This document shows positions 1 through 64,000 of a stretch of 64,000 nt of DNA, in pieces. The position numbers were made by a program, and so were the translations under genes. Where the stretch lies: the NCBI GenBank assembly GCA_903813345.2, contig CAIIXF020000007.1:38422671-38486670 (forward strand), in the 5' to 3' direction. Numbering within the stretch: the first letter of the stretch is position 1; each line of letters starts with the position of its first letter. This stretch comes from Owenia fusiformis. Taxonomy: Eukaryota > Annelida > Polychaeta > Sabellida > Oweniidae. The notes beneath the pieces are model-generated. The model was not told where the DNA came from. It did not search any database and was given only the letters and a program-made list of their open reading frames with translations.

Positions 1-850
1 ACACGTGGAAATGACTTTGACAAACCTGTAAAAAGTTAAATCGTGGACATCTTTCTTTCGGTCCAAGGACTCGTAGACAATTTGCATTGTCTGGTGCCTA
101 AAGGTTATGTTGAATGCCGCCTCTTGTATTTTTCATCTGCCTCATGTACACAAAGTTACTGAAACCATAATGTAACTACCCTCCGTCTCGTGTTAAATTT
201 TGAGCATCTAACTTCTCTTATCATAAAATCTAAAGCCAACGGTAAGAAACTTCTGATCGACCCTTGTATTGTGAGGAATAAAACTGATTTTGAGAGAAGA
301 GTAGCACAGTCCAGTCCATGCTCTATTGTAAAATACTAGTGGGGAAACAAAGAAGAAATATTTTTAACAATCTAGATCTATAAGGCCAGTATTTTAGAAT
401 ATTACATTGCGAGTGGCATCTAAATTGGGAAAGGAGTATAGCAGTGTCCTGGCTTTCTTTTTTATTCATAACTGGCTATGGTCCCCAACTAACAACACGG
501 ACTCTAGATCTATATGTTTGTGTCTCTTACACTTTAACCCTCCGGTATAAATCATATCTCTATATAAAGAATAAGCTAACTTGACACTCATATATCACTG
601 GTCATTATCAAGCGAAGGTAACGGCTGTAACCTTCGCATCTAAGATGGCGGACGGTTTTCATCGAATTAAACTATTTTGTTGACTTTATGCTTTGGTATT
701 TGAACCAAATCAGCCTTATATAACATGGGAACCACATTGCAAAGTACCACATTGACCCATACACAATGCATATTTGCATTAGTCAGTTTGGTAGTTTAAA
801 TGTGTCAAAACGGACGTGCAGACGAATAAACAAAGGAGTCGATTGGGCAA
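1..850. other. Non-coding sequence left of the OTU gene
   Basis: No exon, repeat or RNA gene is recognised here. On the minus strand the OTU gene would continue into this stretch after its donor at 908/907, but I could not identify a following exon. Confidence 0.4.
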
Positions 851-908
851 ATTCATTTAAGCCCACCATGTAAACCAATAAAAAGTATACTGTCAAAGCT
901 ACACTTAC

Positions 909-1242
909 CCGTTTTATTGATAACACTTACGAAATGCAAGTGTGGAATAAACCCCAGTTTTGCTGTCATTCTCTGTTGATTTCCATGTTCGTCTTCAGCT
1001 GCCATTGTGTAGGGCTCATCAGTTCCAGCAGAGTATATAGCGACATCTATACCATATAGTTTGGTGAAGGCATACAGCATAAGATTATCCCCCCATACAC
1101 CCGGTTTCGCCATATATTCATCGGTATACCAGGACAATTGTCGATTAGGGAGATCTTCAGTTGGTTCAAGGGTTGCTGCAAATTGCTGCCAGTCTTTATT
1201 ATCCTCCGAATCAAAAAGCGTCATAACATGTTCACCATTGGG
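909..1242 (-). CDS. OTU-type cysteine protease, exon with catalytic His
   Basis: This exon follows in phase 0 from the exon at 1639-1464. The acceptor is a T-rich tract ending in AG at 1244-1243, and the donor GTAAGT begins at 908. It encodes 111 codons plus one base. The reading starts PNGEHVMTLFD and includes WGDNLMLYAFTKLYGIDVAI, which matches the OTU-fold pattern of a W-x-D segment, a helix and an isoleucine-rich strand. Near its end it reads PHLHFVSV, where the His in LHF takes the place of the catalytic His of OTU deubiquitinases. The family removes ubiquitin from proteins. The next exon was not found, so the C-terminus is unknown. The family call is confident; the subfamily and activity are not. 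Confidence 0.75.
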
Positions 1243-1463
1243 CTAAAAAGAAAAAAATGAATTGCAGTTGGATACATTGTTGGAGGGGGTTTCAATTGAA
1301 AGTAAACTTGAGAGTTCATGCACTTTCAAGGAAAAATGTACGCGTGACATTAAAAAGGGAAATATGGAACGTTTTACCAACAGATGACACTGAAATTCAT
1401 GAAATCGAAATAAATAAACGTTGAGAAAAACGTTTGCCTATTTTGTGAAAAATTCATTCTTAC

Positions 1464-1639
1464 CAAGATTGGATGTACTTGAATGCATTCCAATAGTAAT
1501 TGTCGTAGATTATTTGCAGACACCTGCGCTGATGTTAGTCGTTTCAACTGATCGCTAAGAGCTTCGAAGAGACAATCTCCCATTCCACTGTTCTCAACTA
1601 TGGCCAAACCATGCCTCTCTAACACGGGGTCAAGTGGTG
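1464..1639 (-). CDS. OTU-type cysteine protease, exon with catalytic Cys
   Basis: The acceptor AG lies at 1641-1640 after a T-rich tract and the donor GTAAGA begins at 1463. The exon has 2 leading bases plus 58 codons and ends in phase 0, which fits the next exon. It encodes SGMGDCLFEALSDQL, the nucleophile motif of OTU peptidases (usual form D-G-N/D-C-L/F-F-x-A). The Cys is present, but the Asp normally three residues before it is Met here. The helix LRQLLLECIQVHPIL that follows is typical of the family. Upstream exons were not identified, so the start codon is unknown. It may be an active deubiquitinase or a degenerate one. Confidence 0.75.
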
Positions 1640-2325
1640 CTAAAAGCAAAATACTCAATCACTCAATTGTAAAAGTTCATATGCCTGACAAATGAGTCAT
1701 ACGTGTAATTACTCAGCACGTTATTGAAGAAATTCGGATCAATTTAGAACAAAGAAAAGGTTATTGATATTTATGCCTTAAAATCCTTAGTCCGAGATAC
1801 CTTCATTACTTTTACTTATTCATTTATTTGGCATGTTAACTTGAAATGTAAAAGAACTAATACTACAAATAAATTATACATACATTCCGTTTCTCGAGGC
1901 CCGGGGTTCAAATGAACTCCACCTATACGACCAGCAAAGTTACAATTACCAACAGCAAGGGAAACACTCTTAGCCTAGAGGTTGCCTCGGGATTCCCCTC
2001 CACTCCTTATGTGGCATTTTTCTTTTCGGGTGATCTCTTTGAAGGGCGGGAGTGAAACCGACACTTCTCGCGAGAAAGTCCACGGGGAGATAACGTGCCG
2101 ATGGCAGCACGCCATTGCTCCAATGAATTTCCCATTGTTAGCTAAAATTATGAAACTCTTCATCATTTATAACTCAGGCTCTTAGCTCTTAACCCCCCCC
2201 CCCCCCCGGCCAAACATTCTTTCAATAGGATACGTCAATAGGATCTTCCTGCTACATACTTTGGGGGTATAACCACTCGTAGTCAAGGATGAGAAATTGT
2301 ATTGGTCACCTCATTTGATACCAGA
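1640..2325. other. Non-coding stretch with a poly-C run
   Basis: No exon is recognised. A C homopolymer lies at about 2193-2207. A GC-richer block at about 1890-2110 could be an exon or regulatory region, but no frame in it resembles a known protein. Confidence 0.3.
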
Positions 2326-2650
2326 GGGGTGTAGCCCAATATAGCCCCGGGCATAGGGTGGTATGGGGACCCTACTAGTTAGTACATGGTTGTAGCCAAT
2401 ATTCGTTCCTGGTATTGGGTGGCATAGGACACCTCACTAGTTAAAATAGAGTTGCAGCTTAATGTAGCCCCGGCTATAGGGTGGTATGGGACACCTCACT
2501 AGTTAATAGAGTTGCAGCCTAATGTAGCCCCGGCTATAGGGTGGTATGGGACACCACACTAGTTAATAGAGTTGCAGCCTAATGTAGCCCCGGCTATAGG
2601 CTGGTATGGGACACCTCAGTAGTTAATATAGGATTGCAGCCTAATGTAGT
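2326..2650. repeat. Tandem repeat, about 60-bp unit, five copies
   Basis: Five degenerate copies of a unit containing AATGTAGCCCCGGCTATAGG and GGTATGGGACACC run head to tail. Poly-G tracts follow at about 2689-2701 and 2761-2770. The array does not overlap any exon. Confidence 0.85.
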
Positions 2651-2779
2651 CTCGGACCAAGGAGGTGAGGGACTAGTCAGTGTGACTGGGGGGGGGGGGG
2701 GTAGGGATGATTAGGGGAAGTCTTAATGTCACAGTCCATATTGATAGTCAATGTTAGTCGGGGGGGGGGGTACGTATAA

Positions 2780-5090
2780 GATTAACATTAATTAATACAT
2801 TCATTAATACAAGTTACATAAAGAATAAGATCTGACTTGTAACATATAGTGTAAAATATACCCAAATACCACTCAACTCCTACATGGCTACAAATGGCTA
2901 CAACTAGAGCTTGGCTATTCGAGGCTAGCCCAACCTGACAGCCATTTGTAGCTCCCATTACAGTTCATTTGGGATGGCGTGAATCACCCCATGAATCATC
3001 ATGATTTAAACTCAAAGTTCCATTGAAATTACATCAAACGTTTGACTCTAAATAACAACTGAACCAGTTAACGAAATGCGTTCAAACTTCTTGACCAATT
3101 AAATAACTACTTCATAATTACCTTAGGACAACATTCGCCACGATTTATCAACGAAAACTACTATACATCCAATTTAAATGTAGAGATATGAGCAACCTGT
3201 GTTCCACCATTATGCAATTTGCGAATTTTCAAAATTCTTGGGTCACTTTGACACAGACACATTCAATAAAAGCAACTGTGAAGCCGTTTTTCTTAAAGTT
3301 TGCAGACAAGGATTTTAGCATTTGACTTCAAAATGGCCGACAGGAAGTAGGTATCGAGTTAAATTTTTTTCATCCACATCTGTAAGCACTTATAAATTAT
3401 CCCTGAAAATTTGAAGGTGATATCTGTAGCGGTTTTGGAGAAAACGGACGGACAGACAAACAGAAGGACGCGCCTAGGCTGACAATATGGCCCCACACTA
3501 TGTAGTGCGGACATAAAAATACATCTTTGACTTTTTGACCTTGAGAAAGTCATCGAAGGTCAAATATCTAAAGTCAGATTTTAACTTCTGATAACTTGAA
3601 GACGAACCTTGTTGGAACAAAATAACATATACAAAATTTTCTTAGACCCCTCAATATAATAGTTTTACAAAGAAAATTTTGTTTGATTTTACAAAAAGTA
3701 TTCATCAGAAAATTAAATCAACAAAACTTTCCTTTGTACAATTACAAAACAATATAGAGAAAAGTATAAAATTCAAAAGACAATCACTAGATTGACAATG
3801 TGTAAAACTTTCAGTTTTTTGATGACTGGTTTAAGAGAATATAAGAGATATGTTATAAATCGAATTCTAATATTTAACTATAATATAATATATATTTATT
3901 TTGTCATGCAGTCATACATTTGTAGCAGATAACATAATAATATCTATGTGTACTTTACATCTGGCAGTATAAAGACCATAGGCTAGTTAAAAACTTAAAA
4001 TGGAAGGGCAAACTGTTTTTTATGTTGTCACATCAAAGTATGTTTGGAAGTTCTCTTTTGGATAACTTAGCAAAGCCTTTACATATCATGCTTTGCAATT
4101 AAGAAAATCATCAAATTTGTCATACGTTTCTGAATTATTGTAATTAAACTCCCCATCTATAATTTGAAAATATTTTTTTATCATGACTTAAAAAGTTATT
4201 TAAGAGATTTTTTCGGAACCATTTTCATGCAATGATAAGTTCATTTCTCGCTTATTTATGAACCGATTTTCTTAATTTCTTCTGCAAAAAACATGCGAGG
4301 ATGAATGCTATGCGTTGGTATGACTTGTGGCTGATTAGAAGATATGTGTGACCTCTAAAAGTTAGTTTTAAACAATTTCACAAATTTTGGAACAAAAAGT
4401 CTATCAAAAACCACTTTTTGAAATTTAAAAAAAAAGTTTCACATATCACACTTTGATAACATTGGGTAAGACTACAATATAAGCCAAAGTGGTTTAAACT
4501 TTATATGGGAACTTAACACAATTAAGATTCAAACATTGACAGGCTTTGATTGCTATCCAAAGAAAACATCAAGTTACCAAACAAATGAAGGGGAGTGTGC
4601 TTATCAAAACTCACATTTGTGTGATAAGTTTTAAGAAAACATATACCAAGTAAATAGGGCTGATCAATAACTTCCAATGATAATTGTGTTACTTGTATGT
4701 GACCAATATTGCAACTTATTGAAGAACCCTTATACCTGATAGTGTATGCTTGAATACAGGGTTACCCAAAACCATAGGAAGTTACTTGAGATAATTAGTT
4801 GGGAAACGTTTTTGAGTCAACCTGTATCTAAAACACACATAAAATAAAAAACTTCAATCGCTTTAGTTCTGAAAGTATTTTGGAACCTTTTTATGTTCCG
4901 ACATTATGCCATAAAATAAAAAAAATATTTTTACCATATAACTGTGACTGAAATGATAATTGCCTGGAGAACAAGCAAGCTCGAAGAAACAGTTTTAATC
5001 TTTTTTTAGTTTTGCCTTCATATATTTGATAGATAACTTAGCCATTACAGTAGAACCTGTACATCCAAACATATCTCTAATCTTGTATCA
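2780..5090. other. AT-rich non-coding stretch
   Basis: No coding exon is recognised. At 3280-3520 there is a fragment of a dispersed repeat with AAAATGGCCGACAGGAAGTA and runs of GGACGGACAGACA. It resembles the larger array at 6905-7800. Confidence 0.4.
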
Positions 5091-5098
5091 TATCGACA

Positions 5099-5533
5099 GA
5101 TACTAGAATTCTGCACTACAAAATGCAAAATTCTGTAAGAAAATTCTGCGAGCCAAAATGTGAAATTCTGCAAATTTTTTCACAGCATTTTTTATCGAAA
5201 TAATTTTTTTTTATATTGGCCAGGAGTATGCGAGTATCTAGTGTTAATGTACTCTGTGACTCACATTAGGTGTTCCTACAAAGCAACCTCAAAAAATAAA
5301 AATAAAATTTCTGTTTAAATCAGTAAGTGAGGTACAAATGATTCAAACCATCTACAAGCACCTGAAACAATGCTAGGTAAGCTTTCAGTTCAATTTATGT
5401 TCTCAAAGCATGAATTCTGCAAAAATTCCGCAAAAATAAACAGAAATTCAAAAAATAATATTCTGCAAATTTTGCAGAACTAAATATTCTGCATTTTTTC
5501 TCCTGTAGCGCAGAAAAACAGAATTCTGGTATC
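5099..5533. mobile_element. MITE-like element with AGAATTCTG terminal inverted repeats
   Basis: The left end reads GATACTAGAATTCTG and the right end is its near-exact inverse, CAGAATTCTGGTATC. The interior repeats the word ATTCTGCAAA many times. There is no coding capacity, so it is probably a non-autonomous DNA transposon. No clear target-site duplication was seen. Confidence 0.55.
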
Positions 5534-5921
5534 TCTGCATGTAATCCTCTCTATTACAGTATTCTGAACTTCTCCATGAAAGATCATCCAAAACCTTGGA
5601 ATATGCGTATTTACATCTATGATACATTAAGAAGTATTTTCACCGTTTACAAACTACGCCAGATATTTGCTTTGTCAGACTCCTTGCCTTTAGAATATCA
5701 TAAGCAAGCTTACAGTATTATGTGGTCTTGTTATTCCATGGATTTATCTACAAATAAACTTCTCCTCTGTTTTTTCCCCGAGCAATTATCTTCAGAAGTT
5801 TACAGTGAATTGCTTGCATTTATGTACATAAAGTTTATTCTTACACAGGTTGTCCGTAAAGTCTCTTTTCAAATAAAATACAAAGTCTGACAAGTAAAGA
5901 CAATATGGACACCCTGACTTT

Positions 5922-5927
5922 TTTATT
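5922..5927 (-). promoter_or_regulatory. Candidate polyadenylation signal of RNF41
   Basis: AATAAA on the minus strand, about 130 bases downstream of the RNF41 stop codon. Confidence 0.4.
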
Positions 5928-5999
5928 GATTCAATTATGTATAAATCCTGTTTCAAGATCTTTTCTCCTTTTAAATTTGTTGCACTTTGAAGTTAGTAG

Positions 6000-6090
6000 T
6001 CTTTTCACGTTACTCAACTCCATATTCAAATATCATAACAAGTAGTCTTTCCATGTTACTCAACTCCATGTGCAAATATCATTACTAATC
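6000..6090. repeat. Duplicated end of the RNF41 coding sequence
   Basis: Two head-to-tail copies, offset by about 43 bp, carry GTTACTCAACTCCAT on the plus strand, which is the last codons and stop of RNF41 (minus strand HGVE-stop). The copy nearer the gene is used; the other lies in the 3' UTR. Confidence 0.75.
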
Positions 6091-6159
6091 CTGGTGAAAC
6101 CTGGAGTTCAGGGGGAATGTGTGGATTTTCACACATCATCACAACCACTGCCTGCTTTC
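6056..6159 (-). CDS. RNF41: RNF41 exon 6 (last coding exon)
   Basis: The acceptor follows TTTCTTTTCCAG. The exon encodes KQAVVVMMCENPHIPPELQ, then SPGLVMIFAHGVE and a TAA stop at 6058-6056. This is the conserved end of Nrdp1, which in vertebrates closes with FAHGVEEI; here it is two residues shorter. Confidence 0.93.
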
Positions 6160-9100
6160 CTGGAAAAGAAATCCAATATTAAGTTCAATGCAAGCTATTG
6201 TAACCATTCAGTCATTGACACATCAGAGACACAATGATGAATGACACTTTGATTGCTAAATGACACATCTCCCAATGACCCATCAAATAAATTGTTCAAT
6301 TCATGTCTAAGCGACACATTTCCATATGGCACAACAGTCAAAGCCAAACTCCTCAATGTCACATGAGTAAGTTATGATTCAATGTCAATTTAGACACACA
6401 AATGACATATCTTTAGAGTAAAAAGAAGACTGCCATTTGTTGTTTCATATCCCCAAGACAATAACCCTGATCTTGCTTCAAGGCCTTGTAGCCCCTGTGT
6501 CTGGGTATTGCAATGCCATACCATAGCAAAAAACTCTTGTTTGATGAAATTTTTTCAAAATGCACTTTCAGTCCAATATACACACTTATATTATTAGAAT
6601 TTCTTGATTCAGTGTCGCCACAGAATTTGGGATTTCAAATTTTTTTGCACAGAATTTCGCGGAAAACTTCAGTTTTCCTGTCAACCATCTCATCCATATT
6701 TGTCACTCACTTTGACACACTTATACGGTCATTTGTAATCAGAAACGGGTGGTTTGAGGATTTCATCAGATTTCTGCACAGTATTTCCATTTTTCTCATG
6801 CAGAAAACTACTAAGTGTGAATATTTGTAAGTTTTTCATGTGAAAAATTGAACAATTTGCAGAAGAAACTAGAAAAACAGCAACTCCACGGAGTAGCAAA
6901 TCCCACTGAACAGCCACCTTGAAAATTTCTTCTCAAGCAGAGCTCCTTTATCTATAGGCATCAGTTTATAAAATTTGAAGTAAATCCGTCCAATGGTATT
7001 TGAGTTATCAAAGATTACCTTTTTTATGAAAAATGGCAGCCATTTTGAAATTCAGCTGACCCCTTTGAAATTTCTTCTGAAGCAGATCTCCTATTTCCCT
7101 AAACATCAGGATATAAAATTGGAACCAAATCCATTCACTGGTATTTTAGTTATCAATGATTATGTTTTTTTAACGAAAAATGGCGGCCATTTTGAAATTT
7201 AGCTGCCATCTTGAACATTCCTTCTCGAACAGAGCTCCTATGTCCCTAGGCATCAGCATGTAAAATTTGAACCAAATCCATTCAACAGTATTTGAGTTAT
7301 CAAAGATAACATTTTTTACAAAAAATGGCCGCCATTTTGAAATATGGTTGCCATCTTGAAAATGTCTTCTTGAGCAAGGTTCCTTTGTACCCAGGCAACA
7401 GCATATAAAATTTGATCCAAATCTATTCAATGGTATTTGAGTTATCAAAGATAACGTTTTTTTACGAAAAATGGCCGCCATTTTTAAATATGGCGGCCAT
7501 CTTGAAAATGTCTTCTTCAGCAGGGCTCCTTTGTACCCGGACAACAGCATATAAAATTTGAACCAAATCCATCCACTAGTATTTGAGAAATCAAAGATTA
7601 TATTTTTTCCGAAAAATGGCCGCCATTTTGAATTTAGCAGCCATATTAAAAATTCCTTCTCGAGCAGAGGTCCTACACCCATAAGGCATAAGCCTACAAA
7701 ATTTGAATGAAATCCGTTAACCGGTATTTGAGTTATTGCCCGGACACACGAACGGACGGACGAACGGACGGACGGACGAACGGACGGACGAACGGACGGC
7801 TTTTCTATATCCCCCTCGAACTTCGTTCGGTGGGATAACAATAAACTAGCTCCAGTCCTGTTACTTTTTGAACACCCTGTAGTACATTGATACCAGTGGT
7901 GGATAACAAATGAGAACTTGATATGTGCCCATTGATAACTGACACATATATAGGTGACACTCATTTGTGACTTTAATTTAATTGAAACCGACACACAATG
8001 TTTTGACACATTTATACTTTCGCATTTATGACGGACACAATTATATTTGACACATTTACATGTGACACACTGACAAACAATTATATGTGATACACCTGAC
8101 AGTAAACATGTATTGTAATTGTGTATGTTTACTAACATATGCAATAAATGATAATATAATATAGTTTAGTTTAGTGTATTTATTTATTTAATAAATATTA
8201 TATATATACATGAAATATAAGTGAACAGATACCTGGAATCCTTTTTGCCACATAGTTTTCGTACTGCCTCCTGTGATGCTGTCTTGTCTCCAACGTACTA
8301 AGTCCTGGTGGCCACCTCCGCTCGTGTGCATTTTCCATCAACTCATTGACTATATGGGCGGGGCAATTACTGTCTATGAGAGCCCTCTTTATGACTGCTT
8401 GGAGAACTTGGTCGGGTGTTGAGATCATTCCGCCCCATCTAGTCACTCTGGCCACCTGCAGAGTCTGTGCCCACCTACGTGCATAATATTTCGCATTTTA
8501 AAGGTAAATTAGAGAGGAAGACAGTGAAAAAGCATGGAATAAACTAAAGAAGCATATTACATCATTCCGTCCCATCTAGTCACCCTGGCCACCTGCAGAG
8601 TCTGTGCCCACCTACGTGTATAACATTTCACATTTTAAAGGTAAGTTAGAGAGGAAGACAGTGGAAAAGCATGGAATAAACTAAAGAAGCATATATTACA
8701 TCATTCCGCCCCATCTAGTCACCCTGGCCACCTGCAGAGTCTGTGCCCACCTACGTGCATAACATTTCGCATTTTAAAGGTAAGTTAGAGAGGAAGACAG
8801 TGGAAAAGCATGGAATAAACTAAAGAAGCATATATTACATCATTCCGCCCCATCTAGTCACCCTGGCCACCTGCATAGTCTGTGACCACCTATGTGCATA
8901 ACATTTCGCATTTTAAAGGTAAGTTAGAGAGGAAGAAAGTTGAAAAAGCATGGAATAAACTAAACAAGCATATATTACATCATTCCGCCCCATCTAGTCA
9001 CTCTGGCCACCTGCAGAGTCTGTGCCCACCTACGTGCATAATATTTCGCATTTTAAAGGTAAATAAGAGAGGAAGACAGTTGTAAAAGCATGGAATAAAC

Positions 9101-12100
9101 TAAACAAGAATATATTACAATCCGCCCCATCTAGTCACCCTGGCCACCTGCAGAGTCTGTGGCCACCTATGTGCATAATATTTAGCATTTTAAAGGTAAA
9201 TTAGAGAGGAAGATAGTGGAATAAGCATGGAATAAACTAAACAAGAATATACTAGATCATTCCGCCCCATCTAGTCACCCTGGCCACCTGCAGAGTCTGT
9301 GGCCACCTATGTGCATAACATTTCGCATTTTAAAGGTAAATAAGAGAGGAAGACAGTGGAAAAAGCATGGAATAAACTAAAGAAGCATATATTACATCAT
9401 TCAGCCTCATCTAGTCACCCTGGCCACCTGCAGAGTCTGTGCCCACCTACATGCATAATATTTCGCATTTCAAAGGTAAGTTAGAAAGGAAGACAGTGTA
9501 AAAAGCATGGAATAAACTAAACAAGCATATATTAGACCATTCCGCCTCATCTAGTCACTCTGGCCACTTGCAGAGTCTGAGCCCACCTACGTGCATAATA
9601 TTTCGCATTTTAAAGGTATGAGTCTGGGTATCGACTTAGAAAATATTGACAATTGTAATGTCTGAAAAACCAACTCAATCACACATATTATTAAACTTCA
9701 ATATCTTATCCTTCTTCTGAGATTACAAAAATATCAATTGTATCACAATCGATGAAGAATATTGGCATCAAAGACAGTGCATATCACTTTGTCAGAATTG
9801 AAAAAAAAATCAATGGCAAATATTAATTGAATTATTTATGCAAAAAGTTTGAAACATATCTTCCAAAACATTGGTTACTTTCTTTGTATAGACATTGAAT
9901 GGTATTTCTTGATAAGTGAATTGGTGTTTATCTGGGTAATCAAGGGATTATAGTCACTCAAAGTTACTGAGCATCCAGTTTTGAGATTTCAATTGTGTTG
10001 GTGAAGTTACACATATTTCAGTCAAATTCATGCTGAGCACAACATTTTGGTTTCAATTTTATAATCTCGATACATGAGCCTGGTGATGAAGAGTCAGAAT
10101 CAGTCAAAAAACCTAAACCGGAAAACTGTGCTCATTGTGAAAACTAAAAGTGAAGCAACTTTTTTTCTGGTATTTCTTACATCAAATGGCAACCATTTTG
10201 TTTTTCCCCTTTCAAATTCAACTGGCGGGAAATTCAAAATTTTGAAAAAAAATTAAATCCTTAAATATATTTCAAAAATATGATTTTCTTTTTAATTCTT
10301 CATGGGTCTTTAGTTATTTCTTCTTTGTATGTCATACATGTTCCCATTGGTGTTTTTTCTATGATAATGACTATTTTCTTTTTGTTAAGATACTTATTCT
10401 GACTCTCAGCAGGGGGTTAATTATGCATCAAAACTCGTGAAAAAGTAAATATACTTATCAAATATAACTAGGACAGTAATAAAAACCATATTTCACATAC
10501 ATTTGACTGAGGGACCAAAAGGGCATATACCCGGACACATCCTTAGAAAAGAAGACAGTGGAAAAAGCATGGAATAAACTAAACAAGCATATATTAGACC
10601 ATTCCGCCTCATCTTGTCACTCTGGCCACCTGCAGAGTCTGTGCCCACCTATGTGCATAATATTTCGCATTTTAAAGGTAAATTAGAGAGGAATAAAGTT
10701 GAAAGAGCATGGAATGAACTAAACAAGTATATACTAAATCATTCTGCCTCATCTCGTGACCTTCACTTCCTGTGCCCACCTACTGAAACAGCAAGAAAAT
10801 CTTACGCATTGAATGATATCTAATTTCCCGGGGAAAATTGCCGGTCCAGAATATATTTTAGACCGGTCCATATGGATCACCACTATGACGTCACACATTT
10901 CTCAGGTCGATATAGTAAAATGAATGCCTTCTAAACTAGCACTAAAACCCCTAGAACTGGCCTGGCAAGGTGGTAATAATAGTAGTTATTGGTCATGTTT
11001 TTTCATTCGAAACTAGACAACAGCAACATCAAAGCATAGCAAATCCCATGGAACAGCCATGGCTGGCATTTTTACAAACAAAGTGTATAGCAAAAATGGC
11101 AGCCATTTTTCAAAATGACCACCTTCTACCACAAGTGTTATAAGACAGTGTGTGCGTACGTATGGACGGATGGAGGCATTCCCTATATCCCTCCGAATTT
11201 CGTTCAATTGGATAAGGTTGAAAAACGGAATCAGTAAGAAATGAACTAGACAAGAATATAGAGACAAAACAAAATCCATATGTGTGTCTTACAGCTAAAT
11301 TCAGTGAAAGTCAATATAAGGATGAGGTAGTTGACGGAATCTTGGCGCGTCAATTTGAGTACTTTTCTCCGATTCAGAAAAATGAAAATATTTCAACACT
11401 AAAAACTGATTGTTCCCCTTTGTTCTCTGATTTTCTTACCTCAAGACTTCATTATTTTCCAGTTCAGTCTGCAGCTCTCGTAAGCGTGGGTTCGTCATTC
11501 TCAGATGTCGCATATATTCCTAAAGAAAATTTATTTTTTTATTTATTTTTTATTTTTATTTTATTTCATGATAATATAACAATGGAATGTACAAAGCATG
11601 TGCACTCGACACCCTTAGTAATTGGGCGTATCAGTGCATATATCAAAAATTATTGCAGAGCAATTCAATACATTAACAATAATTTATCTAATTGATGTTT
11701 TCTTATCTATTATCCAAAGTTGTGGAAAAACAAGTTTTGTTTCCCCTCATCAAATAGCTTACCATAATGTTGATTGTTTTTCACTTGAATTTTGAAATAC
11801 ATCATTCTTAGTTAATGAAATCATCTTTTACTCATTCCCCTGACAAAATTGACTCTGCTCTTCCACAACTGTGACAATTAAACATTCCAAATTGGAATTG
11901 TTCTCAAAATAAAACAAAGCGATATATTATACAGTGTTCTCCACAGGATTTTTTCACATGTGGGTGCAAAATTCTCATTTTCACAACCAAAATTGATCAA
12001 AATTTGCCAATTTTTCATGATTTTTCTCATTATCAAGTGGGTGCAAATGGATTATCAGGTTGGTGCAAGCCTGTTTTGAAAATATCTGGTGGGTGCTGCG

Positions 12101-15100
12101 CCCACTTGCTTGAATGCTTGGGAGATTACTCATATGTAATTTTAGTTATTGTCCTACAATGCTAAAATGAGAAAAAATCATACTTATGTTCAAATATATA
12201 GTTTTATAAATTCTCAATAAAAGCTGAACCCATTGCCTTCCCCAACAAAACCAAAATCTTTGGCAGATCATATCATACTCTTAAACGTTTAATTTTTGTA
12301 CATTTCTTTTGTTTCTGCCATTTAAAAGTCATGTTATATGTATACAGGATATAGGCATGCCAGGGAAATATGAGCACCAAAACAAAATTTTACAGAAATT
12401 GTATCAATTCTGTCACTTTTCAACTGTTAAAAATGTTTTCAAATATAGTACTATTGTCACCTGGACTAAGCTCCACCTATTTATAACTTGCCTATTTTCA
12501 AATGCTTGCTTAAATGTAAAACAAAATTTTACAGGAATAATATCGAAATTTTTCAACAGTACAGAGTCCAAATATATAGTTAGGCTATACATGTACAGTG
12601 TTCTCCACAGGATTTTTGCTCAAGTGGGTGCAAAATTCTCCTTTTCACAATTCAGACAAAAATTTGTCAAAATATGCCAATTTTTCTTGATTTTTCTCAT
12701 TTTAAAGTGGGTGCAAATGGATTTTCAGGTGGATGCAAGCCTATTTTTTAAATCTGCTGCGCCCACTTGTTTTAATGTAGGGGAAATCACTGAGCTATAT
12801 CACCTATTTGAATTTGCCATTTTAATATCCAATAATTTCAAATTTGCCTCACCTACAGTATATTTGCCTCAGAGGCTGACCCTAGACTTAGTGAGGCAAT
12901 CTTTGTCCCTTGTGAATAAAATGCTTACCTTTAACAGCATTATTTCACTCTTTTGTTCATTAATAAGAAGTTTCTGTTGAGCCAGTTCTGTTTGTAGTTC
13001 AGACATCTTTATGGCCTGTTGCTGAACAACAACTCTAAGCTCCCGTACACAGTTGTGGTCCTTTAAAATATACAATATACAATGCATATCTACAATACAC
13101 AATGCATTAGATATTGATTCAGGATTCCATTTTTCCAAACCTCAAAAAGAATTCATAAATTTGCAAGTCAATCATTCATTTTGTACTTTCTCTGTTGATC
13201 TGAGAAAAAATAAACAACTTTGTATGATACTGAAATCCCAGAATTAACAGAAATTCTTCAATTTACCAAAAATGACGTATTCCAAGAAATCAGAGATCGA
13301 GAATGATATGAGCAGATTCATTCTCATTGTTTCATTGTATTTGTACCTTAACTTCATCTTTTGGAATGACAAGCCCACACCCAGAATCACAATCGACTGG
13401 TTTCTTCGGGTTATGTTCACATTCTGCTAAGTGAGCACTTAGTGCATCTAGCTTGACTATTGCTGTGCATCCAAATGTTGCGTTATCACAGTTTATTTGC
13501 AGTCGGGATAAGAGATTCCGTAATATCCTCGGAACTGGTTTCAGATCATTAGCTGTAAAGGCACTTCTGTCCACTGGACATGTTGGCTGTCTTTGAAGCC
13601 ATTCTGTTATACAGGCTGTACAGAAGGCATGTTCACATGAGGGGGCCTGGAATTACATTATATATGAGCCACCAATATGATGATCATCCTCCAATCACAG
13701 GGCTTCAAAATCCAGAATATCTTCTTTCTTTTTACCCCCTGCGATAAGCAGTTAGCATTTCCCCGATTAAGAACTCGCAATTTGATTCGCTGTCGCAACA
13801 CTGCGACAGTAATCATGTATATGTCATCGGTGCATAATTAGATCACGTGATTCAGTTTAATCGGGCGCTTCCAAATAGCAGGGGGGAGGAAAGAAGGAGG
13901 TACGGATTCTGGACACCTGCTTAGGAGGATGTATGATAATGGACAGAGAGACATATTGACAGACAAGTAAGTGATTACAATAGTCTGTTAAAAAGTTCAT
14001 GTTTTATGTACATATCCGAATTTGGTGATACATATTATCAAAAATAAAATAAATAAATATTGTTGATGTCATAAATATCATATACCACTGTTTCACATAA
14101 ACTGAACAATTTATCGATATATTTATGATATCCAATGATGATCATGAAGACTGAAACAGCTGATCATTTCAAATACATGAAACACTTGAATAGTACATAC
14201 CTGTTGTTGCTCCTCCAGGAACCCACTACAAATAGTACATACCTGTTGAGGCTCCTCGAGGACCCCACTACAAATAGAACATACCTGTTGAGGCTCCTCC
14301 AGGACCCCACTACAAATAGTACATACCTGTTGAGGCTCCTCCAGGACCCCACTACAAATAGTACATACCTGTTGTTGCTCCTAAAGGAACCCACTACAAA
14401 TAGTACATACCTGTTGAGGCTCCTCCAGGACCCCACTACAAATAGTACATACCCGTTGAGGCTCCTCCAGGACCCCACTACAAATAGTACATACCTGTTG
14501 AGGCTCCTCCAGGACCCCACTACAAATAGTACATACCTGTTGAGGCTCCTCCAGGACCCCACTACAAATAGTACATACCTGTTGAGGCTCCTCCAGGACC
14601 CCACTACAAATAGTACATACCTGTTGAGGCTCCTCCAGGACCCCACTACAAATAGTACATACCTGTTGAGGCTCCTCCAGGACCCCACTACAAATAGTAC
14701 ATACCTGTTGTTGCTCCTAAAGGAACCCACTACAAATAGTACATACCTGTTGAGGCTCCTCAAGGACCCCACTACAAATAGTACATACCTGTTGAGGCTC
14801 CTCCAGGACCCCACTACAAATAGTACATACCCGTTGAGGCTCCTCCAGGACCCCACTACAAATAGTACATACCCGTTGAGGCTCCTCCAGGACCCCACTA
14901 CAAATAGTACATACCCGTTGAGGCTCCTCCAGGACCCCACTACAAATAGTACATACCCGTTGAGGCTCCTCCAGGACCCCACTACAAATAGTACATACCT
15001 GTTGAGGCTCCTCCAGGACCCCACTACAAATAGTACATACCTGTTGAGGCTCCTCCAGGATCCCACTACAAATAGTACATACCTGTTGAGGCTCCTCCAG

Positions 15101-16407
15101 GACCCCACTACAAATAGTACATACCTGTTGAGGCTCCTCCAGGACCCCACTACAAATAGTACATACCTGTTGAGGCTCCTCCAGGACCCCACTACAAATA
15201 GTACATACCTGTTCAGGCTCCTCCAGGATCCCACTACAAATAGTACATACCTGTTGAGGCTCCTCCAGGACCCCACTACAAATAGTACATACCTGTTGAG
15301 GCTCCTCCAGGACCCCACTACAAATAGTACATACCTGTTGAGGCTCCTCCAGGACCCCACTACAAATAGTACATACCTGTTGAGGCTCCTCCAGGACCCC
15401 ACTACAAATAGTACATACCTGTTGAGGCTCCTCCAGGACCCCACTACAAATAGTACATACCTGTTGAGGCTCCTCCAGGACCCCACAACAAATAGTACAT
15501 ACCTGTTGAGGCTCCTCCAGGACCCCACTACAAATAGTACATACCTGTTGTTGCTCCTCCAGGACCCCACTACAAATAGTACATACCTGTTGAGGCTCCT
15601 CCAGGAACCCACTACAAATAGTACATACCTGTTGAGGCTCCTCCAGGACCCCACTACAAATAGTACATACCTGTTGTTGCTCCTAAAGGAACCCACTACA
15701 AATAGTACATACCTGTTGAGGCTCCTCCAGGACCCCACTACAAATAGTACATACCTGTTGAGGCTCCTCCAGGACCCCACTACAAATAGTACATACCTGT
15801 TGAGGCTCCTCCAGGACCCCACTACAAATAGTACATACCCGTTGAGGCTCCTCCAGGACCCCACTACAAATAGTACATACCTGTTGAGGCTCCTCCAGGA
15901 TCCCACTACAAATAGTACATACCCGTTGAGGCTCCTCCAGGACCCCACTACAAATAGTACATACTCGTTGAGGCCCCTCCAGGACCCACTACAAATAGTA
16001 CATACCTGTTGAGGCTCCTCAAGGACCCCACTACAAATAGTACATACCCGTTGAGGCTCCTCCAGGACCCCACTACAAATAGTACATACCCGTTGAGGCT
16101 CCTCCAGGACCCCACTACAAAAAGTACATACCTGTTGAGGCTCCTCCAGGACCCAACTACAAATAGTACATACCTGTTGAGGCTCCTAAAGGAACCCACT
16201 ACAAATAGTACATACCTGTTGAGGCTCCTCCAGGACCACACTACAAATAGTACATACCTGTTGAGGCTCCTCCAGGACCCCACTACAAATAGTACATACC
16301 TGTTGAGGCTCCTCGAGGACCCCACTACAAATAGGACACAGCAACTCCTCATCTACTTCCCCTTGGAATCTAACCAAATCATAGCCCATTTCACTTTATT
16401 AGATTCC
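6056..16407 (-). CDS. RNF41: RNF41 / Nrdp1 E3 ubiquitin ligase, complete gene (six coding exons)
   Basis: Joining exons 16389-16300, 13646-13347, 13060-12929, 11519-11440, 8474-8233 and 6159-6056 gives 315 codons with matching phases, against 317 residues in human RNF41. Domains in order: RING at residues 18-56 (Cys18, Cys21, Cys34, His36, Cys39, Cys42, Cys53, with Asp56 as the last ligand, as known in Nrdp1); a SIAH/TRAF-like zinc finger (Cys83, Cys90, His102, Cys106); a coiled coil at about 131-200; and the C-terminal substrate-binding domain with VARVTRWGGM and ENYVAKRIPG. By family knowledge, Nrdp1 ubiquitinates ErbB3, BRUCE and others and is stabilised by USP8. The gene is remarkable for tandem arrays on its exon 1 donor, its exon 5 acceptor, its exon 1 acceptor and its 3' end. 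There is no sign of a broken frame in the exons. Confidence 0.95.
6195..6410. repeat. Degenerate TGACACAT-rich stretch in RNF41 intron 5
   Basis: The words GACACATC and AATGACACAT recur irregularly. A similar GACACA-rich stretch lies at 7870-8110. The two may belong to one decayed dispersed repeat. Confidence 0.35.
6905..7735. repeat. Tandem repeat of about 150 bp with AAAATGGCNGCCATTTTGAA
   Basis: About six degenerate units each contain a short palindrome around GGCCGCCATTTTGAAAT, then CATCTTGAAAAT, CTTCTCGAGCAG, and TATAAAATTTGAACCAAATC. The array lies in RNF41 intron 5. It is closed on the right by a simple repeat and the segment CCCCTCGAACTTCGTTCGG. Related fragments lie at 11020-11220 and 3280-3520. 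Confidence 0.8.
7741..7800. repeat. Simple repeat (GGACGGAC/GAACGGAC)n
   Basis: A run of ACGGACGGACGAACGG words, marking the right side of the AAAATGGCNGCC array. The minus-strand reading gives a spurious SVRPSVRPSVR peptide. Confidence 0.9.
8233..8474 (-). CDS. RNF41: RNF41 exon 5 (C-terminal substrate-binding domain)
   Basis: The acceptor is TTATGCACGTAG at 8475 and the exon begins GTGGGCACAG. With the two bases left by exon 4 it reads RWAQTLQVARVTRWGGM and ends VAKRIPG at the donor GTATCT (8232). It is 242 nt long and in phase on both sides. The first about 45 bases plus the acceptor are repeated upstream many times (8475-9617). Confidence 0.93.
8475..9617 (-). repeat. Array of exon 5 acceptor copies in RNF41 intron 4
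   Basis: About eight head-to-tail units of about 139 bp follow (in plus-strand direction) the true start of exon 5. Read on the minus strand, each unit has a pyrimidine-rich tract, CTAAC, GCACGTAG and the first about 45 bases of exon 5 (encoding RWAQTLQVARVTRWGGM), then leaves the exon at AATGATGTAATATATG. Translation through a copy meets TAA right after the GGMM codons. Two more partial copies lie at 10546-10770, beyond a 0.93 kb interruption. Confidence 0.92.
9618..10545. mobile_element. Possible insertion splitting the exon 5 acceptor array
   Basis: The array stops at 9617 and resumes at about 10546 with GAAGACAGTGGAAAAAGCAT. The intervening 0.93 kb has no similarity to the array. Near its ends are imperfect inverted words, GTCTGGGTAT (9622) and ATACCCGGAC (10527). 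No coding region is seen. A clear target-site duplication is lacking, so the transposon reading is tentative. Confidence 0.35.
10546..10770 (-). repeat. Detached copies of the RNF41 exon 5 acceptor repeat
   Basis: One nearly full unit (about 10546-10700) and one degenerate unit (to about 10770) of the same 139-bp family as 8475-9617. They are separated from it by the segment at 9618-10545. Confidence 0.85.
11440..11519 (-). CDS. RNF41: RNF41 exon 4
   Basis: The exon lies between TTTTCTTTAG and the donor GTAAGA. It is 80 nt and encodes EYMRHLRMTNPRLRELQTEL then ENNEVL, plus two bases. It matches the end of the Nrdp1 coiled coil (human AYMRAIRSVNPNL). No tandem copies are seen at this exon. 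Confidence 0.92.
11934..12125. repeat. Dispersed repeat (copy 1) with GTGGGTGCAAA
   Basis: Begins ACAGTGTTCTCCACAGGATT and ends near GGTGCTGCGCCCACTTG. A second copy lies at 12595-12785. Both are in RNF41 intron 3 and are non-coding. They are probably a short interspersed element or MITE. Confidence 0.75.
12595..12785. repeat. Dispersed repeat (copy 2) with GTGGGTGCAAA
   Basis: Same orientation as 11934-12125, beginning ACAGTGTTCTCCACAGGATT and ending CTGCTGCGCCCACTTG, with several substitutions and small deletions. Confidence 0.75.
12929..13060 (-). CDS. RNF41: RNF41 exon 3 (coiled coil)
   Basis: Exactly 44 codons between a TTTTAAAG acceptor and the donor GTAAGC. Starts DHNCVRELRVVVQQQ and continues as a heptad-like Leu/Gln-rich helix to EIMLLK. 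Human Nrdp1 has NHNCIKHLRSVVQQQ at the same place. Confidence 0.94.
13347..13646 (-). CDS. RNF41: RNF41 exon 2 (rest of RING and zinc finger)
   Basis: Exactly 100 codons, phase 0 at both ends. The acceptor is AATTCCAG and the donor is AAG|GTACAA. It encodes APSCEHAFCTACITEW and PTCPVD, completing the RING begun in exon 1. A second zinc finger with INCDNATFGC and SAHLAECEHNP follows. Confidence 0.95.
14190..16335 (-). repeat. 42-bp minisatellite built from the RNF41 exon 1 5' splice site
   Basis: About 50 tandem copies of a 42-bp unit. Read on the minus strand, a unit is the last coding bases of RNF41 exon 1 (CTGGAGGAGCCTCAACAG), the splice donor GTATGTAC, and TATTTGTAGTGGGGTC leading back into the next copy. 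The copy at 16335-16300 is the real exon end (CPICSGVLEEPQQ). Because 42 is divisible by three, the gene frame stays open as VCTICSGVLEEPQQ per copy until a variant copy with TTTAG at about 16188 introduces a stop. Several variants recur, such as CTCCTAAAGGAA at about 14371, 14713 and 15676, and CGGGTATG donors. The long open frames in the other two registers are by-products. Confidence 0.95.
16300..16407 (-). CDS. RNF41: RNF41 exon 1 (start codon and first half of RING)
   Basis: The acceptor TTTTGTTTTCAG precedes 18 untranslated bases and an ATG at 16389. The exon encodes MGYDLVRFQGEVDEELLCPI then CSGVLEEPQQ, matching the human start MGYDVTRFQG. The donor is CAG|GTATGT at 16299. Because the exon is spliced to upstream sequence, there must be a 5' untranslated exon. 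Both ends of this exon are copied in neighbouring repeats. Confidence 0.94.
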
Positions 16408-16485
16408 CTGAAAACAAAAGCAGTTTAAATGTACAGTCAGGTAAAACCAGTTTAATGGGACAAATGACTGAAATAGCACTACTAG

Positions 16486-16545
16486 ATCATAGCCCATTTC
16501 ACTTCATTAAATTCTCTAATTCTCTGAAAAACAAAAGCAGAATAT
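16486..16545 (-). repeat. Second copy of the RNF41 exon 1 acceptor and start codon
   Basis: On the minus strand this has TTTTGTTTTTCAG followed by an ATG at 16497 and the codons for MGYDLV, after which it diverges. It lies 108 bp upstream of the true ATG. A reading from its ATG ends in TAA before the true start, so it would act as a short upstream open frame if included in the mRNA. Confidence 0.8.
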
Positions 16546-17749
16546 TAAATGTATTATCTATGCTAGATCAAATCTCATCTCATCTGAAAACAAGCAGTCC
16601 AGCATTAGAGCAAAAAAACTGAAAATGATATGCACTCTGCCAAAATTGGGAAATATCATATTTGACCAACAACATTTAGAATGTGGATTTGGCAAAATAA
16701 TCCAGGGATATCATTGACAAAAGCAGTTTATTATAGATTATATTTACTCAAGTCACAAATCAAAGATATCTGTAAGAATTGTAATTGTATTTAAATTAAA
16801 GAGTGCAATGTCACAAGTGAGATGTTGCATTATTTTGTCTGCGATAAGGGTCAAAGGATGCTATATAATTAAAAACATTTATAATTGTTGAACTTTATTT
16901 AAACATTAGTGTGAAACCAAAACTGCCATCTAAAGGTTAGACTTCAAAGTGGCCGATTGGGTAAATTAATTTGCATATTTGTTACTTCAACTAGCTTTAT
17001 TTGCATTTGACAACATGCTGTGTTACTTTTTATTGCATTTAATTGTACCTTACTACTTAATTGAACTGTTATAATGTTTATTTTTGGGAAGTGAAGCTTC
17101 CTAGAATTGATAATTTTGTGCACAAAATTTCCTGTTATTTCCCACAGGAGGGACATGATCATCAATAGACTGAATTCTCAGAATATTCAGTCTATTGGAT
17201 ATAGACTAATCTAAAGGTGGCAGCTCTAAGTGAAACAATTCTCTCAAAATAAAAATGAATAACAATCACTTTTGAGTTTTTGAGCACATGAACTGAGGGA
17301 GAACTGAACTGTATATAAGACTATGTACATATAATTCCACAGATTATAACGCAAGAGCTTAAGCTGAATTGTCTATGTCAATAATCTGCAAAAGGCTTAT
17401 TATAAAGCATCTACATCAATAATCTGCAAAAGGCCAACAAGCCCATTTAAAGCAGATTATTATAAACAAATGAATGCATAAGTAGCTAATAGTGTATGCG
17501 TCCCAAGGTCAGAACTCAGAGATGGTCTTGGAAGAAGGTCACTTGAGTATTGTGTTCATTCACGGGATTTGTAAGAAAGGTAGATCGTTTGACAAGAGTT
17601 TGGGTTTGCCACAAATTCTAGAGGAGCAGCACTTTATGCAATGCAATCTCTTTTCAGTGTAGAATTACTTCAATTTTGATTCTATAGTACTAATTATTCT
17701 TGAATATCACTGCACAGAACTAGTCGATGTCCAGGGTTTGTTCACTAGA

Positions 17750-18149
17750 GGCAATCTGCGCGAGATTCCATTTTTAGGTTCGGTTTTTAGCGCATGCGCA
17801 CTAAATCCAGCAATTTAATTGGTTCAAATTATAATCACGCATGCGCGAATAATAACTTAATAAGAACATTTAATTTGAGATAGATGTCACTTACGTTCAT
17901 TATTTCACAGCAGTCCCTACCCATAATGCACCATATAGTGTGGGAATAATTTTGTTTTGTGCCAAAACAAAAAGAATACACCCAAAACAAATGTAATGAC
18001 ATAATATCAACCTGCCCCGGATTTGTAGATGTGTGTTGTACAAACTTAAACCGAACCGATGGCAGAAAAGCACTTTGAATCATGGGAGTGAAATACTTCC
18101 TTTAATGTAAAACCGAACCAAGTAAAAACCGAATCTCGCGCAGATTGCC
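17750..18149. mobile_element. 400-bp MITE with GGCAATCTGCGCGAGATTC ends
   Basis: Left end GGCAATCTGCGCGAGATTC and right end GAATCTCGCGCAGATTGCC are perfect inverse repeats of 19 bp. Inner sequence near both ends also pairs (GGTTCGGTTTTTA / AAAAACCGAA). No coding region. It lies in the region upstream of RNF41 exon 1. Confidence 0.85.
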
Positions 18150-18680
18150 CCGACTCGGTTTGTTGCTGTTTTGGGTAAAAATAAATTTAATGACCCTGAC
18201 CTGAAAATCAATACCCTTTGCATTCGTTTGACTTCACTTCTTAAAAGAGAGCTTCGTCTTCACTCTTTCAAACTAAAATAAACCTGTGAACTCACCGCGC
18301 CAATCAGTGTTCGTCGGCCAAATTTGACCGACGTTCTTTATATGGTCATTCCTTCTGACGTCATCGTTGAGCCCGGAATTGACCAATGACATGCGCATAT
18401 TTAATTAGAACATATTTGGCGTATGTTTCTACAAGCTCGCTGATTGGTGGAAGGTTGGTGTGTAGGTCAAAAGTGATTTACCCAAACTGTCACCGGTACC
18501 CGTCGTGGGGGCGGGGCTACTAAACTGTAATATGGTCTCTACAAGGCAGAGTGTAGTTTAACTAGACTCTGCACGCAGGGTAGAAAATCAAAACAAAAAT
18601 TAAAAATATAAGAGTTCAAGAAAAAAATAAGTCCCTATAATGAAAACGCTTCATCTTCTTATGTTTGATAACAATCTTAC

Positions 18681-18720
18681 CTGACCCATGTCAAAAAAAT
18701 AGTCTCCAATCGAGCGGAAA
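18681..18720 (-). promoter_or_regulatory. Candidate donor end of an RNF41 5' untranslated exon
   Basis: The minus strand reads GACATGGGTCAG|GTAAGATT, a near-consensus splice donor about 2.3 kb upstream of the acceptor of RNF41 exon 1. The start of the exon cannot be fixed. This is an inference; the transcript was not seen. Confidence 0.4.
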
Positions 18721-18846
18721 CATGGTAAAACTACTTGTTTTAAAATATTTCGGAAAAAATCTTGAAGTTACTTCCTGCTAAACGTGCGCATGCGCAACGA
18801 GCACATTTGCACTATAATTCCGAACGGCCCTATTATCTGCATGAAT

Positions 18847-18905
18847 GTTCCCGAACTCCCGTGCAGTGATATTATACCGAGACACTGCATGGGAGTTCGG
18901 AGTGT
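18847..18905. repeat. Hairpin-forming inverted repeat
   Basis: Arms CCGAACTCCCGTGCAGTG and CACTGCATGGGAGTTCGG face each other across about 13 bases, with one or two mismatches. Confidence 0.7.
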
Positions 18906-18909
18906 TCCC

Positions 18910-20780
18910 TTTTCAAAGTCCTCATTGATTTTGTGGTTGTGTGATCAGTGGCGTTGGAACAATGTACGCCAAAACGCCAATGCGTAGTGTTGAAAAACAG
19001 CTTAGGGTGTATTTTTCTACGACCGCGGTGCAAGTGAAATTTATACGGTTGTGTAATATTCAAATTTTTTACACAGTGGTATTTTGCACATACAATTTAG
19101 CTAATTTTAGGATTAAAATCATGCTCGCGGTCAAAAACCTGAGTTTCATTTCGCAAACCTGCGTTATATCGTGTTACATATTTGATATTTTCTTTAAATC
19201 ATATCAAAGATCGGCTTTCCATCGTGATTATAAATAATGAAAAACATGTGATCATTTAATTAACATTATTTGGATAGATTAATAATATTATAAAAATGAC
19301 GTTTTACAAGCATAAAATAGTACAAGGTGTTCTGATATAGGTAGAAAATTTGACACAATTTTCTCATATTTAATTGCGTTGTGTTGAATTTACACCTTCC
19401 TACGCCCCTGATTGTGTGGATTTTTTGGCTAACAGTTAGTTGACTTGTTGAATGTTGTTGTTGACTTGTTGTTTCTTATACGAACTGGTAACAGTTTCAG
19501 AAAATCGTCCAGAATGTTTACGAATCTTGCTTTTAATTCCCTGAAATAAAAAATCCGTAGTTATCACGCGGCAGAATTTTTGTCATTTGTAGGATTCGGG
19601 TCATTCTAAGATTATGGAGAGAAATAAGCCTTAGAAAAGTAGCCACTGGCAGGAATTATAAAAAAAAGATCATGTATAGTCACTGGTATGTGTGGGAATT
19701 GAACCTCGGACTGACTTAACACCATAAAACTGTTGGCTGTCTGTTCAGGTGTAAAAGGGTAGGAGGTCCTATCAAATTATGGTCCTACTCTCTATTGATT
19801 TATATGGTGACCTAAATACAACGCTTTCCCTCATTACCGTATACGCAATCGGGGCCAGTAAGGGCCGTTAACAAAGGGGACCATAATCCCTGGGGGACCA
19901 TCATTTCTTTCACACCGGCACTGGCGGATTCAAGGGGGAGGGCCGGCAGGGAAATGGGACTAAATTTTTAGGGCCCCAAAAAATGTTGGCCCCAAAAAAA
20001 TTGTAGGACCGTAAAAAGTGAGCCTTTCCGGGCATTACTTGGCCGTTTAGGCCAAACTATGAAAATGGGCCTTAAATGTGCCGCCTTTTTGTCAGGATCC
20101 ACCATTGTTGTCAATACTACTGCCAAAGGCGACCTTTAAAACCTATAAGAAATCCAAAACGGTTTTTGTTGACATTCAAAAATTGGTACCTTTGATTTAA
20201 ATGATTGAAATAATGCATGTCACCCTGGGACTCCAGTCACATAAATAGAAGTATTTACACGGTGGCGTGTTCACATCTGTTTGCCATGTTGCAATAGGCC
20301 TCGGATATTAATTCTGCGATTAACAAAAAATGTTTTTGTCGACAGATAACTTTGTTGGGAATATACACTTTTTTAAGTGTCACCCACTCATGCATTGTAT
20401 ATTTGTGTGAATTTAAAAAAGGAAAACATTAATAAACATGACGTGATTTATCTTTTCTTATCCTCATAACTAATTTTATTCAAAACACATATTAAAACAA
20501 CGTATTCTAGAACTTTTGAATTTGTATCAATTTACCATGCGGAGTAAGTCACCCTCCCTCTTATTTTCTGTAGCCTGCATCTGCATATAGTGAATATTAA
20601 AAAGGGAATGACTTACTCCCCGTGCAATTTAATAAACGTTAACTACTGACGTCCTTTGCGTATATTAATTCGAGCGAATATATTCACGCGAAACCACTGT
20701 GCTTTAAAAAACATTTTATCTATGTATGTTAGCCTTATGTACGTAAGGTAAATATCAAGGGATCACGTTCAGTAAACTGA
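18910..20780. other. Region between RNF41 and the acetylcholine receptor gene
   Basis: No exon is recognised. A repeat fragment at about 19800-19925 (GGGGCCAGTAAGGGCCGTTA) recurs at 24552-24662. The two genes are divergently transcribed from this region, so both promoters should lie here, but no core promoter motif can be named with confidence. Confidence 0.4.
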
Positions 20781-20836
20781 TAGTTGTGCATGCAAAATTG
20801 GAGGGAAACTATCCCAGGGACAAATGCAAATTAAAG

Positions 20837-20891
20837 ATGGAGAAGCTCTGCTTTCTTGGTTTACTATTTCTGGTACTCTTCTGCAATAGCG
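20837..20891 (+). CDS. nAChR exon 1 (signal peptide)
   Basis: ATG in good context (AAAG-ATG-G) encodes [18 protein letters not shown], a typical secretory signal, and ends at donor G|GTGAGT. An in-frame ATG at 20786 would add 17 hydrophilic residues in front and is not preferred. Confidence 0.85.
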
Positions 20892-23800
20892 GTGAGTACA
20901 AAATCTTACATATTATAATGGTCAATATAATATATGTAAACTTGCAGATTGTATATATTATCCTTTTTTCAGAAGCCATACGATGTCTCTAAAATACGTT
21001 TTTACTGTTATCGCCAGTTTCAAATAGAAATGTGTTCTGATAGAGCGATCTTTCCAATACAAACACACACTCATTAAGTTAAAATAAGTAACTATTCACG
21101 TATGCCTTCTGTAAACTTGAGGCTCAGCTGGAAAGTAACATTTTGGTAAAAAATTGCTATACCAGCACATGTTATTTTCTGGTACAAAATTAAGTATGAA
21201 GGCACTTGTGTATTTCCTTGCTTTTTTCAGGAAAGTATTATTACACTGTCTACTTTTAGTAAACCTGGAAACGGGTTGAACACATTGAACTCCTACCAGA
21301 TATTCTAAAAGAAGACAATGTCATGATACTTTCCTGAAAAAAGCAAGGAAATTGACACATGCCTTCATACTTTATTTTGTACCAGAAAATAACATGTGCA
21401 GGTATAGCAATTTTTACACCGATTATTTTCCAGCTGTGCCTTAAGTTTAAAAAAAGAAAAAACACTGTCCAAAAAACTAGTAATGGGTATCTGTTTTAAC
21501 AAGCTATTTCTTACAACCCCCTGGCCTGGGCTACTACAATGGTACCCCTCTTCATCAAACTAGCCTATCGCTAATTTACATAGAAACTAAAGGTGAGAGA
21601 ATCGCAGAGTGTAGGACAGAACATATATGTCTCATTTATTGTTGTGTTATTGCATATGTTATGTGAGTGTGCTTTGGTTTTTCCCAATCCCAGGACGCTG
21701 CAATAATGGAGGAAGCAAATGCAGAAACGATGTGTCTCATTTAAGTGATGTTATATTTTTTCAATCCCAGGACTTTGTCATGGTGAAGGAAGCAACGAGA
21801 CTCTGATTGCAGAAATAATATGTCTCATTTAAGTGATGTTATATTTTTTCAATCCCAGGACTTTGCCATGATGAAGGAAGCAACGAGACTTTGATTGCAG
21901 CCGAGGCGAGGTTGATGAAGTATCTATTTGAAGACATGAATTATGATAAATACGCCAGACCAGTCCGCAGGGCAAACGACACTGTCAAGATGAAATTTGG
22001 ATTGAATCTGATCCAAATTGTTGACTTGGTAAGATTTGCTTTGATATTTAAGTAGATAAACTGTACTTATATATTGCTCTACATGTTATGGGCTCGCCAA
22101 AGTTTTAAAGAAAATATCAACCCAGACATTATTTTCTCAGTTTTTATTTTGAATGATATTAGACGATAGCCCCCAACTTACATTGTAAATTAATACTTGT
22201 TTACAATTACAAATAGGCATATTTAACACTAATTTCACCTTAAAAGATATACGTGGATGCATCAAAAAACTGAACTTCAATTTTGAATAGCATTTTACCC
22301 AAGAGTAAACAAAATCAAACAGAAGAAGGTTATACATTCAATTCAACGGGTTTTCACCAACATCTATCTTTTTCCCAAATGTCATAGTATGAACGTTCTT
22401 AAACTCCTTATTTGGGCATTTTACTCCCCGTTATCACACGCTATACGATCAGCTTATGGTATACAAAAACCGGGACAAAACACAATGCACGCACAGCGAG
22501 TGATTTACCTGGTTATGCATTTTATTTCAGTTTTAACATGATTATATTTGCTTAAACTGTGTGAAAATCGTTTAGTATGGTAAACCAAGCAAGGGGTAAT
22601 ATATCATTAAATCGCATTTATGTATGGTTGCACATTCAAGTACTATATGTTCGCTTGCACATATTTGTCGAACTCTGACAATTTAAGGGGTCCCCAAGAG
22701 GGGGCAGTGTCACTTGTAAAATTAAAAATTTGTCACTTAGTCATATTTAAAATGTTCTTGCCATATTTTGTCAGATTCATTCCTTTCTGCATCCTTAAAT
22801 TAATTGTTAAAACCATTTTTATATACCTACACGTAAGTGCTTTCTTTTATATTATAATTATATGTAGTCTAGATGTCCTTTTTAACATTTCTGTTAAACC
22901 GCAACATATACCCACTAGGGTGTCTAGCGGCTTGTTTTTATAGTGTATATTATATAACAATTATGAAATAAATAAATTGAATTGAATTGAATTTTAGTAA
23001 GTCGATCAAAGCATCTAATGTAACAAATGGTCTGTTATGTTCCAGTGTTTGATTTTTATTTAGAATAAGTCATCTTAATGGGGCAACAAGGACTGTAGAG
23101 AGAAAATTTGAATTGTTTTTTCTTTTATTCTGAGTTATCAGGTCAATATTTGGCTTAACATCTTCTTTGATATACCTATTTTCTTAAAATGTATGGATAA
23201 ACTATCAATTTCAGCATTGAGAAGTGTAGATTCAGTTCAAAGCTTCTATAAAGGGAGTCCCACTTATAGATTTGTAAGATTCACCACGTTTCAAGAGGAA
23301 TCCCATCAGCTGAAATAATGTTCATCCAGGGAGTTTCTTTGAAGATAATAAAAATATATGTTAGTTTTGATGAAATATCCAAACTTAAATCTATTTTGAC
23401 ACTGGTCGATGATCGTTGAATGGCCACCTGCACTAATTGTTGCACCTTTAACTTGCATCCAATTACATTCAGAACGAATTGTTTAATTTGTCACTTTCAA
23501 ATCACTTGTCAGTCAGATAAATGAGCAAAATTGTCACTTGCAAGGATTGATTTGTCACATTTGTTCGTCACATTGTAAGTCACATTTTTAGAGGTTTGGT
23601 CGCCTTGTCACATAACCCTTCGGGAGCCCCAACTTAATGGCATCTCATATTGTCAATTCATTAAAATTGTGAATTGAAATGAAATACAAACGCAAACTAG
23701 ATGAATTAAGGTGGGCAATAAAGAAACTAAACCAATAAACTACTTACGAGCTCGCTAGAATACCCCAAAATTAAAACAATCTACAACTATTGTTGACGTT

Positions 23801-26800
23801 ATTTGTTCTGGTAATTTTAAATCAACTTTTCATGTAAATGTATTGTAATGATTTGAGTAAGAATGAATGTTTCGGGGGGGGGAGGTTAAACATTGCCTCT
23901 TTTCACGTTAGAGTATGGTTTGGGATAGTTGGGTTTTGTTTTCTTTATGACTGGTGTACACTTAGATATATGTTTTCTTTTTCTTGTTTTTTTATGTAAC
24001 AATTTTGGTCATTTCCTTCAGGCACTTGAGCATACATATTTGTTTCTTCAAGCCTTCTGCGCCCTATGAAAAACATGATGTAAGATTGCGTAATTTTATT
24101 CTAAGACAACACGTATGGCTAAATCATATGATTAATATGTACATGTATAATGCCATATAATATTTTTGGGATTTGTTGATAAATTCGACATCACAAAAAG
24201 TATGACTCAAAAACATTACATCTGATACGGAAGCTGAAGGTGTAAATAAATTATACAAACTTAAATTGGAATATATTTTGAATTATACCTGGTATATACC
24301 AGTATACTTTTTGAGTGATAATATGTTTTGAATACAAATGATTCGATTCGTTTTATATAGTTTAATATGAATTAGACAAATTAGATTATAGATTTTATTT
24401 ATATTGTTTCAGGATGAGAAAACCCAGATACTAACCTTGAGCTTGTTTATAACAAAGGTAAGCGTTCGTATATCCACCGTAGAATTCGGCCGAGGGACTG
24501 GTACTAATATGGAACCACAAGTTGATTGAAGTGTTCCAAAATGAGTGTGTTTATATGGTGACCTCTTTCACTTATTATCTTATACACAATCAGGGCCAGA
24601 AAGGGCCGTTAAAAAGGGGACCATAATCTCGTGGGGACCATAATTTCATTCACACCGGGACTATCTTTAATTTGTTACCTTCTGCTGGGGATAATGAATG
24701 ATTAATTTGTGAACTGCGATACATTGTTTTTTCAATGGCTATGACGTATTCTCTTAGATTATGAAGATATGCACGCATGCCCTTAAAATTAGGCCAATGT
24801 CTACGTTAGCAAATAAAATATCCAAATCGTACAACTTCCCCCTCTCCCTCTTGATGGCTCTCTCGACCCTGATATTAAGATTGTACTAAAGGGTGAATAA
24901 TTCATTCTAGAAATGGGATGATATCCAATTAACATGGAACCCTGATGATTTTGATGGTGTCAAGACATTGCGAGTGCCTGTATCTAAAATATGGAGACCT
25001 GATGTCGTGCTTTACAATTCGTAAGTTAAGGCTTACCCTTATGTGGGAAAGGGGGAGGTAGCGATTATTAGCCATTATTGCTGATCCGCTTAAATCAGCT
25101 TTAGATAATGAAAAGTGAAATATATTAATTTACTTTCATTGAACAGATAAATCTAATGAATATGGAATTTAAAAGAATATCTGTAATATCTGCCATGTTA
25201 GTTGACCCCGAATTAGCAACCTGATGGTTAAACTTCCTTTAGGCACCTTGGTATTTGGAATTCAAATCATTTTTGAGTATTAAAAAATATAATATATTGT
25301 GATGTTTGGCGCTATTTCAGGGCAGCGGAGGAATATAAGATGACGTTCGAGGCAAATGTCGTGGTTTACAACACTGGAATGATTTACTGGATTCCACACG
25401 CAATGGTCAAGACTTACTGTCAACTCGATATGTCAAGATTCCCATTTGATGAGCAGAAATGCGAACTTAAATTCGGATCTTGGACATATGATGGTTATTT
25501 GTTGGACGTTGACGTAAGTTTAATGTGATTTCTTCCCAACAATTCATTTCCACACATTTTTGAAGAATTCAAAAAGACTTCATACAAAAGAAATAATATA
25601 CTGTAGTATGCATACCTGCCAACCTACCGTATTTTTACGGGAATCTACCGTAAATTTTTCGTTTTTCCGTAAAAAAATGACAAACTTCCGTAAAAAAATA
25701 CCATGTTTTTCCCGTAAAAACGCCCGTAAAAAAATTTACCGTTTTTTTTCGAAATCTACCGTAAATTTTTTTTCTAAAAACTCGTTTCTTCCATGAGAAC
25801 GGCCGTAAAATCTACCGTAAATTTTTGAAAATCTACCGTAAATTTTCGAAAATCTACCGTATTTCTGCTAAAATCAACAGTATTTTTGTTCAAACTACCG
25901 TAAAATTTCCCGTTATTGTTGGGAAATGCTGAAAAATTGAAGTCTTCCTGTACTGTCTCTGTAATATTCCTTCACCAACCCGAATATAAATAGGTATTGA
26001 CAGGTCTGTGGTTATCAGGTTATTGCGCATTTATCTAAGTACGCTGGCATATAATCAGTCCAAACACCAACTACCACAAGAAAGAATTCTTTCTGACATG
26101 ATTTTTGTAGTTAACCAAACCCTTTTGTACACAGATCTTTATTCCGAATGCAACAAAAATATGATTTTAGTTGCGCTTCATCTAAATAAATGAGTGGAAA
26201 TGACAAAAACTACTTGCTTTACCGTATGCAATATGCGTAGTTTGGTTTATGATCAGTACTGAACGCCACACATTATACATAGTTTAATCAATTTGTTTTC
26301 AGTACGATAAAATGTTGTATTTTTCATCTGAACACATTATATCAGTAACAAATACATAATGTATATACCAACCAGCATGAGGATTATGGAATTTTTTCTG
26401 CATCTTTATTCTATTTTCACACTTTTGGATTTGATTACAACCATTCGATATTCCACTCTATTAAAATGGTTCGAAACACGTAATAAATTCGTTTGTTTTT
26501 ACACATTTATATTTGATTTATGTAACTATATATGCGATAAATGCACTTGTATATGCGGTTCATGTTATTCAGTGTTTGGTAAAATGTCACATATTTAAGT
26601 CACGAACAAAGACGGTTGACACATAATATATTTAGAACACACATCAAATACAAATATACTTTAGAACCAAACAATGTTCATTTACCGAACATTTACCAAA
26701 TAGCACGGACATATAGTGACTTACCCCACATAATTAATGACATATTGCACATAAAATCATGTGGGGTAGGTCAAATTCTTCCACAAAACTAGTTATTTTA

Positions 26801-29800
26801 AAATCTATCGCAAAAACTACCGCATTTTTTCCAAATTTACCGAAAAGTACCGCATTTTTGGCAAATCTTCCGCAAAATTACCGGTTTTTCCAAAAGTTAC
26901 CGTAAAAACTACCGCAATTTTCAAAATCTGCCGTAAAACTACCGCATTTTTGGCAAATCTTCCGCAAAAGTACCGGTTTTTTCAAAAAATTACCGTAAAA
27001 ACTACCGCAATTTTCAAAATCTACCTTAAAACTACCGCGTTTTTTCCGAATCTTCCGCAAAACTACCGCTTTTTCAAAAAACTACCGCATTTTTTCAAAA
27101 TCTACCGTAAAACTACCGCATTTTTTCAAAATCTTTCGCAAAACTACCGGTTTTTCAAAAAACTACCGTAAAAACTACTGCATTTTTTAAAATCTACCGT
27201 AAAACTACCGCATTTTTTCTAAATCTTCCGCAAAACTACCGCTTTTTTCAAATTTCTACCGTAAAATTACATTTTTTTCAAAAATCTACCCCAAACCTCT
27301 GAAACTACAGTATTTTTTTAAATCTACCGCAAAAACTACCCTTTATTTTATAAATCTACCGCAAAAACTACCATTTTTTAAAATATCTACCGTAAAAACT
27401 ACCGTTTTTTCTAAAATCTACCGTAAAAACTACCGCAATTTTGTTGAAAAATACCGCAAAATCTACCGTATTTTGAAAAAATGTACCGCAAAAATACAGC
27501 AATTTAAAAAAAATCTACCGCAAAATTTTGGTCTTAGGTTGGCAGGTATGAGTATGATAGATTGAGCGTGGTGAGGATAACGCATTTTGCGAGAAAAATG
27601 TAAATAGGCGAGGTTTTGTGCCAATTGAGGTGATATTTTACTACCTTTGAATAACATTTTCATCCTTTAAAAAACTTCTGTCAAAGTTTGGCAGGGAACT
27701 GCCTCGTGCCTGGTTATACCCAGTTGCCGGGTGGATGGTTCATTATCTGAAGGTGATGTGTTTTCATTTGCAGCCATCAGAGTACAATAACGCAGAAGTA
27801 TCATCCTTGTACAAAGTGAATGGAGAATGGGAAGTTACGTCATGGGACTCTAAGAAAAACGTGGTATACTATGCCTGTTGTCCCGAACCATACCCGGATG
27901 TCACCTTCACACTTGGCCTTAAGGTAGGATATAACGCAACCTTCTCAATCGGCAAAATAACCTTACCTCCGATGGTATAAGTAATGGTTAATATTGTGTA
28001 TATCAGTATGTGACACAGAGCAATCTATCTGTTGATATAAATTATGTGTCTGCATATTTGGAGCATCAAAAAGTGTACATTGTGAACATCTGGAATGATC
28101 CCGAGCACGCCGTGGGTACAAGACGAGCCAAAACGATAACCGAAACAGATGTCACCCAATATGGGTTTAATATCATCTAATGACTATTGATTAACATGTC
28201 TTTTGGTCACTTTTTCTCACTTTGTAGATTTTATAAACTCCATGGTTTGACTAATGTTATAAATATTTACAATTTATTGAATAAACGATCTTATATTTTC
28301 AGAGAGTGTCAATTTACCACAAATATATGTTCTTGTTCCCTGTCATCATGCTGTGTATATTGACCGTATTCCTCTTTGTGCTGCCACCTGAATCTGGAGA
28401 GAAAGTAAACCTAGGTAGGTCACCGTTCTATCTAGAGGGCTCCCCAAGAGGGGGCAATGAGGTCGCTTAAATGTCACTTTTACATTTTCAAAATTTTCAC
28501 TTTGTCACATTTTAAATTTACTTGTCATATTTTGTCAGATTCATTCCTTTAGCCAGTCAAAGTATTTAATGCACTAAATAGTATTTTATGTTCCATTGTT
28601 TGATTACTGGTAAGACTAAGTCATCTTAACTTGCATTAATTTACATTCACAACGAATTGTCTATTTTTGTCACTCTCAAAACACTTGTCAGTCCGATAAA
28701 TGTACAAAATTGTCTCTTGCAAGCATTTATTTGCCACATTTGTTCGTTTTTAAGTACCCGAAAGTCCCATTTAGTCACATGTTTAGAGGCCAGGTCGCCT
28801 TATCACATACCCATTGGGGAGCCCCATCTAGTGAATCTAGAAAGGTACTCATTCTAGAACGATATTGTGAGTAAATTTGCAAACGCACTCGTAGTTCGTT
28901 TTGGTATTATGTTCACCAATGACTATACAACTTCAAACCATTATTGTCAAGACATTAGAAAAAGCCAAATGTAATTTCATCTTGTGTTGCAGGTATTGGG
29001 ATTGTTCTGGCTTATGTCTTTATGCTGCTCATGTTGGAAAACTACCTACCAACTGAACTGGTTCAAGTTCCTATGATAGGTACGGTATGAAGAATTAGTT
29101 TGTCGCCTTCCCTTTGCTATGCGTTCATGAATCGATTGTGAATTTTTGCAATTACTTAGAACAAATTGAAATTGATTTTGAAATATTTGTTATAATTGGT
29201 ATTTTGACATTTTGCTTTCTTACTTTGCTTTTGCCTTTTTTTAATGTATGATTTCAAAGTTTTTCAAAAATATTGACAGTATTTTTTGCCCAGTCTGTAT
29301 ATCTGAATTGTTTCCAGGAGCTTACTTTTGTTTCAACCTCGTCATTGTGATACTGTCAATCATTATCTCAATCTTTGTGCTGAACATGTGTACCACATTG
29401 TATTTCTGAATTGTTTCCAGGCGCATACTATTGTTTCAACCTCGTCATGGTGATTCTGTCCATCATCATCTCCATGTTTGTGCTTAACATGTGTATTCGC
29501 GGGCCTAGAAGAGGAAGCCCACCAAATTGGCTCAAATCGGTATGTGGGCATTTACGATAATTGATATTTTCAAATATAGTCGAATTCTGTTATTCTACCA
29601 AACCATGCGCCATGTGTGTCAAAACAACGACGACATTTAATGTTAGCTATTTTAATGTCAACAGAACTGGCTATCATGATCATGTGATATATACTGAAAA
29701 TATTGCTTATAATTCTTAAAAACGGCTTTAAAGTGTGCGCCCGACCTGGCTACGTATATCACAGAGTTTATACTGGCGGATTAGACTAGTTCATTTTTTA

Positions 29801-32800
29801 TATGTGTGTGAAAGCTTTCTCTTTTTTTTTTTTTCTTTTTCAAAATTATCGTATATTGTATTTCACCTAAAATATCGTATATGGTATAAGAGCTGTGAAA
29901 AATATTGTATATGGTATAAAAGGAGTGAAAAAATATTGTATATGGTATAAGAGAGCTGAAAAATATTGTATATGCATTTCCAAGACCCTTTATACACCCC
30001 CCCCCCCATCGAACAATAAGGTATTTAAAGGGAATGCGAAGTTTTGTCCCTTAAACTTGATAATAAGTTAGAATAAAGATATATCTTTCAATCCAACTTA
30101 GTTTTATTGTTCTATCATTATCCTTTTAATTGTTATTGAGCCCCGGGTTTTGCATATGAACTGGACCACGGAGCTGCCATTTCAACCGTAAAGTGGTTCT
30201 TTACGACATTGTTATGACGTCATTGATGCCAGATTGATGCCTTGGCATTCCAAAAGTTTTGTGGCGCCATTTTTGAATCAAAAAATGAATGCCTAGTTGT
30301 TGCCATTCCAAAACCAAAGAAATCATTTCAATAGAATATTAACGCCGGCATTTTCGGAATTGCTTTTTACCTATCTAGACATAGAATGCGGGTTAGATTT
30401 ATTCTTTATTTACACTTGAAATAATCTGGGATTCGTGACTTTTTAACTTTTATTAGGTCTAGCGCTAAATGCGAACAGAGAATGCTAATTCTATCAGGCG
30501 AATGCAAACTATTCGAATAAAACAAAATAAAATTAATTCAACCAACCCATCTTGAATTTCCAAGAATGCAATGGTTTAATTTGCTAGTCTCATTACAAAA
30601 ACACGTGTTCGTACTTTAATATTCATTGCATTTATGTTTATCTTTAAAACAGGTATTCAAAGAAATTAAAATTTTAAAATTAAATTTTAAAACCGTATTC
30701 AATTACCATCATGGATTCTTAGCCTCACGTCACATTTTTACGGGGACCGTACGGTCTATCATTTCTGTGGTGAGTAGGATTTCTACGGTTGCCTAAGTAT
30801 TTCTGCAGTCAGATAATTTAGCAGTCACATTTGCTAAGATAGCCGTACGGCGTATCTTGATTATGAGGAAAAACTACGATTCCCGTACGGCTGATAAATG
30901 ATGACGCACGATCAGCGTAGGGCGGCCCTACGACGTGCGTAGTTTTTCTTGAAGGCATCCACAAGGGGTTCTATGGTTCGGAAAGGTCAATTGTATCCTA
31001 TGAAATCCAAGCGCAGCCGCAAGTCGACCGTGAACCCGACGTGCGGCCGTCGTGAGACCTACGGATTGGCTGCTGCTTGTTGTTGATATTTATAGTGACC
31101 ACAGGAAAGAAAAAGTAATAACTCGCATTGAACAAATGTGACAAGCTTTTAAAGTTCCACTTATTTTCCGATATAGAAAAACAAAAGGTTGTATGCCATT
31201 AAATTGAAAATCATTATTTCGAAAATACCGTAGAACTGTACTTACCACGGATGTTATATAATTAAATTCGAGCTCGAAATCAGGAATTGTTTTTAACAAA
31301 AATAAATATATAATAAAATAAATATTAAACTATTGGCGTACTATCAATACGGCAATTGCCTCATCGTCGTTGAAATGAAATATCATACTACAATCGACCC
31401 CATCGTCTCCCAGCATCACTAAATGTTATGAGCCTTCTCTTGTCATGATCCAAGGTGAAATACCCTTGAATTTTGAAAAGCTTTTTTGTCATATCTAATG
31501 TCGCTACGGTGATATGATGATTGAAATTGGTCGTTTAACAACTGAGAAATTAAACATTACGTATTATTCTTTGAAAATATGACAGTGGCATGTCCTTGTA
31601 AAGCTATTGCCAATCTTAGTATTTAGGAGATCAGAATTCAAATGGCTAAACACTTCAGGGAGTTACTGTTTCATTGGATTGCTACTTTTTGTTTTATTTC
31701 TTTCATTCTCCAATATGCACCTATTCATATTTGAATAGAATACTACAGATTGAAGAAATCTACCACTTATGATTAGGTAAGAAAGCAATTGCGGCAGTAT
31801 GCCTATTTGCCGACGTAAACCTTAAGGTTAATAATGATGTGCCGTAAATGCTCATCAGCGCATTAATGAACATTAGCATAGATTTTTATTTTTTAAATGG
31901 TATGTCGTGTATTTACGTAAATATGGTAAATGCAACTATTTGTTGGATGCGTTCAGCCGATGATATAACTTACTTATTTTCACCACAAATACGCCAACAC
32001 ATTAGCCACATTAATCTTAGTTAAATAAATCCCCATTGATGCACAGTAATGCATTTATGTGTAAATGCCATTTTGTATATTTTAATGCATTTACCTCATT
32101 TATTGGTAAAATATACAAGAAAGCATTTACAGGATTTGAACAGATTTATCCTTTTTGACCCAATGTTATCATTATATAAAATAATTCTAGTGGACATTTT
32201 TCAAGTGGAATATAATGCGATGACTTCCGAATCGCGCAGCCGATATCTCATAAGTTTAGTGATTTTTCTACCTAGCCTATACTATATCACATTTGAGAAA
32301 ATAAATACAAACATTTGAAAAAATACATTGCAACAATTCAATTTCTATGAAGAATATATTGAAACAACTTTTCCAAATATATGATATGATATGGACATGA
32401 ACATGCGGCAACAATGTCAAGCGGACAGAAATAGTTATAAAATATCAGTGAAATGTGTTCTATTTCTGCGATCCGAGTATGACGTGATTATATAGCGACA
32501 TTTCCCAGGCATCGGTTGAAGACCACAGTAGAGTTTCCCATAGGTGGCCATTATAACATTTTACCCTGTATCTTATTAACGATTAGTATCCAAGCCTAGT
32601 GCAACATACCACAGTGTTCGGGAGAGACTCGCCTAGCCTGCTATAACAATCTTACCATGGGTTGTCCACCGAATTTTTGAAATAAATAAACTTGAAGACA
32701 CTAACCCCCTCTATCGTCAGATTTCTCAGAGAATTCTGGTAAAATCACCAAGGTCAAAATCACTCCGCCGCCAGCTTAAAATGAGATTTTCCACTGAACT

Positions 32801-35800
32801 CTGACATGTTTTCAGATAAATTAGGACCTACCCTATAAATATTTAGTCCCGATTCACTTCCCAAACGCTAGATGGCGCTCCAATGGGGTAGGGAAGGAGA
32901 AAATGACTTTTTATTCAGAAAACCAAATCACTAACGGTAACCGCTAATGTCCTTACTCAGGACTATATCCTAATAGGTTGAAGACCACAGTAGAGTTTCC
33001 CATAGGTGGCCATTATAACATTTTACCCTGTATCTTATTAACGATTAGTATCCAAGCCTAGTGCAACATACCACAGTGTTCGGGAGAGACTCGCCTAGCC
33101 TGCTATAACAATCTTACCATGGGTTGTCCACCGAATTTTTGAAATAAATAAACTTGAAGACACTAACCCCCTCTATCGTCAGATTTCTCAGAGAATTCTG
33201 GTAAAATCACCAAGGTCAAAATCACTCCGCCGCCAGCTTAAAATGAGATTTTCCACTGAACTCTGACATGTTTTCAGATAAATTAGGACCTACCCTATAA
33301 ATATTTAGTCCCGATTCACTTCCCAAACGCTAGATGGCGCTCCAATGGGGTAGGGAAGGAGAAAATGACTTTTTATTCAGAAAACCAAATCACTAACGGT
33401 AACCGCTAATGTCCTTACTCAGGACTATATCCATCAATTTTAAGGCATCAATGACGTCATTGATACATAACAATGGCGGCATCCGCAGCGATCGAGATAT
33501 GGGTACTTTGAACTTGAATTATATGTTAGTTCAAACACGATATGTCCCATGAGTGAGCTGAAGTGATAGATGATGGTTATAAGTAGCCAGCGTGTAAATT
33601 AGAACATGAAACTTCGCATTCCCTTTAATGTTGAATCTGGAAATAACAATTTTGTAACACTTTAAAGGTATCACTATTTCAAAATACTAGAAATAAAATG
33701 TGCAAAGTATCCATAGTCACCTTTGCTGTATCTAAAATTGCCCTATGTTTCTGGAAATCCAAGAACAACTTGGCGGTTATTAAATACCTCAGATAACGTC
33801 ATACTATGTACATTTTAAAAGTAATATATAACGTAATATAAGTAATCAATTATGCTTCTTTAAATCCGTTAAAGATCATCAGAGCATTTCTGTGATTTTC
33901 AAATGCAAATTCAAATTTACTTCATTTATTGATATAAAATATAACTACAATGGGCATCATAAGCCAAAAGACCTAAATCAAAAAAAAATGTGGCTATAAA
34001 CAGATAAAATGTAATTATACAGAGCAATCTTCATCCTCTTGCGCTATATCTAAACTTGTCCTGTGTATCTGGAGATCCAGAACAACTTGAGACGGTCATT
34101 AGATACCTCAGAAGATGTTATACTATGCAAATTACCTGCTATGTAACTATTCTATATGGGTTAATCGTTAATTCAAGCCCCTTTTAAGGTAACTCATAAC
34201 TTAATCAAATATCCAAGATGGCCGAAACCAGGAAGCACATGGCATTTGAGTATAATCTGACCATCAAAATTAACTGTCTTTTGGTTGGATTTTCTCTCAA
34301 TTTTTTAGTTCCACTTATCATTTATATAACCAGGCTCACTGTGGTAATGCAAATAGAAACAGTAAACATTTTGGAATGGCAATTTGAGTCCTCTGAAAAT
34401 GTGACAGAAAAATTGACAAAAAGAGTAGCACGGCTAAGGTCCCTGAACATTTTTTTTCTAATTTCTGTGAAACATCCCTTTAATATAGCCCAAAATGGAA
34501 GGATCTTTAGAATTTTGAAATCTCTCATACAAATTAAAAAAAATAGAAAAAAACAATTTGAGAAGTGTACTTTTTTCCTTATTTTGATCCCAATTTTTTT
34601 ATCGGGTAATTTTTCAAATTTCCGTTGCTCCTTCGTTTTTGATATATGTTTGAAGTATATTTTCTGAAATGTTCAGATATTTTGAATCTGCGGTTTTTCA
34701 CGGGCTACTCCTTTCAAGATTGTGAAATTTTCAATTTTTTCTGAAAATCGATTAAGTTATCAGTCACCTTAAGTCAAAACCTTATTGAAACCAATATGTT
34801 ACAATTATTGTTTAAAATTATATCATCTTTAATAAGTGTGTCATTCTGTATCATATCCTTTATTTGTGTTAGGCACTGTTTCACTGTGTAGTAAGAAGAT
34901 GCTGTTTGTTTAATCCAAAAGAGCGATTAATTGTTTAGAACGATATTCTTGGTCTTAAGCTTAAACATGCTGTCAAACTTTAGGAGTGATCTTTCTAAAG
35001 CGGCTTGGCACATCTCATTAAATTCCTCTGTTGTAGTTTCTTCCTCGTCAGACCAATCATCCTCAGTTACCCCAGTTTGTACATTTCTGTGATTCAATTT
35101 CATGAGTTGGATGGTATCTGTTGATTTTGATTTAGCTGATAACGTTCTTTGTGTTTCGACAGTTCTCATGTAAGGGGTACACTGAACTGCTTTATCTCTC
35201 TGCTCACTGCTACAGTTGGGATCATAAAGAATTGCAAAAGCTATGAAAATTAAATACTGTCGCACATGCAATAAATTCTTACCTCAGTGTATTCAGTGCT
35301 CTATTTTCTCCGTCTTAGTAAGTCCAAATATAGTGGAATTTGTGTCCCTAATGACAAATAAGAACTTCAAAAGTTGAATTGGATATTCACATGTTATGCC
35401 GACTCTTCAAATGTTGAGGTGATTTTGTCGCCCGATTGCGCCGGAACGGAGGATTGGCTCCCAGAATGCAACATGACACGTGTCAAGCTTTCAAAATGCT
35501 GTTCTGCCATTTTGAAACCTGTCATGAGTAAATACGGTTAACAGATGTTGCATTCTGGGAGTCAACCGTCCTTGGATAACAAACATGGCGATTCATGAAA
35601 ACATTCATTCGATTTGGTAGGGATTTATCCATTATTTGCAGGTATGAAGGTTTAGATTCATTTATTGTGCTACTTTAGTGAACGGGAATTATTTTTCTAC
35701 CGCTTGGGAGAGTTTGAGACACGAAACTTGGAAATAAGCTCATTGTGACAACTTGTGAACGTTGAGTTTTATTTTTGTCCCCCACTGTACTGTTTATCAT

Positions 35801-38800
35801 TCCTGTCTCTGTTTGTGATTCCTGATCATTGATATTGCAGCATATAATTTCATGTAAAGGTTTGTCCATGTTATTGATGTTGACTGTTTGGGATAATGGT
35901 TCTAATCCTGGATTACTGCTTGTTACTTCTAAGGGACTATCTAAGGTTTCCAAATGATCACTGTTGCTCTGTTCACTGGCATGTAGCGATTATAGCGGTC
36001 CTGTCTTGGCTTATTGAATTGTTACGAAGTTACGTATGCGGTGCGGAAGTTAGAGAGCAAATGACCATCATTTCAATGTAATAGTTTATGCAGGAAAATT
36101 GAGATTAGGCCATTGGAGTATTTGTTTCATGCATTTGTAAAACATTACCCACTCATAGGTCATACTTATCGTTCAACCAATAACTCAAATATATGCCCTT
36201 GTACACCGATCACCTGTTGAAATTAATACAGGCCGATTTCAACAAATGTAAACGGCGATATATTTAAAATCGTATTCAAGCATGACCACGTCCCAGCTTC
36301 TTTTGTTTTCTTTGCAACTAAGCTATGACTGCAGTCTATTCAGTGTTGCGTATCGAACCTTGTTTATTATAAAAATAGTGCAACAACAAGCAAAATTCAC
36401 ACATTTACCTTACACTTATTCTCAACTGAAGACATTTAATTTATCTCTTAGGTTTTACATTATAAATATCTTAAGATGCAGAATACGAAAATAGAGGCTT
36501 AGTCTGATTTTAGAGAAATGAAAAGAAAAATGTCCACACCCTACACAAAATATTTATGGTTCCCCGGGAATACGTATGTGCTGCTTGTATATTAGAATCG
36601 TATTCCAGTTACAGGAAGAAGTACATATCATGGTAAACTATATACAACAGTTATGCACTTGGAGGTTTTGGATACAGGGAATATCCCGAGGGATATATAA
36701 TATATCTTCCCTTGGTCCCTTCGGTCCCTCGGGAAGATATATTGTATATCCCTCGGGATATTCCCTGTATCCAAAACCTCCAATTGCATAACCCCTATAT
36801 ATTGGCCAAGGGATAATCCCAATATCCTGAACCGCGACTATAGGATAATATGTTTATCCCATACCAATCTTGGTCATCTGGTTCACATTGTTAAATCGTG
36901 GAAACATTTTAGAATATTCATGTCCAGTTTTGTTTTCTTGGCCGTGGGCGGATTTTCATGTTCTCTCAAATATTCCCATATTTATTTTCTCGAATTTTTA
37001 TTGATTAAGTGGATGCTCTTTCCTTTTTTTTAACTATCAAACAGACCCTGATTGTCTGTGTTTTCTCCATTGCCGTTTACAGTCATTCCGCGAACGTTAC
37101 AAATTATGAACAAATATGCAAGCGGCGATTATGACGTAGCGGGCAGATATACTATATCTGCCCGCTTGGAGCGGGACGTAAAGCTTTATCCCATGGTTGC
37201 AAGGAGGATATAGATCGAATATCATATGATGATATATTTGATATGTGGATCAAGATATCATATTTTAGCAAACAATTTACAAACAATCGAATATCACTTT
37301 TAAACTATCGAATATCACATCTTAAATAGAGGATATCCTATGATTTATGAGTGATATGATCTTTATCCACGAATGGATATGATATCTGCACGAGTGAGCG
37401 TAGCGAGAGAGTGCAGATATCAACATCCATGAGTGGATTAAAATCATATCACGAGTAAATCATAGGATGTTCTTTATATTCCATAGTTAAAGTCATCATC
37501 AGAATCGTCGGGAATTAAGTGATTTAAAACGTATTTTCCAAACGATACGGCGATATTGACACTTAGCCTCGTTCTGAGTCTGAAGTAGCAAAAATCCATA
37601 AACCATGGCATACGGCGCCGTATGTCATGGCTAAAACACCGTATGCTATGGTTAAGTGAAAATTTGCCAAAAATATCATATTTTACCACTGATTTCAAAA
37701 ATACCGTTTTTATTTTGACATGTTATCCTATGGATATCATGCTAACTATGGAATAATGTAGGAATATCCTATGGCTCTGAAAAATATCACTTATATCCAT
37801 GAGTGGATATTGATATCTTCGCGAGTGAGCGCAGCGAATGAGTGAAGATACTGATATCCATGAGTGGATATAAGTGATATTTTTGAAAAACCATAGGATT
37901 GTCCGTTTATCCCATTGGGAATTATTATCCAGTGAACATTGAATAGTCAGATAAATTGCAATGGAAATTCCATTTCGTCTGACATTTTGATTGCGATAAT
38001 TCAACGAACGTCATATACGTGACGTAACAGAGTGGTGTGTATTTAATGCGAACGCCGTAAAAACAAGATCCCAAAAAATAAAAATATATAATAAATATAT
38101 AAACAATCGTTTTGCTGAATTAATAAAAAAAATTGAAAAAATCAAAGCCATCGAATATCACCTTTGAAACCATCAAATATCACTTTTGAAACCATCGAAT
38201 ATCACCTTTCAATAAGTGATATTCGATGGTTTCAAAAGTGATATTCGATGATTTGGGAATTGTTTGCTAAAATATGATATCTTCATCCACGTATCAATTA
38301 TATCTTCACGTGATATTCGATATATATCCTTGTAACCATGGGATAAATAAGGGTTATGTACTGGGAGGTTTTGGATATGGGGTTTTTCCAGAGGGAGATA
38401 TGCATATCTACCTGAGGGACCGTAGGGACAGAAAGTAGATGTGCATATCTCACGAGGGATGAACCCAATATCCAAACCGACCGTACATAACTGCTTTATC
38501 CTATACCAAGTAGAGTTTTCAGTAGTACAAGGTGTAAAAAATAAACAAATCATTCATATGCAAAGTCATTTTATTGCATTTCCACTTTTTTTGAAGCGGG
38601 AAGATACGCCCCGAAGCGGGAAGATATACACCGAAGCGGGAGATATGACGGGAGATATGGAGGTTCTTGATATGGAAACCTCAAAATCAGGATACGGGAT
38701 ATATCTTACCAACTTATCTCCCTAAAACCCTACTTGGCATAGGATAAATCAAGATAATTTCTACTCGCATCTTTTCTATTCCACATGTTTGGGAAAAGTG

Positions 38801-41800
38801 TACAGGAAAATCTCCATGTTCAATTGATGTATGATCAATATATACGAATCGAATGTATTCTCGTGTGCATTACAATATCCACATTGAAACATTTTTGGCC
38901 TGCAATGGACGTATAATGAATTAGAATATGAGGCCGTGTTATCATTCTAATGTAAAGTCGTGGTAGTTACTGTGGTATTGGGTTGCAAGTTAATATCAGA
39001 TTCAATGCAAATTAATCATCTAATATCAGATGCGCGATCAGTCCAATAATCTAATTTCAGGTCATCAGTTCGATATCTAGCACTTGTTCTAACGACACGG
39101 TATTACTAGGCTATCATATTATAAATACACACACATATAAAACAATCAAACTGGTACACGATATAAGCACGACTGCTCTTTCAATTGAGTATAAATGTTG
39201 ATAAACTTTCCCGGAAGCCAAGACATACACGTTTAGACGATGCTATTTTCAGTTCAGTGTAAGAGTAAATGCCCGGATATCGAGGCTTTTTCGTGTAAAG
39301 TTTTAACCAAGCATCTAAAATCGGGTTATATTGCGTGTAGAATTTATCGATATCAGGGCCGCTACATGCCAGTGTCTGTTGTGTGTTCATATTTGTTGAA
39401 TGTGTCATGTTCTCAACCAAACGTCTATGTGCTATTTGATACGGTCCCTCGATTTCTTGACTAGGAAATGTTTTAACCTGAGTTGATTTTTCATTCAAAT
39501 GAGGTGTACTTGTTGCTTGTGGATTTAAATCCATGCTTGATTGACCACTTGAAGTAAAACTACTCCGTGTATTGTTTCCTGAATCAGCTGTGTCAAACTG
39601 TTCATTGAAACGGCTAATCCTATTTCTATCACGCTTGACCTTGCTGTTCATTTGTTTGACTTCTGTACTGTCATGGCTAGTTGAAAATTTCAATGTTACT
39701 GTTGTTTCCCCAGATGTTCCTCTTACTCTGTAGTCTATAAATCCTTGTCCTTGTTGAAACAGTAAATCCATGAGGTTCTCCAGTACTTTAGGTATCATGC
39801 TGTACACAAATTGTTCAAGTCTATAGATTATTTCAACACAAAATTGCTAAAATGTGTGAGCTAAATAAAACGTGTCTTGTTCTGCCTGATCTATACCAAA
39901 AAAAAATTATTATTTGCGCTTTTTTCGTTTAGTACGGTTTTGTTATAATTGCCGAGGTCATATAAACGGGATAAAACAATGATTATCGTTGACTGCGCAC
40001 ACACAAAACATTTACGTCGAGTGAACAGTGTTATTAAAAACAACAAGCTTTAGAATACAAAGCCCAGTAGTGTGGTAATAAGCTGTACACTACCACTGCT
40101 GCATGTACATATTAGGGCTCATAAAGAGTGGATAGGGAGGTTGTGTTTGTCACTTTTAAATTTTACATTTCAAAATTGCCATTTTACATGTCATAATTTC
40201 TTGGTTTCATTCGTTTAGCCGATCAAAACATTGTAAAACAATAAATCGTCTGTTACGTATAATCAATTTTGTTCAGTTTTGATTAGTTGTCATAATGAAG
40301 TTACGTTCATCTAAATCCATGTTTCAAAACAAAAATCATATTTTCTTCACTTCAAAATACTTCAGTGAGATGAATGCTCTGAATTGTCGTTTGCAATAAC
40401 TTATTGTCGTATTCGTTCTTTTATCTACTCGATAGAAGCATTTAGTCGTACATTTGATGCCAGGTCACCTTCTCGCGTACCTCTTGGGGAGCCCCACATT
40501 TGTGTCTGTACTCATGGAAGTAAATTCCCCGGTGTAGCCGAAAGCCACAAACTTTCAACAATTTCGAAATGGCCAAATTCTCTCATATATACTCATATTT
40601 TATTAATTATCACCTACAAAGTATTGCTAATAACTATATGTAATTTCAATAAGGAAACTTATCTGGCTACATGTAAATTCAATATCAACACCAGATGTTC
40701 GCTCAACACGTCCTGGCTTACCTTGTAATGACAAACCCTGGGTTTTCGCTATTTATAGTTTATCAACACCTGGACGCATGCGCATTTTATAGTTTATCAG
40801 GCACTTTAACGATGATTTTTTAGACAAAATCAAAGTTAGCTACGTATATCACAGAGTTTATACTGGCGGATTAGACTAGTTCATTTTTTATATGTGTGTG
40901 AAAGCTTTCTCTTATTTGCGCTTTTTTCGTTTAGTACGGTTTTGTTATAATTGCCGAGGTCATATAAACGGGATAAAACAATGATTATCGTTGACTGCGC
41001 ACACACAAAACATTTACGTCGAGTGAACAGTGTTATTAAAAACAACAAGCTTTAGAATACAAAGCCCAGTAGTGTGGTAATAAGCTGTACACTACCACTG
41101 CTGCATGTACATATTAGGGCTCATAAAGAGTGGATAGGGAGGTTGTGTTTGTCACTTTTAAATTTTACATTTCAAAATTGCCATTTTACATGTCATAATT
41201 TCTTGGTTTCATTCGTTTAGCCGATCAAAACATTGTAAAACAATAAATCGTCTGTTACGTATAATCAATTTTGTTCAGTTTTGATTAGTTGTCATAATGA
41301 AGTTACGTTCATCTGAATCCATGTTTCAAAACAAAAATCATATTTTCTTCACTTCAAAATACTTCAGTGAGATGAATGCTCTGAATTGTCGTTTGCAATA
41401 ACTTATTGTCGTATTCGTTCTTTTATCTACTCGATAGAAGCATTTAGTCGTACATTTGATGCCAGGTCACCTTCTCGCGTACCTCTTGGGGAGCCCCACA
41501 TTTGTGTCTGTACTCATGGAAGTAAATTCCCCGGTGTAGCCGAAAGCCACAAACTTTCAACAATTTCGAAATGGCCAAATTCTCTCATATATACTCATAT
41601 TTTATTAATTATCACCTACAAAGTATTGCTAATAACTATATGTAATTTCAATAAGGAAACTTATCTGGCTACATGTAAATTCAATATCAACACCAGATGT
41701 TCGCTCAACACGTCCTGGCTTACCTTGTGATGACAAACCCTGGGTTTTCGCTATTTATAGTTTATCAACACCTGGACGCATGCGCATTTTATAGTTTATC

Positions 41801-44800
41801 AGGCACTTTAACGATGATTTTTTAGACAAAATCAAAGTTAGCTACGTATATCACAGAGTTTATACTGGCGGATTAGACTAGTTCATTTTTTATATGTGTG
41901 TGAAAGCTTTCTCTTATTTGCGCTTTTTTCGTTTAGTACGGTTTTGTTATAATTGCCGAGGTCATATAAACGGGATAAAACAATGATTATCGTTGACTGC
42001 GCACACACAAAACATTTACGTCGAGTGAACAGTGTTATTAAAAACAACAAGCTTTAGAATACAAAGCCCAGTAGTGTGGTAATAAGCTGTACACTACCAC
42101 TGCTGCATGTACATATTAGGGCTCATAAAGAGTGGATAGGGAGGTTGTGTTTGTCACTTTTAAATTTTACATTTCAAAATTGCCATTTTACATGTCATAA
42201 TTTCTTGGTTTCATTCGTTTAGCCGATCAAAACATTGTAAAACAATAAATCGTCTGTTACGTATAATCAATTTTGTTCAGTTTTGATTAGTTGTCATAAT
42301 GAAGTTACGTTCATCTGAATCCATGTTTCAAAACAAAAATCATATTTTCTTCACTTCAAAATACTTCAGTGAGATGAATGCTCTGAATTGTCGTTTGCAA
42401 TAACTTATTGTCGTATTCGTCCTTTTATCTACTCGATAGAAGCATTTAGTCGTACATTTGATGCCAGGTCACCTTCTCGCGTACCTCTTGGGGAGCCCCA
42501 CATTTGTGTCTGTACTCATGGAAGTAAATTCCCCGGTGTAGCCGAAAGCCACAAACTTTCAACAATTTCGAAATGGCCAAATTCTCTCATATATACTCAT
42601 ATTTTATTAGTGGAAAATGCCATTGTCATCATTACCATATGGAAGGGCCCACGTAATGTATACTTTCAAGACAAACTTAATGCTATCAAGGAAATTTCAG
42701 TAGAGGCCTTAACTGATAGCAAAATTCTTGTAACTGAGGCTCAAGCCCATGACATATTGGATCCTCAAAATTAATAATGACAGGTCCCCATGAACTATTG
42801 ACATATGTAGAGCTGTAGCTATACAGCTATTGTACATTTTCTATTGGCAAGGTCAGTTTTTCTAGTCTTGACATGAGGAGTAACGGTATTATTTTTCATG
42901 AATACAGTACTAATTTAGATGTAGTAACTTTGGGATTATAACAACAGTCAGCCTTGAAAATCAAATATCACTGTTTCTACTCATGTCATTACAAGATCAC
43001 AATTGCCTTATATGACTTTGAGTAAATCACTCACTCAAGTGAATAGCCTAATCTGGCTGAAACATTTTCTTATTAACTTACTCATACTATCAGCTATTGT
43101 TTTTCTTTCCAGTGTGAAATCACTAGGACTAGAGTTGTTACTGAGAAAGATACAACATCAATTTCATTAAAGAATAAGTGATTAATTATTCGTATTGATC
43201 TTGCTATATTTTACCAAATATAGTACATTTCTACCTTATTTCTCATCTTGTTTTTCCCTACTATGCATTATGTGCAAGTGGTGTCTTGGTATATAATACT
43301 CAGTACCGCACCTTGCTAATTTATCTCTTATCCAGTTGTTTTTCACCAGTATGGAGCATGTTCCATGTTACTGTTTTATTATATCAAATACAGTCTTTGC
43401 CACTTGATCTTTCAATTTGATCTCTTATCTCATGCATCACCATTGTGGAGCATGTTCCATCTTACTGTATCTCTATACCAATTACAATACGTTGCTACAT
43501 CAGATCTCACATCTTATTCCACACCAGTGTGGAGTATGTCCCATCTAATTGTATTTTAGCAAATACAATCAGTGTGGACTATGCTTTATCTTGCAATATA
43601 TGATTATACTTTGATCTCCCATTTTGTTTTGTTTTTACCAGGGAGTACTAATTTGAGACATAATATTTACAGTACTGTGTGTATATAGAATTTATTTAAT
43701 GCATTTTATTCTTACTGTTAAAGTATGGAAGCAGCTTCATTCCAGTGTCTGACTTACTTAGCATACAATGATAAGAACTCTAAATATCTTTGACATGAAT
43801 ATTGGAATAGGCATTTGGGGTTCATTTTTCATACATCTTTTATTCTTGTGTCTAGTCAACTCTCCAGTGAGGGATGGTATAGGTTAAAGGTGCAGGTATA
43901 ACATTGCAATTATGGAGGGCCCGTATAGGATCCTACAACAGTTCTACTTATGCCCCTTCATCCAAACTTAAGACAGACCACACCCCAACTAATATGAGGT
44001 CAATGATTATTTTCATTCTCATGGTAATGGGTATACTATCTACAATTCTGATAGTAACTCTGAAACATTTTGCATACTGCTACGTAGTGGTAATAACACT
44101 GCTATTCATGTCACATTTTGTGCTCTTCTTTTGTGCTCTACCAGTAAGTATTATTCTCTTCATTATTAAAAATGTTAAACATTTCAATCCACTTGCCATG
44201 ATTCAAGCTACTGCATTATTTAGCCTATTCTTATTGGTACCAGGCTCAACAATATACCTACTGAATCCATCACTTGTTTGTCTACTTATTCTAGCGGGTG
44301 ACGTACATCCTAACCCAGGTCCCAAAACATGTGAAAAGATTTCCTTCCTCTTTTCAAACATTAATAGCTTACTTGCGGATTCAGGCTCCAGATTTGAAGA
44401 CCTGAAGCAAAGAGTGACTGACTTGAATCCAAGCTTTGTAGGGTTGTGTGAAACTGGAAATATTGAAAATAGCCTTGATCTTCCCGATTTAAAGTTAGAA
44501 CACTACCGGAATCCACTTTTCACTCCACTAGGTCGAGGACTTGTCATTTATTCTCATGAAGATATTTCTGTTAAGCCTTATAATCATAATCTCTACATTA
44601 ATAATCTTGATATCTTATTAGCTGAAATCTCTGTTGACCACAAAAAGATCATTTTCGGCATTTGTTATAGATCACCAAGTCAATCTGCAGAAGAAACTCG
44701 AATTTATTTTAACCGTTTACATCAGCAACTTGATATCATTAAAAACGATGCAAATAAATATGATCAAGTTTTACTCATGGGAGATCTCAATGCAAAAAAT

Positions 44801-47800
44801 CCAGCTTGGTTTCAGAATGATGAAAATCTTGCTGGTGAATTACTTTTAGACTGTCTTGATGCACATAATTTTATACAAATAGTTGACAAACCAACACGGA
44901 TAACTAGCACTTCAAAAACTTGCATCGATCATATCTTTACAAATTCACCAAACTCTATTGATTCTTGGTCAATCGATGCTCCTATTGGAAGATCTGATCA
45001 TGGTACCCTTTTTACAACTTTAAATCTCAACTTTACAAAGAATCCTCCATTTAAAAGAACTCTGTATCAATATGACAAAACAAATATAGCAAATTTAAAT
45101 AATGAAATTAGACAAACTGACTGGGATAGTATCTTGACAAGTTCAAATGATTTGGATAAATGCACTTCTGATTTCATAGAGAAACTCAAATGTATATCAT
45201 GAGAAAATCCCAAATCACACTAAAACAATAAAATCAAATGATCAACCATGGTATAATGAGCATTTAAAGGTTGAAATGAATAAAAAACGACAGTTATATA
45301 AACGTAATGAAAAAAACCCATGTCCTTTAAATTTTGAACTCTACAGAAACCAGGCCCTTAAAGTTTCAAATCTTATATCCTCAGCTAAAATTCAACATGA
45401 AAAAAATGCCATACAAAAAGTTGAATCCTTAAATAAGAATGATAAAAACTTTTGGAAATTGGTAACCAAATTAATAGGGAGAAATAACACTTCAAGTAGT
45501 ATTCCAGCTCTTTATGATACAAATGGAAAAACCTTAAATACAAACACTGACAAGGCAAATGGCTTTCTTAATTTTTTTGTGAATAAATATGACTACAATA
45601 TCCCCGATGATTACAAACCCACCTTTCCAATGCGAACAAATTCCCTTCTTGTTTCGATTAGAACAGATGTATCCGAAGTTATGAAATTGATCCTAGGTTT
45701 AGACACATCCAAGGCTTGTGGCCCTGATCTCATTACTAATAAAATGCTCCATTTATCCGCTCCTTCAATCTCTTATCCTTTGACTAAATTATTTAACATG
45801 TTATTACAGCAAAGCGTATTTCCAAAATCTTGGAAGATTGGTAGCATTTGCCCAATCCACAAGAAAAATAACAAGTCAGACCTGTCAAATTATAGACCTA
45901 TAACTCTTTTGGACTGTATATCAAAACTTTTTGAAAGAATAATTGCAAACAGAATAAAACAACATCTCATTTCAAATGACCTGTTATTCAAATTTCAATC
46001 TGGATTTTTGCCGGGTCACAGTACCCAATCCCAACTTGTTGCCATTGAACATCTTATCCAATCAAATCTTGATCAAGGTAAGGGAGTTAAAGCTCTTTTT
46101 CTTGATATTGCCTCCGCCTTTGACTGCGTACCTCACAATCTTCTACTACTTAAATCAAAATCATATGGTCTGCAGGGACAAGTTCTAAATCTCCTTAAAT
46201 CCTATCTTTACGAAAGAAGAGTCAGAGTGAACATTTCAGGATCCTCATCATCTTTATCACAAACACATGCTATCAAAAGTGGAGTGCCACAAGGATCAAT
46301 ACTAGGTCCCCTTCTCTTCTTACTATATATAAACGACCTACCCGATAATATGAATACTGATTGCTTTATATATGCAGATGATACGTCTATATACTTCCCG
46401 TTTAGTACTAAAAATCCTTCAGAAATTGATAACAAAGTAACCCAAGCAATAGAAAGAATTGAATCATGGTCTATTAAATGGAAACTCAACTTTAAACCTG
46501 AAAAAAGTGTCGAAATAATTTTTCATAATTCCAGAATTAAACTTGGCCAAGTGAACAATTCCTTTATGAATAATGCTTTAATAAAAAGGGAAACATCGCA
46601 TAAACATTTAGGCTATACCTTTGATGAGCACATGTCTAACAAACAACATATAATTGCCATAAGAAACAAAGTAAACAAGCTCCTGAATCCTCTCAGATCA
46701 CTGCAAAAGAAACTAAATTCCAATGTCCTCGAAACTATTTTCATGTCTTTCATTCGACCACACTTTGAATATGGCGCAATACTCTACGATTCCTCTACTC
46801 AAAGTGTCCTTAACATATTAAATAAATTATTCTATCAAGCTGCTCTTATATGCAGTGGATGTTTACATGGTAGTAGTTCAATTAAGGTAAAGAATACACT
46901 CACATGGCCTGATCTAGAAACAAGGCGGTCAATAAAATAAATAAATTCATGTTTAGAGTTAAAAATAATCTCACTCCAAGCTATGTGAAAGATATCTTTG
47001 AACCTCTGAGGATTCAAAATCCCCGAGAACTCAGATCAAATCCTGATTTCAAAATACCTGCCAAAAGCTCAACCAAATTTAGAAACTCTTCTGTCCTCAA
47101 TGCTATCTCCCACTGGAATAAGCTACCAAAGTATATTCGAGAAAGCACAACAATTACCAGCTTCAATAACTTACAAAAAAATAAAATCCCTAAGCCCTCC
47201 TTTTTACCAACTACTAAATCAAAGTTAAAAAGAAATCAAGAAATAATTCTCAATAGATTCAGAGTTGACTTACTCACTAAAGCTCAGCTATATGGCCATA
47301 ATTTTACTTATATTGAAACACCAAACTGCGCTTGTGGTGTGCCTGAAACTCCAAAACATTTATTCTTTTATTGTCCAAATAAAGCACAAAATAGGAACAC
47401 TTTTCTTGCACTTGTAGAGACTTACAAGCCTTTAGCTATAAGGAACAAAAGCCAATTTATAAATTTTCTGAAACATGGCAGTGAAGATTTATCGCTGGCA
47501 CAAAATAATGAACTTTTTGCTCTTGTTGCCAATTTTTTACTGGAGAACTCTTAACATAATCATAATTCTCTATGGGACCCTCCAAGCAAGTATTAACTAT
47601 GCCTACTATTCCCTCACTGAGACTATGACACATGACCCCAGCCTGTCCTATTTCCCATTTCTTATCCAAATTGCTGCTATTCTTCCATATTACATGCATT
47701 TACATTTGTAATTAAATTTATGTATTTTCTAGCTTAGCCTATAATGCTTTATAAGCGATTGGCAAGCCATTCTTGTAAAACATGATTATGATGAAATAAA

Positions 47801-48983
47801 TTGATAATGTATAAAAAAAAAAAATAAAAAATTTTTTTTATTAATTATCACCTACAAAGTATTGCTAATAACTATATGTAATTTCAATAAGGAAACTTAT
47901 CTGGCTACATGTAAATTCAATATCAACACCAGATGTTCGCTCAACACGTCCTGGCTTACCTTGTGATGACAAACCCTGGGTTTTCGCTATTTATAGTTTA
48001 TCAACACCTGGACGCATGCGCATTTTATAGTTTATCAGGCACTTTAACGATGATTTTTTAGACAAAATCAAAGTTTGCTAATAGAAACTAAGACAACATA
48101 AAAATACGGTATCATGTGCTCTGATTATTTCCAACTTGTTCATAAAGCATGTTTGCAACCAGCTCTCAAAAGGGGGATTGTTTGATATTTCATGCTCATT
48201 AAACAGAATACATCTTTTTATGTCCATATGAGTTGTATCCTCCAACACACTGCTTAAATTAACGTTGATGATATGTTGTTGATGGATAATTTGTTGAAAG
48301 CTTCGCCAGAAAGTGCCCTTTTAGAGGTTACCTTTTAAATGACAGACAACGAGAACAGCAGACCAAATATTGTTAATCTTGTGGTGAATTTAGGTTTTGC
48401 TGTCAAATATTTTATATCCTCTAAACAGTAAGATTTCAGCTCTACACCAAGACGTGCATTATAATAATTTCAAATTATTACTTTGAGAAATGAAACTAAT
48501 CCAATATAGTATTTAAACAATTGATATATTAAGTTGGAAATTATTGGAGCACATTATAAGCTAAAGGCTTCTCATATTATAATATAAATGTATAATAAAT
48601 GTATATTAATATATAAATGTCACGTTTTCATTTATTTGTTTCAGCTGGTTCATGGTAAGCTAGGATCTCTTTGTTGCATTAAACAGGAACGATACTCGCC
48701 ATTGCTGTATTTTGACAACCAAGATGACGACCAGGCTCAACTTACGACAAACATTGCCAAAGATAACGACGTGGACGAATTGACGGATCTGCATGCGACT
48801 AAACTTGATCGCACATTGACGGAGATTTTGAAGCATTTGAAGAGTTCCGGTCATGAGGGACGTCCTGGTCGTGCAGCAGTGATTCAGGATGATTGGTACA
48901 AGGCTGCGTTGATGCTGGATCGTGTCGCACTTGTTCTCTACATTATCATCTGTGTTGTTGGATCAATTTGTATTTTGTTGTAA
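20837..48983 (+). CDS. Nicotinic acetylcholine receptor alpha-type subunit, complete gene (ten exons)
   Basis: Exons 20837-20891, 21859-22028, 24413-24457, 24911-25020, 25321-25513, 27774-27923, 28303-28414, 28993-29079, 29421-29539 and 48645-48983 join in phase to 459 codons plus TAA. Features in order: signal peptide (1-18); Cys-loop Cys160 and Cys174 with 13 residues between; loop B Trp181; vicinal Cys226-Cys227 within Y224-A-C-C-P-E-P-Y231, the alpha-subunit hallmark; M1 about 249-268; M2 about 276-297; M3 about 309-331; an intracellular loop with an amphipathic segment; M4 437-459. By family knowledge it is a plasma-membrane, acetylcholine-gated pentameric channel subunit. Oddities: the loop D Trp is Phe87; M2 has Asn at 2' and Gly at 6' and is about one residue short against alpha7; exons 2 and 9 have extra upstream acceptor copies; intron 9 is 19 kb and full of transposons. 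The receptor family is certain, the orthology group is not. Confidence 0.95.
21113..21448. mobile_element. Foldback element in nAChR intron 1
   Basis: Two arms of about 130-150 bp are inverse copies: AAACTTGAGGCTCAGCTGGA at the left and CCAGCTGTGCCTTAAGTTT at the right. They pair through CTGAAAAAAGCAAGGAAAT and TTATTTTCTGGTACAAAAT and are separated by a short unpaired centre. It is probably a MITE. Confidence 0.85.
21670..21858 (+). repeat. Two extra copies of the nAChR exon 2 acceptor
   Basis: Acceptor TTTTTTCAATCCCAG with exon-like sequence occurs at 21693, 21770 and at the true site 21858. The middle copy keeps GGAAGCAACGAGACTCTGAT, the first about 45 bases of exon 2, before diverging into CAGAAATAATATGTCTCATT, which also precedes the true acceptor. 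Use of the middle acceptor would give codons [20 protein letters not shown], then a TAA. Confidence 0.88.
21859..22028 (+). CDS. nAChR exon 2 (N-terminal helix and first strand)
   Basis: Encodes [20 protein letters not shown], then [18 protein letters not shown] and [15 protein letters not shown], the conserved start of the ligand-binding domain. Ends at donor TTG|GTAAGA in phase 0. An N-glycosylation site N-E-T is present. Confidence 0.93.
22687..23630. mobile_element. GGGCTCCCC-family MITE, copy A (with internal extra sequence)
   Basis: Begins GGGGTCCCCAAGAGGGGGCA and ends GTCACATAACCCTTCGGGAG followed by CCCC. Repeated GTCAC and TTGTCACTT words lie near both ends. It is related to 28436-28825 and 40114-40495 but is longer, so it may carry a further insertion. 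It lies in nAChR intron 2. Confidence 0.7.
24413..24457 (+). CDS. nAChR exon 3
   Basis: 45 bases, as usual for this conserved exon of the family. Encodes [15 protein letters not shown]. The loop D tryptophan of typical complementary faces is replaced by Phe (residue 87). Confidence 0.92.
24552..24662. repeat. Dispersed repeat fragment shared with 19793-19925
   Basis: Both contain TATATGGTGACCT, GGGCCAG-AAGGGCCGTTA and GGGGACCATAAT, and end CACACCGG. Same orientation. Non-coding. Confidence 0.7.
24911..25020 (+). CDS. nAChR exon 4 (loops D-A)
   Basis: 110 bases, the family's usual size. Encodes [20 protein letters not shown] and [12 protein letters not shown], containing the loop A Tyr. Acceptor TTCATTCTAG, donor GTAAGT. 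Confidence 0.94.
25321..25513 (+). CDS. nAChR exon 5 (Cys-loop and loop B)
   Basis: Encodes [16 protein letters not shown], then the Cys-loop [15 protein letters not shown] and [10 protein letters not shown] with the loop B Trp. Phase 0 at the end; donor GTAAGT. Confidence 0.95.
25611..27550. mobile_element. 1.94 kb DNA transposon with CATACCTGCCAACCT ends
   Basis: Perfect 15-bp terminal inverted repeats, CATACCTGCCAACCT and AGGTTGGCAGGTATG, are flanked by a 6-bp direct repeat AGTATG at 25605-25610 and 27551-27556. Inside, both sides consist of a degenerate satellite of ACTACCGCATTTTT and AAAATCTACCGTAAAA words (25620-25910 and 26810-27540). The middle (about 26380-26790) is a piece of another dispersed family. 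No transposase frame. It lies in nAChR intron 5. Confidence 0.9.
26380..26790 (+). repeat. Dispersed element fragment inside the CATACCTGCC element
   Basis: Shares GAATTTTTTCTGCATCTTTA, TTTGATTACAACCATTCGAT and CGAACAAAGACGGTTGAC with the inverse of 61250-61515. Shares CGGACATATAGTGACTTACC and ATGTTCATTTACCGAAC with 54240-54320. The three form one family. Confidence 0.8.
27774..27923 (+). CDS. nAChR exon 6 (loop C with vicinal cysteines)
   Basis: 50 codons, phase 0 at both ends. Encodes [20 protein letters not shown] then [16 protein letters not shown]. The Y-x-C-C-x3-Y spacing equals that of alpha7 and defines an alpha-type subunit. Confidence 0.95.
28303..28414 (+). CDS. nAChR exon 7 (M1 and start of M2)
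   Basis: Encodes [20 protein letters not shown], then [17 protein letters not shown]. The GEK motif at the cytoplasmic mouth of M2 is conserved. Donor G|GTAGGT. Confidence 0.93.
28436..28825. mobile_element. GGGCTCCCC-family MITE, copy B
   Basis: Ends AGGGCTCCCCAA and TTGGGGAGCCCC are inverted repeats, flanked by the 6-bp direct repeat ATCTAG at 28430-28435 and 28826-28831. The interior is rich in GTCAC words. It lies in nAChR intron 7, just 21 bases after the donor of exon 7. Confidence 0.85.
28993..29079 (+). CDS. nAChR exon 8 (M2)
   Basis: Encodes [20 protein letters not shown], then [10 protein letters not shown]. Against alpha7, the conserved 9' Leu is present, but position 2' is Asn (from exon 7), 6' is Gly, and one residue is missing after 10'. 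Confidence 0.92.
29295..29420 (+). repeat. Upstream duplicate of the nAChR M3 exon, lacking its end
   Basis: GAATTGTTTCCAG is followed from 29318 by coding-like sequence [16 protein letters not shown] then ISIFVLNMC, 103 bp before the true exon 9. It differs from the true copy at ten bases; nine are third codon positions, and the three amino-acid changes are F/Y, I/M and I/M. After the Cys codon it runs into ACCACATTGTATTTCTGA, so it has no donor and meets a stop. Confidence 0.9.
29421..29539 (+). CDS. nAChR exon 9 (M3)
   Basis: Encodes [20 protein letters not shown] then [20 protein letters not shown], covering M3 and the start of the intracellular loop. Acceptor TTGTTTCCAG, donor TCG|GTATGT, phase 0 to exon 10. 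Confidence 0.93.
29749..29823. repeat. Source-like 75-bp segment reused at tandem junctions
   Basis: The segment from GCTACGTATATCACAGAGTT to AAAGCTTTCTCTT recurs, apparently unchanged, at 40839-40913 and 41841-41915, exactly at the junctions between the 1,002-bp tandem copies. Confidence 0.85.
29868..29972. repeat. Short tandem repeat, about 30-bp unit, four copies
   Basis: AAATATTGTATATGGTATAA with small variations, followed by a poly-C run at about 29995-30007. Confidence 0.8.
30720..31080. repeat. Fragment related to the CCGTACGG-rich MITE
   Basis: Contains GTCACATTTTTACGG, CCGTACGGCTGATAAATGA and GCGTAGGGCGGCCCTACG, the same style and words as 49615-50110. It is nested in the TTAA element. 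Confidence 0.5.
32514..33437. repeat. 462-bp direct tandem duplication
   Basis: The unit starts GGTTGAAGACCACAGTAGAG and ends CTTACTCAGGACTATATCC. Copies at 32514-32975 and 32976-33432 look identical by eye. It is either a very recent duplication or an assembly artefact. No coding region. Confidence 0.9.
34927..35240 (-). CDS. Possible last exon of a minus-strand gene in nAChR intron 9 (unknown)
   Basis: The acceptor TTAATTTTCATAG at 35241 leads into [20 protein letters not shown] and, later, [20 protein letters not shown]; the frame ends NIVLNN-stop. The phase (one base carried over) matches a candidate donor AGCG|GTAGAA at the end of the open frame at 35953-35701. I do not recognise the product. 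Motifs such as KAVQCTP and NVQTGV recur across the pieces. It could be a host gene, a decayed mobile-element protein, or chance. Confidence 0.35.
35701..35956 (-). CDS. Possible middle exon of the same unknown gene
   Basis: Open frame with [20 protein letters not shown] and [16 protein letters not shown]. It ends at a weak donor in phase with the exon at 35240. The start is uncertain, with several AGs nearby. Low-complexity, Ser/Thr/Gln-rich, no recognised domain. Confidence 0.3.
36650..36792. repeat. 143-bp near-perfect palindrome
   Basis: Arms of about 70 bp beginning GTTATGCACTTGGAGGTTTT and ending AAAACCTCCAATTGCATAAC, centred near 36721, with only a few mismatches. The word GGAGGTTTTGGATA returns in the palindrome at 38353-38491. 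Confidence 0.92.
37186..38346. mobile_element. Foldback element bounded by TTATCCCATGGTT / AACCATGGGATAA
   Basis: The two ends are inverse copies extending through GCAAGGAGGATATAGATCGA and its partner ATATATCCTTGT. Inside are further hairpins with ATCCA-GAGTGGATAT arms flanking GAGTGAGCG-AGCGA at 37370-37445 and 37785-37875. ATCGAATATCAC words repeat at 38150-38240. No coding region. It is probably one foldback transposon or a nest of several. Confidence 0.75.
38353..38491. repeat. Second palindrome sharing the GGAGGTTTTGGATA arm
   Basis: Arms GTTATGTACTGGGAGGTTTT and CCGACCGTACATAAC with the loop side ATATGCATATCTACC / GTAGATGTGCATAT. Imperfect. A related imperfect unit with repeated GAAGCGGGAAGATA follows at 38590-38740. 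Confidence 0.75.
39181..39807 (-). CDS. Open frame of 208 codons, unknown, possibly mobile-element derived
   Basis: The first part reads [20 protein letters not shown], then [14 protein letters not shown] and a basic [14 protein letters not shown]. Ser/Thr/Gln-rich sequence follows. A short globular domain with a beta strand and a basic RDR-R tail is a pattern I associate with poorly described transposon-linked proteins of marine invertebrates, but I cannot name the family. It may be the 5' exon of the gene whose pieces are at 35956-34927. Confidence 0.4.
   Translation of the reverse strand: MYSMIPKVLENLMDLLFQQGQGFIDYRVRGTSGETTVTLKFSTSHDSTEVKQMNSKVKRDRNRISRFNEQFDTADSGNNTRSSFTSSGQSSMDLNPQATSTPHLNEKSTQVKTFPSQEIEGPYQIAHRRLVENMTHSTNMNTQQTLACSGPDIDKFYTQYNPILDAWLKLYTKKPRYPGIYSYTELKIASSKRVCLGFRESLSTFILN
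39911..42609. repeat. 1,002-bp tandem triplication (copies 1-3)
   Basis: Three nearly identical copies begin TATTTGCGCTTTTTTCGTTT at 39911, 40913 and 41915. The third is cut at 42609 by the LINE and resumes at 47836-48076. Each copy carries a GGGCTCCCC-family MITE. At the two junctions lies a 75-bp segment also found at 29749-29823; it is absent at the right end of copy 3, where AAAATCAAAGTT runs into the flank. The 114-codon open frame seen three times is a by-product. Confidence 0.93.
40114..40495. mobile_element. GGGCTCCCC-family MITE, copy C (repeated in each tandem unit)
   Basis: Left end AGGGCTCATAAAGAG, right end CTTGGGGAGCCCC, interior GTCACTTTTAAATTTTACAT like the copies at 28436 and 22687. 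The same sequence recurs at 41116-41497 and 42118-42499 as part of the triplication. Confidence 0.75.
43904..45202 (+). CDS. LINE endonuclease part with N-terminal membrane segments and a 2A-like motif
   Basis: 432 codons. Residues about 34-130 contain several strongly hydrophobic segments, then [10 protein letters not shown] at 131-140. This resembles 2A ribosome-skipping motifs (D-x-E-x-N-P-G-P) but has His in place of Glu. From about 147 an apurinic-like endonuclease follows, with [46 protein letters not shown] and GRSDH, so catalytic residues appear intact. The frame breaks at about 45180: the continuation lies in another frame as [20 protein letters not shown]. Confidence 0.9.
   Translation: MQLWRARIGSYNSSTYAPSSKLKTDHTPTNMRSMIIFILMVMGILSTILIVTLKHFAYCYVVVITLLFMSHFVLFFCALPVSIILFIIKNVKHFNPLAMIQATALFSLFLLVPGSTIYLLNPSLVCLLILAGDVHPNPGPKTCEKISFLFSNINSLLADSGSRFEDLKQRVTDLNPSFVGLCETGNIENSLDLPDLKLEHYRNPLFTPLGRGLVIYSHEDISVKPYNHNLYINNLDILLAEISVDHKKIIFGICYRSPSQSAEETRIYFNRLHQQLDIIKNDANKYDQVLLMGDLNAKNPAWFQNDENLAGELLLDCLDAHNFIQIVDKPTRITSTSKTCIDHIFTNSPNSIDSWSIDAPIGRSDHGTLFTTLNLNFTKNPPFKRTLYQYDKTNIANLNNEIRQTDWDSILTSSNDLDKCTSDFIEKLKCIS
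45203..46940 (+). pseudogene. LINE reverse transcriptase part (frameshifted)
   Basis: The frame open from at least 45276 encodes the [78 protein letters not shown] and the catalytic [10 protein letters not shown], then LNFKPEKS. All canonical RT blocks are present. It ends early at 46940 by a second frameshift after LETRRSIK. Confidence 0.92.
46941..47554 (+). pseudogene. LINE C-terminal region (frameshifted)
   Basis: Continues the RT polyprotein in another frame: [33 protein letters not shown] and the Cys/His knuckle [16 protein letters not shown], ending at a stop. A 3' tail with AATAAATTGATAATG and an A-rich run closes the element. Confidence 0.88.
47836..48076. repeat. Remainder of the third 1,002-bp tandem copy
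   Basis: Resumes TTAATTATCACCTACAAAGT, continuing the sequence cut at 42609, and ends at AAAATCAAAGTT before unique sequence. Confidence 0.92.
48645..48983 (+). CDS. nAChR exon 10 (intracellular loop, M4, stop)
   Basis: Acceptor TTTATTTGTTTCAG. Encodes [20 protein letters not shown], an acidic stretch, then the helix [18 protein letters not shown] and [20 protein letters not shown], ending in the M4 segment and TAA. The W-x7-LDR motif before M4 is typical of the family. A possible poly(A) signal AATAAA is at 49309-49314. Confidence 0.94.
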   Translation: MVHGKLGSLCCIKQERYSPLLYFDNQDDDQAQLTTNIAKDNDVDELTDLHATKLDRTLTEILKHLKSSGHEGRPGRAAVIQDDWYKAALMLDRVALVLYIIICVVGSICILL

Positions 48984-49308
48984 ACATACCTGAATATTTG
49001 AACGAACATCTCAAACCAATTGTTACATTAAATCTCTAAATTCCTCATCAACGAACACGACGAACAATTAGTATTTTGAAGCCACAATGTAGTTTTTAGC
49101 TTAACTAACCATGCAAAAGTATTTACGTGCGTCTCTACGTGCGAGCTTATACAGTCTAATTTGTGTAGCACCATCTACACGGAAGCACACTCACTTTGAT
49201 GCCTCTTTTAACTATCAGGCGACTATTATCAAGAATATATTAGTACACGCCTCAGGCGACTATAGACTTTAAAACATAATACTAGTTGATTTAACAATGC
49301 CGACTAGT

Positions 49309-49314
49309 AATAAA
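49309..49314 (+). promoter_or_regulatory. Candidate nAChR polyadenylation signal
   Basis: AATAAA about 325 bases after the stop codon; another AATAAA lies at 49478. Confidence 0.35.
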
Positions 49315-49614
49315 ATCTACAGTAGTCCAGTACAGTAGTCCTTTTTGAGTTCCAGTTTACTTTAGAGGTGGTGTCTCAATGTATCATAGATGGTACAGCG
49401 TAACAATTTAAAGCTAATATAGTGTGATGTTGATATATAATAGACGTTCCGCTTAGGGGAAGTCACAAGGAATTTGAATAAAGTACAAGGATGGTTCGAA
49501 AAGTTTTGCACGAAAGCTTCTCAAGAGAAGAGATTTTATCATTTTTATGTGAAATTTGATACAGATACACATTAGTATTACCCTTCTTAAAAGCTATATG
49601 AAATTTCAGGACCT

Positions 49615-50110
49615 TAACACCCCAGTCACATTTGTCGTACGGAGGGCGTGCGTCGACCGCAGATCAATTATATCAGTGTATTTCTGCGGCGAGCGTAGGA
49701 AAACTACGCTCGCCTTGCGGCCTCCGTACGGCGTATCCAGTTTTTTACAGGCCGCAGGGTCGCCGTAGAAATAATAACTCGGAGTTATAATATTTGTTCA
49801 TTTCTGAGGTTCCCGTAGAAATAAACTGGCTCAACAAGATTGAATCATTATTTGTCAATGTTTCACGATCACTTTTCATTTGATATTACATCCTAGCACT
49901 ATAAATAACATTTATAAATTGTCCTGATATAAATAAAATGAAAAAAGTATTATTTATCAACAGAAATTGAAAATTCACCGTGCGGCTGTCGTGGGAAATG
50001 TGACTGCAAAAGTATGAGAGCGCAGAAATTCTACGGCGAGCGTAGAAAAGCTACTGGCCGCAGAAATGACAGACCGCACGGCGGCCGTGGGAAATGTGAC
50101 TGGGGTGTTA
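49615..50110. mobile_element. 496-bp MITE with TAACACCCCAGTCACATTT ends
   Basis: Perfect 19-bp inverted ends TAACACCCCAGTCACATTT and AAATGTGACTGGGGTGTTA. The interior has many CGTACGG, GGCGAGCGTAG and GCGGCCG words that can pair. No coding region. Related sequence is found at 30720-31080. Confidence 0.9.
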
Positions 50111-51048
50111 GCAATGTACTTCCTGAGATACAATGACATCTTTATAATGAATAAATCGTTATAACAACTACTGCACAAGTATCATAGTATGGACTGAATT
50201 ATCTTGAAGAAAAATTTATAGCCAAAACTCATTACAACAAAAACATTTGTAGTAACTTTATCTAGTACTCATAGTAGATAGAGCATTCAGTCTCGAAATG
50301 ATGTGGGATAGAAGAAATCCATCCATTAAGTTTGATGCCGGGATTCAACCCACAGTCATCAGCAAGCATTGTGCCACAGACCATATTCAGTATTTACATA
50401 CCGTGTTCAAAAAAGTAATTCAGCAGGTGATATTACAAAATTGCAAATCATCGAAAAGTGGATGGTCCGCAAACATCCAAGCAGGCAATCGGCCAAGCAA
50501 TCCGAAGGAACAATCCTCATAATGACAAATTTATCGTAATTATTTAAAAATAGCATTTGCCCCAGTAGTTCATTGTTGTATATTCCCTCTTTATAGCTCA
50601 AAATATAATTAGTCACCTCTGAACAACATGCACCTGTGCACGAGGTGCAGGTTTAAAACAACAACACGTGGTGTACACATATTGATCAAGATGAGCACAA
50701 ACCAGTCAACCGTCAACAAATATACGTTTATTCATTATCCTGTGTTTGAGGCGAATACTTTTCAAGCGTATTCATTGTTTATTTTCTAGAAAATGACCAC
50801 CAATTAAAGTCATTTTAGAATATGTAGTAGCAAACTACAATCCTATTTACTTTTGTCATACAACTTGTATTATCTTTTACCGTAATTTGCATAAATAACG
50901 GATGATCACAATGGTATCTACATTATGGCATTTAAGTTGAATAGTGTAATTCTGAAGTAATTGTCCAAACGGTCATGTTATAACGCAAGAATTCAAGGAA
51001 AGATCGTGGAAATTACAATACATGAATTCAACCAAAATTGAATACTTT
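50111..51048. other. Non-coding intergenic stretch
   Basis: No exon. At 50260-50370 a tRNA-like pair of words (TAGATAGAGCATTCAG and GGGATTCAACCC) suggests a decayed tRNA-derived SINE, but no cloverleaf can be drawn. Confidence 0.3.
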
Positions 51049-51488
51049 AATAACGCAGATGCGAGTAGGTAGTTACAAGTTTGACCACCAGGTGGCTTGT
51101 TCAGGTCAGATAGCATGGCGGGTATAGTAGAAAGTTCCCTTTAACTTAAATTACATCTGTTTTAGTGGTTCAATTTTCATATTACCCTTATGTATCTAAT
51201 AGTTATGCAAATCAAAATATGTCAAGTTAAAGAAAATGTTATCTGACCAATACAAGAAAAGATATTTCACTTTTTGTGATTTTATAACATAGGCTCTCTG
51301 GAGAACCAACCCGAACTAGAAGTCACACTTTCAAAAATAATTAAATTCTCAGACTTGATAAACGATTTTCGAAACCATATTTCTGGATGTACTTTTACAT
51401 GTAGATTTCAAATATAACATCGCTTTGACTGAATTTTGAATATTTAATGGCGTAAATCAAGATTTTTCTACTCGCATCTAGTCTATTG
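51049..51488. mobile_element. MITE family GATGCGAGTAG, copy 1
   Basis: Left end AATAACGCAGATGCGAGTAG and right end CTACTCGCATCTAGTCTATT are imperfect inverted repeats. The interior shares CAGATAGCATGGCGGGTATA and CCCTTATGTATCTAATAGTT with the copy at 58946-59270. Confidence 0.85.
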
Positions 51489-53800
51489 GAGTATAAAAGC
51501 GACAGCTTTTACTCACTCCACTTAATTTTACAGGACGAAACTCTAAAATAAACAAAACTGGTATGACATCTTAATCAGAGATACATTGATTCACTAAATC
51601 CAATAATAGTTAAAGAAAATTGTGAGTTGAATGTGACTTTGACATTAATGCAAAATCATGGTGAAAAACAATAATTGTGTAAAAAGGCAGGGTAACTAAA
51701 CCATAATGCCTTTTGAAATTGTTGGTTAGCACCATCCTCGAATTCTTTTAGATTTCCCGCGTTAGTATAATGCATCAAAGATGTACGTATACGACCAGTA
51801 AAACTTCGTTTGTCAGGCCTCCTCTGCCAGTGTGTTTTTTAATTTTTTTTTATTAATTTATTGCAATCACTTTTAGATCAGTGGCACATAGTCAAACTAG
51901 TGCAGCAGTTAAAACATACAATACATGTGTACACGTACAATTCTAAAGAAGAGCTAAAAACATTTGCGCAATAAGACATAAAAACAAAACTAAAACATTT
52001 GCAATACATTAACTTGTTGGTGCTACCCTGTACATATATGTTTTTGATAAAATACTTTGAGCATGCATCAAAAATATAACCTTGTTCTTGACCCAAGATA
52101 GCAGAGGTCGCATCCCCAAGCACCCATTCTAAACCATTATTGGGAATACATGTCTTAAAATATGTCTTATTTCATTAATCATCTATTTTTAAGATAAGAC
52201 TTGTTTTATATGTCCTATTTAACCTCTCATGTATCTGTGAGTACACATTACTGTTGGTATAGTACTCTGCATTTGGATATTATCGTCTTGGTAAGTTTTA
52301 CAAATATATTATTTTATGTAACTTTGGGTTCAGCTTTTACTGTCTCCGTTTTCATCAGATAGCTAGTACATTTGCAAGTTTTTGTACATCCCTTACTTTT
52401 CTACCTTGAGCTACAGCGACAGGAGCAACTTTATGATACTCGGAAGATGATGTCAATTAACCCCAAAGTCTGCAACCTTTTTTATAACGTTTAGTTACAA
52501 GATATCGCGAAATCCCATTGACATCGGCCCATGCTGTTGCCAAGCAACCACATAGCAACGGCAGAAGCATCAAAATAGCGAAATTGAAAAGTTGGGGGTA
52601 GGGGAGAATAAGAAATAATTTTGAAGAAGGTATCATCATTATTGTATTACAACATTTTATTAAGTTATTCATTAATATGCAAAAAAATCGAAGATATTCA
52701 TTGAGTAGTTTAAAATAACGTTTTTCTCGATTTCCATGAAATAAAGCATATTGGAAAGAGAATTGGATATGCTAAATTATTTTCTATCAAGCAGACCAAT
52801 AATCATCTTTTTGTATTTTCGAGAGTATTAGAAACAAGGTAACAATGTTTTAATGAATTTTAATGTTCTATGAATGTCAGTTCTATTGAGTTCCAGCTAT
52901 ATAAACTGTGCCCCCTACCCCCAACCACCTTTTTTTACGCCGAAAAGTGTCGTATAAAAAATAACGGAGATACAAAAAATTGCAGAAAGTAAACTTGAAA
53001 AATCCCCCTCCCCCTGTGCAGACATAAGGGTTAAGACCATAAAATATTGCTGGTTACCTTTTTTCTGAAATGCAAAGTATCATTAAGTGCTCTGTTTGAT
53101 GAATAGTCATTGTGTATATTGAATTCCCTTAAGTATTCACGTATCACGTTCTCGAATTTGAGAGGAAAACTGTCATATTGACCTATTTTGAAAAGCGTCC
53201 CGTCTCAGCCAGCAGGCATTCCACATCTAAGTATTCAAACAGCGTTTTTAAATATATTGAATAATTTTAGAAAAAATCATTCCACTTCGCTTTTATTAGA
53301 GTGATAATAGAGAGGCCATTGGTTCGTCCGTCAGATAGTTCGTTCGTCCGTCTGTCTGTCCATGCGATATTTCAAATACCAGTTGACGGAACCAGGATAA
53401 TACTTTTCATATAAGCTTTCGAGATACATACCAAACAGCACAATCGAATTAGGTACTTTTCGAAATATGGCAGTTATGACCTCTCTCCCTCACAAAAGAA
53501 GAAACATTTTGAAAACGTAGCAAGTTTTATTCAAGAAAATATAAAGTAAGATCTCTCACATATAGTGTATTTATTGCATCAATATTCGTAACATTAATAT
53601 CTTCGGTTTTTACCCCACGGAGTAAGTTAAACCGAACATTAACAAAACCAGTTACAACAAATGGTACCTACTATCCCACATATAATTGACTGTCTTACAC
53701 AACAAATATGTAAAATGCTTCAAAACTGTATTCGACCCGATCAAATATAAATTTGATAAGTATTTTAAATATGTGCTATGCCAAGTACCATTCGTATTGG
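51489..53800. other. AT-rich intergenic stretch
   Basis: No exon is recognised. A GTCCGTC simple repeat with satellite-like flanks lies at 53310-53370. Confidence 0.4.
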
Positions 53801-53818
53801 GTAAACATATTCATTTGT

Positions 53819-54270
53819 GGTAAACATATTAATTTGTGGGGTAAGTCACGTGACTTACCGAATGCTTTTATATAAACCAATGTTCACTGTTTTGATGTGG
53901 GGTAAGTCACGTGACTTCGACCATGTGACTTGCGCCATCTATATATTCAAAGAGCTCTGGTGTGATTCTCCAATCGCGAAAACGGATCTTCTATTAAGAA
54001 AGGATCGCTTGTAGACTCATGCCTGTTGTAATGATCTAATAACTTCTTAATTTCCTCTCTGAATTGTGAATATGAATCGTATTCAAATTCTTTTTCCTCG
54101 CTTTTTTCCCACATTTTGAAATAATTTCTACTCCACTGGTCACGTGATTTACCGAATGGTTTTATGCCACATGCAGCATGTGTCATTTATGTGGGGTAAG
54201 TCACGTGACTTACCCCATATAATTTTATGCGAAAGTACATGTCATTAATTATGTGGGGTAAGTCACTATA
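53819..54270. repeat. Cluster of GGTAAGTCACGTGACTTACC palindromes
   Basis: Complete or partial copies at about 53838, 53899, 54140, 54192 and 54254. The copy at about 54192-54220 reads TGGGGTAAGTCACGTGACTT then ACCCCA, a perfect 26-bp palindrome around CACGTG. The same words occur at 26716 and 26761. It is part of a dispersed family also seen at 61050-61515. Confidence 0.85.
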
Positions 54271-54500
54271 TGTCCGTGCTATTTTGTACTCTATGATCGT
54301 TCGGTAAATGAACATTGTTTTAGGCCAAGCAAATGGGCTCATAAAAGGCCCAAACATCCCAAAAATTGCAACAGTTTTTAAATTAGTCTTATATTATGTA
54401 TTGATATCAGTTGGAAAACATATCAAAAATATAGAAAAATGTATGCAGTGGACAAATATGAAATTTCACTTCCTAGGTACGCCCTACAACCCTACCCCAA
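54240..54500 (+). repeat. Dispersed element fragment shared with 26380 and 61050
   Basis: TATGTCCGTGCTATTTTGTA and CGGTAAATGAACATTG match the inverse of 26660-26730. CCCAAAAATTGCAACAGTTT and GAAAAATGTATGCAGTGGAC match the inverse of 61070-61200. Confidence 0.8.
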
Positions 54501-54551
54501 AATTGAGTATTGGTAGGAAACAATTTTTTGTTCCCAAATGGAATACTTTAT

Positions 54552-55976
54552 GGTACGTTCACACCAACGGCGCTTTGATGGCGCTTTAAAGCGGCTTGTA
54601 AAGCGGCACCAAAGCGTAACAAAGCTTAATTAAAGCGTCGGGGTCGTAATAGGTCGTAGAAAAGCTCGGGAGTAAAGCGGGATATTCGGCAAGAGCGCTA
54701 AAAAATTTAAACTGTTTAAGCGTTCGCACCAACGGCGCTTTGATGGCGCTTTAAAGCGGATTGTAAAGCGGCACCAAAGCGTAACAAAGCTTGATTAAAG
54801 CGTCGGGATCGTAATAGGTCGTAGAAAAGTTCGGAGTAAAGCGGGATATTCGGCAATAGCGCCAAAAAATGTTAAACTGTTTAAAAATTTTGAGCGCTCT
54901 GTTACGAATTGATTGAAGCGCCGAGAGCGTATCAAAGCTTAACAAACCGTAACAAAGCTCAACAAAGCTTGACTCAAAGCGTAGGAAAGCTTAACACAGC
55001 TTGGTTCAAAGCGGGGACCCCAGTCTATTCACGGTCTGTTACCACTTGACACGCTTCGTTAAGATGTCTCAAGATTTGCTACGATCTGGCATGAAGATCT
55101 GACACGAGGTCAGACGCTTTCATCAATATCTGACACTCTTTGTTACACTTTCCTGAGGGACTCTCAAGCTTTCCAACGAATTGAGACGCTTTAATCAAGG
55201 ATTGAAACGCTTTGCTAGGCTTTGTTACGCTTGAAAGTTTTCACACGCTATATCACGCCGTGCGACAAACGTCATGTCTTCTTCAGATAGGTCATGCTCT
55301 GGTCCATCTGGAATTTCTGGATCTCGTTGTTCTGCCATCGTGTTCTCGAGTCAAAGATGCAATGGTTTTATGGATCTACTGCATCTTTATATAGTCATTG
55401 GATCAAAAGCGGCATGGAATCGGCGATCTCGACATTTTCCAATGCGTGACAGAGCTTAACAGAGCGTAACAATGCACAACAGAGTTTTGCAATCGTATCA
55501 GAGCCTGATTTAAAGCGTCATAATCGCATCAAAGCGTAATAATGCATATCAAAGCTTTTCAAAGCGTGATTTCAAGCGTAACAAAGCCTGATCAAAGCGG
55601 GATCAAAGCGTGAGGAACCTTTTAGAGCTATGTTAAGCTTTCCTACGCTTTGGATCAAGTTTTTCTGAGCTTTGTTACGGTTTGTTAAGCTTTGATACGC
55701 TCTCGGCGCTTAATCGATTCGTAACAGAGCGCCCAAAATTTTTTAAGAGTTTAAAATTTTTTGGCGCTCTTGCCGAATATCCCGTTTCACTCTGAGCTTT
55801 TCTACGACCTATTATGACCCCGACGCTTTAATCAAACTTTGTTACGCTTTGGTGCCGCTTTACAAGCCGCTTTAAAGCGCCATCAAAGCGCCGTTGGTAT
55901 GAAGAAAAATGACAAAAATGACGGCGCTTTGCTCGCCGATTTAAAGCGTGGCATTCGCCGTTGGTGTGAACGTACC
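54552..55976. mobile_element. 1.4 kb element made of AAAGCG words, ends GGTACGTTCACACCAACGGC
   Basis: Left end GGTACGTTCACACCAACGGC and right end CCGTTGGTGTGAACGTACC are inverse repeats. The left end is partly duplicated at 54720. The interior is almost wholly degenerate CAAAGCGTAACAAAGCTT words on the left and their inverse (TTGTTACGCTTTG) in parts of the centre and right. No coding region. A clear target-site duplication is not seen. Confidence 0.85.
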
Positions 55977-56109
55977 TTTAGTCAAGTATTCAAGCTTTAT
56001 TACGATAGGTCACATATTCACAAATAATTGAAATATCGTTTTGATCATTTCTGAGACCAGTAATTGGTCATTTGACCCCAAAGTATAACAAAATAGGCCA
56101 CAAAACAGG

Positions 56110-56475
56110 CATGTTAACACATATCTATTTAAATATTTTAGGATCAGTTTGTCAGAAAACCATGAAAAAAATCATGGTGTTCATATTTGGTGAGTATCAG
56201 ACTTCTAACTTGTAAACTTAGGAAGAAAAAAATTATTTCTTTTTCATAGTTTTGCCCCGCCCACTAGGGGAGACTATAGTTTTGAATATCTATTTAGATA
56301 TTTTAGGATCAGATTGTCAGAAAAGCATGAAAAAATCATGGTGTTACATATTCATGTGAACTTATATTTGGTGAGTATCAGAATTCTAACGTGTAGACTT
56401 ACGAAGAAAAAAAAAATTCATTTTCATAGTTTTGCCCCGCCCACTAAAGGGGAGACTATAGTTTTGATGACAAAC
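56110..56475. repeat. Tandem duplication of about 180 bp
   Basis: Two diverged copies from ATTTTAGGATCAG to TTTTGCCCCGCCCACTA and GGGGAGACTATAGTTTTGA. Non-coding. Confidence 0.85.
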
Positions 56476-57459
56476 TCCCACAATGCATGATATTCGTATT
56501 AGGGTCGGACATCTAAATCATTTATATAGGCTTGTCATCATCTAAAATACAGGTTTTGTTAAGGTTTATACCTTATTAGTATGAAAATAGGAATTATTAG
56601 TTGCACCAGGTGAAATGTTAAGGTGACCTCACTTTTAATTGATGAATAATTACATATCACCACTCTGATATTAGGGTATTTGGTAACTGCTCTATACTAG
56701 GCTTATCTAAATAATGTATTGTAGTTTCTGTGGAATTTAATATTGTTCAAATTATTAATTACAATCCGCAATTACAAAATTTGCATATATTTAAATTCAT
56801 CAGATAAATAAATCATTACTTAAGAATACATTCCTTTGGAACTGGATGTATAATGTTGTCGAAACGATTTTATGGTTATTAAAGGTAATTTAAACTGATA
56901 GAGCACATTTAAATCTCAGATATCTGGGGAGTCCTTCATTAATATAATTTCAGTGTGTAGGAATGATGGTAATTCTGTCTCAGTCAGGTTGGAAAACATT
57001 GAGTGTACATATGTGCTACACATTCAGAATCAGATGCAGATATCGTGATTGTGAAGACTGCAATCCAAAGTGTTCCAACCTCAAATACAGTACTCATACA
57101 GTTCTCCTTGTGCTTCTCATTTATCATGCACAAAACACAAACTTCAACATTTTCTTCAAACCTGAACCAAAAGCAGCAACCCAAGAAACAAAATGTTGGA
57201 TATAAATGAAATAAGATTGTCTTTGGGAAAAGTGGTCTGTGACAATAATTTTTTTTATCCATGCTTTTCTGGGGTGTGACACCTCATTCTGGTTATATAT
57301 GGAATTGACAAGAAGCTATCATTGAGGCAGATAAAAAAGAGTGAGTTCTTGAGAAGACAAGCGGTCGTTTTTAAATTACCAAAGGCACTGGTGATCCGCT
57401 CGAATACGCCCGTTTAGGTATGACAAAATGTCTAAACGTTGAATATGCGATTTTTTTTC

Positions 57460-57793
57460 ACGCGTTGTACGCAGAATCCCCACGATGTTTTTTCTCACAA
57501 TCGTGTATCAGTATCACATGTTTTAGAAAATGTACATGTTTGCGCAAAAATAGCTTAGAAGACAATTCTTGATTTAATTCCTCACTTAAGTTACATAAAC
57601 GGTTTGGGTTAAAAGTGCAGATCTTAACTGTTTATCGAAATACCATTTATGTAACTTAAGTGAGAAATTGAATCGACGATTCTGTTGTCTTCTGAACTAT
57701 TTGTTCGCAAATATGTGCATTTTTTAAACATATGATACTGATACATGTTTGTGATAACAATGTTGTGGGAATTCTGCCTACAACGTGTGAAAT
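57460..57793. mobile_element. Foldback element, about 160-bp arms
   Basis: Left arm begins CACGCGTTGTACGCAGAATC, right arm ends GGAATTCTGCCTACAACGTG. Paired inner words include CTCACTTAAGTTACATAAA / ATGTAACTTAAGTGAG. No coding region. Confidence 0.85.
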
Positions 57794-57828
57794 AAAGAAA
57801 AAAAGAAAAATCATAATTATGACGTGCA

Positions 57829-58722
57829 CGGACCTGGGGACAATTCGGGAAATGCGGGCTTATCTCAGCTTTGAACGTTAATCTCTGCCTTATTTAAAAA
57901 TCCAACTATGTGTTTTACATATCATTTTGAAGTATTTTTTATTCGCATTTCAATGAAATTATTTTTCCTTCAAAATTTTGATGGGATCCAACACATTTTT
58001 AAAGTTAAATATACTCCGACATCGTCAAATACGCTGTAAGACGTAACACTTTACGCTTACAGGGCTCGTTGAAATTGAGATAACTTTTGAAATAATGATC
58101 AAAATCCAACTTAAATTTCACAATTTATTCAATGGAACATTTGCATTTATGACGTCACAATTGCTTAACGGCTACATTTCAAATTATCTTATACGAACGC
58201 TTTTACAATTTTCAAAATTGTGTAAGGTTTTGAAGGCGAATGGGACGAGCAATAAGTTTACCTTCATTTAACCTTCTAATTTAGGTCTGATTTGAAAGAA
58301 AATTTAACTGCACAATATTGTCATGGCGAAATTTACAAAACAATAACCGGTTTGTTTATTTTGCAAATAATATCAAAATAAGAGCTGGTTTTTGAGACTT
58401 GAAAAAATGTGACGCATCGATTTTTTACCACAAATTCCATACATATCAAATTTTACTAACGCCCCAAGTGGATTTCTTGACCGTTTTTCAAAATTCAAAA
58501 ACATTTTAGAAATATTGTCCTCGAGATCTTGCTACCCTGTAAATTTTGTAATGATTAGATAAGGATAAAGTATTTTATTTTTAGGTTGACTAAACTTGTA
58601 AAAAATGTGACGCTTGTCGTTTTTGACGTTGTAAGGCTGTTTGCGCCCTATACTGCTCATTGTTTTGTTTTGTTTTTTGACGCCATAATGTTACGCTAAT
58701 TGTCCCCAGTTTCGTGCGACGT
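57829..58722. mobile_element. Possible 0.9 kb element with CTGGGGACAATT ends
   Basis: Left ACGTGCACGGACCTGGGGAC and right GTCCCCAGTTTCGTGCGACG are imperfect inverse repeats of about 25 bp. No transposase seen. No target-site duplication confirmed. Confidence 0.5.
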
Positions 58723-58945
58723 GTAAATACCTTCGATGTTCTGACATTTTGTTACAACGTTCAACAAAAGTTCTATTAAAAGAGAGCAGCAAGATCTGAA
58801 TTATTGCAGCCCCGTGTTCTTCCTCCAACGTCTGATGCTGCGGGATACCACAGTTATAGAGCGTACCTTCAGATCCAGGAGTGGAAGGGAAATAAACTGC
58901 CTCCATTATAATTGGGCTGGGAAATAAGCAGCGAAGCTTTTGTAC

Positions 58946-59270
58946 CAATAACGCAGATGCGAGTAGGTAGTTACCAGATTCACCACCAGATGGTTCATTT
59001 GGGTCAGATAGCATGGCTGGTATAGTAGAAAGTTCCCTAACTTAATTACATCTATTTGCGTGGTTCAATTTTCATATAACCCTTATGTATCTAATGGTTA
59101 TGCAAATTAAAATATGTCCAGTAAAAGAAAATGTTATCTGTCCAATACAAGAGAAGATAATTCAATTTTTGTGATTTTGTAACATGGGGTCTATGGGGAA
59201 TATTTCAAATATGACATCATTTTGAATTTTGAATATTTAATGAATATTTCTACTCGTATCTAGTCTATTG
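58946..59270. mobile_element. MITE family GATGCGAGTAG, copy 2
   Basis: Begins CAATAACGCAGATGCGAGTA and ends TACTCGTATCTAGTCTATTG; same orientation as 51049-51488 but shorter inside. A third partial right end is seen at 38758-38785. Confidence 0.85.
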
Positions 59271-59806
59271 CCTACCTGCAGCTCCCCTCTCTTAGAGATC
59301 ATCCATTGTGTGTGTAAGACAGATTGAACTTCTATGAGATGCAGAAAATGGAATAACTGTTCTATGGCATGTAAGGTGTGCAAAGGCATTTGTGCAAGGA
59401 CCTCAATTACTGATCATGAAAATAATGATGACTAAAAAATGAAGGCTGCTGATAGGCAAGGTTGAAAGTGATTGTTGTTACAACATAAAAGTATTAAGCT
59501 TATTTAATCAGCATTATTTTTTGCTCTCTATAAGTAAGACACATATATGTAAGTTAAGATTACAAAATGAAGGCAGCATTTTTGATAATGAACATAACGT
59601 AATCGAACCATGCCCATGACCAGGGATTTACTTTGCGTTACACTAGTTAACTCAGTATAATTTATTAGCATAGAAACCTTTTCCTCATTTTTTAGTGAAT
59701 TTCATCTTGAAATCCAACATTCTACAGTTGAACTTCTTCATTTCAATTCTCAATATCACAGTGTGGTTAAGAACATCTTAGTCAAAAGCAACAATTTTCC
59801 TTAATA

Positions 59807-60362
59807 CAGGGTGAGCTAAAAAGGGAACCCAAACAAATCTTAATAACCCAGTCCAGTCATCCTGCATGAATTTAGTGTCATATTTTGCAGAATTGAGCCT
59901 TGGTCAATGTATTATCAATCTAGTCTCAGTGGTCTATCTCTAGTGGTCACAATTTTATGGCCATTTTATACCATGCCATGGAATATGGGCGTCATGCCTG
60001 GAGGTCAACTTGAACGTATCGGCCGTAGTTTTTCAAATCAGGAGCATAAAAATCGTGTGTTATGACTCTCATATTCATTCTCATCTCTTGTTTTAATGTT
60101 TCAAGGGTTGTAAGTATAGAAAATAGGTCCACATATAAAAAGCTGGTGGTATTGATGTCCAGTCATTTAGGCACATTTCGATATTTTGAGCATATTTTGT
60201 AAATGGCCATAAAATCGTGACTATTAAGGATAGATCAATGACACTTAGTAGAATGAAAGAACATTGAACAAGGTAATTGTGCAAAATATGATGTCAAACC
60301 CATGCTGAATGACTGGGTTATAAACAAAAATTTGGTTGGGTTACCTTTTTTGGCTCATATTA
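59807..60362. mobile_element. Mariner-like MITE
   Basis: Left end ACAGGGTGAGCTAAAAAGGG and right end (inverse) TATGAGCCAAAAAAGGTAAC; both continue into ACCCAAACAAAT and TAACCCAGTC. A TA dinucleotide precedes the left end. The arms pair over about 60 bp. No transposase. Confidence 0.75.
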
Positions 60363-61049
60363 ATAACCTGATGTCAGGGACAGGGATATTTAACATTTTG
60401 TTGCCTTTTCAAGGATATTTTTAGAACACTGATTGTACTTAATTTCTAACAAATCGTTCTCTGTTTTAACAGAAAATGTATCAAATTGAATATAATAAGG
60501 GCAAAACATTTGATAATTTAGCAGTTATCAACTAAAAGTAGGGCTTCCCCTATATTTCACCTGCCATTTGCAGTTTTTCTACTTTTTTTACATAATCCTT
60601 CCCGGAAAACATCAAATAACTGTTTTCAGGACAAAATAAGCCTTTACAAATAATTTAGTTGTGCTGTTGAGTTCAAATATGACATATCTTGGAAGTAATT
60701 AAACAAAAGTAAGGTCACCCCAAAAGTTGGTGTGGTAAAATATTGAAATTTCAAATATTATTATCACCCTGAATATTCAACTAATGACCCTGATACTGAT
60801 CAAATACAATTTTCAGGTATACATTAACCTCCTTGATTTTTTTCATGCAATTCTGATGAATGACATTGTTATATTAAATTCGGGCTATTTGATGGCTTAT
60901 TTTAAGATATTTGGGGCTAGAAATGCCAATTATTGCACTCAAATAGTTGGTTAACAATTTTTAGTTGCTCTTATGTCAGTAAACTATCATAATATTACTC
61001 ATTTAGTTGACAAGAGCATTTAATTTTGAAATTAAAAAATATTTACAAT
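60363..61049. other. AT-rich intergenic stretch
   Basis: No exon or repeat is recognised. Confidence 0.4.
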
Positions 61050-61515
61050 CCCATACTCAAATTTGGAGGGGGGTACCTAGAATGTGACATTTCATTGTCC
61101 ACTGCATATATTTTTCTATATTTTTGATATGTTTTTCAACTGGTATCAATATACAATAAAGGCCTAATTTAAAAACTGTTGCAATTTTTGGGACGTTAAA
61201 CTTCCATTTGCCTAGCCTATTTGGTTCTAAAGTGTATTTGTATTTGATGCGTGTTCTAAATATATTTGTCAACCGTCTTTGTTCGTGTGTGTACATGGAC
61301 TTCAATATGCGATATTTTACCAAACACTGAATAACAAAAACCGCATATACAAGTGCATTTACCGCATATAAAGGTACATAAATCAAATATAAATGTGTAA
61401 AAACAAACAAATTTAGTACGTGTTTCGAATTATTTTAATAGAGTGGAATATCGAATGGTTGTAATCAAATACAAAAGTGTGAAAATCGAATAAAGATGCA
61501 GAAAAAATTCCATAC
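61050..61515 (-). repeat. Dispersed element copy, inverse of 26380 and 54240 copies
   Basis: On the minus strand it runs GAATTTTTTCTGCATCTTTA to CGAACAAAGACGGTTGACA, then CCCAAAAATTGCAACAGTTT to ATGACATTTCATTGTC... in reverse order. It is the longest of the three copies. The open frame inside is not a recognised protein. Confidence 0.8.
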
Positions 61516-61729
61516 TCACATGGTTTTATCATCATCTATCTCCTTCCTCGTAGAACCAATGACTTGACACCTCTTAACTCTCATTCCCCAGTCCCTGGGA
61601 GCCACAATACACTTTTAATTAGTAACATAACATTATTAGATACGGACATATTATAGATCAAATATGATGATTTATAAGCTGCTTAATAATACGTCCTAGA
61701 ACTTTTATGTAGACAATTCATTTTCAGCA

Positions 61730-61855
61730 ATGTCGGAAACAAAGGAGGCTAATGTGAAGCTTGTAACAATCACAAGGTTCAAGTTTATCCCAAGCGTATC
61801 ACCTTTTTCCATAGCATTGGAAACATTTATGAGGGTGGCAAATATACAATATGAA
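61730..61855 (+). CDS. FAXC: FAXC-like exon 1 (coding)
   Basis: 42 codons from the ATG to donor GAA|GTAAGT, phase 0. Confidence 0.8.
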
Positions 61856-62827
61856 GTAAGTGTTGATTTTCAATTGGATTCTTTTAATACAAGTCCTTCA
61901 TATTAATGGATGTTAAACACAAGCATGTCACAGCTTTACTTGGAATATATCATATACTGAAATGGTCGATTTGTATACTCACTTGCGGAATATGTCATAT
62001 ACCACAGGTGAGTATGCCATTTTCTGCAAGTGAAACGTGTTAGCCTCATGGTGTCCACTGCGACGTCGCACGATGGTCGCAATGACTGCGACGTCGCAGT
62101 GATATCGACAGCTTGTTAATCGACCGTTCTGTAACATATTCTCATTGATTAGTGAGGAAGCATATACACTCACTTTGTACAATGTATTCATCTACCTGGG
62201 GAGTATGACATAATATATTTGTTCCATGTACGTTTTTAAAAATCCATCGAATATGACATTTAATTCCGTTCACTGTTCACATTTTTATTTAGGTTGAATT
62301 CGTAAAAGAATACACTGTCAACAAGGAAACTGGACAACTGCCGTTCGTCATTGTTAACGGAGTACAAGTGAATGACTCGAGAAAAATTATGAGGTTAGGG
62401 TTAAGCCTAACATATGCTTAATAAAATGTATCCGCTCTGTGAATTCCAGCTTGCCTACTATGGTATTAAAGGAATTGACAAAATTTTAATAACTTCCTCC
62501 AGTTGAGCATAACACAACATCACTACATGTTTGAAATAAAAGAAAAGGTTTGTTTCAGTAAAAAAAACAAAAAAACATCCCTATTCCACAGTACTTCGGT
62601 ATGATTATTATTGCATAATGCCATCATCTTGTTGGTCTATTAAGGTATATGCCGAAAAAGTGGCTAAATGAATAGACTGGTTTAAGAATATGTATTACCA
62701 CTTGATATTGGTAATTTTTCAGCCATCTCAGTGAGCTATTTGATGTTGACCTTGACAGTGGATTGAGCCCAGTAGAGAAGGTCATCTCCCATGCATTTCA
62801 GAGAATGATGAATGAATTCACAAGGTG
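61730..62827 (+). CDS. FAXC: FAXC-like (failed axon connections) gene, first three coding exons
   Basis: Exons 61730-61855, 62293-62393 and 62723-62827 join in phase to about 110 residues: MSETKEANVKLVTITRFK, then PSVSPFSIALETFMRVANIQ, TGQLPFVIVNGVQVNDSRKI, SHLSELFDVDLDSGLSPVEK and VISHAFQRMMNEFTRW. The S-P-F-x-x-x-L-E-T-F/Y-M/L-R motif, the G-x-L-P-F/W strand and the S-x-A-x-x-x-M helix match the thioredoxin-like N-terminus of the FAXC/metaxin family. Fly Fax is linked to axon development. The ATG at 61730 lies two bases after an acceptor (TTTTCAG), so an upstream untranslated exon exists. The helical domain should follow beyond. A segment at 63860-63950 (after TTTCTCCAG) could be a next exon but its frame closes quickly, so I do not call it. 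Confidence 0.8.
62056..62101. repeat. Perfect hairpin CACTGCGACGTCGCA
   Basis: CACTGCGACGTCGCA and TGCGACGTCGCAGTG are separated by 16 bases. Each arm itself holds the palindrome TGCGACGTCGCA. It lies in FAXC-like intron 1. Confidence 0.9.
62293..62393 (+). CDS. FAXC: FAXC-like exon 2
   Basis: Acceptor TTTTTATTTAG, then VEFVKEYTVNKETGQLPFVI and VNGVQVNDSRKIM plus two bases. Donor AG|GTTAGG. Confidence 0.82.
62723..62827 (+). CDS. FAXC: FAXC-like exon 3
   Basis: Acceptor GTAATTTTTCAG. Encodes SHLSELFDVDLDSGLSPVEK then VISHAFQRMMNEFTR plus TG. Donor TG|GTAAGT at 62828. Its last about 55 bases plus the donor are repeated downstream. Confidence 0.83.
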
Positions 62828-63475
62828 GTAAGTTGTCAGATATATGCCAAGTGGAGAAGGTCATCTCCCATGCATTTCAGAGAATGATGAATGAATTCAC
62901 GAGGTGGTAAGTTGTAAGATATATGCCAAGTAGAGAAGGTCATCTCCCATGCATTTCAGAGAATGATGAATGAATTCACGAGGTGGTAAGTTGTAAGATA
63001 TATGCCAAGTAGAGAAGGTCATTTCCCATGCATTTCAGAGAATGATGAATGAATTCACGAGGTGGTAAGTTGTAAGATATATGCCAAGTAGAGAAGGTCA
63101 TCTCCCATGCATTTCAGAGAATGATGAATGAATTCACGAGGTGGTAAGTTGTAAGATATATGCCAAGTAGAGAAGGTCATTTCCCATGCATTTCAGAGAA
63201 TGATGAATGAATTCACGAGGTGGTAAGTTGTAAGATATATGCCAAGTAGAGAAGGTCATCTCCCATGCATTTCAGAGAATGATGAATGAATTCACGAGGT
63301 GGTAAGTTGTAAGATACATGTATATGCCAAGTAGAGAAGGTCATTTCCCATGCATTTCAGAGAATGCTGAATGAATTCACGAGGTGGTAAGTTATTAGAT
63401 ATATGTCCAGTAGAGAAGGTCATCTCACATTCATTTCAGAGAATGATGAATGAATTCACAAGTTGGTAAGTTATA
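62828..63475 (+). repeat. Array of exon 3 donor copies in the FAXC-like gene
   Basis: Eight further copies, mostly 79 bp apart, follow the true exon end. Each has GTAGAGAAGGTCATCTCCCA, GCATTTCAGAGAATGATGAA, TTCACGAGGTG and the donor GTAAGTTGTAAGATATATGC. The last two copies are more diverged. Reading past any donor gives TG-G-TAA, an immediate stop. Confidence 0.93.
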
Positions 63476-64000
63476 CACTCCCCTCCATAAGTTTGACAAT
63501 CCTAACTCCCCAATTGGATTAACTGTTAAAGCCACTTTATGCTTTAATTTTTATTTGGATAATCTGTAAAAACTATTTTTAGGGTTTGAAATATGAATTG
63601 ACATAATTTCGAATACATTGTATTTTTCTCAATTTTTGCAACAGTTACAAAAGGTCGAAAATTGATGACAAATCCGATGAAGGTTTGAAAATTGACATTC
63701 CCATGTAAACCAATGGGAATGGTAAGTTTGCAGGAAGTAATATAGTAATATGACAACTTGTCTATCTATTCGAGTTCTCGCAAAAATACAAGTTAGGTAG
63801 AACATTGAATTGGCTAACCTTATTTAACGAAACAGGATATGTTTCTCCAGGTTCAACAAAGTAATATGCCTCCAAGGTCAAAATCATTTTTCAAGAAACC
63901 TCTCCCATTGCAAGAGTACAAGAGGTGAAAAATTATTTTCAAAATGACTTTGAAGTAAGTTAATTTCACAAGGTAAACTTCACACTTAGCGAACAAAAGG
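63476..64000 (+). other. Intron of the FAXC-like gene, right edge of window
   Basis: Unique AT-rich sequence. TTTCTCCAG at 63844-63852 followed by an open stretch and TTTGAA|GTAAGT at 63951-63957 looks like an exon framed by splice sites. In the phase set by exon 3, however, it reads FNKVICLQGQNHFS and stops after about 30 codons, so it is unproven. Confidence 0.3.

Follow-up and report, generated by a model that had tools for sequence, protein, structure and literature searches.

Probable mirage-type minisatellites across exon–intron boundaries in genes of the annelid Owenia fusiformis

Minisatellites that span exon–intron junctions have been described in amphioxus under the name of mirages, in the genes for Adh3, globin (BflGb6/BflGb9), troponin C (TnC), and PGBD5 (PMC3087553, PMC3902484). 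The same reports describe turnover of the repeats, give unit lengths of 10–72, 60, 108, and 150–160 bp, note that copy number varies, even somatically, and propose these arrays as a route to new introns. Data on Adh3 and RT-PCR of globins reportedly favor regular splicing from the exon-adjacent site (PMC3087553). A different process, the gain of introns when AG/GT segments are duplicated in tandem (the Rogers model, cited in PMC3087553; potato RdRp, PMC4974935), likewise multiplies splice-like sites. Intron minisatellites, together with duplications of the fourth exon that are missing from the transcript, are described for earthworm metallothionein genes (PMC12783039). A literature search within one collection, judged by title and abstract opening, yielded no clear report of mirages outside amphioxus. 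The initial annotation of the DNA studied here treated a process or selection that multiplies whole splice junctions as not known to be described, but the phenomenon is that of the amphioxus mirages (PMC3087553, PMC3902484).

We investigated arrays of this kind in Owenia fusiformis, starting from a window of 64,000 bp, by which we mean the whole stretch of DNA that was analyzed. The window sits on a large contig of a genome of 498 Mb with 12 large contigs. Three matches to PF16915, a linker family of annelid erythrocruorins, score above its cut-off and are in keeping with an annelid. Like amphioxus mirages, the Owenia arrays are tandem duplications of a boundary, either donor or acceptor, with repeated AG/GT and units of similar length, and many but not all copies carry AG/GT (193 of the 208 extra copies). 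They differ from the amphioxus reports in their annelid host, in reaching up to 51 copies, in their presence at 15 of the 54 loci sampled, and in having been counted against a null. In contrast to AG/GT intron gain, they enlarge existing introns at one edge. Tandem or mutually exclusive duplication of whole exons is also known, e.g. in insect Mhc, and likewise leaves repeated exon sequence within a single intron, but the Owenia unit comprises only the end of an exon and its one splice site, not a complete exon. We regard the Owenia arrays as a real and recurrent case of a known kind of feature, the mirage, probably in a different phylum; their excess at junctions is measured but moderate.

The genes of the window were identified by tblastn, with RNF41 and CHRNA7 queries, and by Pfam profiles. 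USP8_interact (RNF41) and Neur_chan_LBD (a nicotinic-receptor-like gene) scored above the cut-off, Neur_chan_memb (the same receptor-like gene) and GST_N_4 below it; the gene with the latter match is presumably FAXC-like. TRF and direct reading confirmed the tandem repeats that the initial annotation had placed on splice junctions of these three genes. Junctions are crossed by five arrays in the TRF output and by a single pair of diverged copies.

RNF41 lies on the minus strand. The coding part of its exon 1 (MGYDLVRFQGEVDEELLCPICSGVLEEPQQ; 16301–16389, by reading and tblastn) ends with the true donor, and the associated donor array of 42 bp × 51.2 occupies positions 14189–16338 (TRF and direct reading). 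With its 51 copies, it is the most striking array of the window. The unit consists of the exon tail and a GTATGT-type donor, and its 42 bp equal 14 codons in frame. Some copies contain an in-frame stop, and read-through of the array would add VCTICSGVLEEPQQ units and end at a stop in an early copy. Among 50 copies we counted 17 distinct sequences, which differ by substitutions and small indels. The 5′UTR acceptor and ATG region is present in two diverged copies (~16370–16545), a pair absent from the TRF output and visible by direct reading. At exon 5, the body of which encodes the USP8_interact domain (8231–8474, tblastn and Pfam), an acceptor array of 139–140 bp × 8.6 is located at 8424–9618 (TRF, reading, and tblastn), and two detached copies of its unit lie upstream of the array at 10540–10790 (~10.55–10.8 kb). 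The end of the gene with the stop codon, an exon end without a splice site, is duplicated as well (46 bp × 1.9, 5995–6082, TRF), so the edge repeats of the window are not all at splice sites. The unique part of the RNF41 flank found only itself among the matches listed, i.e. no second haplotype for a comparison of copy number.

The other two genes are read from the plus strand, and their arrays were established by TRF and reading. In the nicotinic-receptor-like gene, an 88-bp repeat at the exon 2 acceptor (21685–21900) carries the site in three copies, and the acceptor of the M3 exon is present in two (103 bp × 1.9, 29296–29495). A peptide similar to this gene at 40.3 kb on the minus strand was rejected as a short, chance-like match. 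The donor array of the FAXC-like gene (79 bp × 8.9, 62767–63472) has a unit of 61 nt of exon and 18 nt of intron, and the intron part 3′ of GTAAGTT differs from the intron beyond the last copy. The window has five junction arrays against 0.8–1.5 expected (Poisson P 0.001–0.019), but this holds for a window chosen for showing the pattern and for an assumed number of splice sites (30, 40, or 50). The underlying list of 25 arrays is without periods below 18 bp, a 1002-bp × 3 repeat, and the 5′UTR pair.

Recurrence elsewhere in the genome was examined in two samples. Sample A consists of 35 stretches (182,334 bases) with exon matches to TCP1, myosin head, SNF, kinesin, and Neur_chan_LBD, selected for exon density and blind to repeats, on which TRF was run; sample B consists of 19 stretches (67,419 bases) with UCH and G-alpha genes. 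In these loci, which were picked by conserved exons, TRF and our own reading revealed 23 junction-spanning arrays. Of these, 18 come from 12 of the 35 loci of sample A, where 15 lie at annotated exon ends and at least three at unannotated exons. The other five come from 3 of the 19 loci of sample B, two of them at annotated ends. Since arrays lengthen introns, the exon-dense selection was probably biased against them.

Classification of the arrays was our own, unblinded reading. In sample A, it covered all but two short ones (18 bp at 2756–2794 of L004 and 17 bp at 5483–5520 of L010) of the arrays flagged at exon edges, together with five others, a minority of the unflagged arrays; the three found at unannotated exons are therefore a minimum. 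In sample B, arrays with a period of at least 18 bp were read, long ones by their ends, and one ambiguous array of 53 bp × 4.1 (L049) was not counted. Four further arrays lie close to a site without spanning it and remained uncounted (52 bp in L018, 21 bp in L009, 39 bp in L032, and 67 bp in L044). Two more loci were found as arrays in the lists of profile matches and were left out of the enrichment tests, serving for anatomy only: a kinesin gene (L036) with 18 matches spaced 159 bp, in which 14 of 17 copies are distinct in sequence through substitutions and small indels, and a UCH gene (L056) with 11 matches spaced ~150 bp.

For the excess at junctions, we used a null in which single founding units, not whole arrays, are placed at random and the frequency with which they cover a site is determined. 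In our view this null is the appropriate one, because expansion of an array follows its founding duplication. Under this null, the 15 arrays at annotated ends of sample A compare with 4.9–6.1 expected (P ≤0.0002), whereas in sample B taken by itself the two arrays do not exceed the expected 1.9–2.3. Both samples together have 17 arrays at annotated exon ends where 7.3–8.4 are expected (P 0.0003–0.0025). With resampling by locus, the expectation is 7.2–7.9 and the ratio 2.1–2.4, with a bootstrap 95% interval of 1.4–3.3 and a sign-flip P of 0.005–0.009. Of 340 edge sites called for the wider test, 321 were used. Positions of unpaired sites are approximate, and for sample B the raw edges of the profile matches served as sites (102 in number). 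A fully automatic test was restricted to 146 paired sites of sample A and gave 6 against 2.4–2.8 expected (P 0.018–0.049). The automatic caller behind it skipped pairs more than 10 residues apart and returned 84 intron pairs, with four more uncallable; removal of 11 pairs with weak signals or poor fit left 73 paired introns. The overlap test proposed in the initial annotation, in which whole arrays are shuffled, revealed no excess at the automatic sites of sample A (6 sites against 7.6–9.1 expected).

Taken together, these counts amount to a moderate, roughly twofold junction excess of duplications. A splice-junction-linked duplication, as suggested at the outset, is partly supported by this combined excess, which is missing from sample B by itself and from sample A when whole arrays are shuffled. 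An excess of about this size in a sample from elsewhere in the genome makes some link to exon ends likely. A general pull of arrays toward G+C-rich DNA was not seen in sample A, because the other arrays (G+C 0.32–0.34) are no richer than the non-coding background (0.338), the junction arrays having 0.38. Possible causes of the excess are an exon-linked duplication with loss inside exons, a process linked to splicing, or longer survival. The duplicated stop codon of RNF41 may be a sign that the process is not confined to exon ends with splice sites.

Arrays are thus present in many genes, and their anatomy was compared in a set of 30: five from the window, 18 from sample A, five from sample B, L036, and L056. 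The units are 18 to 159 bp long, with 4–139 nt of exon and 1–89 nt of intron, and both types of boundary are affected (12 donor and 18 acceptor arrays). Donor units are mostly exon, with a mean share of 0.67 and a median intron part of 17.5 nt (n = 12; P 0.05 in a KS test against a uniform distribution). Acceptor units are about half exon (share 0.51, median intron part 35.5 nt), without a detectable bias in exon share (P 0.81, n = 18), and 16 of the 18 retain at least 23 nt of intron, enough to accommodate a functional tract. The GT or AG is intact in a fraction of 0.93 of the extra copies, whereas flank identity predicts 0.83. In strength, 165 of the 208 copies equal the true site, scoring within 0.5 bits of it or above. 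Some arrays have lost sites, which are intact in 1/4 copies of the L007 donor array, 8/15 of L046, 11/15 of the 28-bp donor array of L005, and 1/2 of the 50-bp array of L041. Within sample A, junction arrays exceed other arrays both in identity (93% versus 87%) and in copy number (6.0 versus 3.5–4.2), and therefore look younger, not older. The true sites of arrays did not differ detectably in strength from the sites of the 73 paired introns (P 0.20 and 0.90). Unit lengths modulo three are distributed 12/10/8 (n = 30), showing no bias to multiples of three, as expected if the copies are non-coding. The true site is indeed always the outermost one, as had been pointed out before, but this carries no information: it is forced by tandem duplication, after which the reading frame runs on through a single copy, the one adjoining the exon body, so that the true donor must come first and the true acceptor last. 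Likewise, the presence of exon and intron in every unit follows from any duplication across an exon edge and is no evidence for a mechanism.

The simplest alternative denies the excess, not the anatomy: ordinary, random minisatellites would come to lie on exon ends by chance, with exonic ones purged by selection, which makes those on junctions conspicuous. It fits the 7–8% of sample A bases that are covered by arrays, the many TRF arrays in that sample remote from known exon ends, and the missing excess both in sample B and upon shuffling of whole arrays; the combined ratio under the founding-unit null and the higher identity and copy number of junction arrays oppose it, and we consider it rather unlikely. 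In another reading, splice sites or the act of splicing would themselves promote duplication, for instance through nascent RNA or boundary chromatin. The combined excess and the exon-rich donor units are in line with such a process, but acceptor units lack this bias, the need for an intron part sufficient for a working site is itself a skew, and the RNF41 stop codon is duplicated all the same, so that this reading appears unlikely.

Selection could also have kept the extra sites because, as decoys or as redundant sites, they help to regulate splicing or to make it safe. The conservation of GT/AG above expectation and the strength of most copies speak for it, but young, homogeneous copies retain a site without selection, copies are not independent of each other, the copy search favors similar motifs, and some arrays have lost their sites. 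Of the retained regulatory decoys put forward by the initial annotation we found no sign, neither as a frame bias nor as detectably weak true sites, and selection of this kind seems improbable to us. That the arrays are artefacts of assembly, to which long tandem arrays are prone, is hardly credible: copies differ by substitutions and small indels in RNF41 exon 1 and in the kinesin gene, many unrelated loci are affected, and for amphioxus PGBD5 re-sequencing is reported to have argued against assembly error (PMC3902484).

We think it probable that the arrays are mirage-type minisatellites, short tandem duplications across boundaries that are tolerated, with the exon-adjacent copy keeping the gene intact. 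In the mechanism that we propose, a short tandem duplication would cross an exon–intron boundary. For RNF41 exon 1, pairing between TGTCCTATT in the exon and TGTACTATT in the intron could have founded the array, and the non-matching intron part of the FAXC-like unit suggests filler bases at the junction; from the sequences of these two cases, we infer that the duplication may have been driven by microhomology. The unit would then be multiplied, presumably by slippage or unequal exchange. All other copies would become intron, decoy sites with an exon stub that are tolerated, and the gene would stay intact because the exon-touching copy keeps reading frame and splice site. Splicing would still pick the exon-adjacent site. 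Against this explanation counts the UCH gene L056, where one reading frame is open across all 11 copies, which could thus be coding. A further-reaching version is less probable: a genome-wide, boundary-biased duplication, convergent with amphioxus, that multiplies junctions faster than other intron DNA, with a spliceosome that reliably finds the exon-adjacent site although dozens of others match it in strength.

In the literature found, mirages have so far been an amphioxus feature of a handful of genes. Because partial exons recur many times in them, they can mislead gene predictors. They also pose a question of splicing, namely the choice of one site among dozens of near-identical neighbors. 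If mirages are common in an annelid genome, they would be a more general route of intron growth in animals and would naturally supply decoy splice sites, pseudoexons, and perhaps new introns.

The stop-codon end of RNF41 is present in duplicate (window 5995-6082; 46 bp x 1.9), as identified by TRF, the tandem-repeat finder, together with direct reading; this is an exon end without splicing. Upstream of the same gene, a similarity search revealed a dispersed repeat (window 16943-17200); among the matches listed, at least about 40 others resemble it with 80-92% identity.

Other sets of tandem copies lie within the window. TRF reported a tandem pair with a 462 bp unit and 100% matches (window 32514-33432), which is either very recent or an assembly duplicate given this perfect agreement. 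Between 40.2 and 42.8 kb, sequence comparison and open frames revealed copies spaced by about 1002 bp, which exceeds the TRF period limit; the copies are 95.5% alike over 1500 bases compared, and the open frames give three of them. In an intron of the nicotinic-receptor-like gene, a non-LTR retrotransposon was recognized, by reading only, from its reverse-transcriptase-like open frames (window 43883-47551).

Elsewhere in the genome, the profile match list contains twelve irregularly spaced matches to a single myosin-head exon (profile about 18-84) on the minus strand of contig G000:C9 (37986009-37994334), a cluster resembling a set of muscle myosin alternative exons.

Junction arrays were also read at UCH loci. 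At locus L047 (2007-2394), two arrays with units of 65 bp and 71 bp, which have a segment in common, occupy a donor end and an acceptor end; these ends appear to be opposite sides of a single UCH-gene intron. At locus L056 (1351-3029; G000:C9, minus strand), the match list and array reading placed an array of 150 bp x 11.2 at the acceptor of the UCH catalytic-Cys exon. A single frame stays open across all copies, and any acceptor of the array would result in an in-frame protein with additional Cys boxes.
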